Shown here: positions 1 through 64,000 of the stretch, piece by piece
How positions within the stretch are numbered: position 1 is the first letter of the stretch
How the letters are laid out: every line of letters begins with the position of its first letter
Assembly (NCBI RefSeq): GCF_005930475.1
Contig: NZ_SJEW01000005.1
Location: 1 to 64,000 of the forward strand
Length of the DNA: 64,000 bases
Direction: 5' to 3'
DNA from: Modestobacter altitudinis
GTDB lineage: Bacteria; Actinomycetota; Actinomycetes; Mycobacteriales; Geodermatophilaceae
Notes under the pieces: generated by a model
Told to the model about the DNA's origin: nothing
The model's database searches: none
Seen by the model: the letters and a program-made list of their open reading frames with translations, nothing else
Made by a program: the position numbers and the translations under genes

Positions 1-2
1 GC

Positions 3-1226
3 CCCCGCCCGGTCGACCCGGCCCGCGCACTCGCCGGCACGGAGTCGTTCTGGGCCGACTGGATCGAGCACTGCGACTACCGCGGCGAGTGGCAGGAGGC
101 CGTGCGCCGGTCGCTGGTGACGTTGAAGGCGCTCACCTACGCGCCCACCGGCGGCATCGTCGCGGCCGCGACCACGTCCCTGCCCGAGGCGCTGGGTGGC
201 TCGCGCAACTGGGACTACCGCTACTGCTGGCTGCGCGACGCGACGTTCACGCTGCAAGCGCTGCTGGGCACCGGGTACGCGAAGGAGGCCAGCGCCTGGC
301 GCGAGTGGCTGCTGCGCGCCGTCGCCGGGGACCCGGCGGACCTGCGGATCATGTACGCCCTCGACGGCGCCCGCCGCATCCCGGAGTACGAGCTGCCCTG
401 GTTGTCCGGGTACGCCGGCTCCTCTCCGGTGCGGGTGGGCAACGCCGCCGCGGGGCAGTTCCAGCTCGACGTGTGGGGCGAGGTGCTCGACGGCCTGCAC
501 TACTCCCGGGCGTCGGGACTGACCCCGACCGAGGACGCCTGGTCGCTACAGCGGGCGCTGCTGGACTTCCTCGGGGGGCACTGGGACGACCCGGACAACA
601 GCCTGTGGGAGGTCCGCGGCGATCGTCGGCAGTTCGTGCACTCCAAGGTGATGGCGTGGGCCGGGCTCGACCGCGGGATCCAGGCGGTCGAGCGGTTCGG
701 GCTGGACGGGCCGGTCGACCGCTGGCGCGAGCTCCGCCAGGAGGTCCACGACGACGTCTGCCGGCACGGCTACGACGCCGCCCGCGGCACCTTCACCCAG
801 TACTACGGGTCGACCGGCCTGGACGCCGCGCTGCTGCTGCTCCCCCGGGTCGGCTTCCTCCCGCCCGAAGACCCCCGCATCGTCGGCACCGTCGAGGCGG
901 TGCAGCGCGAGCTGGGCCAGGACGGACTGCTGCTGCGCTACCACCCGGACGCCGACGGCGGGGTCGACGGCCTGGCCGGCCGCGAGAACCCGTTCCTGGC
1001 GTGCAGCTTCTGGCTGGCCGACGCGCTCAGCATGATCGGCCGGCAGCAGCAGGCGCGGGAGCTGTTCGAGCGGCTGCTCGGCCTGCGCAGCGACCTGGGA
1101 CTGCTCAGCGAGGAGTACGACACCGGCGCCGGCCGGCAGGTCGGCAACACCCCGCAGGCGTTCAGCCACGTCGGCCTGGTCAACACGGCCTGCCAGCTGG
1201 CCGGCGGTGACCGGCGGACCCGCTGA
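3..1226 (+). CDS. GH15-family glycosidase (glucoamylase/trehalase-like), 5' truncated by the window
   Basis: The frame is open from the first bases of the window, so the N-terminus lies upstream; 407 residues are visible. These correspond to the (alpha/alpha)6-barrel catalytic domain of glycoside hydrolase family 15. Visible motifs are NWDYRYCWLRDA near the visible N-terminus, LWEVRG with the likely acid Glu around residue 200, and GLLSEEYD with the likely base Glu near the C-terminus, followed by GNTPQAFSHVGLVN. Known family members release glucose from alpha-glucans or act on trehalose; the substrate cannot be decided here. No signal peptide can be assessed. The following gene starts 72 bp downstream with its own ribosome binding site, so it may be separate. 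Confidence 0.88.
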   Translation, partial: PRPVDPARALAGTESFWADWIEHCDYRGEWQEAVRRSLVTLKALTYAPTGGIVAAATTSLPEALGGSRNWDYRYCWLRDATFTLQALLGTGYAKEASAWREWLLRAVAGDPADLRIMYALDGARRIPEYELPWLSGYAGSSPVRVGNAAAGQFQLDVWGEVLDGLHYSRASGLTPTEDAWSLQRALLDFLGGHWDDPDNSLWEVRGDRRQFVHSKVMAWAGLDRGIQAVERFGLDGPVDRWRELRQEVHDDVCRHGYDAARGTFTQYYGSTGLDAALLLLPRVGFLPPEDPRIVGTVEAVQRELGQDGLLLRYHPDADGGVDGLAGRENPFLACSFWLADALSMIGRQQQARELFERLLGLRSDLGLLSEEYDTGAGRQVGNTPQAFSHVGLVNTACQLAGGDRRTR

Positions 1227-1266
1227 GCCCGGCCCGACCTGCGGCCCGGCGCACCGCGGGAGATAC

Positions 1267-1280
1267 TTGGTGCATACCAA
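1267..1280. promoter_or_regulatory. Inverted repeat upstream of the SDR gene, possible operator
   Basis: Arms TTGGT and ACCAA are separated by GCAT and lie 18 bp before the GTG start of the downstream SDR gene. The position between GH15 and the SDR fits a repressor site overlapping the promoter. No regulator gene is adjacent, so the partner is unknown. Confidence 0.4.
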
Positions 1281-1298
1281 TTGAGCTGAGGAGCGGCT

Positions 1299-2306
1299 GT
1301 GGGTCCGCAGGTGGTCGTGGTGACCGGTGCGAGCGGGGGGATCGGGCGGGCGACCGCCGTCGCCTTCGCGCGCCGGGGTGACAAGGTGGCCCTGCTCGCC
1401 CGCGGGGTGACGGGCCTGGAGGCGGCGGCGGAGGACGTGCGCGCCGCGGGTGGGACACCGCTGGTGGTCTCGGTCGACGTCGCCGACGCCGACGCGGTGG
1501 AGGCGGCCGCCGACCGCGTCGAGACCGAGTTGGGACCCATCGACGTGTGGTGCAACGTGGCGTTCACCTCGGTGTTCGCCCGGTTCTCCGACGTCAGCCC
1601 AGAGGAGTACGAGCGGGCCACGGCCGTCACCTACCTCGGCTTCGTCAACGGCACCCGCAGCGCGTTGGCGAGGATGCGGCCGCGGGACCGCGGCGTGATC
1701 GTGCAGACCGGGTCGGCGCTGGCCTACCGCGGGATCCCCCTGCAGAGCGTGTACTGCGGCGCCAAGCACGCGATCAAGGGCTTCACCGAGTCGCTGCTCA
1801 CCGAGCTGAAGCACGAGGGCAGCAACGTGCACGTCACGATGGTGAACATGCCCGGGGTGAACACCCCGCAGTTCGACTGGGTGCTCAACAAGCTGCCGAA
1901 GAAGCCGCAGCCGGTGGCGCCCATCTACGCCCCCGAGTTCGTCGCCACCTCGATGGTGTGGGCCGCCGAGCACCCCGGGCGGCGGGCCTGGTGGGTCGGC
2001 ATCCCGACCGTCTACACGATCCTGGGCAACAAGGTCGCGCCGGCCTTCCTCGACTGGTACCTGGCGCGCACCGGCTTCGCGGGGCAGCAGACCAGCACGC
2101 CGGCCGGCCCCGACGACCCGCACAACCTCTGGCAGCCCGCCGACGGCGAGGGCGGCCGGGACTTCGGCGCCGACGGCCGGTTCACCGACGGGTCATGGAC
2201 CGCCGACCCGCAGATCTGGGCCAGCCGCCACCACGGCACCCTGGCCGCGGCCGGCGCCACGGTGCTCGCCGGCGCCACCGCGGCGCTGCTGCGCGGCCGG
2301 CGATGA
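1299..2306 (+). CDS. SDR family oxidoreductase
   Basis: A 335-residue classical short-chain dehydrogenase. The Rossmann glycine motif TGASGGIG is at residues 9-16 and the catalytic YxxxK is present as YCGAKHAIKG near residue 150. The C-terminus is extended beyond the usual 250 residues by about 80 residues ending in a hydrophobic, Ala-rich stretch that could be a membrane anchor. The GTG start at 1299 is preceded by GAGGAG at good spacing. It overlaps the next gene by ATGA, so the two are probably cotranscribed. Family role: NAD(P)-dependent alcohol/ketone redox; the substrate is unknown. Confidence 0.85.
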   Translation: MGPQVVVVTGASGGIGRATAVAFARRGDKVALLARGVTGLEAAAEDVRAAGGTPLVVSVDVADADAVEAAADRVETELGPIDVWCNVAFTSVFARFSDVSPEEYERATAVTYLGFVNGTRSALARMRPRDRGVIVQTGSALAYRGIPLQSVYCGAKHAIKGFTESLLTELKHEGSNVHVTMVNMPGVNTPQFDWVLNKLPKKPQPVAPIYAPEFVATSMVWAAEHPGRRAWWVGIPTVYTILGNKVAPAFLDWYLARTGFAGQQTSTPAGPDDPHNLWQPADGEGGRDFGADGRFTDGSWTADPQIWASRHHGTLAAAGATVLAGATAALLRGRR

Positions 2307-2671
2307 ACAGGCTCGGCGGGCGCGGGACGACCCGCGCCCTGGCGGTCGTCCTGGGCGCGACGAACCTGGCGCTGGTGGCCCGCCCGGACGACGTGTCCGC
2401 GGCGGTCGCACCGGGGCGGGAGCGACCGCCGAGCTGGCTGGTGCGGGTGCTCGGCTCCCGGGTGGCGCTCCAGCAGCTCCTGGTGCTCGCCCGACCGACC
2501 CGGGGCCTGGTGCTGCTCGGGGCGGCCGTCGACGCGCTGCACGCCACCAGCATGGTCGCCGCCACGCAGATCTGGCCGCAGCACCGGCGGGTGGCCGGCG
2601 CCAGCGCGGCCGTGGCCGCCGCCTCCGCGGTCCTGGAGCTGACCACGGCCCCACCGGGGACGCACCGCTGA
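2303..2671 (+). CDS. Small hydrophobic membrane protein of unknown function
   Basis: A 122-residue protein whose ATG overlaps the stop of the upstream SDR (ATGA), indicating translational coupling. Two or three hydrophobic, Ala/Leu/Val-rich segments (about residues 11-25, 68-90 and 100-113) suggest membrane helices. It resembles small DUF4267-type proteins in size and hydropathy, but I cannot assign a family confidently. Tight coupling suggests a role with the SDR. Confidence 0.65.
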   Translation: MNRLGGRGTTRALAVVLGATNLALVARPDDVSAAVAPGRERPPSWLVRVLGSRVALQQLLVLARPTRGLVLLGAAVDALHATSMVAATQIWPQHRRVAGASAAVAAASAVLELTTAPPGTHR

Positions 2672-2770
2672 GCGGACGGAACGCCCGGTACACCCCTGCG
2701 CTGGGCCCCGATCCCGACCGTCGCCACGAGACGACGGTGCACCTGGTCTGACCCCGGAGGCGCAAGGACG

Positions 2771-3523
2771 ATGCCGACCTGGCTGGAAGCGGGACTGTGG
2801 GGCCTCCTGGGCGGGGGCGCACTGGTCCTCGGCGCCCTGGTGGCCTGGTTCGCGCGGGTGCCGTCCGGCGTCATCGCCTCGGTGATGGCGTTCGGCTCGG
2901 GGGTGCTCATCTCGGCTGTGGCCTTCGACCTGATGGCGGAGGCCGCGGACACCGGCGGCCTCTTGGCTACAGCGGTCGGCTTCCTCGGCGGTGCCGTGGC
3001 CTACCTGGGTGCCAACGCGCTGCTGGCGCGGCGCGGTGGCCGGCACCGCAAGCGCTCGGGTGACCAGCAACCGTCGGAGTCCGACCAGTCGGGCAGTGGG
3101 GCGGCCATCGCCGTGGGCGCGCTGCTCGACGGCATCCCGGAGTCGGTCGTCCTGGGGCTCGGTCTGCTCAGCGGCGGCGGGGTCAGCCTCTCGGTGCTGG
3201 CGGCGGTCTTCATCTCCAACGTGCCCGAGGGCTTGTCCAGTGCAGCCGGCATGAAGAAGAACGGTCGGTCGGCCACCTACGTCTTCGGCGTGTGGACGAC
3301 GATCGCCGTGGTCAGCGCCCTCGCCGCACTCGTCGGCTACGCCGCCCTGGGCGGCGCTCCGCCCGAGCTGATCGCCGTGATCACCGCCGTCGCGGCCGGC
3401 GCGATCCTGACCATGATCGCCGACACCATGATCCCGGAGGCCTTCGAGACGACCCGGACCTGGACCGGCCTGATCACCACGGTCGGGTTCCTGCTCGCGT
3501 TCGCCATCGATCGCGCCGGCTGA
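2771..3523 (+). CDS. ZIP family metal cation transporter
   Basis: A 250-residue polytopic membrane protein. The two metal-site helices of ZIP proteins are visible as DGIPESVVLGLGL around residues 122-134 and SNVPEGLSSAAGM around 148-160. A charged, Ser-rich cytoplasmic loop precedes them (residues 90-110). ZIP proteins move Zn2+ or other divalent metals toward the cytoplasm, although bacterial members sometimes act in either direction. The ATG follows an AGGCGCAAGG ribosome binding region. It is convergent with the lipoprotein gene. Confidence 0.85.
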   Translation: MPTWLEAGLWGLLGGGALVLGALVAWFARVPSGVIASVMAFGSGVLISAVAFDLMAEAADTGGLLATAVGFLGGAVAYLGANALLARRGGRHRKRSGDQQPSESDQSGSGAAIAVGALLDGIPESVVLGLGLLSGGGVSLSVLAAVFISNVPEGLSSAAGMKKNGRSATYVFGVWTTIAVVSALAALVGYAALGGAPPELIAVITAVAAGAILTMIADTMIPEAFETTRTWTGLITTVGFLLAFAIDRAG

Positions 3524-3552
3524 TCCTGGGAGCGACCAGCCGGCCGCGGGGT

Positions 3553-4041
3553 TCAGCCGAGCGAGGCGGTCATGGCGACGGCGTCATCGGTGACCGACGA
3601 GCAGGCGAGGGTCAGTGGACCGGCGGACACGCTCTCCCCCTGACCGCACGACACCTCCTGGTCGCCGATCCTGAAGGTGGCCCGGCCGTTCTCGACTCCG
3701 CCGAGAACCACCGACGTCCCGAGCACGTCGGCCTCCGCACCGTCACCGGTGAGGGTGACCGTGCACTCACGGCCCGAGCAGTCGACGTCGGCGTCGGAGT
3801 CGGACTCGCCGGACGCCTCGGCGCTGCCGGCCGTGCCGGTGGCCGCGTCCGTCGACTCGGTCGTCTGGTCCGCTCCGTCGGTGACCTCGGCCGGGGAGCT
3901 CTCCGTGACGCTGACCTCAGGTGTGGCGTCGGCAGCCCCCGGTTGGGAGTCGTCCCCGCAGGCGGCCAAGGGCACCAGCGTGAGGCCTCCGGCGAGCACG
4001 AGGGCGGAGACGCGTCGGCGCTGCACTCTTCTCGTTCCCAT
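3553..4041 (-). CDS. LpqH-like secreted lipoprotein
   Basis: A 162-residue protein with a positively charged N-terminus, a hydrophobic stretch and a lipobox LAAC (Cys near residue 28). An acidic, Ser/Thr-rich linker follows, then a C-terminal beta-rich domain with paired cysteines (VDCSGREC; VSCGQGE; LACSS). The C-terminal domain resembles the mycobacterial 19-kDa antigen LpqH family, whose function is not settled. It is probably anchored to the outer face of the membrane. A GTG nine codons upstream (4068) is an alternative start; neither start has a convincing ribosome binding site. Confidence 0.75.
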   Translation of the reverse strand: MGTRRVQRRRVSALVLAGGLTLVPLAACGDDSQPGAADATPEVSVTESSPAEVTDGADQTTESTDAATGTAGSAEASGESDSDADVDCSGRECTVTLTGDGAEADVLGTSVVLGGVENGRATFRIGDQEVSCGQGESVSAGPLTLACSSVTDDAVAMTASLG

Positions 4042-4129
4042 GCTCCGACGGTAGGAGCGTGTGCCCACGGCGGCCTGCTGGATCCGGGATCCGTCACAGG
4101 GTCGTCATGCTCCCGCGCTCTGGTCATCT

Positions 4130-4350
4130 TCAGCCGAGGACGACGCCACGACCCGCGGTGCGGAGGACGAGGCCGGAGGTCTGCACCTGGGTGCTGGTCA
4201 CCTGCTGGGCGAACGGCAGCGGGTCCAGCGGCACGCGCAGGCTGAACCGCTAGGTCACCAGCAGCTCCGGCAGGCCCTGCAGCGGCTGCCCGGCGTCCAG
4301 CGCCGTGGGCCTCAGGACCAGGTCTGCGCCGTCGGCCGGCGGGCATGCCT
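4130..4350 (-). pseudogene. C-terminal remnant of an LmeA-like (DUF2993) gene
   Basis: On the minus strand a frame reads DLVLRPTALDAG, then GLPELLVT, an in-frame TAG, then RFSLRVPLDPLP and VQTSGLVLRTAGRGVVLG before a TGA. This order of strands resembles the C-terminal end of DUF2993/LmeA phospholipid-binding proteins. The stop inside the frame and the lack of an N-terminal part indicate a decayed copy. It sits between the lipoprotein and a glycosyltransferase remnant, another sign of decay in this interval. The family match is by eye only. Confidence 0.45.
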
Positions 4351-4538
4351 TCGACCAGATCGTCGTTCCCTGCGCCGTAGAAGAGCAGTGACCGGAACCG
4401 GAAGAGACGCAACCAGGCCACCACCACCGACGAGAACGGCGAGCACTCCACCCGGGCGCTGAACGCCGCGGCCGTCGTCGCCTACACCGCCAGAGCCGAC
4501 GCCGGGTGTCGCGCGGCCCGCACCAGCGGCCAGCGGCC

Positions 4539-4990
4539 GGCTACGTCGGGGTGATCGACGAGCGGCTGGACCTGGACCTGGTCGCCGACCTCGCCGCCTC
4601 ACTGCCCCACTGGACCATCCGGATGGTCGGTCCGGTGACCAAGATCGATCCCGCCCACCTCCCGCAGGCCGACACCCTCGAGTACCCCGGCCTCGTGGCC
4701 TACCACGAACTCCCGGAGGTGATGGCCGGCTTGGACGTCGCCCTGATGCCCTTCGCGCTCAACGAGGCCACCCGCTCGATCAGCCCGACCAAGACTGAGC
4801 ACTCCGTCCACCATCACGAGGTCCGCCGGGACGCCTGCATCCAGTGCTGCTGGCTGCCTACGTCCGGCGGCTGGCCGCTGACCAGGCTGGTGGAGGCGGT
4901 CATGAACGTGGTAGACGAACTACCCACCTCCGACCGGGCACGAGCGTGCCCGAGGAGCCGAACGCGCCCGAGCACAGTTCCATCTCCTAG
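4539..4990 (+). pseudogene. Glycosyltransferase (GT1/GT4-like) remnant
   Basis: From about 4539 the plus-strand frame reads GYVGVIDERLDLDLVADLA, then WTIRMVGPVTKIDP, ELPEVMAGLDVALMPFALN and EATRSISPTKTE. This is the C-terminal GT-B half typical of actinobacterial cell-envelope glycosyltransferases. The expected continuation after SPTKTLEYMAAG is lost; the frame runs into unrelated residues. No N-terminal half is visible upstream. It is best read as a truncated, rearranged gene. It directly precedes an intact glycosyltransferase. Confidence 0.6.
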
Positions 4991-5005
4991 CCCCTTGAGG
5001 TGCCG

Positions 5006-6883
5006 ATGCAGGACGACCAGCGTTCACCAGCGCGGATCAGCGTGATCATGCCGTGCTTCGATCAGGAGGCTTACCTGCCGGGCGCGGTCGCCTCCCTGCT
5101 CGGACAAACGTGTGCCGACTGGGAGCTGGTCGTGGTCGACGACGGCTCACCCGGCGACGTCGAGGCCGCTCTCGGGGCCGATCTACATGACGCGAGGGTC
5201 CGGATCGAGGCGTTCCCTGCCAACCGAGGGCTCGGCGCGGCCCTGAACCGCGGGCTCGACGTGGCGGTCGGAGACTTCATCACCTACCTGCCGTGCGACG
5301 ACCGCATGCACGCCGACCACCTCGCGTCCCTGGTCACCCTGCTCGGCGCCCACCCGGAGGCACCGTTCGTCTTCTCGGGTCTGAGGCACGGCCAGGACCA
5401 GACCACGACCGGTTGCGTCGACGGTGAGCCGCTGCAGCTCATCCAGGTCATGCACCGGCACACGGAGGAACGCTGGCTCGAACGTGCCGAGCTCACGACG
5501 GACGACCTGGAGCGCATGTTCTGGTCCCGGCTGCCCGCATCGGCGGAGCCACCGCTCGGGACCGGTGCCGTGACCGCCACGTGGGGAAGCCATCCCCGGC
5601 AGCGCCACCGGGTCCTCCGCGAGCCTTGGGGTGGGTTGAACCCGTACCGGGTGCGCTACGGGGTCCAGGAGCCGTTACGTCTGCAGAGCTCCGTCGGTCA
5701 TCTCCACGACGAAGTCAGCCACTACCGGCGTTTCCGCGAACGTCCCGCCACTCCCCCAGCGCCGGACGGGCTCCGGATCCTCCTCGTCGGGGAACTGGCC
5801 CACAATCCCGAGCGCATCCTCAGCCTCGCGGAACGGGGCCACACCCTCTATGGGCTGTGGACCGACGACCCCGTGTGGTTCAACACCGTCGGGCCGCTCC
5901 CCTTCGGCCACGTGACGGATCTGCCGAGACAGGGGTGGCGCGCGGCGGTCGAGGAGCTGCGCCCCGACCTGATCTACGCGTTGTTGAACTGGCAGGCGGT
6001 GCCCTTCGCACACGAGGTCCTCATGTCCGGATTCGACATCCCGTTCGTCTGGCACTTCAAGGAGGGCCCGTTCTTCTGCCTCGAGCGTGGCCTCTGGCCG
6101 CAGCTGGTGGACCTGCACCTGCGATCTGACGGACAGATCTATTCCAGCCCCGAACTCCGGGACTGGTTCGCAGCCACCGTGCCGCAGACCCGCTCGGGGA
6201 TGAGTCACGTCCTCGACGGTGATCTGCCGAAGGCCGAATGGCTCACGGGCGAGCCCTCACCTCTGCTCTCCGAGCGTGACGGGGAGGTCCACACCGTGAT
6301 CCCGGGCAGGCCGATGGGTCCACATCCCGACGTCATCGAGCAGCTCGCCCGGCACGGCGTGCACGTGCATCTCTACAGCGAGAAGGCTCACCTGCAGATG
6401 AAGGAGTGGGTGGACGAGGTGCGGAGGCGAGCGCCGCGCCACTTCCATCTGCATCCTCAGGTCGATCAGCATGGCTGGGTGGAGGAGTTCTCCCGGTACG
6501 ACGCCGGATGGCTGCATGACGTCCGCAGCCACAACGGTGGCGACCTGCACGCCGCCACCTGGGACGACCTCAACTACCCCGCGCGGATGGGCACGCTGGC
6601 CGCAGCAGGCCTGCCCATGATCCAACCCCGCAACGACGGATCCATCGTCGCAACGCAGACGCTGACGGCAGCCCGGGGGCTGGGGCTCTTCTACTCGGAC
6701 CCGCAGGAGTTGGCCCGGGCGCTGACTGACACGCCGGCCATGTCGGCTCTGCGTCGGAACGTGTGGGAGCAGCGCAGTCACTTCACCTTCGACGCGCACG
6801 TGAGCGACCTCGTTGCCTTCTTCCGCACCGTCATCGCAGGCCGGAACGAACGAGGAGGTCCTGACCTGCTCGCAACGGCATGA
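5006..6883 (+). CDS. Two-domain glycosyltransferase: GT2 N-terminus plus GT-B-like C-terminus
   Basis: A 625-residue protein. Residues 10-110 form a GT-A family 2 domain: ISVIMPCFDQEAYLPGAV, VVVDDGSPGD and a DxD-like LPCDDR. Residues 250-620 look like a second, GT-B-type glycosyltransferase (DGLRILLVGELAHNPER at its start, PARMGTLAAAGLPMI and a donor-site-like region near the end). No signal peptide or membrane segment is evident, so it probably acts in the cytoplasm on cell-surface glycan precursors. ATG 5006 is chosen over GTG 5000 because TTGAGG lies at proper distance. Acceptor and donor sugars are unknown. Confidence 0.78.
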   Translation: MQDDQRSPARISVIMPCFDQEAYLPGAVASLLGQTCADWELVVVDDGSPGDVEAALGADLHDARVRIEAFPANRGLGAALNRGLDVAVGDFITYLPCDDRMHADHLASLVTLLGAHPEAPFVFSGLRHGQDQTTTGCVDGEPLQLIQVMHRHTEERWLERAELTTDDLERMFWSRLPASAEPPLGTGAVTATWGSHPRQRHRVLREPWGGLNPYRVRYGVQEPLRLQSSVGHLHDEVSHYRRFRERPATPPAPDGLRILLVGELAHNPERILSLAERGHTLYGLWTDDPVWFNTVGPLPFGHVTDLPRQGWRAAVEELRPDLIYALLNWQAVPFAHEVLMSGFDIPFVWHFKEGPFFCLERGLWPQLVDLHLRSDGQIYSSPELRDWFAATVPQTRSGMSHVLDGDLPKAEWLTGEPSPLLSERDGEVHTVIPGRPMGPHPDVIEQLARHGVHVHLYSEKAHLQMKEWVDEVRRRAPRHFHLHPQVDQHGWVEEFSRYDAGWLHDVRSHNGGDLHAATWDDLNYPARMGTLAAAGLPMIQPRNDGSIVATQTLTAARGLGLFYSDPQELARALTDTPAMSALRRNVWEQRSHFTFDAHVSDLVAFFRTVIAGRNERGGPDLLATA

Positions 6884-7254
6884 GGAGGTCTCCCCCGGAC
6901 GCCGGGTCGGGCCTCAGCCCGTTGCTCGGGGGGTAACGGGCGTGCGGCCGGTGCGCCCGTCCTCGTCGTCGGGCCGCTGCAGGTGGGAGCGGATGGAGCG
7001 GGCGCACCTGCTGCAGATGCGGCGCACCGGCGATCTCCGGTGTCCACGGCACCGGCGCCGCCGAAGCTCTACCCCGGTGCCGACGTGGACCGGGACCACG
7101 TCCGTCGGGCGGTCGGTGAGCAAGCCGACGATCGTCTGCCCAAGACCGGGTCTCAAGGGGTGAGGCAGGGTCGGCGCGTGGCGTCGATCGCCTTCGCCGA
7201 GCGCAGCGAGGACAACGGCTCGTCTCAGGTCATGCACTCCACGTGCCGCGCGCC
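6884..7254. other. Intergenic stretch with no recognisable gene
   Basis: About 370 bases between the glycosyltransferase and the aldo/keto reductase. Only overlapping frames without family motifs occur on either strand. A -10-like TAGGTT follows at 7255-7260. Confidence 0.5.
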
Positions 7255-7260
7255 TAGGTT
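7255..7260 (+). promoter_or_regulatory. Putative -10 box for a leaderless aldo/keto reductase transcript
   Basis: TAGGTT fits the actinobacterial TANNNT -10 and ends 8 bases before the GTG start codon. No Shine-Dalgarno sequence intervenes, so translation from a 5'-terminal GTG is plausible. This is inference. Confidence 0.4.
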
Positions 7261-7267
7261 GGCCGTC

Positions 7268-8272
7268 GTGGAGTTCCGACGCCTGGGCCGTTCCGGCCTG
7301 ACCATCTCGCAGATTGCCTACGGCAACTGGCTGACCCACGGCAGCCAGGTCGAGGAGGACGCCGCGCACGCCTGCGTGCGGGCCGCCCTCGACGTGGGGA
7401 TCACCACCTTCGACACCGCCGACGTCTACGCCGGCACCAAGGCCGAATCTGTCCTCGGTAGCGCGCTGGCCGGCCAGCGCCGCGAGGGCCTGGAGGTCTT
7501 CACCAAGGTGTACTGGCCCACCGGGTCCGGCGCCAACGACCGCGGCCTGTCCCGCAAGCACATCACCGAGAGCTGCAACGCCTCGCTGAAGCGGCTGCAG
7601 ACCGACTACGTCGACCTCTACCAGGCACACCGCTACGACGCCTCGGTGCCGCTGGAGGAGACGATGACCGCCTTCGCCGACCTCGTGCGGCAGGGCAAGG
7701 TGCTCTACCTGGGCGTCTCCGAGTGGCGCGCCGAGCAGATCGCGGCCGCGGCCGAGCTGGCCCGGGAGCTGAAGGTCCAGCTGATCAGCAACCAGCCGCA
7801 GTACTCGATGCTCTGGCGGGTCATCGAGTCCGAGGTGGTGCCGACCAGCGAGAAGGAGGGCCTCTCGCAGATCGTCTGGTCGCCGCTGGCCCAGGGTGTG
7901 CTCACCGGCAAGTACCTGCCCGGCCAGCAGCCGCCGGCCGACAGCCGTGCGGGCCACGCCGCGGCCGGCACGTCGATCCAGGGCTTCCTCACCGACGAGG
8001 TGCTCACCCGGGTCCAGCAGCTGCGCCCGATCGCCGACGAGCTGGGCCTGTCGATGGCCCAGCTCGCGATCGCCTGGGTGCTGCAGAACCAGAACGTCGC
8101 CGGGGCGATCATCGGGGCCAGCCGTCCCGAGCAGGTGCACGACAACGTCAAGGCGGCCGGCATCCGGCTGCCGGCGGAGGTGATGACCCGCATCGACGAG
8201 GCCCTCGGCGGCGTCGTCGAGCGCGACCCGGGTCAGGTCTTCCTCCCGGCTGACAGGTCTGCCCGGAGCTGA
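7268..8272 (+). CDS. Aldo/keto reductase (voltage-gated K+ channel beta-subunit type)
   Basis: A 334-residue TIM-barrel oxidoreductase. Visible motifs are GITTFDTADVYAGTKAE with the conserved Asp and catalytic Tyr, VFTKVYWP with the catalytic Lys, YVDLYQAHRYD with the catalytic His, and the NADPH-binding GAIIGASRPEQ at the C-terminus. It reduces aldehydes or ketones with NADPH; the substrate is unknown. GTG 7268 is chosen because family members begin about five residues before RLGRSG and because a -10-like box lies 8 bp upstream. A mannitol dehydrogenase-family gene follows in the same direction. Confidence 0.85.
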   Translation: MEFRRLGRSGLTISQIAYGNWLTHGSQVEEDAAHACVRAALDVGITTFDTADVYAGTKAESVLGSALAGQRREGLEVFTKVYWPTGSGANDRGLSRKHITESCNASLKRLQTDYVDLYQAHRYDASVPLEETMTAFADLVRQGKVLYLGVSEWRAEQIAAAAELARELKVQLISNQPQYSMLWRVIESEVVPTSEKEGLSQIVWSPLAQGVLTGKYLPGQQPPADSRAGHAAAGTSIQGFLTDEVLTRVQQLRPIADELGLSMAQLAIAWVLQNQNVAGAIIGASRPEQVHDNVKAAGIRLPAEVMTRIDEALGGVVERDPGQVFLPADRSARS

Positions 8273-8296
8273 CGGACCTGGTAGACCAGGAGTACC

Positions 8297-8314
8297 TACC
8301 CTGACGTCAGGGTA
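8297..8314. promoter_or_regulatory. 18-bp perfect palindrome, putative MerR-type operator (site 1)
   Basis: TACCCTGACGTCAGGGTA is perfectly self-complementary and lies 11 bp before the GTG of the mannitol dehydrogenase-family gene. The same core occurs before the first SulP gene (12300-12313), and related forms occur before the second SulP gene and upstream of 18154. MerR proteins bind such palindromes between -35 and -10. A weak -10 (TAAAGG, 8313-8318) would give a leaderless GTG. Confidence 0.5.
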
Positions 8315-8324
8315 AAGGCGAGGG

Positions 8325-9845
8325 GTGACGCGCAGCCCCACCCCTCCGACCGGCACCTCCACCCTTCAGGGGGGCACCTTGGACACTCTCGGTGGCAGGG
8401 TGCCCGTTCCGACGTACGACCGCAGTCGGGTGACCACGGGCATCGTGCACATCGGCGTGGGCGGGTTCCACCGCGCGCACCAGGCCATGTACGTGGACCG
8501 CTTGATGAACGCCGGTCTCGCGCTCGACTGGGGCATCTGCGGGGTCGGCGTCCTACCCGCTGACGTCACCATGCGCGACGCGCTGAGCGCGCAGGACGGC
8601 CTGTACACACTGGCGGTCAGGCACCCCGACGGCTCGGTCGACGCACGGGTGATCGGCTCCATCGTGGAGTACCTGTTCGCCCCCGACGATCCCGAGGCAG
8701 TGGTCGAGAAGATGGCGGCAGCGTCCACCCGGATCGTCTCGCTGACCATCACGGAGGGCAGCTACAACATCGACCCGGTCAGCCGCCGCTTCGATCCATC
8801 GGCGCCGTCGATCCAGGCAGACCTCAGCGCGGGGGCGACGCCGTCCACCGCGTTCGGCCTGGTCACCGAGGCCCTGGCCCGCCGCCGGCAGCGCGGGGTC
8901 GCCCCGTTCACGGTCCTCTCGTGCGACAACCTCCAGGGCAACGGTCGGCTGGCCTGCCAGGCGTTCACAGCCTTCGCCGAACTGCGCGACCCGGAACTGG
9001 CTTCGTGGATCCACCGTGAGGTGTCCTTCCCGGACGGCATGGTGGACCGGATCACCCCGGCGACCAAGCCACAGGACGTCACCATGATCGAGGAGCGGTT
9101 CGGGATCGCCGACGCCTGGCCGGTCGTCTGTGAGCCGTTCGCCCAGTGGGTCGTCGAGGACGACTTCCCCGCCGGCCGGCCGCCCCTGGAAGCCGTCGGA
9201 GCGCAGTTCGTCCCCGACGTGGAGCCCTACGAGTCCATGAAACTGCGCCTGCTCAACGGCAGCCACCAGGCCCTCGCCTACTTCGCCGCCCTCGCTGGCC
9301 ACCGGTTCGTCCATGAGGCCTGCCAGGACCCGATCTGGGCGCGCTTCCTCAGGGACTACATGGACCGCGAGGTGACCCCGACCCTGGATCCAGTGCCCGG
9401 GGTGGACCTGGACGCCTACAAGGCAACGCTGATCGGACGGTTCTCGAACGCCGCGGTCGCCGACACGGCAGCTCGACTGTGTGCCCAGACGTCGGCGCTC
9501 ATCCCCAAGTTCGTGCTCCCCGTGGTGCGCGACCAGCTCGCACGAGGCGGAGAGGTGCACCGGGCAGCAGCCGTCGTCGCGAGCTGGGCGCGCTTCGCGG
9601 AGGGACTCGACGAGCAGGGGCGGCCGGTCCCGATCGTCGACCGCCGGGCCGATCTCCTGCAGATCAACGCCCGGCGACAGCGGGAGGACCCGCTTGCGTT
9701 CCTGGCTGAGCGGAGCATCTTCGGGGACCTGGTCGATGACGAGCGCTTCGCTGCTCCGTTTCTGCAGGCTCTGGACTCCCTGCACCGGCACGGCGCCCGC
9801 GGCACCCTCCAACGACTCACCGAGGGTGCGGGCCTCGCGTCCTGA
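8325..9845 (+). CDS. Mannitol dehydrogenase-family polyol/uronate oxidoreductase
   Basis: A 506-residue NAD-dependent long-chain dehydrogenase. The N-terminal domain starts with GIVHIGVGGFHRAHQAMYVD, the nucleotide-binding signature. The catalytic signature KLRLLNGSHQALAYFA near residue 307 carries the conserved Lys, Asn and His. Family members oxidise mannitol, arabinitol, fructuronate or tagaturonate; the exact polyol cannot be told from sequence. A perfect palindrome lies just before the GTG start, suggesting MerR-type control. An alternative start is TTG 8379. Length is as expected for the family. Confidence 0.85.
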   Translation: MTRSPTPPTGTSTLQGGTLDTLGGRVPVPTYDRSRVTTGIVHIGVGGFHRAHQAMYVDRLMNAGLALDWGICGVGVLPADVTMRDALSAQDGLYTLAVRHPDGSVDARVIGSIVEYLFAPDDPEAVVEKMAAASTRIVSLTITEGSYNIDPVSRRFDPSAPSIQADLSAGATPSTAFGLVTEALARRRQRGVAPFTVLSCDNLQGNGRLACQAFTAFAELRDPELASWIHREVSFPDGMVDRITPATKPQDVTMIEERFGIADAWPVVCEPFAQWVVEDDFPAGRPPLEAVGAQFVPDVEPYESMKLRLLNGSHQALAYFAALAGHRFVHEACQDPIWARFLRDYMDREVTPTLDPVPGVDLDAYKATLIGRFSNAAVADTAARLCAQTSALIPKFVLPVVRDQLARGGEVHRAAAVVASWARFAEGLDEQGRPVPIVDRRADLLQINARRQREDPLAFLAERSIFGDLVDDERFAAPFLQALDSLHRHGARGTLQRLTEGAGLAS

Positions 9846-9899
9846 CCGGGCTGCGGGCCCACAGCTGGTGCGGACCGGCGCTGCAGCTGCCCAGTCAGC

Positions 9900-9914
9900 C
9901 TCACGTAGCGTGAG
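9900..9914 (+). promoter_or_regulatory. RNase J promoter with inverted repeat around the -10 box
   Basis: Arms CTCACG and CGTGAG flank TAG, placing a -10-like TAGCGT (9906-9911) inside the repeat. It ends 8 bases before the RNase J ATG. No ribosome binding site is seen, so a leaderless mRNA is likely. The repeat could bind a regulator or RNase J mRNA could fold there; this is inference. Confidence 0.4.
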
Positions 9915-9918
9915 TGTC

Positions 9919-11604
9919 ATGAGCCGCAGGCGTCGTGACCACGAGACCCTCCCGACACTGGCTCCCTCGGCACTGCGCGTGGTGCCACTGGGCGGACTGG
10001 GTGAGATCGGCCGCAACATGACCGTGTTCGAGCATGCCGGCAAGCTGCTGGTCGTCGACTGCGGCGTGCTGTTCCCCGAGGAGCACCAACCGGGGATCGA
10101 CGTGATCCTCCCCGACTTCACCTCGATCCGGGACCGGCTCGATGACGTGGTGGCCGTCGTGCTCACCCACGGGCACGAGGACCACATCGGCGGCGTCCCC
10201 TACCTGCTGCGTGAGCGGCAGGACATCCCGGTCGTCGGCTCGAAGCTGACCCTGGCCTTCCTCGAGGCCAAGCTCAAGGAGCACCGGATCACCCCGGTCA
10301 CCCGACAGGTCGCCGCGGGCGACCGGATCGACCTGGGCCCGTTCGGCTTGGAGTTCCTGGCCGTGAACCACTCCATCCCCGACGCCCTGGCCGTGGCCAT
10401 CCGCACTGCGGCCGGGCTGGTGCTGCACACCGGCGACTTCAAGATGGACCAGTTCCCGCTGGACCGCCGGATCACCGACTTGCGCGGGTTCGCCCGCCTG
10501 GGCGAGGAGGGGGTCGACCTCTTCCTCACCGACTCCACCAACGCCGACGTGCCTGGTTTCACGATGTCCGAGGGCGAGCTCACCCCGGCCATCGACCAGG
10601 TGTTCCGAACGGCGCCCAAGCGGGTCATCGTCTCCAGCTTCGCCAGCCACGTCCACCGCATCCAGCAGGTCCTCGACGCCGCGCAGGAGCACGGCCGCAA
10701 GGTGGCCTTCGTCGGCCGGTCGATGGTCCGCAACATGGGCATCGCCCGCGACCTCGGCTACCTGCGGGTGCCCAAGGGCTTGGTGGTCGACATGAAGGTG
10801 CTGGAGAAGCTGCCCGCCGACCAGGTCTGCCTCATCTGCACCGGCTCACAGGGCGAGCCGATGGCAGCGCTGTCCCGGATGGCCAACCGAGACCACGTCA
10901 TCCGCATCGCCGAGGGCGACACCGTGCTGCTGGCCAGCTCGCTCATCCCCGGCAACGAGAACGCCATCTACCGGATCATCAACGAGTTCACCCGGCTGGG
11001 CGCCAACGTCGTCCACAAGGGGAACGCGAAGGTGCACGTCTCCGGGCACGCCAGCGCCGGCGAGCTCGTCTACTGCTACAACGTCGTCCGGCCGCGCAAC
11101 GTCCTGCCCGTGCACGGCGAGTGGCGACACCTTCAGGCCAACGCCGACCTGGCGATCCGTACCGGCGTGGACCCGAGCCGGGTCGTGCTCGCCGAAGACG
11201 GCGCCGTGGTCGACCTGGTCGACGGCCGGGCGTCGATCACCGGCCGGGTCCCGGCGAGCAACGTCTACGTGGACGGATCCACCGTCGGCGGGGCGACCGA
11301 GGCCTCGCTGACCGACCGGCGGACGCTGGCCGAGGAGGGCGTAATCACGGTCGTCGCGATCATCGATGCGGACACTGGGCGACTGGCTGAGGCGCCGGAC
11401 TTCCTGGTGCGAGGGTTCGTGCACGAGGCGTCGTCCTTCGACGCGGCGGTGCCGCTGATCGAGAAGGAGCTGGCTCGGGCCGCCGAGGAAGGGGTCACCG
11501 ACGTCGTCCAACTCGAGGGGCTGATCGCCCGTGCCGTCGGCACCTGGGCGCACCGCAGCCACCGCCGCAGCCCGATGATCATCCCCGTGGTCATCGACGC
11601 CTGA
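9919..11604 (+). CDS. rnj: Ribonuclease J
   Basis: A 561-residue metallo-beta-lactamase/beta-CASP nuclease. Visible elements are VVPLGGLGEIGRNMTV at the start, the zinc motif LTHGHEDHIGG around residues 83-93, HTGDFKMDQ, the beta-CASP features SSFASHVHRIQQ and CTGSQGEPMAALSRM, and the C-terminal dimerisation domain. RNase J combines 5'-3' exonuclease and endonuclease activity in rRNA maturation and mRNA turnover in the cytoplasm. Length matches actinobacterial homologues. ATG 9919 is the first start fitting the family N-terminus; upstream in-frame sequence overlaps the preceding gene. Confidence 0.95.
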   Translation: MSRRRRDHETLPTLAPSALRVVPLGGLGEIGRNMTVFEHAGKLLVVDCGVLFPEEHQPGIDVILPDFTSIRDRLDDVVAVVLTHGHEDHIGGVPYLLRERQDIPVVGSKLTLAFLEAKLKEHRITPVTRQVAAGDRIDLGPFGLEFLAVNHSIPDALAVAIRTAAGLVLHTGDFKMDQFPLDRRITDLRGFARLGEEGVDLFLTDSTNADVPGFTMSEGELTPAIDQVFRTAPKRVIVSSFASHVHRIQQVLDAAQEHGRKVAFVGRSMVRNMGIARDLGYLRVPKGLVVDMKVLEKLPADQVCLICTGSQGEPMAALSRMANRDHVIRIAEGDTVLLASSLIPGNENAIYRIINEFTRLGANVVHKGNAKVHVSGHASAGELVYCYNVVRPRNVLPVHGEWRHLQANADLAIRTGVDPSRVVLAEDGAVVDLVDGRASITGRVPASNVYVDGSTVGGATEASLTDRRTLAEEGVITVVAIIDADTGRLAEAPDFLVRGFVHEASSFDAAVPLIEKELARAAEEGVTDVVQLEGLIARAVGTWAHRSHRRSPMIIPVVIDA

Positions 11605-12299
11605 CCGCCAGGATCAGGAGCTGGAGCGGCCTCGCGGTGGCCGACCAGGGCTCTACGCCGTCCCCCAGCACTCCGCGCGAGCCCTGCCCTCGGCTCGGCG
11701 AGCGCACCGCCTGTCGGTGATGGGCCGATTCCCGGAGCGCCGGGTGAGGGCGGCGGTCGCGGTCCGGTGGTCGTCCGAGCGCGTCGATGTCCGCCACGCT
11801 GGCCTGACAGGCGGCCTCCTCGCGGCCGGTGAGCAGACCGGCGACCCGGTGTGTTCGGCGACGGCGATCCCGCCGACCATTCGACGGGCGTCGGGGTGGC
11901 CCGGGAGGCTGAGCAGGCCGACGGTGACGGCCGGCGCGGCCACCAGGTCCTGCGGATCTGCCGCCGCGTGGTCGACTCAGCTCACCTCGGCGTAGCAGGT
12001 CAGTAATTCGCGCACCGCCGGAGGATGAGCTGGATGGCCGCGCACCCGGGTGGTCATTCACAGGACGCCGACGGCGGCCGGATCCAGCTGGACAGGCGTC
12101 AGTACGGCGCGCGGATCCTGCTGGCCAGGGCCATGGACCAGGCGCCGCGCGGCACCGGGTCGGGGAGACCGGGCGTGTGAGACGGCAGATGGCCCGTTGC
12201 GTGGCGAGCCGCCGGGATGGGCACTGATCAAGCGTCTTCGGTCCTCGCAGGTGGTCATGCTCGCGCGACACCACGGTGATGAACCCCACCGCAACACTT
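11605..12299. other. Intergenic region, possible decayed minus-strand gene
   Basis: About 700 bases without a confident gene. On the minus strand a coding-like frame reads AVRELLTCYAEVS, a TGA, then DPQDLVAAPAVTVGLLSLPG before losing coherence near 11850. This could be a decayed reading frame, but I recognise no family. Confidence 0.3.
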
Positions 12300-12319
12300 C
12301 CCTGACGTCAGGGTATGTT
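12300..12319 (+). promoter_or_regulatory. Putative MerR-controlled promoter of the first SulP gene (site 2)
   Basis: CCCTGACGTCAGGG (12300-12313) is a perfect 14-bp palindrome followed directly by a -10-like TATGTT (12314-12319). The arrangement of palindrome abutting the -10 is as for MerR-family activators. A MerR gene lies downstream of the second SulP gene. The leader to the SulP ATG is about 180 bases. Confidence 0.6.
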
Positions 12320-12508
12320 GATGACGACGCCACGGCCCCTCGGCCGTCGCCCCCGGAACGCAGACGTTCCGGACCCCGTCGCCGGCGGCCTCCTGCTGGG
12401 GAGCCACACCGTGCACGTCCGGTGCCTCACGCACCCATTCCCGCTTCGCGACACTCCCAGTGCCGCGCTCCCCCTGCGTCACCAGGCGCACGACCCGGAA
12501 ACGGTGAC

Positions 12509-13999
12509 ATGACTCCTGCTCTGCCGGCGCCGCCCAAGCCGCGCCTGGCCCGACCCACCTGGCTCTCCCCGAGAGTCGCCCGCACCGAGGCCCTCGCCGG
12601 CGTCGTCGTTGCCCTGGCGCTCATCCCCGAGGCGATCAGCTTCTCGATCCTCGCCGGCGTCGACCCCCGGGTCGGCCTGTTCTCCTCGTTCGTGATGGCC
12701 GTGGTGATCGCCTTCACCGGCGGTCGCCCCGCCATGATCACCGCCGCCACCGGGGCCATCGCCCTGGTCGTCGCGCCTCTGGCGCTGGAGCACGGCGTGG
12801 AGTACCTGCTCGCCGCCGTCATCCTGGGCGGCGTCTTCCAAGTGCTCCTGGGCCTCTCCGGCTTCGCCCGGCTGATGCGGTTCATCCCGCGCAGCGTCAT
12901 GGTGGGCTTCGTCAACGCCCTGGCCATCATGATCTTCATGGCACAACTGCCGCAGCTGACCGACGTCCCCTGGCTGGTCTACCCGATGGTCGCTGTCGGG
13001 CTGCTCATCATCGTCGGACTGCCCCGGCTGACGACGGCGATCCCCGCCGCACTGGTGTCGATCGTCGTGCTCACCGCGCTCACCATCGCCGCCGCGCTCA
13101 CCGTGCCGAACGTGGGCGACGAAGGGGCGCTCCCCGACAGCCTGCCCTTCTTCGGGATCCCCGACCTGCCGTTCACCTTCGAGACGCTGTCCATCATCGC
13201 GCCCTACGCGCTCGGCGTGGCCTTCGTCGGGCTCATGGAGTCCCTCATGACCGCCAAGCTGGTCGACGACCTGACTGACACCCACTCCGACAAGACCCGC
13301 GAGTCCTGGGGCCAGGGCGTGGCCAACGTCGCCTCCGGCTTCTTCGGCGGCATGGGCGGCTGCGCCATGATCGGCCAGACCATGATCAACGTGAAGTCCG
13401 GCGCTCGCACCCGGCTGTCGACCTTCCTGGCCGGAGTCTTCCTCCTCGTCCTGGTCGTCGCGCTGGGGGACGTGGTGGCACTGATCCCGATGGCCGCTCT
13501 CGTGGCCGTGATGATCTTCGTGGCCGGCGCGACCTTCGACTGGCACAGCCTGCGGACGATCCACACCATGCCCCGCAGCGAGACGCTGGTGATGGTCTCC
13601 ACCGTGGCGGTCACGCTGGCGACCCACAACCTCGCCATCGGGGTGGGCGTCGGCGTCCTGGTCGCCTGCGTCGCCTTCGCCCGTCGGGTCGCGCATCTCG
13701 TCGAGGTCACCAGCGAGACCGACCCCGATGGGGACACCCGGGTGTACTCCGTGCAGGGCGCCCTCTTCTTCGCCTCCAGCAACGACCTGTACAGCCGGTT
13801 CGACTACGCCGGCGATCCGGAGAACGTGGTCATCGACCTGACCGACGCGCACGTGTGGGACGCCTCCACCGTCGCCGCACTCGACGCGATCACTCACAAG
13901 TACGAGACCCGGGGCAAGCACGTCGAGGTCATCGGCCTCAGCGGGCACTCCGCCGCCCGCTATGACCGACACAGCGGCCAGCTCGCTGGCGCCCACTGA
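12509..13999 (+). CDS. SulP family inorganic anion transporter with STAS domain (copy 1)
   Basis: A 496-residue SLC26/SulP membrane protein. Residues 20-390 contain the hydrophobic transport core; the signature region [20 protein letters not shown] is at about residues 37-56. Residues 400-490 form a cytoplasmic STAS domain ([33 protein letters not shown]). Family members carry sulfate, bicarbonate or other anions; the ion here is unknown. It is a close paralogue of the SulP gene at 15294. It carries an upstream MerR-type palindrome. The start follows the family N-terminus; the ribosome binding site is weak. Confidence 0.9.
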   Translation: MTPALPAPPKPRLARPTWLSPRVARTEALAGVVVALALIPEAISFSILAGVDPRVGLFSSFVMAVVIAFTGGRPAMITAATGAIALVVAPLALEHGVEYLLAAVILGGVFQVLLGLSGFARLMRFIPRSVMVGFVNALAIMIFMAQLPQLTDVPWLVYPMVAVGLLIIVGLPRLTTAIPAALVSIVVLTALTIAAALTVPNVGDEGALPDSLPFFGIPDLPFTFETLSIIAPYALGVAFVGLMESLMTAKLVDDLTDTHSDKTRESWGQGVANVASGFFGGMGGCAMIGQTMINVKSGARTRLSTFLAGVFLLVLVVALGDVVALIPMAALVAVMIFVAGATFDWHSLRTIHTMPRSETLVMVSTVAVTLATHNLAIGVGVGVLVACVAFARRVAHLVEVTSETDPDGDTRVYSVQGALFFASSNDLYSRFDYAGDPENVVIDLTDAHVWDASTVAALDAITHKYETRGKHVEVIGLSGHSAARYDRHSGQLAGAH

Positions 14000-15093
14000 C
14001 TCGCCGTCCACTCCCCAGGCCGCGCCGGCTCTCGTGATCCGGCTGACAGACCTCCGGGGCGGTCGGCTGCTGGCCGCCCGGCCGCCCCGAGCTCCCCGCA
14101 CCGCAGGCAGGAGAGTGCAGGATCCGATGCCCGTTCCCGACAGCGGACCGTGGTGGCTCAGCACCCTCATCGTGGACGTCACAGGGCTGCTCCAACACCA
14201 GCTGCGACGCGACCGGGACCACCCTGGGCGCCACCACGGGACTCGACGAGGACCGGGCGGGCGGTCGCGATCCCAGTCCACTTTCGACGATGACCGCATT
14301 GCCGCCATGCTCTACGACCAACACCTGTTCGACGAGTCACTCTTCCCCCCGGCCGAAGACCCTCCGACCGACTCCGACGACGACCCCCGGGGCCACCGCC
14401 ACGGATGACGGCCACATCGACAGGGTCAGGACGGCGTGGTCCGGAGGGCGTGGTCACGGCGACTCGGCGTGCCTGCGTCTCATCGAGCACAGGTGCAGCA
14501 CGACTACAGCCGGAGCACCGATCACCCCGCCAGCCACGACGTAGGCACTGACCTCCGACCACGCGAGAGAGGCGTTCGACACCGCAGGTCGGTCACGAAC
14601 GACACCTCGCCCCTCGGCGCGGCAGGAGCACGGCAGGGCTCCCCATGGTCGCGAGCCCGAACTCCCCCGATCAGGCGGCTGGTCCGTGCGATGAACTGCC
14701 GGTGCCAGATCCCGTCCTGGGTGAGCGTCAGCGGCTCCCCCCTTCGAGCGGCGGCCAGCGAACCGACCAACCGGATCGTGGACTGATCGGCCGGCATCAG
14801 GAGGAGCAGGAGGACGCGAGCCAGGTCCGTGACCAGCGTGGCCGGATCGCACCCGACACAGTTGCGCTGGTCGGTGGTGCGGTGCTGCCTCTGGTGGTGG
14901 CGCTGGCGGCGATGGCGCTCCCTACGCCTCGTCCGGTGGACCAGCTGCCATCGGTCGACGGGCCGGCGCTCATCGACGACGTCCCGCCACCACCAGTGGA
15001 CCCTGGACCTCCGGCGGGGACAGCCCTGACGCAGCTGCCGATTCAGATGGCGAGCGCTCCAGGCTGTGAGGCTCGCCGCCATGCGGCAGGGAA
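14000..15093. other. Spacer between the two SulP genes, no confident gene
   Basis: About 1.1 kb in which several overlapping frames are open on both strands, as expected at this GC content. A minus-strand frame near 14470-14560 has a possible membrane segment (SAYVVAGGVIGAPAVVVLHL), and a plus-strand frame near 14870-14930 another. Neither has a convincing start or family motif. It may contain a degenerate small membrane-protein gene. Confidence 0.35.
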
Positions 15094-15119
15094 CAACTAC
15101 GTCACGTAAGGGTTAGATT
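15094..15119 (+). promoter_or_regulatory. Putative MerR-controlled promoter of the second SulP gene (site 3)
   Basis: ACGTAAGGGT (15104-15113) matches one arm of the palindromes at 8297 and 12300. It is followed at the same spacing by a -10-like TAGATT (15114-15119). The other arm is degenerate. The gene starts 175 bases further on, similar to the leader of the first SulP gene. Confidence 0.5.
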
Positions 15120-15293
15120 GTGCAGGCGCTAGGACCGCCGGGGACTGCACACCCCGACCGCGGACGATCGGCGCGCCCGCCCGACGGCAGCCTCTGCAGG
15201 TCGGGTCCCGACTCGGGGTGCAGCGCCGCACCTCTTCCCACCCGCGCCCATGCGGACACCCGCGCCGCACGGCGCTCGACCGAAGACGGTGGC

Positions 15294-16772
15294 ATGTCCT
15301 CCCTGCCCGCACTGTCCGCACCAAGCCGACCGGCCTGGCTGTCTCCCCGGGTGGCCCGCACCGAGGTCCTCGCCGGCCTCGTCGTGGCGCTGGCGCTGAT
15401 CCCCGAGGCGATCAGCTTCTCGATCATCGCGGGCGTCGACCCGCGGGTCGGTCTGTTCGCATCCTTCACGATGGCGGTGGTCATCTCCTTCACCGGCGGC
15501 CGCCCGGCGATGATCAGCGCCGCGACCGGCGCCGTCGCCCTGGTCATCGCCCCGCTGGTGCACGAGCACGGCCTGGGCTACCTGCTGGCCGCCGTCGTCC
15601 TCGGCGGGATCTTCCAGATCCTGATCGGCCTGGCCGGCTTCGCCCGACTGATGCGCTTCATCCCGCGCAGCGTCATGGTCGGCTTCGTCAACGCCCTGGC
15701 CATCCTGATCTTCACCGCCCAGCTGCCGCAGCTCATCGACGTCCCCTGGCTGGTCTACCCCATGGTGGCCGTCGGGCTGGCCATCATCTTCGGGCTGCCC
15801 CGCATCACCAACGCGATCCCCGCGCCGCTGGTCAGCATCATCGTGCTCACCGTCATCACCGTGGTCGCCGGCATCGGGGTCCCCAACGTCGGCGACGAGG
15901 GCGACCTGCCCAACAGCCTGCCGTTCCTCGCCCTGCCCGACGTCCCGCTCACCTTCGAGACGCTGCGGATCATCGCCCCCTACGCCCTCGGTGTGGCCTT
16001 CGTCGGGCTCATGGAGTCGCTGATGACCGCGAAGCTGGTCGACGACATCACCGACACCCACTCCGACAAGACCCGCGAGTCCTGGGGCCAGGGCGTGGCC
16101 AACATCGTCACCGGCTTCTTCGGCGGCATGGGCGGTTGCGCCATGATCGGCCAGACCATGATCAACGTGAAGTCCGGGGCCCGCACCCGGCTGTCGACCT
16201 TCCTCGCCGGGGTCTTCCTGCTCATCCTGGTCGTCGCCCTGGGCGACATCGTCGCGATCATCCCGATGGCCGCGCTCGTCGCCGTGATGATCTTCGTGTC
16301 GATCGCCACCTTCGACTGGCACAGCCTGCGCACCCTGCACACCATGCCGCGCAGCGAGACCCTGGTGATGCTCGCGACCGTCGCCGTGGTCGTGTACACC
16401 GACAACCTCGCCATCGGCGTCGGGGTGGGCGTGCTGGTCGCCTGCGTGGCCTTCGCCCGGCGCATCGCCCACCTCGTCGAGGTCACCGCGACAACCGACG
16501 AGCAGGGCCGCCGCGTCTACTCGGTGCACGGCGCGCTGTTCTTCGCCTCCAGCAACGACCTCTACACCCAGTTCGACTACGCCGGCGACCCCGCCGAGGT
16601 GGTCATCGACCTGTCCAACGCCCAGGTGTGGGACGCCTCCACCGTCGCCGCACTCGACGCGATCACCTACAAGTACGAGACTCGGGGCAAGACTGCCACC
16701 GTGGTCGGGCTCAGCGACCACTCCGCGGCCCGTTACGAGCGGCACGCCGGGCAGCTGAGCGGAGGTCACTGA
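15294..16772 (+). CDS. SulP family inorganic anion transporter with STAS domain (copy 2)
   Basis: A 492-residue SLC26/SulP transporter, nearly colinear and very similar to the copy at 12509. Shared parts include [47 protein letters not shown], and the STAS region [14 protein letters not shown] with [14 protein letters not shown]. The MerR regulator overlaps its stop (TGATG), so both are cotranscribed. Likely a plasma-membrane anion transporter controlled by that MerR. ATG 15294 is chosen by alignment with copy 1, although the frame is open further upstream. The presence of two copies suggests recent tandem duplication. Confidence 0.9.
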
Positions 16773-17215
16773 TGTCCCCCACCAACAGGTCGACGACGGC
16801 CCCCTCGCCTGAGGAGCGGACGCCGAACCCCCGTGCGGGTCTCATGCAGATCGGGCAGGTCGCCGAGCGGACCGGGCTGAGCCTGCGCACGATCCGCTGG
16901 TACGAGGAGACCGGGCTCGTCGTCCCGACCACCCGCAGCGACGGTGGGTTCCGGCTCTACAGCGACGAGGACGTCGAACGCCTCGAGGTCATCAAGCGGA
17001 TGAAGCCCCTCGGCTTCTCCCTCGAGGAGATGCAGGAGCTGCTCAACCTGCTGCACGACCTCACCCACGGACGCGGCGACCGAGGGCAGCTGATCGACCG
17101 GCTGGCGATGTTCCACCAAGCGGCCACGGCCCGGGTCACCGCCTTGCGAGACCAGCTGTCCTACGCCGAGGGCTTCGCCGACACACTGGCGAGTCACCTG
17201 GAATGCCACCAGTGA
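16772..17215 (+). CDS. MerR family transcriptional regulator, coupled to SulP copy 2
   Basis: A 147-residue regulator. Residues 25-95 form the MerR winged helix: MQIGQVAERTGLSLRTIRWY, EETGLVVPTTRSDGGFRLYS and KPLGFSLEEMQELL. A C-terminal coiled coil (about 105-140) serves dimerisation. There is no metal-binding Cys cluster as in CueR or ZntR; a single Cys occurs near the end (LECHQ). Its ATG overlaps the SulP stop. It is the natural candidate to bind the four related operators in this window; the effector is unknown and could be an anion or its metabolite. Confidence 0.88.
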   Translation: MSPTNRSTTAPSPEERTPNPRAGLMQIGQVAERTGLSLRTIRWYEETGLVVPTTRSDGGFRLYSDEDVERLEVIKRMKPLGFSLEEMQELLNLLHDLTHGRGDRGQLIDRLAMFHQAATARVTALRDQLSYAEGFADTLASHLECHQ

Positions 17216-17572
17216 CTCTGCGTACCGTGACCTGAGCAGTCCTGGCGCTCGCGCATGTCGTACGGCCCCGCCGACGGTGGGTTCAGGCGGCCGAAGGCCG
17301 GTCTAACGCCGCCGACCAGATCCCCGCGCGCCTCAACAGCCAGAGTGCGCAGCGCGCATCAGCGCCCTCAGGCGTCAAGGCAGCAACCGTCGCCAGCGTT
17401 CTCACCGGGCCGGCGAGCTGTCTGGCCGTCCTCCGGCAGGTCCAGGTCGACGTCGCTGCGCAGGCGGTGAGCAGGGATTCAAGGTCACCAACGTCGTAGT
17501 TGGATACACACAGGCGGGCTGACGCTGTCTGATCGGCCATTCGGTGGGGGCGGCGCCCGTCCTAGTCCGTGA
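17216..17572. other. Intergenic region without a recognisable gene
   Basis: About 350 bases between MerR and the convergent nucleotidyltransferase gene. Short frames on both strands show no family motif or ribosome binding site. I see nothing definite in it. Confidence 0.4.
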
Positions 17573-18154
17573 TCAGAGCGGACGACAAGCCAAGCCGCAA
17601 ACGGTCACGTAGCTGGACCGCTGAACCTGTGCCACCAGGGGTTCCACGGCGAGCGCCCACTGCTCGGAGGTGCGCACGACAGGGTTGACCGGGAGGTCGA
17701 GTCGCTGCTCAGCGCGCTCCGCAGCCTCGGCAACCGCGACACCAGGCGGCGACCCCACCACCAGGACGTCGACGTCTCTGGCCGGAGGCGTCTCGTGACC
17801 GGCGAGGCCGTCTGCCCATTCGCCGAAGATCAGCACGCACTGGGTTGCCGCGAGTGCTGAGAACTCTTCCCCGACGACCGGAACTGGTCCAGACCTGGCC
17901 GCGAGGAACTCGGGAAGCGCTCGTGCACAACTGTGTGTCGTGTCCGCCTGGTAGACATCAGCCGAATGGTGCAGGCGCTGGGTCACCAAGCCACCCGCCA
18001 CCAGTGGCCGTACTTCCAGGTCGACAGCCCACGTCGGCATCCCCACGTCCACGGCCAGTTCTACGAGAGCGAATGCTTGGGCCGGGTGCAGGAAGAGGCG
18101 CGCCAAGATCTCGGCCTGACACCTGGTCAAGTGCCTGGGTGGGCCCTCACTCAT
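17573..18154 (-). CDS. Winged-helix protein with nucleotidyltransferase-like C-terminus
   Basis: A 193-residue protein. Residues 8-65 look like an ArsR/MarR-type winged helix (LTRCQAEILARLFLHPAQAF; VRPLVAGGLVTQRL). Residues 95-190 resemble a minimal nucleotidyltransferase fold (VLIFGEWADGLAG, then RDVDVLVVG). The GSxARG glycine-serine motif is altered to FGEWADG, but the Asp pair DVDVLVVG is kept. Such fusions are seen in actinobacteria as probable regulators; function is unproven. A perfect 18-bp palindrome of the MerR type lies about 77 bp upstream of its ATG, linking it to the SulP/MerR regulon. Confidence 0.6.
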   Translation of the reverse strand: MSEGPPRHLTRCQAEILARLFLHPAQAFALVELAVDVGMPTWAVDLEVRPLVAGGLVTQRLHHSADVYQADTTHSCARALPEFLAARSGPVPVVGEEFSALAATQCVLIFGEWADGLAGHETPPARDVDVLVVGSPPGVAVAEAAERAEQRLDLPVNPVVRTSEQWALAVEPLVAQVQRSSYVTVCGLACRPL

Positions 18155-18226
18155 ACCGGCGCCTCCGCAGTGCGGCCCGCAGGACGGTTGCTGCCCGGCA
18201 GCCCAGCGAGGCCTTCCGAATGTCCT

Positions 18227-18248
18227 ACTCTACCGTGACGTCACGGTA
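18227..18248 (-). promoter_or_regulatory. Palindromic operator and -10 box of the nucleotidyltransferase gene (site 4)
   Basis: TACCGTGACGTCACGGTA (18231-18248) is a perfect palindrome sharing the GACGTC core and outer TACC/GGTA with site 1. Read on the minus strand it runs into a -10-like TAGAGT (18232-18227), the same geometry as at both SulP genes. Confidence 0.55.
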
Positions 18249-18285
18249 GTTGCGGCGCGCCCTCGGAGGGCGGATGCACCAGGCC

Positions 18286-18375
18286 CCGGTTTCCCGGGAA
18301 CGGCCTCTGACCTGCCACTTCTTCTGTCGGGCTGACAGGATTCGAACCTGCGACCCCTTGACCCCCAGCCACCTG
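18286..18375 (-). repeat. 3'-half tRNA remnant (Pro-like), probable attachment-site copy 1
   Basis: On the minus strand the segment around 18330-18372 reads like a tRNA from the anticodon loop (CTGGGGG, suggesting a GGG Pro anticodon) through the T arm (GCAGGTTCGAATCCTGT) and the 3' acceptor strand (CAGCCCG). No matching D arm or 5' acceptor strand precedes it. A diverged copy of the same segment, with the same flank CCGGTTTCCC, lies at 39743-39817 in the same orientation. A 22-bp identical stretch also occurs at 18478-18499 and 39820-39841. This pattern is typical of tRNA-targeted integration. Confidence 0.6.
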
Positions 18376-18647
18376 CCCGGGGTCCGCCCGAGTCCGCCGC
18401 CGTCTCGTTCTTGCAGGTCAAGCGTTCGTCCCGTTCGCGCCCGTCCGCACCGGTACCTCGCCGATCGGACCGCGTTGCTGTACCGGTTGCTGTACGCGGT
18501 CTTGGTTCCGAGCCGCCTGACGCGGCCTTCAACCGTGTGTGGATGATCTCCTCCGGCTCGCAGGACGCGGTCACACCCCCACCGGCAGCCCGGTCTCGGG
18601 CCCCGGCGTCTGCTCGACGTCCTCGCCGAGGAGAGCAACATCCTGGA

Positions 18648-19304
18648 TCAGACGCTGACGTCGGCCAGCAGGTATCGCACCGCCATCTCGCCCAAGTCGG
18701 CGGTGAAGGCGTCGTCGCCGACCGGAACGGACGTCGCGAAACCCGGTCCGTAGGCGACGCGGATGATGGAGCTCGCGAACACCGTCCCAAAGCAGGAGCG
18801 GACAGCGGCCTCCGCGTCGTCGTGCCGGATGGCCCCCCGCGCCCGCAACACCACCCGAGAAAATCCCTCCCCCAGCTCTGCGCTGTAGCGCGAGCCGCGG
18901 CAGCGGACCTCCGCGTGCGCAGCCGAGACCAGCACGACCGCACGCAGGAACCGCTGGTGCCGCAGCGAGATGCCGACCATCTCGGCCACCGCGGCCCGGA
19001 CCAGATCGGCGGGCGCCAGCCCGGCCCAGCGCTCCTCGTCGGCGAAGACCGCCTGATCGGCCTGCAACCGCGCGATCCCGTGCTCGTAGACGGCCAGGAA
19101 GAGCGCGTCCTTGCTCGTCGTGCGGGCGTAGAGGGCCGTCGGCGCGACCTGCGCACGCTCACTGACGGCCGCGATGGTGAAGCCGTCGTACCCGCCGTCC
19201 TCCAACACCGCAACGCCGGCGTCCAGCACCCGCGCCCAGGTCTCCCGGCTCCGCCGCTGCAGCGGCGGCCGGACCGCGAGATCGCTGAGGGGGGCGTTGT
19301 CCAT
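18648..19304 (-). CDS. TetR family regulator of FAD-monooxygenase module 1
   Basis: A 218-residue repressor. Residues 14-65 contain the TetR DNA-binding domain (RRSRETWARVLDAGVAVLED, then FTIAAVSERAQVAPTALYAR). The C-terminal ligand domain is all-helical. It is divergent from the FAD monooxygenase at 19412, and a 22-bp inverted repeat with one mismatch lies between them. A close paralogue with the same neighbours is at 58454-59119. Likely represses the FMO-Abm-hydrolase operon until the substrate or a relative is present. GC content and codon use match the neighbours. Confidence 0.88.
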   Translation of the reverse strand: MDNAPLSDLAVRPPLQRRSRETWARVLDAGVAVLEDGGYDGFTIAAVSERAQVAPTALYARTTSKDALFLAVYEHGIARLQADQAVFADEERWAGLAPADLVRAAVAEMVGISLRHQRFLRAVVLVSAAHAEVRCRGSRYSAELGEGFSRVVLRARGAIRHDDAEAAVRSCFGTVFASSIIRVAYGPGFATSVPVGDDAFTADLGEMAVRYLLADVSV

Positions 19305-19331
19305 GGGTGCATCCTCCCCGCCGTCATGGCC

Positions 19332-19359
19332 TTGACAGAATTGTGACGCGCACTACTGT
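19332..19359 (+). promoter_or_regulatory. Promoter of FAD-monooxygenase module 1
   Basis: TTGACA (19332-19337) and TACTGT (19354-19359) are spaced by 16 bases. The same arrangement (TTGACA, 16 bases, TGCTGT) occurs in module 2 at 59137-59164, with the intervening TGTGACGCG conserved. The transcript start would fall at or just before the operator. Confidence 0.55.
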
Positions 19360-19367
19360 TCTGATGC

Positions 19368-19389
19368 AACGGTAGCGTTCGCTACTGTT
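19368..19389. promoter_or_regulatory. TetR operator of module 1
   Basis: Arms AACGGTAGCG and CGCTACTGTT with a 2-nt spacer form an inverted repeat with one mismatch, between the divergent TetR and FMO genes. An extra half-site CTACTGTT lies at 19353-19360 within the -10 region. Module 2 has the equivalent repeat at 59173-59192. Confidence 0.65.
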
Positions 19390-19411
19390 CCTCCGCACAA
19401 CGAGGTGTGCC

Positions 19412-20620
19412 GTGACTGTTCCACCCTCCCCAGCTCCCCGTGGCCGGGTCGCCGTCCTGGGCGCCGGTCCGGCGGGCATGGCCGCCGCTCTCGGCGCCAT
19501 CAAGGCCGGTCATGACGTCGTCGTCTACGAGCGCTACCGCGAGGCCCGGCCGGCCGGCAACATCCTCAACCTCTGGCCGCCGCCGCTGAAGGCGCTGCGC
19601 TCCCTCGGGGTCGACACCGTCGACCTCGGCGCCCCCACCGACTCCGAGTTCCGGAACCTGCGCGGCAAGGTCCGGGCACAGGTCAAGCTCGACGAGGACG
19701 TGAAGCGCGAGTTCGGCGGCGGCTTCATCGGCCTGCTGCGGCCCGAGCTCTACGAGCGGATGCTGGCCGCCCTCCCCGCCGGGGTGATCCGGTTCGGCCA
19801 GCAGGTGGCGCGCATCGAGCAGGACGACCGTGCGGTCACCCTGCACTTCGCCGACGGCAGCACCGCCGAGCACGACGTGCTGGTCGGCGCCGACGGCATC
19901 GACTCCCTCGTCCGCCGCACGCTGTGGGGCGATGCGCCCAAGCGGGAGCACCGGCTGCACATCTTCGGCGGGTTCACCTTCGCCGACGTCCCGGGCACCG
20001 AGCCCGACAAGTGCATCGTCGGGCACAGCCGGACGACCCAGGGCAGCTGGACGTCGATCCGCAACAAGGGCCGCAGCGGGCATCAGTGGTGGGTGCTCAC
20101 CGCCACCGACCCCGATGCCCCGGCACCGGCCGACCTCAAGGCCGCGGCCACCGCGCTGGCCGCGGAGTTCCCCGCCCCGCTGCCCGGGCTGGTCGCGGCC
20201 ACCGACCCGCAGAGCGTGCAGCGCTGGGTGCTGCGCGACCGGCCCGCCCTCACGCAGTGGTCGAAGGGCCGGGCCACGCTCGTCGGCGACGCAGCCCACC
20301 CCACCTCCCCCTACGCCGCCTACGGCGCCGGCATGTCCATCGAGGACGGCTACTTCCTCGGCCGGGCGCTGCGCGGCGTCGACCTCACCGACCCCCTCGC
20401 AGTCTCCCGGGCGCTGCAGACCTACGAGGACCCGCGCAAGCCGCACACCGCCAAGCAGGTCCAGACGGCCTACGTCCTCGGCAAGGTCTTCCACCATGCC
20501 CCCGCACCGCTGCGGCCGGTCCGTGACTTCGTCCTGGACCGCACGCCGTTCATGCAGAAGGTCGTGGGCGACTCCAACCCCCGCGAGATCAACAAGCAGC
20601 TCGCCCTGATGGAGGACTGA
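19412..20620 (+). CDS. FAD-dependent monooxygenase, module 1
   Basis: A 402-residue group A flavin hydroxylase. The N-terminal GxGxxG motif is GAGPAGMAAALGAIKAGH followed by VVYER; the DG motif is VLVGADGIDSLVRR around residue 157; the GD motif is LVGDAAHPTSPYAAYGAGM near residue 292. Such enzymes hydroxylate aromatic or related substrates using NAD(P)H and O2 in the cytoplasm. The Abm gene begins 3 bp after its stop, forming a tight pair. It is a close paralogue of 59216-60424. GTG 19412 follows a GAGGTG ribosome binding site. Substrate unknown. Confidence 0.87.
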   Translation: MTVPPSPAPRGRVAVLGAGPAGMAAALGAIKAGHDVVVYERYREARPAGNILNLWPPPLKALRSLGVDTVDLGAPTDSEFRNLRGKVRAQVKLDEDVKREFGGGFIGLLRPELYERMLAALPAGVIRFGQQVARIEQDDRAVTLHFADGSTAEHDVLVGADGIDSLVRRTLWGDAPKREHRLHIFGGFTFADVPGTEPDKCIVGHSRTTQGSWTSIRNKGRSGHQWWVLTATDPDAPAPADLKAAATALAAEFPAPLPGLVAATDPQSVQRWVLRDRPALTQWSKGRATLVGDAAHPTSPYAAYGAGMSIEDGYFLGRALRGVDLTDPLAVSRALQTYEDPRKPHTAKQVQTAYVLGKVFHHAPAPLRPVRDFVLDRTPFMQKVVGDSNPREINKQLALMED

Positions 20621-20623
20621 ACC

Positions 20624-20971
20624 GTGCTCGTCATCCTGTCCAGCGCCACCGCCGCCCCCGGCCGCCGCGACGAGCTCGTCGCGGCAACCCGCGCCGTCGC
20701 CGCCGCCACCCGCGGCGACCGCGGCTGCCTGTCCTACTCCTTCTCCGCCGACGTCGAGGACGACGACCGCATCATCGGCATCGAGGTCTGGGCCGACCAG
20801 GCCGCGCTCGACGAGCACATGGACCACGATCACACCCAGGAGTTCCTGCGGGTGGCTCCCGGTCTGGTCACCGGCGAGCCTGTCATGGCCTTCCACTCCG
20901 TCCCGGACGACGGACACGCGGATGTCCCCCCGCCCACTGACCCGCTCCCCACCCGAGGAGCTCAGCAGTGA
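20624..20971 (+). CDS. Antibiotic biosynthesis monooxygenase (Abm) domain protein, module 1
   Basis: A 115-residue ferredoxin-like alpha/beta-barrel protein of the ABM family (PF03992 type). Features are an N-terminal strand VLVILSSATAAPGRRDELVA, then GCLSYSFSADVEDDDRI, and AALDEHMDHDHTQEFL. Family members are small quinol or anthrone oxygenases or stress enzymes. Its place directly after the flavin monooxygenase suggests it acts on the hydroxylated product. The C-terminal tail (about 17 residues) is absent in the module 2 copy and overlaps the next gene by 4 bp. Confidence 0.8.
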   Translation: MLVILSSATAAPGRRDELVAATRAVAAATRGDRGCLSYSFSADVEDDDRIIGIEVWADQAALDEHMDHDHTQEFLRVAPGLVTGEPVMAFHSVPDDGHADVPPPTDPLPTRGAQQ

Positions 20972-22638
20972 CCACGACGCCACACCCCTCGACCGCCCGT
21001 CCACGCACCCGCCGTGGAAAGACGTTCGACGCAGCGCTGAACCGGCTCTTCAAGCTGCCGCGAGCCACGTCGGACTACACCGTCACCCGAGGTGTCCGGG
21101 TGCCCATGCGGGACGGCGTGGAGCTGCTCGGCGACCACTACGCGCCGACGTCCAAGGCGTTGGGCACGCTGCTGGTACGCGGACCCTACGGTCGGTCCGG
21201 CCTGTACGCGGTCAACTACGCCCGCCTCTACGCCCAGCACGGCTACCACGTGCTGTTCACCAGCAGCCGGGGCACCTTCGGCTCCGGGGGCACCTTCCGC
21301 CCGATGGTGGACGAGGTCGACGACGGAGTGGACACCCTTGCCTGGCTGCGCGAGCAGTCCTGGTTCGGCGGGCGCCTGGTGACCGTCGGGCTCTCCTACC
21401 TCGGCTTCACCCAGTGGGCGATGCTCACGGACCCCCCGCCGGAGCTGGTGGGCGCGATCGTCATCGTCGGCCCCCACGACTTCACCCGCGTCGCCCACGG
21501 GACCGGGGCCTTCACGCTGAACGACTTCCTCGGCTGGAGCGACATGGTCGCCGACCAGGAGAAGTACGGCCCCGCACGGTCGCTGGTGAACATGGCCCGC
21601 GCGGAGAAGCGCCTCGGCCCGGTCCTGTACGCCCTCCCGCTGCGCGAGGCGGGCGAGCGGCACCTCGGCAGCGGCGCCCCGTGGTACGGCGACTGGGTGT
21701 CCCGCCGAGACCTGACCGAGCCCTTCTGGAGGGCCCACGACATGACCGCCGCCCTGGACCGGGTCACTGTCCCCGTCCACCTGGTCGGCGGCTGGCAGGA
21801 CCTCTTCCTCGACCAGACCCTCGAGCAGTACGCCCGACTCCACGAGCGGGGGCAGGACGTCTCGCTCACCGTCGGGCCCTGGGTACACGTGGACTTGGTG
21901 ACCAAGGCGGCGGGATTGGTCGGGCGGGAGGCCCTGGCCTTCCTGGGCGAACACCTCGCCGAGACCGGTACCCGGACCCGGCCGTCACGGGTGCGCGTCT
22001 ACGTGACCGGAGCCGACGAGTGGCGGGACCTGCCCGGCTGGCCACCGGCCACGACTGGGCAGACGCTGTACCTGCAGCCGGGGAACAGGCTGGGTGCCGA
22101 GGTGCCGGCCGACGACACCGGCACGGTGGGCTTCACCTACGACCCGGTAGATCCCACACCCACGGTCGGCGGGCGCCTGTTGTCCCAGGGCATGGCCGGC
22201 CGCCGCGACGACCGCACGCTCGCCGAGCGGGGCGACGTGCTGGCCTTCACCGGACCGGTGCTCACCGCGCCGCTCGAGGTGCTGGGCGTGCCGGTGGTGG
22301 AACTGGCGCACACGTCCGACAACCCGCATGCCGACCTGTTCGTCCGGATCAGCGAGGTCGACGCCGAGGGCGACTCACGGAACGTGTCCGACGGCTTCGT
22401 CCGGCTGGACCCGGCCGCACCGGCGGGCGTCGTCCGACTGCCACTCGACGCGATCGCCCACCGCTTCCCGGCCGGCAGCCGGATCAGGCTGCTGGTCGCC
22501 GGCGGCTCGCACCCGCGGTTCGAGCGCAATCTCGGCACCGGCGAGGACCCGGCGACCTCCAGCGCCACCGCCCGCTCACGCCGGACGATCACCCTCGCCG
22601 GGGGCGCCTCCACCCTCGTGCTCCCGGTGACCGCCTGA
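20968..22638 (+). CDS. CocE/NonD family alpha/beta hydrolase
   Basis: A 556-residue hydrolase of the Xaa-Pro peptidase S15/CocE class. The N-terminal catalytic domain has VPMRDGVELLGDHYAP, the nucleophile elbow GLSYLGFTQW near residue 153, and an acid/His region around 260-310. The C-terminal jelly-roll domain follows (about 340-556). Known members cleave esters or amides such as cocaine and acyl groups. The GTG start overlaps the Abm stop (GTGA), putting it in the TetR-controlled module. Module 2 has no such gene. No signal peptide is evident, so a cytoplasmic role is likely. Confidence 0.82.
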   Translation: MTTTPHPSTARPRTRRGKTFDAALNRLFKLPRATSDYTVTRGVRVPMRDGVELLGDHYAPTSKALGTLLVRGPYGRSGLYAVNYARLYAQHGYHVLFTSSRGTFGSGGTFRPMVDEVDDGVDTLAWLREQSWFGGRLVTVGLSYLGFTQWAMLTDPPPELVGAIVIVGPHDFTRVAHGTGAFTLNDFLGWSDMVADQEKYGPARSLVNMARAEKRLGPVLYALPLREAGERHLGSGAPWYGDWVSRRDLTEPFWRAHDMTAALDRVTVPVHLVGGWQDLFLDQTLEQYARLHERGQDVSLTVGPWVHVDLVTKAAGLVGREALAFLGEHLAETGTRTRPSRVRVYVTGADEWRDLPGWPPATTGQTLYLQPGNRLGAEVPADDTGTVGFTYDPVDPTPTVGGRLLSQGMAGRRDDRTLAERGDVLAFTGPVLTAPLEVLGVPVVELAHTSDNPHADLFVRISEVDAEGDSRNVSDGFVRLDPAAPAGVVRLPLDAIAHRFPAGSRIRLLVAGGSHPRFERNLGTGEDPATSSATARSRRTITLAGGASTLVLPVTA

Positions 22639-22730
22639 GCTGAGCGGCGGCGTGCCCGCCGGGCTGGTCGTCTACGCGCACCGGGAGTCTGCCCCGCGTA
22701 GCGGGCGCCGGGTCGAGCAGGCGCGACAGG

Positions 22731-23891
22731 TCAGCCGACGGACTGACCGAACGTCTCGGCGACCCAGTCGGCGATGAAGCTGGTCGGGTTGGCGGGGTCG
22801 TCGAGGTTGCAGTGTTCGACGCCGCCCTCGTCAGCGGTGTACACCTTCAGCTCCCGCTTGGGGCTGCTGGTCGCCTGCTCGTAGCTGCGGTGCGCGTACT
22901 CGACGGGGATCTGCCGATCGGAGCCGCCGTGCACGACCAGGTAAGGCACCCGGAGCCGCTCGACGACGCCGTCGAGGTTGATCCGGTCCCACAACTTCTC
23001 GAAGTCCTCCATCGAGGTCTGACCCCACACCCACAGGGCGTGCTCCCAGTAGTGCGGTACCGGGTTCTCGCCCTCTCGCTGCAGCCGGCGCCGTTGCACC
23101 TCGCCCCAGTTGTGGTTGGCGCCCCAGGACACGACCAGCGCGAAGCGCTCCTCGAACGCGGCGGCGCGCGGGGCGTAGTAGCCGCCGAGCGAGACCCCGA
23201 GGACGCCGATCCGGTCGGGGTCGACGTCGTCCCGTCCGGCCAGGTACTCGTAGCAGGCGGTGCCGTACGCCTCGGTCTCGGGGACGGCGTGCAGACCGTG
23301 CAGCCGCAGCGCTCCCCCGGTTCCCGGCTGGTCGACGAACAGGGTGGAGACGCCGCGCCGGGCCAGCTGCTGGGCGAGGCCGGCACCGAGCAGCTGCTCC
23401 TTGAAGCTGTCGAAGCCGTTCCACACGACGAGGCAGGGAGCCGGGGCGCCGTCCGTCCCAGCCGCCTTGTACAGGTAGGCCGGCAGGGATGCCCCGGCGT
23501 ACGGGATCTCGATGACCTCCACCGGGTCGCGCGCCAGCCGCATCGCCTTGTGCTGCAGGGCGATCGCCCGCTCGTAGTGGGCACGCCGGTCCGGGGCGTG
23601 CACGCTCTGCATGCGGTCGGCGTTGATCAGGTAGAGGGCTGCCCGCCGGTACTTCTCGCCCGCGGAGAAGCTGCGGCCGGCCGCCTCGTCCCGCTCGGCC
23701 AGCCCGATCAGCCGGTCGGCCACCGCGGACCACGAGGCGAAGAACTCCTGTGTCCCGGCGTCGGCCCCCTGTGCGGCGGCCTCGCGGATGGGACGGCATG
23801 CCTCATCGACCTCGGCGAGCTCGCCACCGTTGCCCAGCGTGGCCACGACGGCCAGGTTCCACACGTAGTTGCCTGGAAAGTACTCGAACAC
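22731..23891 (-). CDS. Alpha/beta hydrolase, 2,6-dihydropseudooxynicotine hydrolase-like
   Basis: A 386-residue serine hydrolase with an N-terminal helical cap (residues 1-125) and a C-terminal alpha/beta core. The nucleophile is in GVLGVSLGGYYAPR near residue 216; the His is near the C-terminus in EGGVEHCNL. Size and architecture match the DHPON-hydrolase/FrsA-like group, which cleaves C-C bonds in beta-diketones or similar compounds. Last gene of the minus-strand operon running from 33806. GTG 23891 follows TGAGGAG at 7 bp. The natural substrate is not deducible. Confidence 0.8.
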   Translation of the reverse strand: MFEYFPGNYVWNLAVVATLGNGGELAEVDEACRPIREAAAQGADAGTQEFFASWSAVADRLIGLAERDEAAGRSFSAGEKYRRAALYLINADRMQSVHAPDRRAHYERAIALQHKAMRLARDPVEVIEIPYAGASLPAYLYKAAGTDGAPAPCLVVWNGFDSFKEQLLGAGLAQQLARRGVSTLFVDQPGTGGALRLHGLHAVPETEAYGTACYEYLAGRDDVDPDRIGVLGVSLGGYYAPRAAAFEERFALVVSWGANHNWGEVQRRRLQREGENPVPHYWEHALWVWGQTSMEDFEKLWDRINLDGVVERLRVPYLVVHGGSDRQIPVEYAHRSYEQATSSPKRELKVYTADEGGVEHCNLDDPANPTSFIADWVAETFGQSVG

Positions 23892-23902
23892 GGGGGATCT
23901 CC

Positions 23903-24961
23903 TCAGAAGGACGCCGACCAGTGCGGCAGCGGCGCACCGGGGACGGGAGAGCGGAAGGTGGGCAGCGAATCGCCGCCGAGCGAGCCGATGTAGACGGTGC
24001 GCAGATCGGCGCCGCCGAAGGTGATGCTGGCCATGCGCGGAGCCAGGCCATCGCCCGGCTTGGCGTCGAGCGGTGTGCCGGCGCCGCTGCTCCCCGCAGG
24101 TACGGCGGCGTCCTTGACGGCCCGGTCGCCGTCCTCCCAGATGGTCAGGACGTCGCCCTCGGGGGTGATGGCGACGAGCTTGTCCTGGCCTATCAGGGTG
24201 GTCCACAGGTTGCCGTGCGCGTCGAAGGCGAAGCCGTCGGGCGCGCCGTACAGCCGCTCCGGGCCGTAGACCTCGCGGCCGGTGAGCGTGCCGTCGTCGT
24301 GGACCTGGAACCGGGTCATGTGGTCACCGCCGGTCTCAGCGGCGTAGAGCTGTCGTCCGTCGGCGCTGAACCGCAGCTCGTTCGTGCCCGCGAGGTCTGT
24401 CGCCACGACCCGGCCGACGGACTGTTCGCCGGGCACGAAGTCGTCGATGACGGCGATGTAGCCGTCGGACTCCACGTTCTGCCCCCGGTTGCGCCAGGCT
24501 TCAGCTGACGCGGTGACCGAGAACCACAGCCGACCCGAGGCGTCCAGAGCCGGGAAGTTGGCCTTGCCGATCGGACGGACCTCACTGTCGGGCCACATTA
24601 CGGATCCCGCGACGAGAGACCAGTGCCCGTCGCGGGTGAGGTGCTCGATGACGTTCGTACCGAAGTTCCCGATGACGAAGTCCCCGTGGGCGTCGAAACA
24701 CATCCCGTTGGGCATCGAGAAGCCCTGGTTGCCGTCGATGTTCGCGCCCACCTCCGGGGCGAAGGGGCCGCCGCCGTTCCGCGGGCGGACGATGTCCTGA
24801 CTGCCGTCCGGGCGGATGTGCACGATGCCGCCGCCGAGGTCGGCGACCCAGAGGTCACCCGACGGCTGGGCAAGCACACACTCGGGACGACGCAGCCCCG
24901 TGCCGGTCAGCGTGATGTCGGCCGGGTCGACCGACCAGCCGACGAGGGGGTTGTCGCTCAT
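23903..24961 (-). CDS. SMP-30/gluconolactonase-family lactonase
   Basis: A 352-residue six-bladed beta-propeller protein. Motifs include RRPECVLAQPSGDLWVADL, SMPNGMCFDAHGDF, DLAGTNELRFSADGRQLYAA and GAPDGFAFDAHGNLW, which contain the metal-binding Glu, Asn and Asp residues of this family. Members hydrolyse lactones in a metal-dependent way. In this operon, a ring-cleavage or oxidation product might lactonise and be opened here. The start overlaps the aldehyde dehydrogenase stop by ATGA; an upstream in-frame ATG (25003) is less likely because it lies inside that gene. Confidence 0.83.
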   Translation of the reverse strand: MSDNPLVGWSVDPADITLTGTGLRRPECVLAQPSGDLWVADLGGGIVHIRPDGSQDIVRPRNGGGPFAPEVGANIDGNQGFSMPNGMCFDAHGDFVIGNFGTNVIEHLTRDGHWSLVAGSVMWPDSEVRPIGKANFPALDASGRLWFSVTASAEAWRNRGQNVESDGYIAVIDDFVPGEQSVGRVVATDLAGTNELRFSADGRQLYAAETGGDHMTRFQVHDDGTLTGREVYGPERLYGAPDGFAFDAHGNLWTTLIGQDKLVAITPEGDVLTIWEDGDRAVKDAAVPAGSSGAGTPLDAKPGDGLAPRMASITFGGADLRTVYIGSLGGDSLPTFRSPVPGAPLPHWSASF

Positions 24962-26382
24962 TCCACCGGCTCCTCGGGGGCGGACGCCTCGGCGCCGATC
25001 CACACGCTGCGGACGTTGGTGAACTCTCGGATGCCCTCTTCCGACAGTTCCCGGCCGTAGCCGCTGCGGCGGGTGCCGCCGAAGGGCAGCCGGGCGTCGG
25101 AGGCGACGACCGCGTTGACGAACAAGGCGCCGGAGGTGATCCGCCGGCCGACGGCCAGCGCGCGGTCGACGTCGCGCGACCAGACGCTCGCGCCGAGACC
25201 GAACGGGCTGTCGTCCGCGAGCCGGGCGGCATGGTCATCGTCGACCGCCCGGATGACCGCGGCCACCGGACCGAAGGTCTCCTCTCGGAAGACCGCCATC
25301 TCCGAGGTCACGTCGGCCAGCACCGTGGGCGCAAAGAAGGCGCCGCCTTCCTCGAGCCGCTTACCGCCGGTCACCACCGTGGCGCCGGCCGCCACCGACT
25401 CGTCGACCTGCCGCTCGATCGCGGTCACCTGCTCGACGCGGGCCAGCGGACCTACCTGCGTCGACGGGTCGTGCGGATCGCCGACGGTGAGCTCGGCGAC
25501 GGCTGCGCCGAAGCGGTGCGTGAACTCGTCGGCGATGCTGTCGGCCACGATGAACCGCTTGGCGGCCAGGCAGCTCTGGCCGCTGTTGAGGAACCGCGAT
25601 CGCACGGCCATCCGTGCCGCGAGCGCTACGTCGGCGTCGTCGAGGACGACGAACGGGTCGGAGCCACCCAGCTCGAGCACCGACTTCTTGATGGCCCGGG
25701 CGGCCACCGCGGCTACGGCCGCGCCGGCCCGTTCGCTGCCGGTGAGCGTCACGGCGGCGACCAGCGGGTGCTCGATGATCCGAGCGGTCGCCTCGGCGAC
25801 CTCGGTCTCGTCGACGAGCAGGGTGGTGAAGAGCGCCTCAGGCGCACCGACCGCAGCGGCAGCGGCACGGAAGACCTCCTCCGCCGCCAGGGCACAGCCG
25901 GTCACCGACGGGGCGTGCTTGAGCAGCGCGGCGTTGCCTGCGGCCAGCGCTGGTGCCGCGAAGCGGACCACCTGCCAGAACGGGAAGTTCCACGGCATCA
26001 CCGCCAGGACGACACCCACCGGCTCGTGCGAGACCCAGCTGCGAGCGGCAGGGGTCTCCACGACGCGGTCGGCGAGGAACTCCGGCGCCTTCTCCGCGTA
26101 GAAGCGGGTTGTCCATGCGCACTTGTCGATCTCCGCCAGCGCCTCGGCGACCGGCTTGCCCATCTCGTCGGTCATCAGCGCGGCCAGCTCCCGCCGACGC
26201 GCGGTCAGCTCGTCCGCGACCGCCTCCAGCAGCGCCGTCCGCTGTGCCCAGTCAGTCGTGCGCCAGGAGATGGCTGCCGCGTGCGCAGCGCGGACCGCCG
26301 CGTCGACCTGCTCGGCGGTGAAGGTGGGCCACGTCGCGAGCACCTCGCCGGTCGTCGGGGAGGTACTGGTCAAGGTGCCCAC
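24958..26382 (-). CDS. NAD(P)-dependent aldehyde dehydrogenase (succinate-semialdehyde-type)
   Basis: A 474-residue ALDH. Visible parts are PWNFPFWQVVRFAAPALAAGN, the catalytic Glu in LELGGSDPFVVLDDADV, the nucleophilic Cys in FLNSGQSCLAAKRFIV, and the EETFGPVAAV motif. It oxidises an aldehyde to the acid; family members closest in pattern are succinate- or semialdehyde dehydrogenases. It lies in the catabolic operon between an SDR and the lactonase, so it probably acts on a semialdehyde intermediate. The GTG at 26382 has GGAGG six bases upstream. Confidence 0.88.
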   Translation of the reverse strand: MGTLTSTSPTTGEVLATWPTFTAEQVDAAVRAAHAAAISWRTTDWAQRTALLEAVADELTARRRELAALMTDEMGKPVAEALAEIDKCAWTTRFYAEKAPEFLADRVVETPAARSWVSHEPVGVVLAVMPWNFPFWQVVRFAAPALAAGNAALLKHAPSVTGCALAAEEVFRAAAAAVGAPEALFTTLLVDETEVAEATARIIEHPLVAAVTLTGSERAGAAVAAVAARAIKKSVLELGGSDPFVVLDDADVALAARMAVRSRFLNSGQSCLAAKRFIVADSIADEFTHRFGAAVAELTVGDPHDPSTQVGPLARVEQVTAIERQVDESVAAGATVVTGGKRLEEGGAFFAPTVLADVTSEMAVFREETFGPVAAVIRAVDDDHAARLADDSPFGLGASVWSRDVDRALAVGRRITSGALFVNAVVASDARLPFGGTRRSGYGRELSEEGIREFTNVRSVWIGAEASAPEEPVE

Positions 26383-26383
26383 G

Positions 26384-27181
26384 TCAGGCCTCCGGAGCGG
26401 GAGCGGCCGGCGCGGCCCCGCGCACGGCATCGGACAGGAACTTGACGCCGGCCTGGTTGGTCTGGCCACCGTCCACGGCGATCTCGGCACCGGACACGTA
26501 CCGCGACTCGTCGCTGATCAGGTAGACGACCAGGTGCGCCACGTCGTCCGGGTCGCCGAGGATCCCGAGCGGGTTCACCTCCAGGCTCGCCTGACGGAAC
26601 GTGGCGGGGGCGTTGGCGACCATCGGGGTGTCGATGAAGCCGGGATGGACGAGGTTGGACCGGATGCCCAGCGGCCCCAGCTCCAGGCTGGCCACCTTCG
26701 CCAGTCCGCGCACGGCCCACTTCGAAGCGGTGTAGGCCACCGTGTAGTGCGGGGTGACCGCAGCGGCGCTGCCGATGGTGACGATCGACGAACCCGGCGG
26801 CATCAGCGGCACCAGCGCCTGGATGCCCAACAGCGGGCCAGTGGTGTTGACCCGGAACATCCGCTCCCAGTCGGCGAGCTCGACGTCCAGCAGCCGGGCG
26901 CGGTGGGTGAGCCCGGCGTTGTTGACCAGGCCGTGCACCGCCCCGTACCGCTCCCCCAGCTCGGCGGCCAGCGTTGCCCAGCCGGCCGGGTCAGCGACGT
27001 CCAGCTGCCGGTAGAAGATCGTGTCCCCGTCCAGCTCGGCCGATGCGACGTCCTCCGGCGCGACCACGTCGGTGGCGACGACGGTTGCGCCCTCAGCAGC
27101 GAGCGCGCGTGCCTCCGCTGCACCCTGCCCCCGCGCGGCGCCGGTGATGACGACGACCTTGCCGCCGACCCGGCCCGTCAC
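26384..27181 (-). CDS. SDR family oxidoreductase in the FAH1 operon
   Basis: A 265-residue classical SDR. The cofactor motif is TGAARGQG (residues 13-20), the NNAG motif is LVNNAGLTHRA, and the catalytic YxxxK is AYTASKWAVRG. The C-terminal GAEIAVDGGQTNQAG is typical of 3-alpha/20-beta hydroxysteroid-type dehydrogenases. Start GTG overlaps the FAH1 stop (GTGA). It likely oxidises an alcohol to ketone or aldehyde within the same pathway as the neighbouring FAH hydrolase and ALDH. Substrate unknown. Confidence 0.87.
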   Translation of the reverse strand: MTGRVGGKVVVITGAARGQGAAEARALAAEGATVVATDVVAPEDVASAELDGDTIFYRQLDVADPAGWATLAAELGERYGAVHGLVNNAGLTHRARLLDVELADWERMFRVNTTGPLLGIQALVPLMPPGSSIVTIGSAAAVTPHYTVAYTASKWAVRGLAKVASLELGPLGIRSNLVHPGFIDTPMVANAPATFRQASLEVNPLGILGDPDDVAHLVVYLISDESRYVSGAEIAVDGGQTNQAGVKFLSDAVRGAAPAAPAPEA

Positions 27182-28188
27182 GGCCGCACTCCGGTGTCAG
27201 CCTGCAGCTCGGCCAGCGGGGTGGGCCGAGGGATGGGGCTGCGCTCCGGAGCTGCTGCGACCACCGGGTTGGCGACCGTGCCGAGCCGGTCGACCGTCAA
27301 GGTGATGACGTCGCCGGGCAGCAACGGGCGGGGTTCCTGCCGCCCGGCCCGGCCCCAGGCCTCGGCGAGCGAGCCGCCGTGGCAGGTGCCGGAGGCGATG
27401 AGGTCACCCGTCCGAACCCAGGCGCTGCGCGAGGCGTAGCTGACCAACTGCTCGAACGACCAGCCCATGTGCGCCAGCGTGTCCTGCCCGAACACCTCGC
27501 CGTTGATGTACGCGGTCATGGTGAGGTCCAGCCGGTCCCCGCGCCGAGCAGGCTCGAGCTCGTCCGGCGTGACCAGCCACGGACCGACGGTCGTGGCGAA
27601 GTCCTTGCTCTTCGCCGGCCCGAGGCCACCCTTCATCTCGTGCGCCTGGATGTCGCGGGCCGACCAGTCGTTGACGATCACGTACCCGGCGATGTGCTCC
27701 CGGGCCTCCTCGGGCGTCAGGTCGCGCCCGTCCCGGCCGATGACCACGCCGACCTCGAGCTCGAAGTCCAGCGCCTCGGAGCCGGGCGGCGCGGCCACCG
27801 GCTCCTCCGGCCCGACCACCGAGTGCGGGCTCCCGTACAGGTAGGTCGGCTGCTGGGACCACGCCGCGAGAGCGACGTCTGCGTTGCCGGTCATGGCCGC
27901 CGCACCCTGCACGTGCTGCTCGAAGGAGACGAAGTCGCGGAAGCTCGCCGGCCGCACCGGGGACAGCAGGCGCGCCTCCGTCATCGGGATGCTCGGGGCG
28001 TCCTCCGCCGGCTTCTGGCGGGCCACGGCCGCCGCGAGCAGGTCCGTGCCGGCCGGCAGGAGCCGCACCGAGCCGGTCCCGTAGGCAGCAGCCACGATCT
28101 CAGCGGCGCTGCTGCCCGCGTCCGGCTCCTCGGGTGTCAGGACGCCGACCCGCTCCTGCCCGTCGACGTCCAGGCGTACGAAGCGCAC
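27178..28188 (-). CDS. Fumarylacetoacetate hydrolase-family protein (FAH1)
   Basis: A 336-residue FAH-family enzyme. The metal site is suggested by DFELEVGVVIGRDGRDLTPE and YVIVNDWSARDIQAHE, and the substrate loop by GPAKSKDFATTVGPWLV. The N-terminal small domain is present, so length is close to true fumarylacetoacetases of this class. Members hydrolyse C-C bonds of acylpyruvates or hydrate/decarboxylate ring-cleavage products. It sits between an Abm protein and an SDR. Two other FAH-family genes occur at 45305 and 56466 in this window. Confidence 0.87.
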   Translation of the reverse strand: MRFVRLDVDGQERVGVLTPEEPDAGSSAAEIVAAAYGTGSVRLLPAGTDLLAAAVARQKPAEDAPSIPMTEARLLSPVRPASFRDFVSFEQHVQGAAAMTGNADVALAAWSQQPTYLYGSPHSVVGPEEPVAAPPGSEALDFELEVGVVIGRDGRDLTPEEAREHIAGYVIVNDWSARDIQAHEMKGGLGPAKSKDFATTVGPWLVTPDELEPARRGDRLDLTMTAYINGEVFGQDTLAHMGWSFEQLVSYASRSAWVRTGDLIASGTCHGGSLAEAWGRAGRQEPRPLLPGDVITLTVDRLGTVANPVVAAAPERSPIPRPTPLAELQADTGVRP

Positions 28189-28191
28189 GGC

Positions 28192-28485
28192 TCAGAAGTC
28201 CAGGACGGTGGTCAACGCGCGCTCGCGGTTGGCCAGCACCGGGATCGCCTTGCCGAGCGCGTGCTCCTCGAAGTGCGGGTACGTGCCGTGCGTCTTGAAG
28301 GCCGCCTCGTCGTCGTAGACCTCGAAGATCTTGAACACCGAGGGCTGCTCGGGGTCCTGGTGGACGATGTAGGTCTGGCAGCCGGGCTCGTTGCGGGAGG
28401 CGGGGGCGAGTTCGACGAGCGCGTCGCGGACGACGTCCTCCTTGCCGGGCTGAGCGGTCCAGGTGGCGGAGCAGACGAAGGCCAT
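28192..28485 (-). CDS. Putative quinol monooxygenase (Abm domain)
   Basis: A 97-residue ABM-fold protein: CSATWTAQPGKEDVVRDALV, then RNEPGCQTYIVHQDPEQP, KIFEVYDDEAAFKTH and HFEEHALGKAIP. It resembles YgiN-type quinol monooxygenases. It is between the flavin monooxygenase and FAH1, repeating the FMO-Abm pairing seen in both TetR modules, although order and sequence differ. ATG follows a GGAG ribosome binding site. It may process a hydroquinone made by the monooxygenase. Confidence 0.78.
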   Translation of the reverse strand: MAFVCSATWTAQPGKEDVVRDALVELAPASRNEPGCQTYIVHQDPEQPSVFKIFEVYDDEAAFKTHGTYPHFEEHALGKAIPVLANRERALTTVLDF

Positions 28486-28518
28486 GGCAGTTCTCCTTGT
28501 ACTAGAGGGCAGTGCAGG

Positions 28519-29649
28519 TCAGTAGGGGCCGGCGAGCGTGGCCATCGAGGAGCGCATCAGCCCGGCCGGGTCGGCGCCGGGGATCGCGGGGTCGACCTCC
28601 CACCGGGCCAGTTGCACGGAGTTGTCGACGACCATCGCCGCGCGCCGCTGTCGCCGCTCCATGAAGAGGGCGAGCACCTTGTCGGCGTCGTACCCCTCGC
28701 CGATGAGCTCGGCGAGCACGATGGCGTCCTCGGCGGCCATCGCCGCGCCCTGGGCGAGCATGGGTGGGCAGGCGTGGGCGGCGTCGCCGATCACCAGCAC
28801 CCGGCTGCGGTACCACGGGCCATCGATGAGCGTCGCGTCCAGGGACCGGTAGTCGATGGTCGTGTCGGGCCCCATGCTCGCCCGGATGGCCGGCCAGAGT
28901 CCGCCGTAGCCCGCAGCCCGCTCGGCCATGAGCTCGTGCAGCGGCCGGTCGCCGTAGGACTCCAGCCGCCGGTCCTCGTCGAGGACGTAGGCGTACATCC
29001 GATCGGGGCTGATGGGTGCGTAACCCGCCTTGTACCGAGGACCGCCGTAGTAGAGCTCGGCGCAGTCCATGCCGGACTGGCGAGGGCCCTCCATCCGCCA
29101 GATCGCCATGCCGACCGGCCGGCGACGAGCCTCGAGGCCGACCAGCGAACGGACCGCCGAGTGCTGGCCGTCGGCCCCGACCACCAGGTCGAACAGCTCG
29201 GCGGAGCCGTTCGAGAGCGTGGCTCGGACACCGCCGCCCTCCTCCGTCAACGCCTCGATGCCGGTGCCGAGGCGGACGTCGGCACCGGAGGCGTGCACGT
29301 GCCGGCTGAGCACCTGCTGCAGCAGGAACCGCATCGACCCCATCGTCGGCGGGAGGTCGTCACCGCCCAGCGGCGGCGAGATGATCTCCTGGATGAGCCC
29401 GCCGTCCGCGGTCCGCATCCGTAGCCGGTCGAACGGCGCGCCTGCAGCGACGACCTCGTCGGCGACGCCCACCTCACGCAACGCCCGGAGGGCGTTGCCC
29501 TGGATGGTGATGCCGTGGCCGATGGCCTTCCACTCGGTCTGCCGCTCGGCGAGGACGACGTCGAGGCCGCGCTGACGCAGGGCGAGGGTGAGCACCGATC
29601 CTGCTGTGCCACCACCGACCACGAGAACTCGGCGAACGGGCTGGTCCAT
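28519..29649 (-). CDS. FAD-dependent monooxygenase (FMO2)
   Basis: A 376-residue flavin hydroxylase. The FAD motif is VLVVGGGTAGSVLTLALRQRG, the DG motif VVGADGQHSAVRSLVG, and the GD motif VIGDAAHACPPMLAQGAAMA near residue 280. It has the same length and layout as the monooxygenase at 54353 (shared ITIQGNALRALREVGV pattern) and forms a different subgroup from the 402-residue pair. Likely hydroxylates an aromatic ring. It follows the CUT2 transporter genes after a 170-bp gap and is in the same orientation. ATG has GGAGGGG upstream. Confidence 0.87.
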   Translation of the reverse strand: MDQPVRRVLVVGGGTAGSVLTLALRQRGLDVVLAERQTEWKAIGHGITIQGNALRALREVGVADEVVAAGAPFDRLRMRTADGGLIQEIISPPLGGDDLPPTMGSMRFLLQQVLSRHVHASGADVRLGTGIEALTEEGGGVRATLSNGSAELFDLVVGADGQHSAVRSLVGLEARRRPVGMAIWRMEGPRQSGMDCAELYYGGPRYKAGYAPISPDRMYAYVLDEDRRLESYGDRPLHELMAERAAGYGGLWPAIRASMGPDTTIDYRSLDATLIDGPWYRSRVLVIGDAAHACPPMLAQGAAMAAEDAIVLAELIGEGYDADKVLALFMERRQRRAAMVVDNSVQLARWEVDPAIPGADPAGLMRSSMATLAGPY

Positions 29650-29819
29650 GAGATCCCCTCCGGGGTTGTGCGCTGTGTGCCCGCTCACCATTCGTCGGAA
29701 CGGGCCGGGCCGGAAGCTGATCGCTGATATCGCAGGCATGGCCGTCTCCGATGGTTCGGGGACCGCGCGAGGCGACGGGGCGCTGCGCCGGGATGGAGCC
29801 CAGGCCGGCACAGGCCGAG

Positions 29820-30884
29820 TCAGGTGGTGCGCATGCCGCGGCTGCGGCCCAGGTAGTGGGACAGCGCCACCGCGACGAGGAGTGACGCGCCGTTGAACAC
29901 CGGGCTGGCCCAGGTGCTGGCGCCAGAGAGCGTCAGGCCACTGACGGCCACGGACACGAAGAGCACGCCGATGATCGTGCCAACCACGTTGAAGAAGCCC
30001 GGCCGGACGGCTGTGGCACCGAGGAACGCAGCAGCCAGCGCCGGGAAGAGCAGTCCCGTGCCGGGATCGGCGGTCGCCGAACCCGATCGGGCCAGGGCGA
30101 GCACGCCGACCAGCCCGGAGAGGGCGCCGGCGAGGACGAACGTCGTCCAGACCGACCGTTGCACCCGGATGCCGACCAACGCCGCCGAGCGGGGGTTGGA
30201 GCCGATGGCGTACAGGCCGCGGCCGAAGGGTGTCTGGGCCAGCAGGTACCACAGCAGCACGGCGATGACAGCGACCACGTACACGACCTGCGGGATGCCG
30301 AGCAGTGTCTTCGACCCGAACTGCGCCAAGCGGGGGTCCAGCCCGTTGAGGATGGTCTGCCCGCCGGTGTACCACTGGACGAGACCGCCGAGCAGCGTCG
30401 CCATGCCCAGCGTCGTGACGAACGAGTTCAGCCCGAAGCGGGTGACGAGCAGGCCGTTGAGGCCGCCGATCAGGACGCCGACGCCGATGCCGACGACCAT
30501 GGCCAGCCCCAGCGGCAGGTCGTTGAAGCTCATCAGACCCGCGGTGAGCACCGAGGAGGACGCCGCGATGGCCCCGAGCGAGAAGTCGAAGTAGCCGCAG
30601 ACGAGGGGGAGGATCACCGCCAGCGCCAGCAGGGCCACGGTGGCCTGGTTGCCCAGCAGGACACTGGCGTTCTGCTGGGTGAAGAAGATGTCGCCACTGG
30701 CGGGGTTGAGCGAGAAGAACGCCGCCACCGCGACCAGCAGCAGCAGGAGGGCGTGTCGTTCGAGCAGCCCCTTGGCACCGCCGTGGGCACCGGATCTGGA
30801 CACCCGAGGTGGCGTGGTCCGGTCGTCCGTCCCGGGCTCGCCGGGACCCGGGGACTGCAGGGGCGGGGTGTCGGTGACGCTCAT
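29820..30884 (-). CDS. ABC transporter permease, sugar (CUT2/RbsC) type
   Basis: A 354-residue membrane protein with eight to ten hydrophobic segments and a soluble N-terminus of about 45 residues. The family loop is seen as YAIGSNPRSAALVGIRVQRS, the EAA-like region of RbsC-type permeases. Probably a homodimer in the plasma membrane working with the ATPase at 30881 and binding protein at 32628. The start overlaps the ATPase stop (ATGA). In this setting it may carry a catabolic substrate such as a glycoside or a small cyclic compound rather than ribose. Confidence 0.87.
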   Translation of the reverse strand: MSVTDTPPLQSPGPGEPGTDDRTTPPRVSRSGAHGGAKGLLERHALLLLLVAVAAFFSLNPASGDIFFTQQNASVLLGNQATVALLALAVILPLVCGYFDFSLGAIAASSSVLTAGLMSFNDLPLGLAMVVGIGVGVLIGGLNGLLVTRFGLNSFVTTLGMATLLGGLVQWYTGGQTILNGLDPRLAQFGSKTLLGIPQVVYVVAVIAVLLWYLLAQTPFGRGLYAIGSNPRSAALVGIRVQRSVWTTFVLAGALSGLVGVLALARSGSATADPGTGLLFPALAAAFLGATAVRPGFFNVVGTIIGVLFVSVAVSGLTLSGASTWASPVFNGASLLVAVALSHYLGRSRGMRTT

Positions 30885-32554
30885 CGGGATGCTCCCTGGT
30901 GGGCCGGGTCCGCGGCCGGTGCCCCGGCCGTGCTCTGGGTGAGGGCGGTCAGGTGGTCGGGGGTGAGCTGGGCGCCGGCGACGTGCGCGGCGACCCGTCC
31001 GTCCTGCAGGACGAGCACGCGGTCGCACAGTGCGCACAGCTCCAGCAGGTCGGAGGAGGCCACCAGGACCGCGCACCCGTTGGCGGCCGCCTCCTGCACC
31101 GTGCGGTAGATGTCGGCGCGGCTCATCACATCGACGCCCTGGGTCGGCTCGTCGAGCAGCAGCAACGACGGGGTGCGCTGCAGCCACCGCGCGAGGACGA
31201 CCTTCTGCTGGTTGCCACCCGACAACGAGGTGAACGGCACGTCAGCGGAGGCAGCCCGCACACCGTGCCGGGTGACCAGCGCGTTCGCGTCGGCTCGCTC
31301 CCGGCCCACCGACATCCCCCAGGGCCGCCAGTAGCGGCGCCGGACCGTGACGCTGATGTTGTCCCGGACCGTCAGGTCGGCGAACGCGGCCTCCCCAGCA
31401 CGGTCCTCCGGGACCAGCGCCACACCTGCGTCCATCCGGGTCCGCACGTCGCCGTTGCCGTGCAACCGGCCGGCGGGGTCGCGCACGGTGACGCTGCCGG
31501 ACGCCGGTCGGTGCTCACCGAAGACCGTGCGCAGCAGGGAGCTGCGACCCGATCCCACCAGCCCCGCGACACCGACGATCTCGCCCCGGCGCAGCTCGAG
31601 GTCCACACCACGGAGCGGGCCGCCGTGCAGGTCCCGCACCTGCAGGACGACGTCCTCACCGTCGGCGTCAGTGGCCGGAGTGGCGCGGGTGGTCGCCGCC
31701 TGCTCGTCGGCCGGCGCAGAGTCGTCCCCGTCGAGCCCGCCGGCCACCACGTTCGCGTCGATGGTCCGGGCCAGCGCCGCGCCGGTCATGTGGCGCACGA
31801 GGTCGTGCTCGGTGGGACGCTCCCCCACCAGTGCGGCCACCGTCCGGCCGTCGCGGAACACGGTGAAGTCGTCACAGACCGACAGCACCTCGGGCATGCG
31901 GTGGCTGACCATCATCACGGTCTGCCCGTTGTCGGCGCGGCGACGCACGGCCTCGAGCAGCACGTCCGACTCGTGCTGGGGCAGGGTGGCCGTCGGCTCG
32001 TCGAGCACCAGGATCAGCTGTTCGTCGCCCTCCTGGTCCTGCAGGGCCCGGCAGATCGCCACCAGGGTGCGCTGCGCCGGCCGGAGCGCGCCGACCGGGG
32101 TGCGGGGATCGGCGTCGATCTCGTACGCCGTCAGCAGTTCGGCGACGCGGCGGTGCAGGCCGCGCCACAGGACCCGGCCACCGGGGCCCGTCGGGTAGCC
32201 CGCGTCGAAGGCGAAGTTCTCGGCGATCGACAGCTCGGGGAACAGCCCCAGGTCCTGGTGGACGAAGCGCAGGCCGGCGGCGCGGCCGGCGCGGGGGTCG
32301 TAGGAGTCGACGTCCCAGGCCTGCCCGGCGACCTCGATGCGTCCCCCGTCCCCGCGGTGCACGCCGGCGAGCACCTTGATGGTGGTGCTCTTCCCGCAGC
32401 CGTTGCCGCCGACGAGGGCGTGCACGGTGCCGTGGCGGAGCGCCAGGTCCGCCTCGTCGAGGGCCAGCGTGGCGCCGAACCGCTTGGTGAGAGCGGAGAC
32501 GCGCAGGACCACGTCGGATCCCGGCGGGGCGGTGGGGGGTGTTCGGGGGGTCAT
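30881..32554 (-). CDS. ABC transporter ATPase, two NBDs, sugar (CUT2/RbsA) type
   Basis: A 557-residue protein with two nucleotide-binding domains. NBD1 has Walker A GGNGCGKST (about residues 49-57) and Walker B LILVLDEPTATLPQHE; its signature is degenerate (LRPAQRTLVAICRAL). NBD2 has a non-canonical Walker A (GLVGSGRSSL, no Lys) but a complete signature SLSGGNQQKVVLARWL and Walker B LLLLDEPTQGVDV. This asymmetry is normal for RbsA-like proteins. A linker of about 40 residues rich in Ala/Asp/Thr separates the domains. ATG 32554 is preceded by GGAGGAG. Confidence 0.9.
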   Translation of the reverse strand: MTPRTPPTAPPGSDVVLRVSALTKRFGATLALDEADLALRHGTVHALVGGNGCGKSTTIKVLAGVHRGDGGRIEVAGQAWDVDSYDPRAGRAAGLRFVHQDLGLFPELSIAENFAFDAGYPTGPGGRVLWRGLHRRVAELLTAYEIDADPRTPVGALRPAQRTLVAICRALQDQEGDEQLILVLDEPTATLPQHESDVLLEAVRRRADNGQTVMMVSHRMPEVLSVCDDFTVFRDGRTVAALVGERPTEHDLVRHMTGAALARTIDANVVAGGLDGDDSAPADEQAATTRATPATDADGEDVVLQVRDLHGGPLRGVDLELRRGEIVGVAGLVGSGRSSLLRTVFGEHRPASGSVTVRDPAGRLHGNGDVRTRMDAGVALVPEDRAGEAAFADLTVRDNISVTVRRRYWRPWGMSVGRERADANALVTRHGVRAASADVPFTSLSGGNQQKVVLARWLQRTPSLLLLDEPTQGVDVMSRADIYRTVQEAAANGCAVLVASSDLLELCALCDRVLVLQDGRVAAHVAGAQLTPDHLTALTQSTAGAPAADPAHQGASR

Positions 32555-32627
32555 CGGTTCTCCTCCGTTCCGGTGGCCGCCCCCGCAGGGGCGGCCACCG
32601 GTCGAGCCGGACGGTGGGCCAGGGAGG

Positions 32628-33806
32628 TCAGACGCCCCAGGCCTTCTCGTACGCGGCCTGGTAGTCGACCTCGCCGGTGAACGGCTGTCCGGTCTCCGGC
32701 ATGTTGTGGTCGGCGTCGACCACCTGGACACCGGAGCCCTGGGGCTGCGGCTCCTCACCGTTGAGGGCACGGATCGCGGTGTCCACCGAGCCCCAGGCGC
32801 CCCACTCAGCGGGGATCGCGACGGTCGCGTCGAGCCCCCCGTCGTTGCGGATGAGGTCGAGGTTCGGGCCGCCACCCAGGCCGGAGACGACCTGCAGGTC
32901 GGCCGACCGGCCAGAGGCGACGACCGCCTGCGCCAGCCCGACGTTGACGATGCCGCCGACCGGGAAGAAGACCGCGTTCGCGTCCGGCGCCTGCAGCAGC
33001 GCGGTGGAGAACTTCTGCGGGAGGGTCCCGCTGCCGACGTCCTGGTTGGAGTAGTCGAGGGTGGCGGCGATGGCGCACCCGTCACAGGTGGCGATCTCGT
33101 CGGAGAACCCCGTGGCCATCCACTTCCCCCACACCGCGTCGGTGAAGTTCAGCTGGACGACCTGGGCCGTGCCGTCGGTCTTGCCGATGAGCCAGTCAGC
33201 GGCCAGCTGGCCCATCAACTCGTAGTAGTCCTGGGGGGCGACGCCGTCGAGCTCGATGCGGTTGCTGGCCCACAGCGCCTGGCCGCCGGCCGCGTCGCAG
33301 TCCACTCCGCCGCCACCGACGACGGTGATGCCGGCGTCCTTGGCCTCCTGGAAGGGCTGCTGGACCGACGGGCAGTCGATGCCGATCGGGATGATGACCT
33401 TCGCGCCGGCGCTGATCGCCTGACGCACGCACGTGCCCCAGCCGTTCGGGTTCAGCTGGCCGTCGCAGACGTTGACGGTCCACCCGACCGTCTCCCCGGC
33501 CTCGCGGGCCGCTGCCGTCGGGACGGCACAGCCAGGGACCTGCTCGCCGCAGGAGACGACCCAGAGGTCGACCCCGGCCGGCGGAGTGGTCGGCGTGCTC
33601 GGCGGGGTGCCGATCTCGCCCTCGTACGCAGTGTCCAGAGCCTGCTGGGACGCTCCCGACGCGGGGGCGCCGCTGGCGCTGCTGGCGGCGCTGCTGGAGC
33701 CGGAGCCGGAGGCGACCTCCGACGGGGAACTGCACGCCGACAACAAGATGGCGAACACGAGCGCCAGGACGGCACCGATGCCGTACCGGCGCGGGGACTT
33801 CGACAT
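32628..33806 (-). CDS. ABC transporter substrate-binding lipoprotein, sugar (CUT2) type
   Basis: A 392-residue lipoprotein. The signal sequence runs RRYGIGAVLALVFAILLSAC with the lipobox Cys near residue 24, followed by a Ser/Ala-rich linker. The mature part is a periplasmic-binding-protein fold of the sugar-binding type (IPIGIDCPSVQQPFQEAKDA; VVQLNFTDAVWGKWMATGF). It contains several Cys residues, unusual for sugar-binding proteins and possibly disulfide-bonded outside the cell. First gene of the minus-strand catabolic operon. ATG 33806 follows AAAGAGG. Confidence 0.87.
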   Translation of the reverse strand: MSKSPRRYGIGAVLALVFAILLSACSSPSEVASGSGSSSAASSASGAPASGASQQALDTAYEGEIGTPPSTPTTPPAGVDLWVVSCGEQVPGCAVPTAAAREAGETVGWTVNVCDGQLNPNGWGTCVRQAISAGAKVIIPIGIDCPSVQQPFQEAKDAGITVVGGGGVDCDAAGGQALWASNRIELDGVAPQDYYELMGQLAADWLIGKTDGTAQVVQLNFTDAVWGKWMATGFSDEIATCDGCAIAATLDYSNQDVGSGTLPQKFSTALLQAPDANAVFFPVGGIVNVGLAQAVVASGRSADLQVVSGLGGGPNLDLIRNDGGLDATVAIPAEWGAWGSVDTAIRALNGEEPQPQGSGVQVVDADHNMPETGQPFTGEVDYQAAYEKAWGV

Positions 33807-33887
33807 GGGGCCTCTTTCACTGGACGGCGAGGCGGACGGCGAGGCGGCCGAACCTCGAACGCGGTTGACGCGAGCTGGGTCACAGCG

Positions 33888-33930
33888 AAGCGGGAGCAGT
33901 GCTCCACCGGAAATCACGATCGACGATGTG
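33888..33930 (-). promoter_or_regulatory. Putative LysR-type promoter of the CUT2 operon (weak match)
   Basis: On the minus strand CACAT (33930-33926), 12 bases, TTTCCG (33913-33908) and, 24 bases downstream, TTCGCT form the arrangement seen at five other operons in this window. The -10 is poor. It lies about 80 bases before the binding-protein ATG. Confidence 0.35.
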
Positions 33931-33990
33931 ATCCATGCCGCTGCCCGATGCCTGAGCCGAGCGACTCACCGGCTGTACGTCGTGACCGAC

Positions 33991-34007
33991 CCGACCTGTC
34001 AGGTCGG
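33991..34007. repeat. Inverted repeat at the end of the VOC gene
   Basis: CCGACCTG and CAGGTCGG flank a single T and cover the stop codon of the VOC gene. It could be an operator or a weak terminator stem; with only one unpaired base it is a poor RNA hairpin. Confidence 0.35.
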
Positions 34008-34445
34008 CGGCCGTCCGATCAGCTCCACCAGGTTGCCCTCCGGGTCCCGCACCCAGGCGAACCACCAGCCGGCCTCGGGAGACGGTGCGGGCGCGAGGAC
34101 GGCGGCCTCTCCCCCGGCGACCAGTTGCCCGTAGCTCGCCAGCAGGTCGGGGACGACGAAGGCGACGTGCCCGAAGCCCCATGTGGCTGCCGCCTCCACG
34201 GGACTGGCTGCCCGCAGGCCAGGCGACCCGCTGCCGCGGGCCAGCAACTCGAATCGTCGTCCCGCGTCGTCGATCAGCATCACGATCCGCAGGTCGAGCG
34301 CCCCCAGGACGAACCGGGACTGCACTCGGTGACCGAAGGCGCTGACGTACCACTCGACCATCGCCTCGAGGTCGCGGACGTTGAGGCCCACGTGGTCGAG
34401 GCGCGGCCGGTCGCCGGGCTCCACGGGATCAGGAGTCAGTCTCAC
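33999..34445 (-). CDS. VOC superfamily (glyoxalase/bleomycin-resistance-type) protein
   Basis: A 148-residue single VOC module pair: LDHVGLNVRDLEAMVEWY at the N-terminus, GFGHVAFVVPDLLASYGQ in the middle and VRDPEGNLVELIGRP at the end. The His, His and Glu of the metal site are in place. Could be an epimerase, lyase or small dioxygenase. GTG 34445 overlaps the stop of the upstream SDR-like gene; an in-frame GTG at 34454 is the alternative. The two genes probably form a small operon. Confidence 0.75.
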   Translation of the reverse strand: MRLTPDPVEPGDRPRLDHVGLNVRDLEAMVEWYVSAFGHRVQSRFVLGALDLRIVMLIDDAGRRFELLARGSGSPGLRAASPVEAAATWGFGHVAFVVPDLLASYGQLVAGGEAAVLAPAPSPEAGWWFAWVRDPEGNLVELIGRPPT

Positions 34446-35167
34446 GGCTGCCACGGCCGGCCAGTCGGGGTGACCACCAGCTCGTAGGTGACGGCCCGCG
34501 GGTCCTGGTCCGCGAGGAACCGGACGGCCTCGGCCACCGCCGCCTGGTCGACGCGCTCCAGCCTGGGGACGCGCTCCTGCCAGCGCCCTTCATCGGTGGC
34601 TGGACTGTCCAGCGGTGCATCGACGACGAGGACGGCGGCGCGGATGCCCTGGGGCCGCAGTTCCTGCGCTGCCGCGTGGGTCATGGCCCGCAGCCCGGCG
34701 TGGGCCGCCGACCAGAGGCCGTGACCAGCTGCCGGTCGGCGGGCGGAGTGATTGGTGACCTGGATCAACACGCCACCGTTGCCGCCGGCCTGCAGGGCCC
34801 GGGCGCCCTCGCGGAGGAAGGAGAACCCGGCTTCGAGCACCGGCACGGTCCACCACTGCAGCGCGTCGTCCCGTGCCTCGGCCAGCGAGCCGCCGTGGAA
34901 CCCCTCCGCCGGACGGGCTCGCGCCAGGCTCACCGCGTTCACCACGACGGTGAGGTCCACCAGTTCGACCCGGGCGCGGTCGAGAACGGCGGCGAGGGCG
35001 GTCGGGTCGCGGATGTCGCAGGTGTAGGCGCGGGCTCCCCGAGCTCGGGTCTCCCGGGCGGTCCCCTCGGTCAGCGAGACCCCTGCCGCCGTCCAGCCGT
35101 CGGCGAGGAACCGGTCGAGTATGGCGCCGCCGAGGTTGCGCCCGCCGAGGACGACGACACCGGACAC
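34442..35167 (-). CDS. Atypical SDR-fold protein lacking the catalytic Tyr/Lys
   Basis: A 241-residue Rossmann-fold protein starting VSGVVVLGGRNLGGAILDRF. The glycine motif is GGRNLGG rather than TGxxxGxG. Where classical SDRs have YxxxK, the sequence is HGLWSAAHAGLRAMTHAAAQ, so Tyr and Lys are absent. NAD-binding may persist without classic dehydrogenase chemistry. Coupled to the VOC gene. GTG 35167 follows GAGGAG. It may be a noncatalytic or differently acting member of the family. Confidence 0.7.
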   Translation of the reverse strand: MSGVVVLGGRNLGGAILDRFLADGWTAAGVSLTEGTARETRARGARAYTCDIRDPTALAAVLDRARVELVDLTVVVNAVSLARARPAEGFHGGSLAEARDDALQWWTVPVLEAGFSFLREGARALQAGGNGGVLIQVTNHSARRPAAGHGLWSAAHAGLRAMTHAAAQELRPQGIRAAVLVVDAPLDSPATDEGRWQERVPRLERVDQAAVAEAVRFLADQDPRAVTYELVVTPTGRPWQP

Positions 35168-35213
35168 CTGATCTCCTCGGTCTGCAGGGCACACCCCAGT
35201 GCCCCGGACGACG

Positions 35214-36230
35214 CTACGCAGACGTGGCGTCCCCAGGCACCGTCGGTCTCGGCATACCAGGCATGAGCTGCCCCGCTTCGGCCGGCGACGGCGGCTGCGC
35301 ACTCGCCTGCGCTGGCTCGTCGACGGCCAGTTCCACGGCGACTTCCTCCAGCACGCCGACCAACCAGCGATGCCCGGCGTCGACCGTCCGGGAGGCGTGC
35401 CACCATGCCGTCTCCAGCATGTCCACGAAGCCGAAGGGTGGCTCGACCAGCCGAAACCGCTCGTCGGCCAGGAACCGGTGGACGAGCCGCTCGGGCACGA
35501 CGGCGACAGCCTCCGTCCCGAGCACGGCGAAGGGCAGCAGGAGGAAGCCCCGGGCCTGGATCGCCACGCGGCGGACGATGCGGAGCTGTCCGAGCACCCG
35601 GTCCATCGGTGTGACGGCGTCGTTGTGGAACACGGTCACCGCATGCGGCATCGCCTGCAGTGCGTCGAGATCGAGGCCGCCGTCGCGGAGGTAGGGATTG
35701 TCCCGGGCCACCAGGCACACCAGGCGGTCGTGGAACAGGAAGGTGTGTTCCCCGGCGAACCCGAAGCCGAGCGGACCGACCACCAGGTCGTACCGCAACA
35801 GGGCACCCGGCGAGTTGACCAGGTCGTCCGGGAGGTCGACGAAGCGCAGCCGCACCGACGGGGCCTTCTCGCGCACCCGTCTCCTCAACGGTTCGAGCAG
35901 CACGGTCATCGCATAGTCGCTGGCCGTCACCGTGTACACCCGGTCGCTCGTCCTCGGATCGAAGACGTCCGTCACCCGCAGCGCCTCTCGTAGCAGGCGC
36001 AGCGCCTCCTGCACCTGCGGGAGCAGGTCGCGCGCCAGCGGGGTGAGTTGGTACTCCCGGCCGACCCGGACCAGCAACTCGTCGTTGAAGTGGCGGCGGT
36101 AGCGCCCCAGCACGCCGCTCATCGCAGGCTGAGCCATCCCGACCTTCGCGCCGGCGCGGGTGAGGTTCCCCTCCTCGAGCACAGCCCCGAGCGCGGCCAG
36201 CGTGTTGAGGTCGAAGGCCCCCAGGTCCAC
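35214..36230 (-). CDS. LysR family transcriptional regulator 1
   Basis: A 338-residue LTTR. The N-terminal helix-turn-helix is FDLNTLAALGAVLEEGNLTR followed by AGAKVGMAQPAMSGVLGRYR. The effector-binding domain spans about residues 90-300; the C-terminal 35 residues (Pro/Ala-rich) exceed the usual length. It is divergent from LysR 2 with a 111-bp gap. It could control the SDR/VOC pair downstream or the extradiol operon nearby. GTG start; ribosome binding site weak. Confidence 0.85.
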   Translation of the reverse strand: MDLGAFDLNTLAALGAVLEEGNLTRAGAKVGMAQPAMSGVLGRYRRHFNDELLVRVGREYQLTPLARDLLPQVQEALRLLREALRVTDVFDPRTSDRVYTVTASDYAMTVLLEPLRRRVREKAPSVRLRFVDLPDDLVNSPGALLRYDLVVGPLGFGFAGEHTFLFHDRLVCLVARDNPYLRDGGLDLDALQAMPHAVTVFHNDAVTPMDRVLGQLRIVRRVAIQARGFLLLPFAVLGTEAVAVVPERLVHRFLADERFRLVEPPFGFVDMLETAWWHASRTVDAGHRWLVGVLEEVAVELAVDEPAQASAQPPSPAEAGQLMPGMPRPTVPGDATSA

Positions 36231-36341
36231 CGCTCCTCCATCGCGACATCGTCGTCACGGCCGCCCCGATGACGGAGCGCAGCTGAGGGCGCAGCCTATC
36301 CTCGGCCGCAGCCGAGCAGGGACCAGTCAGGGAGGAGCCGC

Positions 36342-37268
36342 ATGTCCGGGGTCCGCGGCATCGACTTCAACCTCCTCGTCGCCCTCCGTGCCCTCCTCGA
36401 GGAACGCAACGTCACCCGAGCTGGGCTGGCGGTGAACATGAGCCAGCCGGCGATGAGCGCGGCGCTGGCGCGGCTGCGCGAGCACTACGGGGACGAGCTG
36501 CTGGAGCGCACCGGACGGACGTACGAGTTGACGACGCTGGCGCAGGAGCTGCTGCCGCAGGTGTCGCACGCGCTCGACGCCGTCACCACGGCGCTGGAGC
36601 CGTGGGCGGGCTTCGACCCGTCCACCAGCACCCGCCGGTTCACCGTGTCGGGGTCGGACTACGCGCTGGCCGTCCTGCTGGAACCCCTGATGACGGTGGT
36701 CCACCGGCGGGCACCGGGCATCACCGTCGACTTCGACCCGGTCCCGTTGCCAGGTAGCGACGTCGACGCCCACCTCCTGCGCCGTGATGTCCTGATCGCC
36801 GCGATGGGCTACGCCTTCCCCGGCCGCAGGCAGGTCGTCTTCTCCGACCGCTTCGTCTGCATCGTCGCGGGGAGCAACCCACGGCTGCGCGACGGCCGGC
36901 TGACCCGGGAGGACCTCGCGGAGCTGCCGTACGCCGCCGCCTTCGGTGGGCAGCTGCAGACGCCGGCCGACGCAACGCTCCTCGAGGCAGGGATCACCCC
37001 GCGCGTGGAGGTCTCGGTCCAGGGCCTGCTCGCGCTGCCCTTCGCCGTGTCGGGCACCGACCTGTGCGCGTTCGTGCCCGAACGGCTCCTCGACCGGTGC
37101 CCCCCGACCCTCGACCTCGCGGTTGCCGACCTGCCGCTCGACGATCCCGAGCTCGCGGAAGCTGCGCACTGGCACCCGTCCAGGCAGGACGATCCGAGCG
37201 TGCGCTGGCTCCGGGAGGTGCTCAAGGAGGTCTCGGCTGCTCTGGGGCACGGATTCGCCACGGCCTGA
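36342..37268 (+). CDS. LysR family transcriptional regulator 2
   Basis: A 308-residue LTTR with HTH IDFNLLVALRALLEERNVTR and MSQPAMSAALARLREHYGDE. It lies immediately upstream of the extradiol dioxygenase gene in the same direction, and the promoter between them has the CAT/TAT-N12-TTTC architecture. It is thus the prime candidate activator of that operon. ATG 36342 follows AGGGAGGAG. Effector-binding domain normal in length. Confidence 0.87.
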   Translation: MSGVRGIDFNLLVALRALLEERNVTRAGLAVNMSQPAMSAALARLREHYGDELLERTGRTYELTTLAQELLPQVSHALDAVTTALEPWAGFDPSTSTRRFTVSGSDYALAVLLEPLMTVVHRRAPGITVDFDPVPLPGSDVDAHLLRRDVLIAAMGYAFPGRRQVVFSDRFVCIVAGSNPRLRDGRLTREDLAELPYAAAFGGQLQTPADATLLEAGITPRVEVSVQGLLALPFAVSGTDLCAFVPERLLDRCPPTLDLAVADLPLDDPELAEAAHWHPSRQDDPSVRWLREVLKEVSAALGHGFATA

Positions 37269-37295
37269 TCGGCACCCATCGTGAGGGCGATGCCT

Positions 37296-37343
37296 GGTAT
37301 GGCCGCGGTGTATTTCTGAGAGCCCCGTCACCGCGCCTAGCGT
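37296..37343 (+). promoter_or_regulatory. LysR-type promoter of the extradiol dioxygenase operon
   Basis: GGTAT (37296-37300), 12 bases, TTTCTG (37313-37318), then 19 bases to the -10 TAGCGT (37338-37343). This layout recurs at 49284-49331 and, with variations, at 57501, 48322, 61797 and 33930. The transcript would have a leader of about 45 bases with GGAG before the ATG. Confidence 0.55.
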
Positions 37344-37396
37344 CGATGACGACATCGGCCGCCACGTGCAGCCCGGTCCTCGATGCAGGAGCGAAC

Positions 37397-38329
37397 ATGA
37401 CCTCTCAGCTGATCACCCATCTCCGGCACGTCGACCTGGCCGTGCCGGACTACGACAAGCAGCTGGCCTTCTACACCGACACCTGGGGCCTGACCCAGGT
37501 CGCCGACGACACGGGGATCGCGTTCCTCGCCGCCGAGGGCTCCCCTGAGCAGTACGTCGTCCGGCTGCGCCACGGCGAGAAGCGCATGGACCTCGTGTCC
37601 TTCGGCGCCGCGAACGCAGCGGACGTCGACGCGCTCGCCGACCGGCTGATCGCCGACGGCGTCCAGATCGTGCGCGAGCCGCAGAAGCTGGACACCCCCG
37701 GAGGCGGCTACGGCTTCCGCTTCTTCGACGTGGACGGTCGCGTCGTGGAGGTCTCCAGCGACGTCGCCCTGCGGCAGCACCGCAAGATCGAGGAGCGTGA
37801 GGCCATCCCCGTCAAGCTCTCGCACTGCGTGGTCAACTCCCCGGACCCCACCCGGATGCGCGACTGGTACGCCAAGCACCTCGGCTTCCGGTTGTCCGAC
37901 ACGCTGGCGCACCCGCACGCCGGTGACCTCATGTACTTCATGCGGTGCAACGAGTGGCACCACTCGTTCGCCATCGCCCGCGGTCCGCACGCCTCCCTGC
38001 ACCACGCGTCCTTCGAGATGCGCGGCATCGAGGAGTACATGCGCGGCACCGGCAAGATCCTGCGCGCCGGCGCCCGGATGGTGTGGGGACCGGGACGGCA
38101 CCTGGCCGGTGACAACACGTTCTCCTACTTCCACGACCCGCACGGCAACACCATCGAGTACACGACCTCGATCGCCCTCCTCGACGAGGACACCTGGCAC
38201 CCCGGCATCCACGACGTCACCGACCCGCTGACCCAGGACCAGTGGGGCACCGCAGACCCGATGAGCGAGTCGGTCGCCAGCACCTCGTTCAACGACCCCG
38301 ACGTCCTGTTCACCCCTCCCCCGGTCTGA
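37397..38329 (+). CDS. Extradiol ring-cleavage dioxygenase of the VOC family
   Basis: A 310-residue type I extradiol dioxygenase with two VOC modules. The N-terminal module is HLRHVDLAVPDYDKQLAFY; the catalytic module carries LSHCVVNSPDP, HHASFEMRGIEEY and GNTIEYTTSI, giving the His, His, Glu Fe(II) site. It also has DPHGN near residue 240. Likely cleaves a catechol or similar diol with O2. A paralogue with the same layout is at 55531. Followed 3 bp later by an alpha/beta hydrolase. ATG follows CAGGAGC. Substrate not known. Confidence 0.87.
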   Translation: MTSQLITHLRHVDLAVPDYDKQLAFYTDTWGLTQVADDTGIAFLAAEGSPEQYVVRLRHGEKRMDLVSFGAANAADVDALADRLIADGVQIVREPQKLDTPGGGYGFRFFDVDGRVVEVSSDVALRQHRKIEEREAIPVKLSHCVVNSPDPTRMRDWYAKHLGFRLSDTLAHPHAGDLMYFMRCNEWHHSFAIARGPHASLHHASFEMRGIEEYMRGTGKILRAGARMVWGPGRHLAGDNTFSYFHDPHGNTIEYTTSIALLDEDTWHPGIHDVTDPLTQDQWGTADPMSESVASTSFNDPDVLFTPPPV

Positions 38330-38332
38330 CCG

Positions 38333-39247
38333 GTGTTCCTCGCCACCCACCCAGCGCTCGCCCGGCTGGCCGGTCACGCCTTCCAGCGCATCGCGCCGAT
38401 CGCGCTGGCGAAGGCCGCCCCGGCGGTGCGGTTCGCCGACGTGCCAGCACGGACCGAGGTCCTCTCCGCCTCCAGCCGCCTCGGTCCAACGTCGGTGACG
38501 GCCTACCGCCCGGCCGGTGCCGATTCGTTGCCGGCGGTCTACGTGAACTTCCACGGTGGTGCCTTCCTCGTCGGGCACCCCGGCCAGGACGACCCCTGGT
38601 GCCGCTACCTGGCCGCAGCTGCGGGAGTGGTGGTGCTCAACGTCGACTACGCACTGGCGCCGCAGCACCCCTTCCCGGCAGCCGCACACCAGGCGTTCGA
38701 CGTGGTCCGCTGGGCCGCCGAGGCCGGCGGTGACCACGGCTGGGACGGCACTCGGCTGGCGGTCGGGGGGCAGAGTTCTGGTGCCTCGCTGGCCGCGGCG
38801 GCCGCACGGCAGGCCCGGGACGCGGGCGCACCGCCGATCACCCTCCAAGTCCTCAACTACGGGGTCTTCGACCAGGCCGGTGACCCGGCCGACAAGCCGA
38901 AGCCCGTGCCCAGGCCCCAACTGCCGCTCCCGGTGCTGGACCTGTCCATGGGCGCCTACCTCCCCGACCCCGCACAGCGACGGCATCCGCTGGCGTCACC
39001 GGTCTTCAGCCACCCGGACGGGCTGAGGGGCATCGCCCCCGCCCTGGTCGTCGCGGCGGAACACGACCGCCTCCGCGCCGAGTCCGAGACCTACGCGGAC
39101 CTGCTCGACCGAGCGGGAGCCCTGCAGGAACTCATCGTGGTGCCCGGCGCTGACCACGCCTGCAACATGCTGGCGAAGGACGACCGCCAGACCCGGGAGA
39201 TGTACGACGCCATCTCGGGACGTGTGCGCGACGCCCTGAAGGCCTGA
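38333..39247 (+). CDS. Alpha/beta hydrolase, hormone-sensitive-lipase type
   Basis: A 304-residue esterase. The oxyanion-hole motif is VNFHGGAFLVGHPGQ, the nucleophile elbow GGQSSGASLAAAAA near residue 145, the Asp in AEHDRLRAE and the His in GADHACNML. Starts GTG 3 bp after the dioxygenase stop, so it is cotranscribed and may hydrolyse the ring-cleavage product or a precursor ester. HSL-type carboxylesterases usually act on short-chain esters; C-C hydrolases usually lack HGGG, so an ester or lactone substrate is more likely. Confidence 0.84.
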   Translation: MFLATHPALARLAGHAFQRIAPIALAKAAPAVRFADVPARTEVLSASSRLGPTSVTAYRPAGADSLPAVYVNFHGGAFLVGHPGQDDPWCRYLAAAAGVVVLNVDYALAPQHPFPAAAHQAFDVVRWAAEAGGDHGWDGTRLAVGGQSSGASLAAAAARQARDAGAPPITLQVLNYGVFDQAGDPADKPKPVPRPQLPLPVLDLSMGAYLPDPAQRRHPLASPVFSHPDGLRGIAPALVVAAEHDRLRAESETYADLLDRAGALQELIVVPGADHACNMLAKDDRQTREMYDAISGRVRDALKA

Positions 39248-39513
39248 CTTCGTCATCTGGCCCGCCACCTCTGCTCCCCCACCACGTCGGGCCCCACACC
39301 CGGTCACCGGCCGCGGGACGCCCGAGGCAGCCGTCAGGAGGAGTGAGCCAGGCAGGGGGAGGTCGGGGAGCTGGACGGACGTCGGGGAGCTGGACGGACG
39401 TCCACGGGCCGGTGGAGGTGGTCGCACCTCGGTGCCGCTGTACGGGAGGACCTCGGCCACGGTCCGCTGGTGGGCGGCCGCCATCCGCCGGACCACCGGC
39501 ATCGGCGTAGCCC
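39248..39513. other. Non-coding interval at the suspected island boundary
   Basis: Nothing recognisable except a tandem duplication at 39362-39399. The open frames on the minus strand are not supported by motifs. Confidence 0.4.
39362..39399 (+). repeat. Tandem 19-bp direct repeat
   Basis: Two exact copies of GTCGGGGAGCTGGACGGAC, followed by a third copy's first three bases. It is close to an integrase remnant and tRNA fragment; may be replication slippage in decaying DNA. Confidence 0.75.
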
Positions 39514-39688
39514 GTTCCCCGGCTCGTGGCGCGCCAGGGTGCCCAACGAGACCTTGAGGTGAGCTGCCGCCTCAGGCACCCCTCCATCGCCGTCACGGGC
39601 GACGTCCATGGGCACGTGTCGCCGGAGGTTGCGCGGGATGCAGTGCGGACGCTCGGCGAGGTCCTCGCCAACTGGCGGCCGGCTGGTG
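39514..39688 (+). pseudogene. C-terminal remnant of a tyrosine-type integrase
   Basis: The plus-strand frame reads DLEVSCRLRHPSIAVTGDV, then HGHVSPEVARDAVRTLGEVL. It matches the end of actinobacterial phage/ICE integrases, where the usual form is LGHSSIAVTxDxYxHV. The active-site Tyr position is His (DVHGHV) and there is no N-terminal catalytic Arg region, so the gene is dead. It lies about 55 bp from the second tRNA 3'-fragment, the classic integrase-att arrangement. Confidence 0.6.
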
Positions 39689-39742
39689 GTGGTCGGGATG
39701 GTGGTCAGACCGCCCCTGACGAGGAGCAGGGCCGCTCCGCTC

Positions 39743-39841
39743 CCGGTTTCCCACAAACGGCCCCTGACCGGCTGTTTCTCACGTCGGCTCACAGGACTTG
39801 GACCTGCGTCCCCCTGACCCTGTACCGGTTGCTGTACGCGG
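39743..39841 (-). repeat. Degenerate tRNA 3'-half remnant, probable attachment-site copy 2
   Basis: Aligned with 18286-18375, this segment shares CCGGTTTCCC, AACGGCC(T/C)CTGACC and, on the minus strand, a T arm reading GCAGGTCCAAGTCCTGT (substitutions in the loop). It then joins a 22-bp stretch identical to 18478-18499, so about 110 bp present in copy 1 are missing here. Same orientation as copy 1, 21.4 kb apart. Confidence 0.55.
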
Positions 39842-39978
39842 CGGCGAGGCGACCATCGGCTGCGTGGATGCCTGCACATGGGCAGATGTCATTTCCGCTG
39901 ACCCACGGCGGTCAGCAGACTCGCAGGCGGCAGTGGCGCCGCTCAGCCGGGATCGGCGCGCCGAGCTCCGGAGGTCCT
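39842..39978. other. Short spacer before the 3-hydroxyacyl-CoA dehydrogenase operon
   Basis: No -10 box matching the LysR-type architecture is evident here. A GGAGG ribosome binding site is at 39970-39974. Confidence 0.4.
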
Positions 39979-41103
39979 GTGACGTCGCCCGCTGGAGTCG
40001 TCGCTCCCCCGTCCCCGCCTGCCTTGGACGCGCTGTCCGGCCTGCTGCGCGATGCCGTCCTGCTCGCCAAGCGCGGCACCGCGACCCCGGCCGACATCGA
40101 CACCGCGATGCGGCTGGGCGCCGGCCACCCGACCGGGCCGTTCACCCTGCTCGCTGGCATGACCGCCGATCAGCAGCGCGGCCTCGGTCTGCCCGGGCAG
40201 CAGCTCCCCGAGACGTCCGCCCCCGACGAGCTGCCCGCCGCGGACACCGGCTGGACCGGCCCGGTCGGCGTCGTGGGGACCGGGCACATGGCCGGCGGCA
40301 TCGTCGAGACGGTGGCCCGCAGCGGGCGTCCGGTCCGGGTGCTGGCCCGCAGCCAGGCATCAGGAGACGGGCTGCGCGCCCGGCTGACGGCCAGCCTCGA
40401 CCGCGCGGTCAGCCGCGGCCGGCTGGACGAGGAAGGCCGTGCCGACGTGCTGGCCCGGGTGTGGGTCACCACCGAGCCGGCTGCGCTGGCCGGGTCCGAC
40501 GTGGTGGTCGAGGCAGTGGCCGAGGACCTCGACGTGAAGGTCTCCGTCGCGCACCAGCTCGACGCGCAGCTGCCCGCGTCGACGCCGCTGGCGACGAACA
40601 CCTCGTCGTTCCGGGTCGCCGACCTGCGGCCGTTCGTCTCGGCCGGACGACCGGTGATCGCGCTGCACTTCTTCAACCCGGCGCCGGTGATGAAGCTGCT
40701 CGAGGTGGTGGTCCCGGACGACGTCGCGGACGCCGGCGCGCTGCGGGCGACGGCGTCCTCCTGGGCACGCGGCCTCGGCAAGACGCCGATCAGCTGCGCG
40801 GACTCCCGCGGCTTCGTGGTCAACCGGCTGCTCATCCCCTTCCTCAACGACGCCGTCCGGCTGCACGAGGACGGGCTCCCCGTCGCCGAGGTCGACGACC
40901 TGCTGCGCACCGGCGCGGGCCACCCGATGGGCCCGCTGGCGCTGGTCGACCTGATCGGCGTCGACGTCACCGTCGCCGCCCTGGAGTCCATGGCCGCCGT
41001 CGAGGACGACCCGCGCATCTCCCCCGCGGCGACCCTGCGCGAGCTCGCCGCCGCCGGTCGGCTGGGCCGCAAGACCGGCGCCGGCTTCCACACCTACTCG
41101 TGA
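39979..41103 (+). CDS. 3-Hydroxyacyl-CoA dehydrogenase with an extra N-terminal half-domain
   Basis: A 374-residue protein. The NAD domain starts at about residue 93 (VGVVGTGHMAGGIVETVARS), with NTSSF and the catalytic His in ALHFFNPAPVMKLLEV; the C-terminal domain includes FVVNRLLIPFLNDAVRLHED and RTGAGHPMGPLALVDLIG. Residues 15-55 repeat a piece of that C-terminal domain (DIDTAMRLGAGHPTGPFTLL), an unusual placement. Role: NAD-dependent oxidation of a 3-hydroxyacyl-CoA. First of four cotranscribed genes with an NTF2-like protein, a crotonase and a hydrolase. GTG follows CGGAGG. Confidence 0.83.
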   Translation: MTSPAGVVAPPSPPALDALSGLLRDAVLLAKRGTATPADIDTAMRLGAGHPTGPFTLLAGMTADQQRGLGLPGQQLPETSAPDELPAADTGWTGPVGVVGTGHMAGGIVETVARSGRPVRVLARSQASGDGLRARLTASLDRAVSRGRLDEEGRADVLARVWVTTEPAALAGSDVVVEAVAEDLDVKVSVAHQLDAQLPASTPLATNTSSFRVADLRPFVSAGRPVIALHFFNPAPVMKLLEVVVPDDVADAGALRATASSWARGLGKTPISCADSRGFVVNRLLIPFLNDAVRLHEDGLPVAEVDDLLRTGAGHPMGPLALVDLIGVDVTVAALESMAAVEDDPRISPAATLRELAAAGRLGRKTGAGFHTYS

Positions 41104-41114
41104 GAGGGACCCGC

Positions 41115-41624
41115 ATGGACGACCCACGGACGGCCACCGACCCCGCTGCCGCCTGGACCGCGCTCATCACCCGGTACTACGACGGCTGCAGCGCCGGCGA
41201 CGTCGACCTGATGCTGGAGACGCTGCATCCCGACGTCGTGCACTGGTTCCTGGCACCCAACACCGGGTCGCAGGCCGTGGCGGGCGCTGAGCACCTGGCC
41301 CGCTACTGGCGCAAGGTCACCGGGATGCTGCAGGCCCGCTGGGTGGTCGACAGCATCTGCGCCACCCCGGAGCAGGCGGTCATCGAGTGGACCATGTGGT
41401 GGCTGCCCGAGGGGGCGAACGAGCGCGTCGCCACCCGTGGCGCCGAGTGGTTCACCTGCTCCGACGGCGTGATCCGGGAGATCCGGTCGTACTACCAGCT
41501 GCGCCCGGAGACCACCGAGCTCGCCGGCTTCCCCTATCCCGAGCGCGGGTACTCACTCCCCGACGCCGAGCGCAGCACGATCCACCCCCACGCCGAGCAG
41601 TACGGCCCCGGAGGCACCGCATGA
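41115..41624 (+). CDS. SnoaL/NTF2-like protein
   Basis: A 169-residue cone-fold protein: AAWTALITRYYDGCSAGDVD and HPDVVHWFLAPNTGSQAVAG, then a region with IEWTMWWLPEGANERVATRG and GVIREIRSYYQLRP. Such proteins can be isomerases, hydratases or dehydratases, or bind ligands. It overlaps the crotonase gene by ATGA and starts 11 bp after the dehydrogenase stop, so it is in the same operon. Tentative role: isomerisation or dehydration of a CoA or ring intermediate. Confidence 0.75.
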   Translation: MDDPRTATDPAAAWTALITRYYDGCSAGDVDLMLETLHPDVVHWFLAPNTGSQAVAGAEHLARYWRKVTGMLQARWVVDSICATPEQAVIEWTMWWLPEGANERVATRGAEWFTCSDGVIREIRSYYQLRPETTELAGFPYPERGYSLPDAERSTIHPHAEQYGPGGTA

Positions 41625-42385
41625 GCGCCGTCGACATCACCCGGGACGGCGCGGTCGCGACCGTCACGCTGAACCGCCCGGACAGGCTGAACGCCCTGGA
41701 CCGGGCCACCCGCTGGGAGCTCATCGGTGCCCTCCGCGAGGTCGCCGGCGACGACGCGGTGCGGGCGGTGGTGCTCACCGGCACTGGCCGGGCGTTCTGT
41801 GTCGGCCAGGACCTCGCGGCGGTGGAGGAGCTCGAGCACGCCGACGAGACCGTCGCCGGCTCCTACAACCCGATCGCGCAGACCATCGCCGACATGTCCA
41901 AGCCCGTGGTGGCCGCGGTGAACGGCGCGGCGGTCGGCGCCGGCCTCGGCCTGGTGCTGGCCTGCGACCTGCGGCTGGCCGCGGAGCCCGCGTCGTTCTC
42001 CTGCGCCTTCGGCAAGGTGGCGCTGGTCCCGGACACCGGGGTCTCCTGGCACCTGGTGCGGGAGCTGGGCTACGCCCGTGCCTTCGCCCTCGCCACCCTC
42101 GGCCGGACGTTCACCGCCGAGGAGGCGAAGACCTACGGCCTGGTCAACCGGGTGCTGCCTGCTGACCAGCTGGCCGCGAGCGCGCAGGAGCTGGCCGGGA
42201 TGCTCGCGGCCGGCCCGACGCTGGCGTTCGCGCTGACCAAGCGCCAGTTCCGCGCCGTCGGCGAGCTGTCGTTCGAGGGGGCGCTGGCGATGGAGGCCCG
42301 GCACCAGGGCGAGGCAGCGGCCCATCCCGACCACGTCGAGGGACGCACCGCCTTCGCGGAGAAGCGCCCGGCGCGCTGGGCGTGA
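41621..42385 (+). CDS. Enoyl-CoA hydratase/isomerase (PaaG-like)
   Basis: A 254-residue crotonase. Visible are the first oxyanion-hole region TGTGRAFCVGQDLAAVEEL and VNGAAVGAGLGLVLACDLR, followed by KVALVPDTGVSWHLVRELG. The catalytic Glu of hydratases at the VPxEG position appears replaced by Asp (VPDTG), as in PaaG-type isomerases, suggesting double-bond isomerisation rather than hydration. Member of the 39979-43071 operon; ATG overlaps the preceding stop. Confidence 0.86.
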   Translation: MSAVDITRDGAVATVTLNRPDRLNALDRATRWELIGALREVAGDDAVRAVVLTGTGRAFCVGQDLAAVEELEHADETVAGSYNPIAQTIADMSKPVVAAVNGAAVGAGLGLVLACDLRLAAEPASFSCAFGKVALVPDTGVSWHLVRELGYARAFALATLGRTFTAEEAKTYGLVNRVLPADQLAASAQELAGMLAAGPTLAFALTKRQFRAVGELSFEGALAMEARHQGEAAAHPDHVEGRTAFAEKRPARWA

Positions 42386-43071
42386 CCGACGTCGGAGCCG
42401 TCCTGGTCCACGGCCTCTGGCACGGCGCGTGGTGCTGGGACGCCGTGCGGGCCGAGCTCGCCGAGCGGGAGGTCGAGAGCGTGGCGGTCGAGCTGCCGCT
42501 CACCGACCTCGCGACCGACACGCAGGTGACGCTCGACGCCATCGGGGGCTTCGGTCGGCCGGTGGTCCTGGTCGGCCACTCCTACGGCGGTGCCGTCGTC
42601 ACCGCTGCCGGCGTCCATCCGCTGGTCCGTGAGCTCGTCTACGTCGCGGCGTTCCAGCTGGACGACGGTGAGTCGGTCAGCCGCATCCGCCCCGGCTCCG
42701 ACCTCCCCGACACCCGGCTGCCCGAGGCGATGGTCGTCTCCGGTGACGAGGTGGGCATCGACCCGGAGCTCGGGCCGCGGCTGCTGTACAGCGACGTGCC
42801 AGGGGGCGCCGCCGGGGCGGCGGCTGCCCGGCTGCGGCCGGTCGGACGGATGCTCTTCCGCGGCGTCCCGGACGCGATCGCGTGGCGCACGGTGCCCTCG
42901 ACCTACGTCGTCTGCGGCGCCGACGAGGTGGTGCACCCGGAGCTGCAGCGGGCGATGGCCCGGCGGGCCACGCGCACGCTGGAGTGGGACTGCGGGCACA
43001 GCCCCCAGGCCGGCCGGCCCGGGGCCGTGGCCGACCTCATCGCTGGACGGGTGGCCGTGCTCAGGGGCTGA
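42382..43071 (+). CDS. Alpha/beta hydrolase, small methylesterase-like
   Basis: A 229-residue hydrolase. N-terminal [16 protein letters not shown], nucleophile elbow [15 protein letters not shown] (Ser near residue 70), Asp in [11 protein letters not shown] and His in [12 protein letters not shown]. This layout is like EstC/MES plant-methylesterase-type enzymes. Last gene of the plus-strand operon; GTG overlaps the crotonase stop. Its 3' end overlaps by 11 bp the 3' end of the convergent CoA-transferase subunit B gene. Confidence 0.83.
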
Positions 43072-43735
43072 CCACGTCGGCGACCGGGATCTCCCGGACG
43101 TCGTCCGCCACCTGCAGTCGCGCCCCGCTCGCCGTCCGGACGTCGTCGACGGAGGCGCCCGGGGCGACCTCCCGCAGCACCAGCCCGCCGGGCGTCACGT
43201 CGACGACGGCGAGGTCGGTGACGATCCGCTGCACCACACCGGCCGCCGTCAGGGGCAGCGTGCACCGCTCGAGCAGCTTCGGTTCCCCGCGGCGGGTGAC
43301 GTGCTCCATGGCCACAATGACCCGGCGCGCACCGTGCGCGAGGTCCATGGCACCGCCCATGCCCTTGAGCGCCTGGCCGGGCACCGTCCAGCTGGCCAGG
43401 TCGCCGCCCGCGGAGACCTGCATCGCCCCGAGCACGGCGACGTCCAGGTGACCGCCGCGGATCATCGCGAACGAGACCGACGAGTCGAAGAACGCCGCCC
43501 CGGGCTGCACGGTGACCGTCTGCTTGCCGGCGTCGATGAGGTCGGGGTCCTCGCCCCCGGGCAGCGGGAACGGGCCGACGCCCAGGACGCCGTTCTCGCT
43601 GTGGAAGACGACGTCCACCCCCGGCGGCAGAAATCCGGGCACCAGTGTCGGCAGCCCGATCCCCAGGTTGACGTAGCCGCCGTCGGGCAGCTCCTGGGCC
43701 ACCCGCGCGGCGATCTGGTGTCGGGTCAGGGTCAC
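43061..43735 (-). CDS. 3-Oxoacid CoA-transferase subunit B
   Basis: A 224-residue family I CoA-transferase beta subunit. Motifs are [17 protein letters not shown], the catalytic Glu in [16 protein letters not shown], and [20 protein letters not shown]. Works with subunit A (43732-44514) to activate an acid using succinyl-CoA or acetyl-CoA. GTG 43735 overlaps the subunit A stop. Distal gene of a six-gene minus-strand operon from 48280. Resembles ScoB/PcaJ/AtoA; acceptor acid unknown. Confidence 0.88.
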
Positions 43736-44514
43736 CGGTCCACTCCCCACTGGTCGGGCTGCCCCTGCACGGTCAGCCGGTCGATGCGCTTGGGGGTGCC
43801 GGGCGGCACCTCGACGACGCGTTGGACGAAGACCCCGGGCAGGTGCACCTCGTCGGGGTCGAGCTCGTCCACGTCGACCAACTCCTCCACCTCCGCGATC
43901 GTCACCCGGCCGGCCATCGCGGCCAGCGGGTTGAAGTTGCGGGCCGCGGCGTGGAACACCAGGTTGCCGGCCCGGTCACCGAGCGCGGCGCGGACCAGCG
44001 CGACGTCGGTGCGGGTGGCGTGCTCCAGCACGTGCGGCACGCCGTCGAAGAGCTCGACCCGGCGGGGTGGGCTGGCCACGGCGACGGTGCCGTCAGGTGC
44101 GTAACGCCAGGGCAGGCCGCCGTCGGCGATGGGCGTGGCCACCCCGGCGCGCGTGTAGAAGGCGGCGATGCCCGAGCCGCCGGCTCGCAGCCGCTCGGCC
44201 AGCGTCCCCTGCGGTACCAGCTCGAGCTCGACCTCCCCGGCCTGCCACTTCGTCGCCAGGACGGCGTTGTCACCGACGTAGGACGCGGTGACCCGGCGCA
44301 GCCGACCGGCGGCCAGCAGGGTGCCGAGGCCGTGCGCGTCGGTGCCGCAGTTGTTGGAGACGACCGAGAGGTCGGTGGTCCCCGCCTCCAGCAGCGCCTG
44401 GACCAGCACCGTGGGGAGGCCACAGGTCCCGAACCCGCCGACGGCCAGGCTCGCGCCGTCCGGGATGTCGGCCACGGCTGCTGCGGCGTCGGCGACCACC
44501 TTGTCCCGTGCCAT
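43732..44514 (-). CDS. 3-Oxoacid CoA-transferase subunit A
   Basis: A 260-residue alpha subunit. Motifs: [20 protein letters not shown] at residues 21-40, [32 protein letters not shown] and [19 protein letters not shown]. It forms the heterodimer with subunit B. Immediately downstream of an SDR gene (2-bp gap). The C-terminal part ([19 protein letters not shown]) is typical for ScoA/PcaI. The operon context suggests activation of the acid generated by FAH2 or the cyclase. Confidence 0.88.
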
Positions 44515-44516
44515 CC

Positions 44517-45302
44517 TCAGCCTCCGGTCTTCCGGGTCAGCCGGCGGACGCCGGCCAGCCACCGCTGCGGGTCGGCGGCCTTCTGCGCCCAGTAGGTGCC
44601 GACCTCCGGGTGCGGCAGGAGCAGGAACCGGTCCTCGGCGAGCCCGTCGACCACCGACTGCGCGACGTCCTCCGGCGTGATGACCGTGCCGGATGCGGCC
44701 ACGACGGCCGCGGCCGAGCTGCCCTGCTCGAGCGGGTCGAGCAGCAGCGGGGTGGCCACCCCGAGGGGGCAGACCACGCTGACGCCGATCCCGCGGTCGC
44801 CGTACGTGACAGCCAGCCACTCGGCCAGCGCGACCGCGCCGTGCTTGGTCACCGTGTAGGGCGCATCGCCCGGGGCGGTGAGCAGCCCGGCTGCGGAGGC
44901 GACGTTGAGCAGGTACCCGCTCCCCCGCTCGAGCATCGAGGGCAGCACCGCCCGCGCCGCGTACACCTGGGAGAGCACGTTGACCGCGAAGACCTGCTCC
45001 CACACCGCGGTCGGGGTCTCCACTCCCCCGCCGGAGAAGACCCCGGCGTTGGAGCAGAACAGGTCGATCCGCCCGTGGGCGCCCAGCGTCCGCTCGACCA
45101 GGGCGGCGACCGCGGCCTCGTCGGTGACGTCGGTGGTGTCGGCGGTGCCGCCGATCTCGTCGGCCACCCGCCGGGCGGCGTCCCCGTCGCGGTCGCTCAC
45201 CACGACGGCGGCCGCGCCCTCGGCGGCGAAGCGCCGGGCCAGTGCCGCGCCGATCCCGCTGCCGGCACCGGTGACGACGGTGACGGCGTCGCGCAGCCGC
45301 AC
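44517..45302 (-). CDS. SDR family oxidoreductase in the CoA-transferase operon
   Basis: A 261-residue classical SDR. Cofactor motif TGAGSGIG (residues 11-18), CSNAG in the NNAG position (Asn changed to Ser), and catalytic PYTVTKHGAVALAEW. The CSNAG variant is common in SDRs. The C-terminal end resembles MoxA/short-chain reductases acting on bulky substrates. Two bases separate its start from the FAH2 stop. GTG start. Likely redox of a ring or side-chain hydroxyl. Confidence 0.84.
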   Translation of the reverse strand: MRLRDAVTVVTGAGSGIGAALARRFAAEGAAAVVVSDRDGDAARRVADEIGGTADTTDVTDEAAVAALVERTLGAHGRIDLFCSNAGVFSGGGVETPTAVWEQVFAVNVLSQVYAARAVLPSMLERGSGYLLNVASAAGLLTAPGDAPYTVTKHGAVALAEWLAVTYGDRGIGVSVVCPLGVATPLLLDPLEQGSSAAAVVAASGTVITPEDVAQSVVDGLAEDRFLLLPHPEVGTYWAQKAADPQRWLAGVRRLTRKTGG

Positions 45303-45304
45303 GG

Positions 45305-46258
45305 TCAGCCCTCCCGCTGGATGCGCCGCCGGCCGCGAGGCACCGGCAGCGGGTCGGCGCCGGGGACCAGCCGGTTCTGGATCACGCCGAGCTCCTCGAC
45401 CTCGATGCGCACGACGTCGCCCACCCGCAACCAGTCCGGCGCGGTGTCGGGCCGGCTGCGCTTGAGCTCGGCCAGGCAGCCGGTGCCGCACGTGCCCGAC
45501 CCGAGCACGTCGCCGGGCCGGACGACGGTGCCGCGCGAGGCGTGCGCGACCAGCTCGGCGAACGACCACGCCATGTTGGAGGTGACGTCGCCACCGACCC
45601 GCTCGCCGTTGAGCCGCACCTCGGTGCGCAGCGCCAGCCGGCCGGCCTCGACCCGGTCGGCGACCTCGTCGGCGGTGACCAGCCAGGGCCCGAGGGTGAC
45701 CGCGGCGTCCTTGGACTTCGACGGCCCCATCGGGAACTTGAACTCGTGCACCTGCAGGTCGCGGGCGGACCAGTCGTTGACGATCGTGTAGCCGACGATG
45801 TGCTCGGCGGCCTGCTCGGGCGTCAGGTCCGAACCGGCGCGGCCGACGACGGCTCCGACCTCGAGCTCGTAATCGTACTGGGTCACGTAGGGCGGCATCG
45901 GCACGTCGCCGTAGGGCGCGACGACCGACGCCGGGTTGCCGAAGTAGAACAGCGGCTGGTCGTACCACTCCTCCGGCGGAGGGGCCCCGGTCAGCTCGGC
46001 CAGGTGCGCCTCGTAGGTGAGGAAGTCCCGGAAGCTCGGCGGGTCCAGCAGCGGGCCGAACGACGCCTGCCCGACCTCGACGGCGTCGGCCGACCGGGTG
46101 GCCCGCCGACCGGCGTCGGCCAGTGCGTCTTTGCCACCGCGGACGACGTCCAGCATCGTGGGGCCCGGCTCGAGCAGCCGGACGACGCCGTCGGTCATCG
46201 ACCCGTCGAGGACGCCTACCCGCGGGCCATCGGCCAGGAGCAGGGTGGTCAGCCGCAC
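45305..46258 (-). CDS. Fumarylacetoacetate hydrolase-family protein (FAH2)
   Basis: A 317-residue FAH enzyme. Motifs: FRDFLTYEAHLAELTG near residue 77, YDYELEVGAVVGRAGSDLTPE, TIVNDWSARDLQVHEFK, GPSKSKDAAVTLGPWLV and SGTCGTGCLAEL. The same motif order is seen in FAH1 (27178), so they are paralogues of moderate divergence. Probably hydrolyses an acylpyruvate-type ring-cleavage product. One-base gap to the cyclase gene upstream and two-base gap to the SDR downstream indicate an operon. Confidence 0.86.
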   Translation of the reverse strand: MRLTTLLLADGPRVGVLDGSMTDGVVRLLEPGPTMLDVVRGGKDALADAGRRATRSADAVEVGQASFGPLLDPPSFRDFLTYEAHLAELTGAPPPEEWYDQPLFYFGNPASVVAPYGDVPMPPYVTQYDYELEVGAVVGRAGSDLTPEQAAEHIVGYTIVNDWSARDLQVHEFKFPMGPSKSKDAAVTLGPWLVTADEVADRVEAGRLALRTEVRLNGERVGGDVTSNMAWSFAELVAHASRGTVVRPGDVLGSGTCGTGCLAELKRSRPDTAPDWLRVGDVVRIEVEELGVIQNRLVPGADPLPVPRGRRRIQREG

Positions 46259-46259
46259 G

Positions 46260-47258
46260 TCACTTCACCGCCACGGGGTTGACCGGGGAGCCGACGGCAC
46301 CGGTGAACGGCAGCGGCTGGGCGGAGAGGAAGAACTCGTAGACGCCGTCCTGCGCGCAGTCGGCGGCCAGCCCGTCGAGGTCCCACATCTCCCCCAGCAG
46401 AAGGCCGATGTGCGGCAGCGCGACCTGGTGCAGCGGCTGCATCGCGTCGGGCCACTCGTTGGGCCGCACCTCGACGCCCCAGGTGTCGGTGGCGACGGCG
46501 GCGATCTCCGAGCCGTGGAGCCAGCCGGCGGTCTCGAAGGACAGGCCCGGGGCGGGCCCGCCGGCGTAGGCACCCCAGCCCTCGCCGGCGGCCAGCCGCC
46601 GCCGGGCCCGGGTCAGCTGGCCGGTGCGGACCAGCAGGATGTCGCCGCGGCGCACCTCCGACGTCCCGCCCTGCCGGCGGACGGTCTCCGCCAGGTCGGC
46701 GCTGGTGATCGGGCAGCCGTCGGGCAGCTCGCCGTCCTCCCCGAGCGCCCGGCCGACGTCGAGCAGCACGCCCCGGCCGACGACCGGGGCGGCGAGGTGC
46801 TCGATACCGGTGGCCGAGTCGCCCTCGCTGGTCACGATCTCCCGAGCGACCCGGCCGTTGTAGGCGATGCCGTGGTCGAAGCAGTGACCGAGGCCGTCCC
46901 ACTGGGTCGAGCACTGCAGCGGCATGAACACGACGTCGTCGGCGACGGACAGGCCGTGCGGCAGCCCCATCTGCTCGGCGGTGTCCATGCCGGTGGAGGT
47001 CATGGTGTGCACCGGGTTGACCCGCCGCTTCCAGCCGAACTGGGGGCCGTCGGTGTCGAAGGGCAGCGAGAGGCTGAAGGAGTCCCCGCGCCGGACCAGC
47101 GCCGCGGCTGCCGCGCGGGTGGCGGCGTCGAGGTGGTTGACCGTGCCGAGCGCATCGTCGGCGCCCCAGCGGTTCCAGTTGCCGTACCGCTTGGCGGAGT
47201 CGGCGATCGCCGCCTCGGGGTCAGGGCCGAAGTCGGTGGAGATGTCGTAGCCGTTCAC
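46260..47258 (-). CDS. Putative cyclase/hydrolase (kynurenine formamidase-like superfamily)
   Basis: A 332-residue protein of the cyclase family PF04199. The metal-binding HxGTHxD-like motif appears in variant form as QCSTQWDGLGHCFDHG near residue 115; a second motif is VLLDVGRALGEDGELP, and the end has MWDLDGLAADCAQDGVYEFF. Members hydrolyse amides or catalyse ring closure. The start overlaps the amidohydrolase stop (GTGA). It may open a lactam or lactone in the same pathway as FAH2 and the amidohydrolase. Confidence 0.82.
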   Translation of the reverse strand: MNGYDISTDFGPDPEAAIADSAKRYGNWNRWGADDALGTVNHLDAATRAAAAALVRRGDSFSLSLPFDTDGPQFGWKRRVNPVHTMTSTGMDTAEQMGLPHGLSVADDVVFMPLQCSTQWDGLGHCFDHGIAYNGRVAREIVTSEGDSATGIEHLAAPVVGRGVLLDVGRALGEDGELPDGCPITSADLAETVRRQGGTSEVRRGDILLVRTGQLTRARRRLAAGEGWGAYAGGPAPGLSFETAGWLHGSEIAAVATDTWGVEVRPNEWPDAMQPLHQVALPHIGLLLGEMWDLDGLAADCAQDGVYEFFLSAQPLPFTGAVGSPVNPVAVK

Positions 47259-48280
47259 GCGTCCAGCTCCAGGAGTCGGGCGGCGTTGCCGCCGCGGATG
47301 GCGTCGGTGGTGGCGGCGTCGAACCCGGCCGCCTCGAGGCGGTCGACGGGGTCCTCGACGCCCATGTCGAAGGGGTAGTCGCTGCCGAGGGTCACCTGGG
47401 TCGGACCCATGACGGTGACCAGGTGGCGCAGCTGCTCGGGGGTGTAGACCAGCGAGTCGACCCAGGTGCGGCGCAGCAGCTCGGACGGCGGCTGCTCGGT
47501 GGTGCGGGCGTCGACCCGGGCCGCCCAGGCGTGGTCGGCGCGCACGACGTAGCTGGCCAGGTAGCCACCGCCGTGCGCCGACCAGATGCGCAATCGCGGG
47601 TGTCGCTCCAGGAGGCCGGAGAACACGATCCGGGACAGGGCCAGCGCCGTCTCGGTCGGGTTCCCGACGGTGTTGAACAGGTAGTAGGCGTCCAGCCGCT
47701 CCCCCAGCGTGCATCCCCAGGGGTGGATCAGGACTGCGGTGCCGAGCTCCTCGGCAGCGGCCCAGAAGTCGGCCAGCGACGGGTCGTCCAGCTCCCTGCC
47801 GGGGCCGGCCGAGGTGGAGATCTGCACGCCCCGGACGGCGTGGTCGCGGACGGCGCTCTCCAGCTGGCCGACGGCCAGGTCGGGGTGCTGCAGCGAGACC
47901 GTGGCGATGGGGAGCAGCCGGTCAGGCTGCTGGGCGCAGAAGGCGGCCACCGACGCGTTGCTGGCCGCCGTGTAGCGGATCGCCAGGTCGCGATCTGTCC
48001 ACAGGTGCGGGACCGGTGCGGCGCTCACCGCCTGGACGTCGACGCGGGCGGCGTCCATCGAGGCCAGCCGGAGGCCCGCGTCGGTCAGCTTCGGGCCGAT
48101 CTCGGCGATCTGGCGCAGGTTCAGCTGCAGGGACGCGGCGCCCAGCGACGCCGCGTCGACCCCGCGCTGCTGCGCGAGACCGGGCTGCCCCTCCAGGAGG
48201 GCGTCGGCGGTGGGGACGGCGACGTGTGCGTGGACGTCGATGGCGGGGTGGTGTGACGGCGCTGACACGTCCGCCAGCAT
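47255..48280 (-). CDS. Amidohydrolase-2 family enzyme (ACMSD/decarboxylase type)
   Basis: A 341-residue TIM-barrel metal enzyme. The metal ligands are IDVHAHVAV (His-x-His near residue 17), AVLIHPWGCTLG, RIWSAHGGGYLAS and LGSDYPFDMG (Asp). This is the ACMSD/gamma-resorcylate/5-carboxyvanillate decarboxylase group, whose members often decarboxylate aromatic or ring-cleavage acids. First gene of the six-gene operon. ATG 48280 has no ribosome binding site; a GTG at 48268 (residue 5) could be the true leaderless start. Confidence 0.86.
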   Translation of the reverse strand: MLADVSAPSHHPAIDVHAHVAVPTADALLEGQPGLAQQRGVDAASLGAASLQLNLRQIAEIGPKLTDAGLRLASMDAARVDVQAVSAAPVPHLWTDRDLAIRYTAASNASVAAFCAQQPDRLLPIATVSLQHPDLAVGQLESAVRDHAVRGVQISTSAGPGRELDDPSLADFWAAAEELGTAVLIHPWGCTLGERLDAYYLFNTVGNPTETALALSRIVFSGLLERHPRLRIWSAHGGGYLASYVVRADHAWAARVDARTTEQPPSELLRRTWVDSLVYTPEQLRHLVTVMGPTQVTLGSDYPFDMGVEDPVDRLEAAGFDAATTDAIRGGNAARLLELDA

Positions 48281-48322
48281 GGGTCGTGCGGGCCACCGAC
48301 GGAACCGCTGATCCGGTATGCC
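48275..48322 (-). promoter_or_regulatory. Putative LysR-type promoter of the amidohydrolase operon
   Basis: On the minus strand GGCAT (48322-48318), 12 bases, GTTCCG (48305-48300), then a weak -10 CATGCT (48281-48276). The same GGCAT-N12-TTTCCG geometry occurs at 57501-57479. A GTG at 48268 would be leaderless. Confidence 0.4.
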
Positions 48323-48329
48323 CTCGTAT

Positions 48330-49250
48330 TCACGGCGCGGATGACTCGGGCTCCTCGGGTCCCGACTCCGCGCCGAGGATCAGCCGGCGCAGCCACTGGT
48401 GGGCCGGGTCCCGCTGAGCGGACCGGTGCCAGTACAGGCACTCGACGAGCGGCTCCCCCAGGAACGGCAGCTCCACGACCCGGACGTCGTAGCCGAGCGC
48501 CAGCCGGCGCGCCAGCCCGGCGGGGAGGAAACCGACCCGGTCGGTGCCCTCCACGAGGGCCGGCACGGCGGAGAAGGACTCGACGTTGACCGCGCCGGTG
48601 GCGGTGATCCCCCGGACGGTGAGCAGCCGCTCGATGTGCGCCCCGGAGCCGAGGTCGTGGAAGAGGCCGACCAGGGAACGCCCGACCAGCCCCTCCTCGG
48701 TCAGGTCCCCCGCCGGCTGGTCGGCATCGACGACGGCGACCCACGGCTCGCTGGACAGGGCTGCGTTCGGGTGCCCGCTGAGGAACGCCCGGGGAGCCAG
48801 CAGGAGGTCGACACCGCGCATCACGGTCTCGCTCTCCCGGACGAAGCCGTGGTCGATCTGCACCAGGTCCACCGTGATGCCGGGGGCGACCCGGCGCAGC
48901 TCGCGGAGCCGCTCGGCGAGGAGCGTCATGCCGTAGTCACTGGCCGCGATCCGGAAGTGCTGCACCGCGGTCGCCGGATCGAAGGACGCCTGGATGCGCA
49001 GCGCCCGCTCGACCATGCCCAGCGCGGGCTCCACCGCGTGCTGCAGCTCGCGGGCGACCGGGGTCAGGGCCAGCCCGCGCCCCTCGCGGACGAGCAGCTC
49101 GTCGCCGAACTGCCGACGCAGCCGGGCGAGCGCGTTGCTCATGGCCGGCTGGCTGAGGCCGACGACCTGTGCCGCCCGAGTCACGTTCCGCTCCTGCAGC
49201 AGCGCCCGGAGCGCGACGAGCAGGTTGAGGTCCGCTCCCGCCAGGTTCAT
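48330..49250 (-). CDS. LysR family transcriptional regulator 3
   Basis: A 306-residue LTTR with HTH ADLNLLVALRALLQERNVTR and VVGLSQPAMSNALARLRRQF. It lies between the amidohydrolase operon, transcribed in the same direction, and the Liv transporter operon, divergent. It probably regulates both, since a LysR-type box is present on each side. The GATGC-ttt-GCATC repeat at 49277-49289 may be its own site. Effector domain complete. Confidence 0.87.
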   Translation of the reverse strand: MNLAGADLNLLVALRALLQERNVTRAAQVVGLSQPAMSNALARLRRQFGDELLVREGRGLALTPVARELQHAVEPALGMVERALRIQASFDPATAVQHFRIAASDYGMTLLAERLRELRRVAPGITVDLVQIDHGFVRESETVMRGVDLLLAPRAFLSGHPNAALSSEPWVAVVDADQPAGDLTEEGLVGRSLVGLFHDLGSGAHIERLLTVRGITATGAVNVESFSAVPALVEGTDRVGFLPAGLARRLALGYDVRVVELPFLGEPLVECLYWHRSAQRDPAHQWLRRLILGAESGPEEPESSAP

Positions 49251-49274
49251 CTCAGACTTCTCCCATTCACCACA

Positions 49275-49331
49275 TTGATGCTTTGCATCAGAAGGAACCA
49301 TTTCCGTGTGATCCGGGCAACCCCCTAGCGT
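49275..49331 (+). promoter_or_regulatory. LysR-type promoter of the Liv transporter operon
   Basis: TGATGC and GCATCA separated by three T's (49276-49290) form a palindrome of LTTR kind. TGCAT (49284-49288), 12 bases, TTTCCG (49301-49306) and -10 TAGCGT (49326-49331) follow in the same arrangement as at 37296. The -10 ends 8 bp before a GTG, so the mRNA is probably leaderless. Confidence 0.6.
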
Positions 49332-49339
49332 CCGCGGCT

Positions 49340-50203
49340 GTGACCCACGCCATGCCCGCCGCGGCCGCTCCACCGGCCTCGTCCGCCGAGTCCCCACCGG
49401 CCCTCGGTGCCCGTGGGGTCGGGCTGTCCTTCGCTGGACTGCGCGCCCTCGACGGGCTGCAGTTCGAGGTCCCCGCCGGTGGCACCTCGGCCGTGATCGG
49501 GCCCAACGGCGCGGGCAAGACCACGCTGTTCAACTGCATCAGCGGCCTCTACCGCCACGAGGGCGAGCTGCTGCTGCACGGTCGGCCCCTCGGTCGGCTG
49601 CGCCCCCACCAGCGGGCCCGGCTGGGCGTCGCCCGCACGTTCCAGACCCCGGCGCTGCTGGACGGCGAGTCGGCGCTGCAGAACGTGGCCCTGGGCGCGG
49701 TGGCGCACAGCCGGGTCGGCGTCCTGGACTCGATGCTCATGACGCCCCGGCGACGCCGCGAGGAGCAGGCGACGCTGGAGCAGGCGTTCGAGCTGCTGCG
49801 GCGGGCCGGCATCGACCAGCTCGCTGACCGGCCGGTCGCCGGGCTGCCGCACGGTGACCGCCGCCGGGTCGAGGTGTCCCGCGCGCTGATGAGCGCGCCC
49901 ACCCTGCTCATGCTCGACGAACCCGCCGCCGGTCTGGGCGCCGAGGAGGCCCGGGACCTGCTGCGGGAGGTCGAGGAGGTCGCCGGCCCCGGCACCACGG
50001 TGCTGCTGGTCGAGCACGACGTCGCGCTGGTGATGTCGGTGGCCCGCCGGGTCGTCGTCCTGGACTCCGGGCGGCTGCTCGCCGTCGGCACGCCGGACGA
50101 GGTCCGGGCCGACCCCCGGGTCGTCGAGGCCTACCTGGGGGCAGAGGACGTCGACGAGCCCGCTCCCGAGCGGCTGCACGCGGTGTCGGAGGAGGCGTCG
50201 TGA
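49340..50203 (+). CDS. livG: Branched-chain amino acid-type ABC transporter ATPase (LivG-like)
   Basis: A 287-residue ABC ATPase. Walker A GPNGAGKTTLFNCISG near residue 55, LivG-type signature LPHGDRRRVEVSRAL, Walker B LLMLDEPAAGLGAEEA and the H-loop VEHDVALVMSVA. Part of a five-gene operon (ATPase, ATPase, permease, permease, binding protein). GTG 49340 is chosen because the -10 box lies 8 bp upstream; ATG 49352 is an alternative. In catabolic clusters such Liv-type systems commonly import aromatic acids; the substrate here is unknown. Confidence 0.9.
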   Translation: MTHAMPAAAAPPASSAESPPALGARGVGLSFAGLRALDGLQFEVPAGGTSAVIGPNGAGKTTLFNCISGLYRHEGELLLHGRPLGRLRPHQRARLGVARTFQTPALLDGESALQNVALGAVAHSRVGVLDSMLMTPRRRREEQATLEQAFELLRRAGIDQLADRPVAGLPHGDRRRVEVSRALMSAPTLLMLDEPAAGLGAEEARDLLREVEEVAGPGTTVLLVEHDVALVMSVARRVVVLDSGRLLAVGTPDEVRADPRVVEAYLGAEDVDEPAPERLHAVSEEAS

Positions 50204-50949
50204 CCGCACTGCTGGAGGTCGCCGGGCTCACCGCCGGCTACGGCGCGGTCCGCGCCCTGCACGGCATCGACCTGACCGTGGGCGAGAACGAGATCGTCGC
50301 GGTGCTCGGGGCGAACGGCGCCGGGAAGACCACGCTGCTGCGGGCGCTGTCGGGCACCGTGAAGGCCGCCGGCCGGGCCTCCCTGGGCGGCCTGGACCTC
50401 ACCCGGACCGGTGCGCACCGCATCGCGCGGGCCGGCCTCGGGCACGTCCCGCAGGGCCGCGGCACCTTCACCGGGCTGACCGTGGAGGAGAACGTCCGGC
50501 TGGGGCTGCTCTCCCGCCCGGCCGGGGCCCGTGGTCAGGCCGACGGCGACCTCACGCGCATCTACGAGACGTTCCCGGTCCTGCAGGAGATGCGGCGCCG
50601 CCCGGCGGGTGCGCTCTCCGGCGGGCAGCAGCAGATGCTCGCGCTGGCCCGGGCGCTGCTGGCGCGGCCCCGGCTGCTGCTCATCGACGAGCCGTCGCTG
50701 GGCCTGGCCCCGCTCACCTCCGCGGACATGTTCGCCGTCCTCTCCCGGCTGCGGGAGGAGTGGTCCCTGTCTGTGCTGCTGGCCGAGCAGAACGCCCGGG
50801 CGTCGCTGAAGGTCGCCGACCGCGGCGTGGTCCTCGCCCGCGGCCGGGTGGTGGCCACCGCCCCCGCCGCCGAGCTCGCTGCCGACGCGTCGCTGCGCGC
50901 GGCCTACCTCGGCACCGCCGCCGACAGCCCCGAAGGGGTGACCGCATGA
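50200..50949 (+). CDS. livF: Branched-chain amino acid-type ABC transporter ATPase (LivF-like)
   Basis: A 249-residue ABC ATPase. Walker A GANGAGKTTLLRALSG, LivF-like HVPQGRGTFTGLTVEENV, signature LSGGQQQMLALARALL and Walker B LLLIDEPSLGLAPLT. GTG overlaps the livG stop (GTGA). Works as heterodimer with LivG on the cytoplasmic face of the LivHM channel. Confidence 0.92.
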   Translation: MTALLEVAGLTAGYGAVRALHGIDLTVGENEIVAVLGANGAGKTTLLRALSGTVKAAGRASLGGLDLTRTGAHRIARAGLGHVPQGRGTFTGLTVEENVRLGLLSRPAGARGQADGDLTRIYETFPVLQEMRRRPAGALSGGQQQMLALARALLARPRLLLIDEPSLGLAPLTSADMFAVLSRLREEWSLSVLLAEQNARASLKVADRGVVLARGRVVATAPAAELAADASLRAAYLGTAADSPEGVTA

Positions 50950-51827
50950 CCGAGTTCCTCCAACAGACCGTGTCAGGACTGACGACCGGCCTGGTCTATG
51001 CCGCCCTGGCCCTCGCCATCGCGCTGATCTTCCAGGGCACCGGCACGCTGAACTTCGCCCAGGGCGAGTTCGCCACCCTGGCCGCCTTCGTCGCCTTCGC
51101 CCTCAGCACCGCCGGGCTGTCCTGGTGGCTGGTCGTCCCGGTGCTCGTCGTGGTGGCGTTCGTCTTCGGCGCCGGCGTGGAGCGACTGCTCGTCCGGCCG
51201 GTGGAGAACAGCGGCCCGCTGGCCCTGCTGACCGTCACCGCCGCCCTGCTGCTGGGCACCAACGCGGTGACCGCGCTGATCTGGGGTACCGACGTCCGGT
51301 CGATGCCCAGCCCGTTCGGGGACTCCGTCTTCCACGTCGGGGCGCTGACGTTCACCGCGCAGGCGCTGGGCGGCGGGGCGCTGGTGCTCGTCACCATGCT
51401 GGTCTGCGGTGCGGTGTTCCGGTTCACGCCGCTGGGGCTGCGGCTGCGGGCCGTCGCGGACAACCCGGACTCCGCCCGGCTGCTGGGCATCTCCACCGGG
51501 CTGATGCTCGCCGTCGGCTGGGGCATCGCGGCCGCCGTCGGCGCGATCGCCGGCCTGGTCGCCGCGCCCACCCTGGGCCTGTCCCCCGAGCTGATGACCA
51601 ACGCCCTGCTGCTGGCGCTGGCCGCGACCACTCTCGGCGGGTTCTCCAGCCGGCTGGGTGCGGTGGTCGGCGGCCTGCTGGTCGGCGTGCTGTCCAACCT
51701 GGCCAGCAGGTACGTGCCGGGCATCGGCGGTGACCTGCAGCTCGTCGTCCCCTTCGCGATCATCTTCCTGGTCCTGCTCGTCCGCCCGCAGGGTCTGTTC
51801 GGTCGCGCCTCGACGGTGCGTGCCTGA
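50946..51827 (+). CDS. livH: Branched-chain amino acid-type ABC transporter permease (LivH-like)
   Basis: A 293-residue membrane protein with about eight hydrophobic segments. LivH features are GLVYAALALAIALIFQGTG near the N-terminus, GTLNFAQGEFATLAAFVAF and the cytoplasmic loop LRAVADNPDSARLLGI. ATG overlaps the livF stop (ATGA). Forms the translocation path with LivM. Confidence 0.9.
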   Translation: MTEFLQQTVSGLTTGLVYAALALAIALIFQGTGTLNFAQGEFATLAAFVAFALSTAGLSWWLVVPVLVVVAFVFGAGVERLLVRPVENSGPLALLTVTAALLLGTNAVTALIWGTDVRSMPSPFGDSVFHVGALTFTAQALGGGALVLVTMLVCGAVFRFTPLGLRLRAVADNPDSARLLGISTGLMLAVGWGIAAAVGAIAGLVAAPTLGLSPELMTNALLLALAATTLGGFSSRLGAVVGGLLVGVLSNLASRYVPGIGGDLQLVVPFAIIFLVLLVRPQGLFGRASTVRA

Positions 51828-52909
51828 TGGCCACCTCGATCTCCGAGCCGGCCGGCGCTGTCCCGGCCACGCAGGCCGCCCCGGGCGCCGCGAGCGCCCT
51901 GACCACCCCGGGCCGGGTCGTCCACCGGCCGATCTGGCGGCGCCCGGTCACGTGGGCGTGGACCGCGCTGTTCGTCGTCGGCCTGCTGCTGCCCTTCCTG
52001 ATCAGCGACTACGACCTGTTCAAGGCCACCCGGGTGCTCACCATCGCGATCGCGGTGGCCGGCCTCAACCTGCTCATCGGCCGGGCCGGGCAGATCAGCG
52101 CCGGGCACGGCGCGCTGTACGGGCTCGGCGCGTACACCGCGATGATCCTGGTCAAGGAGCTGGACTGGGCCTGGCCCCTGGCGGTCCTGGCGGCCGTCGC
52201 GGTGTCCGGGGTGGCCGGCTGGCTGATCGGCCTGCCGGCGCTGCGGGTCCGCGGGCTGAACCTGGGCCTGCTCACCATCGCGATCGCGGCGGTCTTCCCG
52301 TTGCTGCTGAACCGGTTCTCCGGCCTCACCGGCGGCACGGTGGGGCTGCAGCTGGCCGGCTCACCGATCACCCCGCCGGAGTCCTGGGGGCTCACCCCCG
52401 AGCAGTTCCAGTTCCTGCTGCTGGTCCTCGTCGTCACCGTCGTCCTGGTGGTGCTCCGCAACCTGAGCACCGGTCCGCTGGGCCGCTCGATCGAGGCACT
52501 GCGGGTGAACCCGTTGATGGCGCGGTCGGAGGGTGTCGACGTCAACCGGCTCACGCTCACCGTGTTCGGCATCAGCAGCGCGGTCGCCGGTCTCGGTGGC
52601 GCGCTCGGCGGTCTGGTGCTGGCCTCCACCGTGCCGGACAGCTACTCGATGTTCTTCTCGCTGACCCTGCTGTCGGCGTGCGTGGTCGGTGGCTCCCGTA
52701 CCTGGGCCGGTGCCCTGCTGGGCGCCGCGTTCATCGTCTACCTGCCCGACCTGATCAGTCAGCAGATCGGCAGCACGACCGGGGGTCAGTGGTCGCAGCT
52801 GGTCTACGCCGCGGCGCTGCTGCTGACGCTCTTCTTCCTCCCCTCCGGCGTGGCCGGCGGCATCGGGCGGCTGCTCGCCCGGTCGACCCGCCGCCCCGAG
52901 CGCACCTGA
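51827..52909 (+). CDS. livM: Branched-chain amino acid-type ABC transporter permease (LivM-like)
   Basis: A 360-residue membrane protein with a 40-residue cytoplasmic N-terminus and about eight to nine helices. LivM motifs: LNLLIGRAGQISAGHGALYG, GLPALRVRGLNLGLLTIAIA, and the loop SIEALRVNPLMARSEGVDVN. ATG shares one base with the LivH stop (TGATG). It lies 85 bp before the binding-protein gene. Confidence 0.9.
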   Translation: MATSISEPAGAVPATQAAPGAASALTTPGRVVHRPIWRRPVTWAWTALFVVGLLLPFLISDYDLFKATRVLTIAIAVAGLNLLIGRAGQISAGHGALYGLGAYTAMILVKELDWAWPLAVLAAVAVSGVAGWLIGLPALRVRGLNLGLLTIAIAAVFPLLLNRFSGLTGGTVGLQLAGSPITPPESWGLTPEQFQFLLLVLVVTVVLVVLRNLSTGPLGRSIEALRVNPLMARSEGVDVNRLTLTVFGISSAVAGLGGALGGLVLASTVPDSYSMFFSLTLLSACVVGGSRTWAGALLGAAFIVYLPDLISQQIGSTTGGQWSQLVYAAALLLTLFFLPSGVAGGIGRLLARSTRRPERT

Positions 52910-52960
52910 CCCGTCCTCCCCGTTCACGGGGGCCGGCGACCGCCGTCCCCTCCCGTCCGA

Positions 52961-52978
52961 CACTGCACCGGTGCAGTG
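52961..52978. repeat. 18-bp perfect palindrome between LivM and the binding protein
   Basis: CACTGCACCGGTGCAGTG is fully self-complementary and lies 16 bp before the ATG of the binding-protein gene, next to its ribosome binding site. It could be an operator for a separate promoter or an RNA hairpin that adjusts binding-protein expression relative to the membrane genes. Confidence 0.7.
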
Positions 52979-52994
52979 AGAGCGAGGTACTCCC

Positions 52995-54221
52995 ATGTCC
53001 GTTGCCACTGGCCCGTGGTCTCGTCGCGCGGTCGTCGCGCTGGCGGCCGGCAGCCTCCTGCTGACGGCCGCCTGCAGCGGCCGCAGTGACGACTCCTCCT
53101 CATCGGGCTCGGGGTCGAGTTCGGACCAGCCGATCGTGGTCGGGATGAGCTTCCCGCTCAGCGGGCCGCTCGCGGGAGCCGCAGCCGTCGCCGACGGCGC
53201 CTCGGCGTACTTCCAGCACGTGAACGCCGACGGCGGGATCAACGGTCGGAAGATCGACTACCAGCTCCTCGACGACGGCTACGACCCGGCGCGGCAGGCC
53301 GACAACGCTCGCCAACTGATCTCCGAGGACAGCGCAGGCGTCGTCCTCACCTTCGGCGGCATCTCGTCGGCGACGGCGCCGTACCTCAATGCCCAGAAGG
53401 TCGCCCAGGTCGCCTTCGGCACCCAGGCAGCGCTCTCCGACACCGACGCCACCCCCTACACCCGCGGCTGGTTCCCCGACGGCAGCTGGGAGGGCCAGGT
53501 CGTCGGACAGCACATCGCCGAGGCCGCGCCGGGCGCCACGGTGGGAGTGCTCGGCATCAACAACGACCTGACCACGAGCCAGGTCGAGGGCCTGACCGCC
53601 GCCGGGGTGACCCCGGCCAAGGTGCTCACCGTCGCTCCGGGCGTCGTCGACCTCACCAGCCAGCTGAACGAGCTGCGCGGCGCCGGCGTCGACACGCTGT
53701 TCCTCGCGGTCGTCGGCCCGGCGCAGTCGGCCACCCTGCGGACGATGGCCGACATCGGCTACAAGCCGCAGGTCTACCTCTACAGCGCCGCGTCCGACTT
53801 CGCGACGTCGATCGGTCCGGCCGGGTTGCCGAACGTGACCGGCGCCCTGACCGCTCAGTACTTCAAGGACCCCGCCGACCCGCGCTGGGCCGACGACGAG
53901 GGCGTGCAGGCCTTCCGCTCGGACATCGCCGAGTACGGGGACGCCAAGAACGCCGACAGCTACCTGGCCATCGAGGGCTACGGAGCGGCCGCAGCGATCG
54001 TCGCGACGCTCGAGGAGTCCGGCGGCGAGGGAGGCGAGGCCTTCACCGAGGCCTGGGACGGGATCGACGGCGAGGACAACCCCGCCCTGCTCCCGGACAT
54101 GCAGCTCTCCGCGGGCCCCGGCAGCCGGCTGGTGCACCAGTACCGGGTGCTGCAGTTCGACGGCACCAGCTGGCAGGACGCCGGCGACGTCGTCGACGCC
54201 GCCGGCCTCACCCAGGGCTGA
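52995..54221 (+). CDS. Branched-chain amino acid-type ABC transporter substrate-binding lipoprotein
   Basis: A 408-residue lipoprotein. Signal RRAVVALAAGSLLLTAAC with lipobox Cys near residue 27, then a Ser/Gly-rich linker, then the binding domain starting PIVVGMSFPLSGPLAGAA. The typical VVLTFGGISSATAPYLN segment of LivK-like ligand sites follows. Last gene of the Liv operon, ended by a strong hairpin at 54302-54342. Ligand likely a catabolic substrate such as an aromatic acid, by analogy to clustered Liv systems; unproven. Confidence 0.9.
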   Translation: MSVATGPWSRRAVVALAAGSLLLTAACSGRSDDSSSSGSGSSSDQPIVVGMSFPLSGPLAGAAAVADGASAYFQHVNADGGINGRKIDYQLLDDGYDPARQADNARQLISEDSAGVVLTFGGISSATAPYLNAQKVAQVAFGTQAALSDTDATPYTRGWFPDGSWEGQVVGQHIAEAAPGATVGVLGINNDLTTSQVEGLTAAGVTPAKVLTVAPGVVDLTSQLNELRGAGVDTLFLAVVGPAQSATLRTMADIGYKPQVYLYSAASDFATSIGPAGLPNVTGALTAQYFKDPADPRWADDEGVQAFRSDIAEYGDAKNADSYLAIEGYGAAAAIVATLEESGGEGGEAFTEAWDGIDGEDNPALLPDMQLSAGPGSRLVHQYRVLQFDGTSWQDAGDVVDAAGLTQG

Positions 54222-54301
54222 CCGCACAGCACCCCGGGCGCCCGGCCATCCGGCTCCGGCCGGGTGGGCGGGCGTCCGCCGTGTGCCGGGGGCCGAGCGA
54301 G

Positions 54302-54342
54302 GAGGAGCCCTGCTGCGACGGGCGGTCGCAGCAGGGCTCCTC
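54302..54342. terminator. Strong bidirectional terminator hairpin
   Basis: Perfect 17-bp arms GAGGAGCCCTGCTGCGA and its complement flank a 7-base loop (CGGGCGG). It lies between the convergent binding-protein gene (+) and FMO3 (-). No U-tract, as usual for actinobacteria. Confidence 0.85.
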
Positions 54343-54352
54343 GCGTTCGTGC

Positions 54353-55483
54353 TCAGGCAGGCGTGCTGGTGAGCTGCGCGACCCGGCCCATCAGCGCGGG
54401 GACGTCCCCCCGCTCGTGGGCCAGCTGCCAGCGGGCCAGCTGGACCGACGCCTCGACGACCTCTCGCGCCCGCGGCAGCCGGCGCGCCGTGAAGCCCCCC
54501 AGCAGCTCGTCGTCCCAGGCGTTGGCGTCGATGAGCAGCTCGGCCAGGACCGCGGCGTCCTCCAGGGCCTGCGCGGCACCCTGCGCGAGCGTGGGCGGGC
54601 AGGTGTGCACCGCGTCGCCGACCAGGACCACCCGGCCGCGGTGCCACGGGGCGTCCAGCAGGTGCTCCTCGAACCAGGTGTAGTTGATCGCGGCGGGATC
54701 GGTGATCGAGTCGAGGATCTCCCGCCACGGGCCGCCGTAGGAGCCGACCAGGTCGCGGACGACGGCGACCTTGTCCTCGTCGGTGATCGTGGTGCGGTCC
54801 TGCGCGTCCTCGACCAGGAAGGCGTAGAGCGAGGACCCCGAGGTCGGGGTGTACCCGGCGATGTAGCAGCGGCCGCCGTAGACCGCCTCGGAGCTGACCA
54901 CCTCGGCCGGTCGCGGGGCGAACACCCGCCAGATGCCCATGCCGACCGACCGGGTCTCCAGCGGGACGTCGAGCAGCCGGCGGGTCCACGACCGGAGCCC
55001 GTCGGCCCCGACCACCAGGCCGTACCGGGCCGTGGAGCCGTCGGTGAACCGGACGCCGACACCGGCGGGGTCCTGCTCGAGCTCGTGCACCGTGGTCGAG
55101 AACCGGGTCTTCACCCCGGCCCGCTCCGCTCGGCCCATGAGCACGCGGGCGAGGTCCGGACGGTACATGCCCATGCTGGCCGGCAGGTCCGGTCCGCCGG
55201 ACCGGTGCTCATCGAGCCGGGCGACCACCGTCCCCGCGGGATCGGGCGCCCGCAGCACCAGCTGCTCGGCCGGGTAGCCGAGCGCCAGGCACTCGTCGAG
55301 CACCCCGAGCTGCCGCAGCACCCGCAGGGCGTTGCCCTGCAGGGTGATGCCGGAGCCGAGCGCGGTCACGTCGGGCTTGATCTCGACCAGGTCGACGCTG
55401 ACGCCGGCGTCGGCCAGCAGGATGGCGGTGGCGGCGCCGGCGACACCGCCGCCGACCACGAGGACGCTGTCCACAGCGGCCAT
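54353..55483 (-). CDS. FAD-dependent monooxygenase (FMO3)
   Basis: A 376-residue flavin hydroxylase. FAD motif VLVVGGGVAGAATAILLADA, DG motif VVGADGLRSWTRRLL, GD motif LVGDAVHTCPPTLAQGAAQA. Same length and motif layout as FMO2 (28519), sharing the SGITLQGNALRVLRQLGV segment, so they are paralogues. It is distal in an operon FAH3-extradiol dioxygenase-FMO3, a textbook order for hydroxylation, ring cleavage and hydrolysis. ATG follows AAGGAG. Substrate unknown. Confidence 0.87.
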   Translation of the reverse strand: MAAVDSVLVVGGGVAGAATAILLADAGVSVDLVEIKPDVTALGSGITLQGNALRVLRQLGVLDECLALGYPAEQLVLRAPDPAGTVVARLDEHRSGGPDLPASMGMYRPDLARVLMGRAERAGVKTRFSTTVHELEQDPAGVGVRFTDGSTARYGLVVGADGLRSWTRRLLDVPLETRSVGMGIWRVFAPRPAEVVSSEAVYGGRCYIAGYTPTSGSSLYAFLVEDAQDRTTITDEDKVAVVRDLVGSYGGPWREILDSITDPAAINYTWFEEHLLDAPWHRGRVVLVGDAVHTCPPTLAQGAAQALEDAAVLAELLIDANAWDDELLGGFTARRLPRAREVVEASVQLARWQLAHERGDVPALMGRVAQLTSTPA

Positions 55484-55530
55484 GGGAGGACTCCTTCGTC
55501 CGAGGGCGGGTGGGGGGCGAGCAGACCGGC

Positions 55531-56469
55531 TCAGACCGGGGGCGCGACGAAGAGCCCGCGGTCCACGTCGTTGAAGCTCTCCTTGGCGACGAGCTCCTCG
55601 AACGGGTTCGCCGTCCCCCACTGGTCCTGGTTCTCCGGCAGCGAGACGTCGTAGACGCTCGGGTGCCAGCTGTCCTCGTCCAGCAGCTCGAGTTCGGTCG
55701 TGTACTCGATCGTGTTGCCGTGCGGGTCGAGGAAGTAGCTGAAGGTGTTGTCCCCGGCCATGTGCCGGCCCGGGCCCCACACCATCCGGGTACCGGCCCG
55801 CTTCAGCCGGCCGGTGCCGCGCATGTACTCGTCCAGCCCGCGCATCTCGAAGGAGACGTGGTGCAGCGACACGTGCGGGCCCTTCGCGATGGCCATGCTG
55901 TGGTGCTGCGGGTTGCACCGCATGAACTTCATCAGCTCACCGGCGTAGGGGTGGACGAGCGAATCCGTCAGCGCGAAGTCCAGGTGAGACTCGTAGAAGG
56001 CCTGGGTGCGCGTCGGGTCCGGGGAGTTGATGACGACGTGCGAGAGCCGGACCGGGATGGCCTCGCGCTCCTCGATCTTGCGGTGCTGCCGGGTGGTGAC
56101 GTCGGCGGAGACCTCGATGGTGCGGCCGTCGACGTCGAAGAACCGGAACCCGTAGCCGCCGCCGGCGGTCTGCAGCAGGTCGGGCTCGCTGACCAGCTGG
56201 ACGCCGGCCTTGCCCAGCCGCTCGGCGAGGGCGTCGACGTCCTCACGGGAACCGGCGCCGTAGGAGATCAGGTCCAGCCGCTTGTCGGTGTCCTTGCGGA
56301 GCCGGACGATGTACTGCTCCGGCGATCCCTCGGCGGCCAGGTAGACGAGGCCACCTTCCTCAGCGACGGGGGTGAGACCCCACAGGGTCGTGTAGAACTC
56401 GCGCTGCTTGTCGAAGTCCGGCACCGCCAGGTCGACGTGCCGCAGGTGGGTGATCAGCCGGTCGCTCAT
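55531..56469 (-). CDS. Extradiol ring-cleavage dioxygenase, VOC family (copy 2)
   Basis: A 312-residue two-module VOC dioxygenase, paralogue of 37397. It has HLRHVDLAVPDFDKQREFY, FLDPHGNTIEYTTELEL, HHVSFEMRGLDEYMRGT and GPGRHMAGDNTFSYF. The Fe(II) ligands His, His, Glu are in the same places. Overlaps the FAH3 stop by ATGA, so the FAH and dioxygenase are translationally coupled. Probably cleaves the diol formed by FMO3. Confidence 0.88.
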   Translation of the reverse strand: MSDRLITHLRHVDLAVPDFDKQREFYTTLWGLTPVAEEGGLVYLAAEGSPEQYIVRLRKDTDKRLDLISYGAGSREDVDALAERLGKAGVQLVSEPDLLQTAGGGYGFRFFDVDGRTIEVSADVTTRQHRKIEEREAIPVRLSHVVINSPDPTRTQAFYESHLDFALTDSLVHPYAGELMKFMRCNPQHHSMAIAKGPHVSLHHVSFEMRGLDEYMRGTGRLKRAGTRMVWGPGRHMAGDNTFSYFLDPHGNTIEYTTELELLDEDSWHPSVYDVSLPENQDQWGTANPFEELVAKESFNDVDRGLFVAPPV

Positions 56470-57458
56470 GAGCGCTCCTCGAGGATGCAGTGGTTGGCCT
56501 GAAAGCCCAGGCCGGTGATGGTGGAGTCCATGCGGTCGCCGGCGCGCAGCAGTCGGCCGCGGGGCAGGCCGTTGCCGGCCGGGCTGCCGGTGAGCACGAG
56601 GTCACCGGGGAGCAGGGTCGCCACGGTCGAGCAGTGCGCGATGACGCGCGCGACGTCGAAGAGCATGTCCTCGGTCGACTCGTCCTGCATGACCTCGCCG
56701 TTGAGCTGCAGCTCGATGCGCAGGTCGGACGGGTCCGGGACGGCGGCGCGCGGCACCAGGACCGGACCGGTGGGCAGGAAGGTGGGCGAGTTCTTCGCCG
56801 CCAGCCAGTCCGCACCCAGGGCGGGCGCGTCCCGGCGGAAGATCCGCTCGCGCAGGGTGAGGTCGTTGACGATGGTCCAGCCGGCGACGACGTCGAGCGC
56901 GTCCTCGGGAGCGACCCGGCGAGCGCGGCGCCCGATGACGGCGGCCAGCTCCAGCTCCCAGTCCGGCTGCTGCCCGTCGAACGGCAGGACGACGTCGTCG
57001 TAGGCGCCGCAGATGGCACTGGGCAGGCCCTGGAAGACGTAGGGCGGATGCTGCAGCCGGGTGTCCATCTCCGCTGCCGCATCCGCGCGGACCTGCTCCA
57101 CCGTGCGGCCGTCGGAGGCGTCGTGGTGGGCGACGGCGATGTCGATGACGTGCGTGCGGTAATTGGCGCCGGCCTGGAACACCTGCCGGGGCTCGACGGG
57201 GCTGAGCACCGTCAGCCCGTCCAGCGGCCGCCACTCCCGCGTCGAGCCGGCCAGGTCCTCGAGCACGGGAAGCGCGTCGTCCCACCGGTCCAGGAGCTGC
57301 CGGGTGGAGGACGGCCGACCCAGTTCCGGGCGGTCGGAGAGGTCGAGCACCCGGTCGCGGACGAGGAGCGCGGGGAAGGCAGGGCCGTCAGGTGTCGCCA
57401 GCGACGCGAGAGCCCAGCTGCCGGCGTGGTCGATGGTGAGCGGCACGATGACCAGCAT
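56466..57458 (-). CDS. Fumarylacetoacetate hydrolase-family protein (FAH3)
   Basis: A 330-residue FAH protein. Motifs QVFQAGANYRTHVIDIAV, DWELELAAVIGRRARRV, GWTIVNDLTLRERIFR and LTGSPAGNGLPRGRLLR. The segment after the motifs shows the FAH C-terminal loop ITGLGFQANHCIL. ATG 57458 lacks a ribosome binding site and coincides with the predicted -10 (GATGCT); GTG 57446 would fit a leaderless mRNA and shortens the protein by four residues. First gene of the FAH3-VOC2-FMO3 operon. Confidence 0.84.
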   Translation of the reverse strand: MLVIVPLTIDHAGSWALASLATPDGPAFPALLVRDRVLDLSDRPELGRPSSTRQLLDRWDDALPVLEDLAGSTREWRPLDGLTVLSPVEPRQVFQAGANYRTHVIDIAVAHHDASDGRTVEQVRADAAAEMDTRLQHPPYVFQGLPSAICGAYDDVVLPFDGQQPDWELELAAVIGRRARRVAPEDALDVVAGWTIVNDLTLRERIFRRDAPALGADWLAAKNSPTFLPTGPVLVPRAAVPDPSDLRIELQLNGEVMQDESTEDMLFDVARVIAHCSTVATLLPGDLVLTGSPAGNGLPRGRLLRAGDRMDSTITGLGFQANHCILEERS

Positions 57459-57501
57459 CAGCCGCCCGGTGGGCCGAGCGGAAACACCGGTTTGGTATGC
57501 C
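57454..57501 (-). promoter_or_regulatory. Putative LysR-type promoter of the FAH3 operon
   Basis: Minus strand: GGCAT (57501-57497), 12 bases, TTTCCG (57484-57479), then, 25 bases after the first T, a -10-like GATGCT (57459-57454). Same geometry as the extradiol operon promoter at 37296. The divergent LysR 4 is the candidate regulator. Confidence 0.45.
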
Positions 57502-57545
57502 TGGCCATCCGGCCTGCTTATGGCGCCGGTCACGGAGGAGTACCG

Positions 57546-58481
57546 GTGGAGCTGCCCAGCCTCGACCTCAACCTGGTCGTCGTCCTGCACGCCCTCCTCG
57601 AGGAGCGCAACGTCACCCGCGCCGGTGAACGGGTGGGGCTGAGCCAGCCGGGCACCAGTTCCGCGCTCGCCCGGTTGCGCCGCCACTTCGACGACCCGCT
57701 GCTGGAGCGGGTGGGCACGGTGTACGAGCTGACCCCGTTGGCGCAGGCTCTGCAGGGTCAGCTCGGCTCGACCATGGAACAGCTGCAGCGGGTGCTGGCG
57801 GCCCAGCCGAGGTTCGACCCGGGCACCGCAGAGCGCCGCTTTACGGTGGCCTGCTCGGACTCGGTGCTGACCGTCCTGGGTCCGGGGCTGGTCGCCGCGG
57901 TGACACGTGCGGCACCCCGGGTGAGCCTGGACCTGCGCTCGTTGGACGCGCGGGTCGTCACCGACCCGCTCGCCCTGCTGCGCGACGTCGACGTGCTGGT
58001 CGTCCCCCGAGGGCTGTTCTCACTGCCCGACGTGCCGAGCGTCGAGCTCTACCGGGACCGCTGGGTGTGCGCCACCTGGCGCGGGAGCACCGCGGTCGGC
58101 GACCGGCTGAGCCTCGCCGACGTCGGCGAGGCGCGCTGGGTCATGCCGTTCCAGGAACTGCTCATGGCCTCCCCGGCCGACGCGGCGCTGGCCACGCTGG
58201 GCGTGGACCGGCACTGCGCCGTGCGGGTGGAGAGCTTCAGCGTGCTCGACCGGCTGGTCGTCGGCACCGACCTGCTGGTGCTCTTCCACGAACGACTGGC
58301 CGGCGACCTCACGGCACGCGACCTGCGGGTGGTGGAGCTGCCCGTGCAGCTGCCGCCGATCACCGAGACCGCCTGGTCGCACCCCTCGCGGCGGCTGGAC
58401 CCGGGCCACCGCTGGCTGTTGGACCTGCTCACCGAGGTCAGCGCCGGCCTCGATCAGCCGACGACGTCCCCCAGCAGGTAG
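57546..58481 (+). CDS. LysR family transcriptional regulator 4
   Basis: A 311-residue LTTR with HTH LDLNLVVVLHALLEERNVTR and VGLSQPGTSSALARLRRHFD. It is divergent from FAH3, so it likely activates the FAH3-dioxygenase-FMO3 operon. Its 3' end overlaps the TetR 2 gene's 3' end by 28 bp (convergent). GTG follows GGAGGAG. Confidence 0.87.
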   Translation: MELPSLDLNLVVVLHALLEERNVTRAGERVGLSQPGTSSALARLRRHFDDPLLERVGTVYELTPLAQALQGQLGSTMEQLQRVLAAQPRFDPGTAERRFTVACSDSVLTVLGPGLVAAVTRAAPRVSLDLRSLDARVVTDPLALLRDVDVLVVPRGLFSLPDVPSVELYRDRWVCATWRGSTAVGDRLSLADVGEARWVMPFQELLMASPADAALATLGVDRHCAVRVESFSVLDRLVVGTDLLVLFHERLAGDLTARDLRVVELPVQLPPITETAWSHPSRRLDPGHRWLLDLLTEVSAGLDQPTTSPSR

Positions 58482-59119
58482 CGCACCGCGGTCTCGCCCA
58501 GGTCGGCGACGAACTCGTCGTCGACCACGGGCATCGGCGTGGCGAAGGCCGGGCCGTAGGCGATCCGGATGATCGTCGTGGCGAACACCGTGCCGAAGCA
58601 GGACCGGACGGCGGCCTCCGGGTCCTCGTGCCGGATGACGTCGCGCGCCTGCAGCACCACGCCGGCGAACCCCTCCCCCAGTGCCTGGCTGTACCGGGAG
58701 CCGCGCCGGCGGACCTCGACGTGCGACGCCGAGACGAGTACGACGGCGCGCAGGTACCGCTCGTGGCGCAGCGCGATGGAGACCGTCACGGCCACAGCCG
58801 CGCGGACGAGTTGCGCGGGCGCCAGAGCGGTCCAGCGCGCGTCGTCGGCGAACACCTCCTGATCGGCCTGCAGTCCGGCGATGCCGTGCTCGTAGACGGC
58901 GAGGAAGAGGGCGTCCTTGCTGGTCGTGCGGGCGTAGAGCGCCGTGGGGGCGACCTGGGCCTGCTCGCAGACCGCGGCGATGGTGAAGCCGTCGTAGCCG
59001 CGGTCCTCGAGGACCGCGACGCCGGCGTCGAGCACCCGCGCCCACGTCTCCCGGCTCCGGCGCTGCAGCGGCGGCCGGACCGCCAGGTCCGGAGCAGAGG
59101 CGTCGTCCACGGCGACCAT
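58454..59119 (-). CDS. TetR family regulator of FAD-monooxygenase module 2
   Basis: A 221-residue TetR repressor, paralogue of 18648-19304. Both share LAVRPPLQRRSRETWARVLD and AQVAPTALYARTTSKDALFL. The ligand domain differs more than the HTH, which may give a different effector range. Divergent from FMO4 with a palindromic operator between. GTG/ATG region at 59119 has no strong ribosome binding site. Confidence 0.88.
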   Translation of the reverse strand: MVAVDDASAPDLAVRPPLQRRSRETWARVLDAGVAVLEDRGYDGFTIAAVCEQAQVAPTALYARTTSKDALFLAVYEHGIAGLQADQEVFADDARWTALAPAQLVRAAVAVTVSIALRHERYLRAVVLVSASHVEVRRRGSRYSQALGEGFAGVVLQARDVIRHEDPEAAVRSCFGTVFATTIIRIAYGPAFATPMPVVDDEFVADLGETAVRYLLGDVVG

Positions 59120-59136
59120 CCTCCTCGGTGGGCTGC

Positions 59137-59164
59137 TTGACAGGACTGTGACGCGTCCTGCTGT
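59137..59164 (+). promoter_or_regulatory. Promoter of FAD-monooxygenase module 2
   Basis: TTGACA (59137-59142) and TGCTGT (59159-59164) with a 16-base spacer containing TGTGACGCG, as in module 1. The TetR operator begins nine bases downstream. Confidence 0.55.
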
Positions 59165-59172
59165 CCTCGCTT

Positions 59173-59192
59173 AAGGTAGCGAACGCTACCTT
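59173..59192. promoter_or_regulatory. TetR operator of module 2
   Basis: AAGGTAGCG and CGCTACCTT separated by AA: a perfect 9-bp inverted repeat. The core GTAGCG-N2-CGCTAC is shared with the module 1 operator, so the two repressors may cross-regulate. Confidence 0.7.
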
Positions 59193-59215
59193 TCCTACTG
59201 GATGAGGTGGGTCCC

Positions 59216-60424
59216 GTGTCCGTTGTTCCTCCCGCCGGCCCGCGCGGCCGGGGCGCCGTCCTCGGCGCCGGCCCGGCCGGCATGGCCGCCGCCCTCGGCG
59301 CCCTGCAGGCCGGCCACGACGTCGTGATCTACGAGCGCTACCGCGAGGCCCGGCCGGCAGGGAACATCCTCAACCTCTGGCCACCGCCGCTGAAGGCGCT
59401 CCGCTCCCTCGGCGTGGACACCGACGACCTCGGCGCCCCCACCGACTCGGAGTTCCGCAACGTGCGGGGCAGGGTCCGGGTGCGGGTGAAGCTGGACGAG
59501 GACGTCAAGCGTGAGTTCGGCGGCGGGTTCATCGGGCTGCTCCGGCCGGAGCTGTACGAGCGGATGCTCGCCGCCCTCCCGGACGGCGTGATCCGGTTCG
59601 GTCAGCAGGTGGAGCGGATCGAGCAGGACGACCGCGCGGTCACCCTGCACTTCGCCGACGGCAGCACCGCCGAGCACGACGTCCTGGTGGGCGCCGACGG
59701 GATCGACTCGCTGGTCCGGCGCACACTCTGGGGCGATGCCCCCAAGCGGGAGCACCGGCTGCACATCTTCGGCGGGTTCACCTTCGCCGAGGTGCCGGGC
59801 GCGACGCCCAACACCTGCATGCTCACCCACAGCCCGACCACCCAGGGCAGCTGGACGTCGATCCGCAACAAGGGCCGCGACGGCCACCAGTGGTGGGTGC
59901 TCACTGCCACCGACCCCGACGCCCCCGCGCCGGACGACCTCAAGGCCGCCGCCACCGCGCTGGCCGCGGAGTTCCCCGCTCCGTTGCCCGGCCTGATCGC
60001 GGCCACCCAGCCGGACAGCGTGCAGCGCTGGGTGCTGCGCGACAGGCCCGCACTGAAGCAGTGGTCGAAGGGCCGCGCCACGCTCGTCGGCGACGCCGCC
60101 CACCCCACCTCGCCCTACGCGGCCTATGGCGCGGGGATGTCGATCGAGGACGGGTACTTCCTCGGTCGGGCGCTGCGCGGGGTCGACCTCACCGACCCGG
60201 TCGCCGTCTCCCGCGCCCTGCAGACGTACGAGGACCCGCGCAAGCCGCACACCGCCAAGCAGGTGCAGATGGCCTATGTGCTGGGCAAGATCTTCCACTA
60301 CGCCCGGACACCGCTGCGGCCCGTCCGCGACTTCGTCTTCGACCACACGCCCTTCCTGCAGAAGGTGGCCGGCGACTCCAACCCCCGTGAGATCAACAAG
60401 CAGCTCGCCCTGATCGAGAACTGA
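59216..60424 (+). CDS. FAD-dependent monooxygenase, module 2 (FMO4)
   Basis: A 402-residue group A flavin hydroxylase, close paralogue of 19412-20620 with the same length. FAD motif GAGPAGMAAALGALQAGHD, shared REARPAGNILNLWPPPLKAL, DG motif VLVGADGIDSLVRRTL and GD motif LVGDAAHPTSPYAAYGAGM. GTG 59216 is chosen by alignment with FMO1 (MTV/MSV start); GTG 59207 is the alternative. Followed 3 bp later by the Abm gene as in module 1. Confidence 0.88.
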   Translation: MSVVPPAGPRGRGAVLGAGPAGMAAALGALQAGHDVVIYERYREARPAGNILNLWPPPLKALRSLGVDTDDLGAPTDSEFRNVRGRVRVRVKLDEDVKREFGGGFIGLLRPELYERMLAALPDGVIRFGQQVERIEQDDRAVTLHFADGSTAEHDVLVGADGIDSLVRRTLWGDAPKREHRLHIFGGFTFAEVPGATPNTCMLTHSPTTQGSWTSIRNKGRDGHQWWVLTATDPDAPAPDDLKAAATALAAEFPAPLPGLIAATQPDSVQRWVLRDRPALKQWSKGRATLVGDAAHPTSPYAAYGAGMSIEDGYFLGRALRGVDLTDPVAVSRALQTYEDPRKPHTAKQVQMAYVLGKIFHYARTPLRPVRDFVFDHTPFLQKVAGDSNPREINKQLALIEN

Positions 60425-60427
60425 GCC

Positions 60428-60724
60428 GTGCTGATCATCTTGAGTTCCGCCACTGCCACCCCCGGCCGCCGCGACGAACTCATCGCAGCGGCCCGCGCGA
60501 TCGCCGCGGTCACCCGCAGCGACCGCGGCTGTCTGTCCTATGACTTCGCCGCCGACCTCGACGACCCCGACCGGGTCCTCGGCGTCGAGGTGTGGGCCGA
60601 CCGGGCGGCGCTCGACGAGCACATGGGCCACGACCACTCGCGGGAGTTCCTCGCCGCGGTGCCCGGGATGGTGACCGGTGAGCCGGTCATGGCGTTCCAC
60701 GGGGTCCCTGCCGTGGAGGCCTGA
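60428..60724 (+). CDS. Antibiotic biosynthesis monooxygenase domain protein, module 2
   Basis: A 98-residue ABM protein, paralogue of 20624-20971 without its C-terminal tail: LIILSSATATPGRRDELIAA, GCLSYDFAADLDDPDRVLGV and ALDEHMGHDHSREFLAA. Tightly coupled to FMO4; probably acts on the same intermediate. GTG start. Confidence 0.8.
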   Translation: MLIILSSATATPGRRDELIAAARAIAAVTRSDRGCLSYDFAADLDDPDRVLGVEVWADRAALDEHMGHDHSREFLAAVPGMVTGEPVMAFHGVPAVEA

Positions 60725-60798
60725 CGGCGGCCACCGGCCGATGACACCGGCGACCGGGCGGACGGGCCTGCGACCACTGACCGCGGCCGTCCAGCCGG

Positions 60799-61749
60799 TC
60801 AGGAGCTCCCGGTGACGGTGATGCCCGGCGCCGGCTCGGCCTCCTCCCGGGCCACCACGGACAGCTGCTCGCGCAGCCAGACGTGGCCGGGGTCCCGGTC
60901 GCGGCGGGAGTGCCAGAACGCCGACTGGCGGAGCGGCTGCAGGTCCATCTGCGGCTCCAGCAGCCGGATGTCCGCGGCCCCGGCGACGCGCCGGGCCAAC
61001 CGCTCGGGGAGCACGGCGACCATGTCCGTGCCGGCCAGCATGAAGGGCATGGGCACGAACCCGCTCGCAGTCGCGGCCACCCGACGCGTGCACCCGACCG
61101 CGTCGAGCTGTTCCTCGACGATGGACCGTCGCCCCTCCACGACGTACTCCAGGTAAGGCGAGGCGGACAGGAGCTCAGCAGTGAGCCGGTCCTCCGCCCG
61201 CGGGTGCTCGCGCCACACGGCGCCGACGAAGCGGTCGGTGATGACCGGCAGCTGCGAGCAGTCCGACAGCGACCGCTGGTCGACGATCTGGTCCGGCAGG
61301 ATGGCGACGTCGACCTCGTCCCGCTGCAGAGCGTCGAGGTACCGGGAGCCGACCGGCGCGGCGTCCAGCCGGAGGTCCGTGGCGAGCCCGGAGAGCCGAG
61401 CGATGAGCGGTCGGATGAGGGTCACCCCGACGTAGTCGCTGGCCACGACCGAGAACCGGCGGGCGTCCCGGGTCGGGTCGAACACGGGCGGACGGACGAT
61501 GGTCTGCTCGATCGTCGCCAGCACCTCACGCACCGGCTCGATGAGCGACTCGGCCCGGGGCGTGAGCTCCATGTACCGGCCGTTCTTGTACAGCAGCTCG
61601 TCACCCAGCACCCGCCGCAACCGGGCCAGCGCCGTGCTGGTCGCCGGTTGGGACAGGTGCAGGCTCTCCGCGGCCCGGGTGACGTTCTTCTCCCGCAGCA
61701 CCGCGTCCAGCACCACCAACAGGTTCAGGTCGACCTGTCCGAGCTTCAC
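60799..61749 (-). CDS. LysR family transcriptional regulator 5
   Basis: A 316-residue LTTR with HTH VDLNLLVVLDAVLREKNVTR and LHLSQPATSTALARLRRVLG. GTG 61749 is chosen for its GGAGGAGG ribosome binding site; in-frame ATGs at 61788 and 61779 would add 10-13 residues. Divergent from the D-2-hydroxyacid dehydrogenase operon and likely its activator. Confidence 0.85.
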   Translation of the reverse strand: MKLGQVDLNLLVVLDAVLREKNVTRAAESLHLSQPATSTALARLRRVLGDELLYKNGRYMELTPRAESLIEPVREVLATIEQTIVRPPVFDPTRDARRFSVVASDYVGVTLIRPLIARLSGLATDLRLDAAPVGSRYLDALQRDEVDVAILPDQIVDQRSLSDCSQLPVITDRFVGAVWREHPRAEDRLTAELLSASPYLEYVVEGRRSIVEEQLDAVGCTRRVAATASGFVPMPFMLAGTDMVAVLPERLARRVAGAADIRLLEPQMDLQPLRQSAFWHSRRDRDPGHVWLREQLSVVAREEAEPAPGITVTGSS

Positions 61750-61796
61750 CCGTGCCTCCTCCGAGGTCGTGACGCCCATCACGACCATGGATCGCA

Positions 61797-61843
61797 GCCA
61801 ACCACGCTGTGCATTTCCGGACGTCGCAGGTCCTCCCTAGCGT
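61797..61843 (+). promoter_or_regulatory. LysR-type promoter of the D-2-hydroxyacid dehydrogenase operon
   Basis: TTTCCG (61814-61819) and -10 TAGCGT (61838-61843) are spaced by 18 bases. The upstream element, 12 bases before TTTCCG, is GCCAA rather than GGCAT. A short leader with GAGGAGG follows. Confidence 0.5.
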
Positions 61844-61869
61844 CGCTGGCAACTCGACGAGGAGGTGCC

Positions 61870-61908
61870 ATGACCGACGCCCGCAACAGCACCCGACCAC
61901 CGGCATGA
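61870..61908 (+). CDS. Possible 12-residue leader ORF coupled to the dehydrogenase gene
   Basis: ATG with strong GAGGAGG upstream opens a frame MTDARNSTRPPA ending in TGA that overlaps the dehydrogenase ATG (ATGA). It is out of frame with that gene. It may be a translational-coupling leader peptide; alternatively a sequencing frameshift could hide an N-terminal extension, but the dehydrogenase N-terminus looks complete. Confidence 0.35.
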   Translation: MTDARNSTRPPA

Positions 61909-62897
61909 CGGCCCGGGTGCTGGTGACCGACATCGCCTGGCCGACCACCGACGTGGAGCGCCAGGTGCTGGCGGCGGCCGACATCGACCTGGTCCTGGCG
62001 CCGAGCGGGGACGAGGCCGAGCTGGTCAGGCTGGCCGCCGGTGTCGACGCCATCCTCACCTGCTTCGCCAGGGTCTCGGCCGCCGTCCTCGACGCCGCAC
62101 CCAGCTGCCGCACGGTCGCCCGCTACGGAGTGGGGGTCGACAACATCGACGTCGGCCATGCCACCGAGCTCGGCATGGTGGTGAGCAACGTCCCGGTCTA
62201 CTGCGTCGACGAGGTCGCCGACTCGGCACTGCTGGGCATCCTCGCCCTGGCCCGCCGGCTGCTGCCGCTGACCCGCGATGTCGCGGCGGGACGCTGGGGA
62301 CGCGACGTGCCCGGCGCCGGTACCCGGCTGCGCGGCAAGGTCCTGGGGCTGGTGGGCCTGGGCGTCATCGGCTCGGCGTTGGCGACCCGCGCGCAGGCCC
62401 TGGGCCTCGAGGTCGTCGCCTTCCACCTGTCGGGTTGCGCGCCGGCGGGCGGGCGCGCCGTGGCCTCGCTCGACGACCTGCTCGAGCAGGCCGACGTGGT
62501 GTCACTGCACGTGCCGTTGACCGAGCGCACCCACCACCTCATCGGCGCAGCCCAGCTGGAGCGGATGAAGCCCACCGCCTGGCTGGTCAACACCGCCCGC
62601 GGGCCGCTCGTCGACAACGCCGCGCTGCTCGCCGCCCTGGAGTCCGGGGAGATCGCCGGCGCAGCGCTGGACGTGACCGACCCCGAACCGCTTCCGGCCG
62701 ACCACCCGCTCCGCACCCGGGACGACGTGGTGCTCACCCCGCACACCGCGTTCTCCTCCGACGGCTCCCTGGTCGAGCTGGCGACGAAGGCGGCGACCAA
62801 CGTGGTCGAGGTGCTGCAGGGCCGGGTGCCGGCCACCGTCGTCAACCGCGACGTCCTCACCAGCCCGGCACTCCGGGCACCGCTGGCGCAGCGGTGA
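61905..62897 (+). CDS. D-2-hydroxyacid dehydrogenase (phosphoglycerate dehydrogenase-like)
   Basis: A 330-residue enzyme. The substrate domain starts ARVLVTDIAWPTTDVERQ; the NAD-binding domain has GLVGLGVIGSALATRAQALG; catalytic Arg in NTARGPLVDNAALLAAL, Glu in DPEPLPADHPL and His in VLTPHTAFSSDG. There is no C-terminal ACT domain, so it is not full-length SerA. It oxidises or reduces a 2-hydroxy/2-oxo acid. Coupled to the kinase gene by GTGA; context with a kinase and an enolase-like gene suggests a sugar-acid pathway. Confidence 0.87.
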   Translation: MTARVLVTDIAWPTTDVERQVLAAADIDLVLAPSGDEAELVRLAAGVDAILTCFARVSAAVLDAAPSCRTVARYGVGVDNIDVGHATELGMVVSNVPVYCVDEVADSALLGILALARRLLPLTRDVAAGRWGRDVPGAGTRLRGKVLGLVGLGVIGSALATRAQALGLEVVAFHLSGCAPAGGRAVASLDDLLEQADVVSLHVPLTERTHHLIGAAQLERMKPTAWLVNTARGPLVDNAALLAALESGEIAGAALDVTDPEPLPADHPLRTRDDVVLTPHTAFSSDGSLVELATKAATNVVEVLQGRVPATVVNRDVLTSPALRAPLAQR

Positions 62898-63886
62898 CGG
62901 CCGCCGCGGTGCCCAGCACCGACGCGCTGACCGCGCACCTCGTCCACCGCGGGCTGGCCGCCGCCGCCGGTGACCTGGAGGTCACGGCGCTGGCCGGCGG
63001 GGTCTCCAACGACGTGGTCGCGGTCCGCGGGCCGGGGTTGGACGTGGTGGTCAAGCAGGCCCTCGGCCGGCTGCGGGTCGCCGAGGAGTGGCTGGCCGAC
63101 CCGGCCCGGATCGACACCGAGGGCCGCGCGCTGCGGCTGGCCGGGCAGCTCCTGCCCGGCGCCGTCCCGGAGGTCCTCGACCTGTCCGACGGCTACCTGG
63201 TGATCGAGCGGGCCCCGGAGGACTGGCGCACCTGGAAGGAGGACCTCCTCGACGGGGCGGTCGACGTCGGGGTGGCCGAGCAGCTGGGGCGCGCACTGGG
63301 CGTGTGGCAGCGCCGCACGGCCGGCCGGGCGGACGTCGCCGCCGACTTCGGCGACGTCACCGCCTTCACCCAGCTCCGCGTCGACCCCTTCCACCGGACC
63401 GTGGCCCAGCGGCACCCCGACCTGGCCGCCGTGATCGGCCGGACGGTCGACGTGATGGCGGCCGACCGCAGCTGCCTGGTGCACGGGGACTACACGCCCA
63501 AGAACGTGCTGGTCGACCCGTCCGGCGGGCAGCCGTGGGTCATCGACTGGGAGGTGGCCCACGTGGGCGACCCGACCTTCGACCCGGCCTGGACCGTCGG
63601 CCACCTGCTGCTCAAGACGGTGCACCGGCCCGGGTCGGCGGCGGCCTACGCCGCGGCGGCCGGGGCCTTCCTCGACGCCCTTCGCGCCGAGCTGGCCGGG
63701 GCCGTGTCCACCGACCCCGACCAGCTGGTCCGGCAGACCGGGTGCCTGCTGCTCGCCCGGGTCGACGGCAAGAGCCCGGCCGACTACCTGACCGACGACG
63801 AACGACGCGCCACGCGCGACCTCGCCCGTCGGCTGCTCACCGATCCCCCCGCTGCACTCACCGACGCCTGGGAGCTGCTCGCATGA
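62894..63886 (+). CDS. Phosphotransferase family protein (aminoglycoside phosphotransferase/choline kinase fold)
   Basis: A 330-residue kinase-like protein. The ATP-binding Lys is in LDVVVKQALGRL (near residue 54); the catalytic loop is LVHGDYTPKNVLVDPSG and the metal-binding loop PWVIDWEVAHVGDPTFDPAW. APH-fold members phosphorylate hydroxyls of small molecules such as methylthioribose or homoserine. Position in an operon with D-2-hydroxyacid dehydrogenase and an enolase homologue suggests it phosphorylates a catabolic sugar-acid or alcohol rather than an antibiotic. Confidence 0.85.
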   Translation: MTAAAVPSTDALTAHLVHRGLAAAAGDLEVTALAGGVSNDVVAVRGPGLDVVVKQALGRLRVAEEWLADPARIDTEGRALRLAGQLLPGAVPEVLDLSDGYLVIERAPEDWRTWKEDLLDGAVDVGVAEQLGRALGVWQRRTAGRADVAADFGDVTAFTQLRVDPFHRTVAQRHPDLAAVIGRTVDVMAADRSCLVHGDYTPKNVLVDPSGGQPWVIDWEVAHVGDPTFDPAWTVGHLLLKTVHRPGSAAAYAAAAGAFLDALRAELAGAVSTDPDQLVRQTGCLLLARVDGKSPADYLTDDERRATRDLARRLLTDPPAALTDAWELLA

Positions 63887-64000
63887 GCGACACGACGATC
63901 GCCGCTCTGTTCGCCTGGGAGGCACTGGACAGCCGCGGCAAGCCCACGGTCGGCTGCGAGGTCCGGCTGGACGGCGGCGCGACCGGCCGGGCCACGGTGC
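63883..64000 (+). CDS. Enolase-like protein, 3' truncated by the window
   Basis: Only the first 39 codons are visible: AALFAWEALDSRGKPTVGCE and DGGATGRATV. They match the N-terminal domain of enolase, where the consensus is LDSRGNPTVEV; the Asn is Lys here and Glu is absent, so this is a diverged paralogue or a non-canonical member rather than the housekeeping enzyme. ATG overlaps the kinase stop (ATGA). The catalytic part is outside the window. Confidence 0.7.
   Translation, partial: MSDTTIAALFAWEALDSRGKPTVGCEVRLDGGATGRATV

Follow-up and report, generated by a model that had tools for sequence, protein, structure and literature searches.

The question raised by the first 64,000 nucleotides of contig NZ_SJEW01000005.1 of Modestobacter altitudinis (the window) is whether the operons beside its five LysR genes are controlled through a common operator and, if so, by one regulon or by several. 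A sequence-only reading had proposed a 5-mer-N12-TTTC(C/T)G element followed by a -10 upstream of six operons, under one cross-talking regulon of duplicated LysR-operon units. From the comparisons reported here, the sites are, with a probability of roughly 0.8, operator-promoters of LysR activators of the NodD subfamily that work as several sub-regulons. The elements exist and are conserved, but they appear to belong to several related sub-circuits rather than to a single one. The operons behind the operators probably break down plant aromatics.

Operator architecture

The element had been delimited wrongly, since an ATC-N9-GAT-like box, which ends 4-5 bases upstream of the 5-mer, was missed. 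The full operator spans 43-45 bp and consists of a LysR T-N11-A box near ATC-N9-GAT, a spacer of N21-22, and TTTCCG at -35, usually 18-19 bp from the -10. Relative to a start placed from the -10, the T-N11-A box would lie near -65, as it does in activator promoters of LysR-type regulators. Exact ATC-N9-GAT is found at four of the nine contig sites (61778, 39855, 66175 and 68871) and at both R0 sites, while 49265, 57521, 48342 and 33949 are one-base variants and the R2 site has N8. The register AT-N11-AT is kept at eight of the nine contig sites; the exception, the R2 site, is shorter by one base. The -10 varies among sites (TAGCGT, TAACGT, GATGCT, CAGACT), and none is clear at 33907.

The earlier pattern was exact at four of its six positions, 37296 and 49284 on the plus strand and 57501 and 33930 on the minus strand, and absent at 61797 and 48322. 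The 12-base spacing, said to be constant, breaks down at 61797, one of the claimed best cases, since the 5-mer there, GCCAA, is outside the proposed set, and at 48322 the hexamer is GTTCCG rather than TTTC(C/T)G. The three plus-strand promoters were correctly read, with TTTCYG-N18/19-TAGCGT found at 37313, 49301 and 61814. On the minus strand the -10s are not TAGCGT; they are GATGCT (57459-57454) and CATGCT (48281-48276), and the site at 33930 is without a clear -10. The list of six also omitted a seventh operator in the window, at 39854-39898 on the plus strand, as well as those beyond it at contig positions 66174 and 68870 and in a further cluster at 77.2 kb. The features are collected in Table 1.

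Table 1. Positions of operators, -10 elements and genes in the window.
Feature	Position	Strand	Remarks
Operator, CUT2 sugar ABC operon	33907..33950	-	ATC-N9-CAT variant; score 24.8, untrained
LysR R1 (NodD-like)	35214..36230	-	PF00126 + PF03466; sister of R2 in tree
LysR R2 (NodD-like)	36342..37268	+	PF00126 + PF03466; G055 ortholog 84%
Operator, extradiol operon	37277..37319	+	ATC-N8-GAT, one base shorter; aligned with L046
-10 TAGCGT, extradiol operon	37338..37343	+	TACCGT in aligned G055 sequence
Extradiol dioxygenase-like, extradiol operon gene 1	37397..38329	+	PF00903
D-type operator, 3-hydroxyacyl-CoA dehydrogenase/enoyl-CoA hydratase operon	39854..39898	+	score 39.1
-10-like CAGACT, D operator	39916..39921	+	also in L035, L041, L032, L073
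-10-like CATGCT, amidohydrolase operon	48276..48281	-	GATGCT in four other genomes
Operator, amidohydrolase operon	48299..48343	-	ATC-N9-AAT variant; score 30.3, untrained
LysR R3 (NodD-like)	48330..49250	-	PF00126 + PF03466; orthologs 79-86%, four genomes
Operator, Liv ABC transporter operon	49264..49307	+	ATT-N9-GAT variant; score 44.0
-10 TAGCGT, Liv operon	49326..49331	+	Liv GTG start 8 bases on (49340)
-10-like GATGCT, FAH operon	57454..57459	-	invariant in four aligned genomes; GTG 7 bases on (57446)
Operator, FAH/extradiol/monooxygenase operon	57478..57522	-	ATA-N9-GAT, spacer one base longer; score 35.6; aligned in four genomes
LysR R4 (NodD-like)	57546..58481	+	PF00126 + PF03466
TetR gene	58454-59119		in cluster
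LysR R5 (NodD-like)	60799..61752	-	PF00126 + PF03466
Operator, 2-hydroxyacid dehydrogenase operon	61777..61820	+	ATC-N9-GAT; score 39.0
-10 TAGCGT, dehydrogenase operon	61838..61843	+	TAGCGT in five of five aligned genomes

Conservation across genomes

Comparison with other genomes bore out that one grammar precedes all six operons, belongs with a family of related LysR proteins and recurs: every one of the six sites has a counterpart in one or more further genomes. Seven groups were compared for conservation (without R0, R2 and B, and with four of the five genomes of the 48343 group, the fifth being one base short), and in all seven the operator was better conserved than both flanks. For example, conservation in the R5 group was 0.95, against 0.48 and 0.69 in the flanks, and 39 of the 44 positions of the 61777 operator are invariant across five genomes. 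The 33907 operator also lies upstream of a related binding protein in G055 (L046:7431-7474), with 39 of 44 positions identical and flanks of 29% (upstream) and 73% (downstream) identity. The D-type operator is present in five genomes; the L039 sequence was too short to show the -10 in the CAGACT comparison. The amidohydrolase operator overlaps the R3 stop codon and is conserved in five of five aligned genomes. A GTG (48268) stands 7 bases past its -10-like CATGCT, and thus a leaderless transcript is possible. The -10 of the Liv operon is TAGCGT in the window and in L035, TAGCTT in L042, and absent from L033 and L039.

Assignment of sites to LysR genes

All five LysR proteins in the window have an N-terminal HTH_1 and a C-terminal LysR_substrate domain. 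Their recognition helices, expected to be SQPAMS or SQPGTS, fit in three of five cases (SQPAMS twice, SQPGTS once); the others are AQPAMS and SQPATS. SQPAMS also occurs in three LysR proteins of Sinorhizobium meliloti pSymA. The similar helix is a subfamily trait.

If the sites formed a single regulon, any of the five LysR proteins would act on any site, and the whole would have arisen by duplication of a LysR-operon unit. The one grammar at all sites and the similar helices agree with this, as do G055, which has an R0-type operator with no R0 gene found, and Actinoplanes, where the gene next to the amidohydrolase operator is an R5 ortholog in R3's position. Such a regulon is nevertheless unlikely for several reasons. 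First, each site group has its own conserved sub-type sequence, distinct from that of the others. Secondly, the sub-types track different LysR genes, as set out below. Third, the window LysR pairs shown are just 37-45% identical, with long inner branches in the tree. For example, R2 and R4 are 42% identical, whereas the extradiol enzymes of their units share 69.6%. Duplicated units can thus be upheld only in an ancient sense. In addition, orthologs from Frankiaceae and Pseudonocardiaceae resemble R5 more closely than R1-R4 do, and relatives of R5 in Frankiaceae, Micromonosporaceae and Pseudonocardiaceae are 56-78% identical to it.

Of 108 family genomes, five have the R4 site form, each time beside a NodD-like LysR gene, and the control gave none. 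Four of these genomes carry R4; in the fifth, G106, the site precedes a different NodD-like LysR gene by 154 bases. The 33950 form is present in two of seven genomes, which are the two with R1/R2; since the form was derived from those two, only its absence from the other five is informative. The form GGAT-N19-CATTTCCG (R5/B/C) gave 17 matches, 12 in the five genomes with R3 and R5 and five in the other 103 of the 108; the backward control gave five over all 108. R3 and R5 co-occur in the same five family genomes, and their targets are therefore inseparable from family data alone. C-type sites are also found at Frankia, Pseudofrankia and Actinoplanes loci carrying R5 orthologs, in genomes with no R3 match above 43% identity. 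For the R3, 48343 and D types, the search covered selected stretches of the relatives' genomes. G086 keeps the D site although neither R1 nor R2 was found there and its extradiol gene is fragmented; thus the D site is probably not a target of R2.

The several-sub-regulon reading would place at least nine contig operators under the window's five LysR genes. Because operators outnumber regulators, one regulator probably serves several operons. R1/R2 would control the extradiol and CUT2 operons; R3 the Liv and probably also the amidohydrolase operon; R4 the FAH operon; and R5 the dehydrogenase operon and two operons just past the window. The R0-type operator of G055 and the R5 ortholog at the R3 position in Actinoplanes may leave room for cross-talk. 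At each operator a LysR tetramer would hold the box, the site that LysR proteins commonly recognise, at about -66 relative to the predicted start. Binding of an aromatic ligand would shift the second dimer onto the operator half that separates the box from TTTCCG, and this shift would let RNA polymerase use the weak promoter.

Occurrence in the genome

A mixed scoring model was trained on eight site groups. It was run on 651,617 bases, about one eighth of the genome with LysR loci over-sampled; whole-genome statements come from pattern scans only. There it gave 14 matches above 20 bits, all on the contig of the window or at a single additional locus with a NodD-like LysR gene. The next best match scored 14.8, and reversed sequence 11.8. 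When each group was left out in turn, six of eight groups outscored every match outside the listed sites, where matches at the 11 sites listed and at 13.2 kb of L067 did not count as background. For example, the D-type operator scored 27.5 against 15.0 for the best non-site, and the FAH operator 26.0 against 16.9. The R0 sites (10.1 bits) and the R2 site (5.2 bits) fell among the background without their own groups; thus the operator grammar is not uniform. The R2 site at 37277 is the weakest operator, and its G055 counterpart was not among the matches above 15 bits. With the R3 and R0 groups left out together, R3 scored 21.6, R0 was lost and C119:8952 fell to 15.7, with the background at 15.5.

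A model derived from R0-type sites alone (27, all from other genomes), applied to 393,446 bases, scored 67.3 at R0's own site and 13.6 at 49264; nothing else in these bases, the remaining window sites included, exceeded 8 bits, and a mixed model was therefore needed. To cut redundancy, 19 of the 27 R0-type sites were used at first and 15 in the leave-one-out and final models. Three of five R3 sites were used in training, the other two having AAT for GAT, and the G055 R2 site was not used. No match above 14 bits was found in the R1/R2 intergenic region or at six other LysR loci scanned, one of which starts just 186 bases from its contig end.

Whole-genome pattern scans gave 6 matches against 0 in the control, 2 against 0, 7 against 4 and 6 against 1. 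The earlier pattern, scanned as YAT-N12-TTTCYG, was borne out in part: six of its seven matches in 5.18 Mb lie on the 131-kb contig, with four in the backward control. The looser YAT-N12-YTTCY (25 matches, 22 in reversed sequence) was uninformative.

A housekeeping promoter alone (-35 TTTCCG, -10 TAGCGT), shared without a common regulator site, is very improbable. TAGCGT does occur 20 times in the 393,446 bases and CCTAGCGTC three times there outside the window, and TTTC-N18-21-TAGCGT is found twice on other contigs. However, the upstream box stands in fixed register and is conserved across genomes, and the operator is common to sites with other -10s. Moreover, AT-N10-GAT-N21-TTTC has six matches in the whole genome (four on this contig, one on C134 and one beside a sixth related LysR gene), five of them on the two contigs that carry NodD-like LysR genes, against none in the control. 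Binding by another regulator of the cluster, such as the TetR protein, favouring GGCATACC/GGTATGCC half-sites is hardly credible either, for GGCATACC, which was tried as a common element and is shared by 57478 and 48299, is present in just two of the seven window operators, and the sites lie in regions divergent from or flanking LysR genes, with a LysR box.

Comparison with known systems

No specific name for the LysR proteins was found in NCBIfam. BsrA and LeuO were the top two families for five of the six proteins, and BsrA and LelA for R4. Scores reached at most 171 of 480 bits (BsrA) and 148 of 262 (LeuO), far below the curated cut-offs, and thus the proteins are not members. With R3 as sole query, the nearest solved structures were DntR-type 2uye and others (E 3e-30) and PcpR 4rns (9e-15), which are only distant homologs. 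The entry 2uye, listed as 'regulatory protein', we take to be DntR; 4rns is listed as a PCP degradation activator. The recognition and activation sites of LysR regulators and their sliding-dimer mechanism are described in the extract of PMC4730206.

The NAH7 system has aromatic catabolism in common with the operators here. Its LysR protein, presumably NahR, is 26-30% identical to ours. The ndo genes are preceded by ATTCACGCTGGTGAT and salA by ATTCATGTTGATGAT, both of the form AT-N10-GAT, and this recognition box is close to ATTCACCACATTGAT of R3. The full geometry was not matched in the 82,232 bases of NAH7 (one match in reversed sequence), with no TTT at N21.

The sites here have the geometry of rhizobial nod boxes. 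For NodD, the extract of PMC5596368 gives ATC-N9-GAT and a 47-bp box. In a 45-kb stretch of S. meliloti pSymA, YAT-N10-GAT-N21-TTT matches five sites, with none in the reversed control. The record is unannotated. Three of the five sites also have YATC-N9-GATG-N6-ATC, as do many R0-type sites. One of the five immediately precedes a LysR gene whose identity is 37% with R2 and 35% with R3. All six LysR proteins (R0-R5) are 28-37% identical to the three pSymA LysR genes. The sites also differ. Of the five pSymA sites, four have the terminal sequence AATC(G/A)ATTTTACC, with the nod-box tail TTTTACC, whereas the actinobacterial sites end CATTTCCG-like; the full 47-bp consensus was thus not found here, the downstream half being CATTTCCG-like and not of AATCGATTTTACC type. 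Several actinobacterial sites are without the second ATC, and the targets are catabolic or transport operons rather than nodulation genes.

No description of actinobacterial NodD-type operators came up in searches of an open-access library. The present sites provide a testable operator model for this LysR subfamily in Actinobacteria, and this model predicts how operons of aromatic catabolism group together, among them two that lie just past the end of the window. They also place the nod-box layout outside Pseudomonadota, Frankia loci included, and thus make the origin of nod boxes testable. Tentatively, the layout may not be a rhizobial invention; it may represent an old class of NodD-like LysR operators for plant-aromatic catabolism in Actinomycetota, Frankia among them, with regulators and operators partly interchangeable, from which the control of nodulation was built.

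Genomic setting

The window has a G+C content of 72.2% and is part of a contig (C117) of 130,765 bases in a 5.18-Mb genome. This genome carries 12 LysR genes above the Pfam cut-off, of which five (R1-R5) lie within the window's region and a sixth of the same NodD-like clade (R0) lies on contig C119. The operons of the window encode extradiol dioxygenases, FAD monooxygenases, FAH-fold enzymes, an amidohydrolase, a cyclase, a CoA transferase, a 3-hydroxyacyl-CoA dehydrogenase/enoyl-CoA hydratase and ABC transporters, a gene content that would fit aromatic-ring catabolism.

Layout of the predicted operator element

The sequence-only reading had placed a 5-mer, 12 bases and TTTC(C/T)G, then 18-19 bases and a -10, before six operons. 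This pattern is exact at four of the six sites; at one a single hexamer base differs, and at 61797 the 5-mer is GCCAA. Aligning the regions upstream of orthologous LysR genes defined a larger element, with constant blocks amid drifting flanks: YAT(C)-N9-GATN, 20-21 bases, TTTC and then usually 18-19 bases to the -10. At 49284 the 5-mer forms the right arm of an inverted repeat (ATGC-TTT-GCAT from 49278) inside this element, and the 12 bases are the distance to the -35.

Exact ATC-N9-GAT occurs at 61778, 39855, 66175, 68871 and both R0 sites. The first half is ATT at 49265 and ATA at 57521 (ATC in the relatives G086 and G041), and the second half is AAT at 48342 and CAT at 33949. The R2 site has N8 instead of N9, and the R4 and D (39854) sites have one additional base after GATN. 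The same layout precedes R0-type genes in 27 other family sequences read; R0-type sites mostly show CTTC where others show TTTC.

If transcription starts at the predicted point 7-8 bases past the -10, the box would be centred at about -66, where LysR proteins usually have their recognition site; PMC4730206 places the LysR RBS at -65 and the ABS sites at -35/-10. In the Liv, FAH and amidohydrolase operons a GTG lies 7-8 bases past the -10, which suggests leaderless mRNA.

Genome scans and conservation

AT-N10-GAT-N21-TTTC has six matches in the whole genome (49265, 61778, 66175 and 68871 on C117, 8953 on C119 adjoining R0, and one on C134) and the N22 form matches only 39855 and 57521; the backward sequence gave none for either. 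YAT-N12-TTTCYG has seven matches, six of them on C117, with four in the control.

A two-block weight matrix was built from eight site groups. When each was left out in turn, R3, R5, R4, B, C and D (B and C being further site types) still scored 25.9-34.9 bits, compared with 14.5-16.9 for the best non-site, while R0 (10.1 bits) and R2 (5.2 bits) were missed. Omitting R5, B, C and D jointly still gave 24.1-30.5 bits versus 18.1. Three sites outside training scored 30.3 (48299), 27.4 (C119:8952) and 24.8 (33907). In the 651,617 bases of the own genome that were scored, the next match after the cluster at contig 77158-77263 reached 14.8 bits (reversed maximum, 11.8), and the six other LysR loci had nothing above 14 bits, one having only 186 upstream bases on its contig.

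In 342,000 bases of relatives there were 31 matches above 20 bits (15 in the training lists and 16 untrained, by our count; reversed best, 12.6), and the R2 site of G055 escaped the matrix. Fourteen loci of Frankia, Pseudofrankia, Actinoplanes, Blastococcus, Pseudonocardia and Saccharopolyspora (231,239 bases) gave 21 matches above 20 bits, all untrained, in 10 of the loci (reversed best, 10.8). Conservation was measured as mean pairwise identity of the site versus its 45-base flanks. All six sites first proposed hold up by conservation across genomes as predicted operators, and the 48299 site is retained in 5 of 5 aligned genomes despite overlapping the R3 stop codon.

Operator conservation and coordinates of associated features
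Feature	Position	Site identity	Flanks (upstream/downstream)	Observation
R3 site		0.78	0.35/0.45	
48343 site	48343	0.84	0.50/0.59	
R5 site		0.95	0.48/0.69	
R4 site		0.77	0.59/0.72	
D site	39854	0.80	0.31/0.63	
C site		0.75	0.46/0.46	
33950 site	33950	0.89	0.29/0.73	Two genomes
TetR-family gene	58454-59119			Divergent from FAD monooxygenase, amid LysR cluster
Dehydrogenase start	61870-61908			Ortholog-conserved start codon opens 12-codon frame ending ATGA at gene start; other four aligned genomes continue in frame
Operator just past window	L067:2174-2217 (contig 66174)			No LysR gene of its own; extradiol dioxygenase downstream
Operator just past window	L067:4870-4913 (contig 68870)			No LysR gene of its own; FAD monooxygenase operon downstream
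Match cluster	L067:13158-13263 (contig 77158-77263)			Three overlapping matches, 20.8-22.2 bits, upstream of FAH-like gene; -10-like TAACGT and TACGGT, one per strand
Second R0 operator	L047:8952-8995 (C119)			Right behind R0 stop codon, paralleling 48299 after R3; also in L032 and L040
Extradiol ortholog	L035:13680-14422 (G086)			Ortholog of gene 37397; seems broken
R4-form operator	G106:C1:533121-533151			Ends 154 bases before NodD-like LysR gene 35% identical to R3
Extra NodD-like LysR genes	L034:4490-5392; L038:12217-13122			Two Blastococcus genomes, near C-type operator; branch within R0 clade
pSymA top model match	L127:5931-5974			Tail TTTCTCC, not TTTTACC; ~520 bases before another LysR gene

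Proposed assignment of regulators to operators

The pairing of regulators with operators rests on neighbourhood and co-occurrence, and within the family R3 and R5 are inseparable. The NodD-like regulators found are R0-R5 in the own genome (G000); R0, R3, R4 and R5 in G086 (plus one more) and G025 (plus two more); R0, R3 and R5 in G002 (plus one more) and G079; R0 and R4 in G041; and R1 and R2 in G055. A search of the G086 genome found no R2, although the D operator and its operon persist there.

The R4-form operator has five matches in 108 family genomes (control, 0). Four are in genomes that have R4 (G000, G086, G025 and G041); the fifth is in G106, for which no close R4 ortholog is among the matches listed. 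The 33950 form (at most three mismatches) occurs only in G000 and G055 among seven genomes. GGAT-N19-CATTTCCG, the R5/B/C form, has 12 matches in the five genomes with both R3 and R5, as against 5 in the remaining 103 of the 108 genomes (control, 5 over all 108). Nothing in the eight non-family genomes searched matched R3 at more than 43% identity, yet C-type sites, typed by eye, occur at the R5 loci of four of these genomes (L073, L074, L075 and L077). This favours R5 as the regulator of the C sites.

A single cross-talking regulon had been proposed, but the site sub-types track different LysR genes. Cross-talk may nevertheless occur, since an R0-type site is present in G055, whose genome search found no R0, and in Actinoplanes R5 takes the place of R3 beside the amidohydrolase operator.

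Comparison with known systems

The solved proteins nearest R3 are of the DntR type and PcpR. Five YAT-N10-GAT-N21-TTT matches (none in the reversed sequence) occur in 45 kb of S. meliloti pSymA, a stretch whose record carries no gene annotation and which is taken here to include nod genes. Four of them terminate in TTTTACC, the tail of nod boxes, and the fifth in TTTCTCC. The actinobacterial model ranks the same five sites best (34.9-19.8), with background up to 19.5 in this AT-richer DNA, and the pSymA site with the TTTCTCC tail resembles the actinobacterial form more closely than it does nod boxes. In NAH7 the recognition box precedes salA and the ndo genes, but the spacing of the actinobacterial operators is absent. 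The actinobacterial element has the geometry of a nod box and would work like one; judged by the full consensus, it is no nod box.
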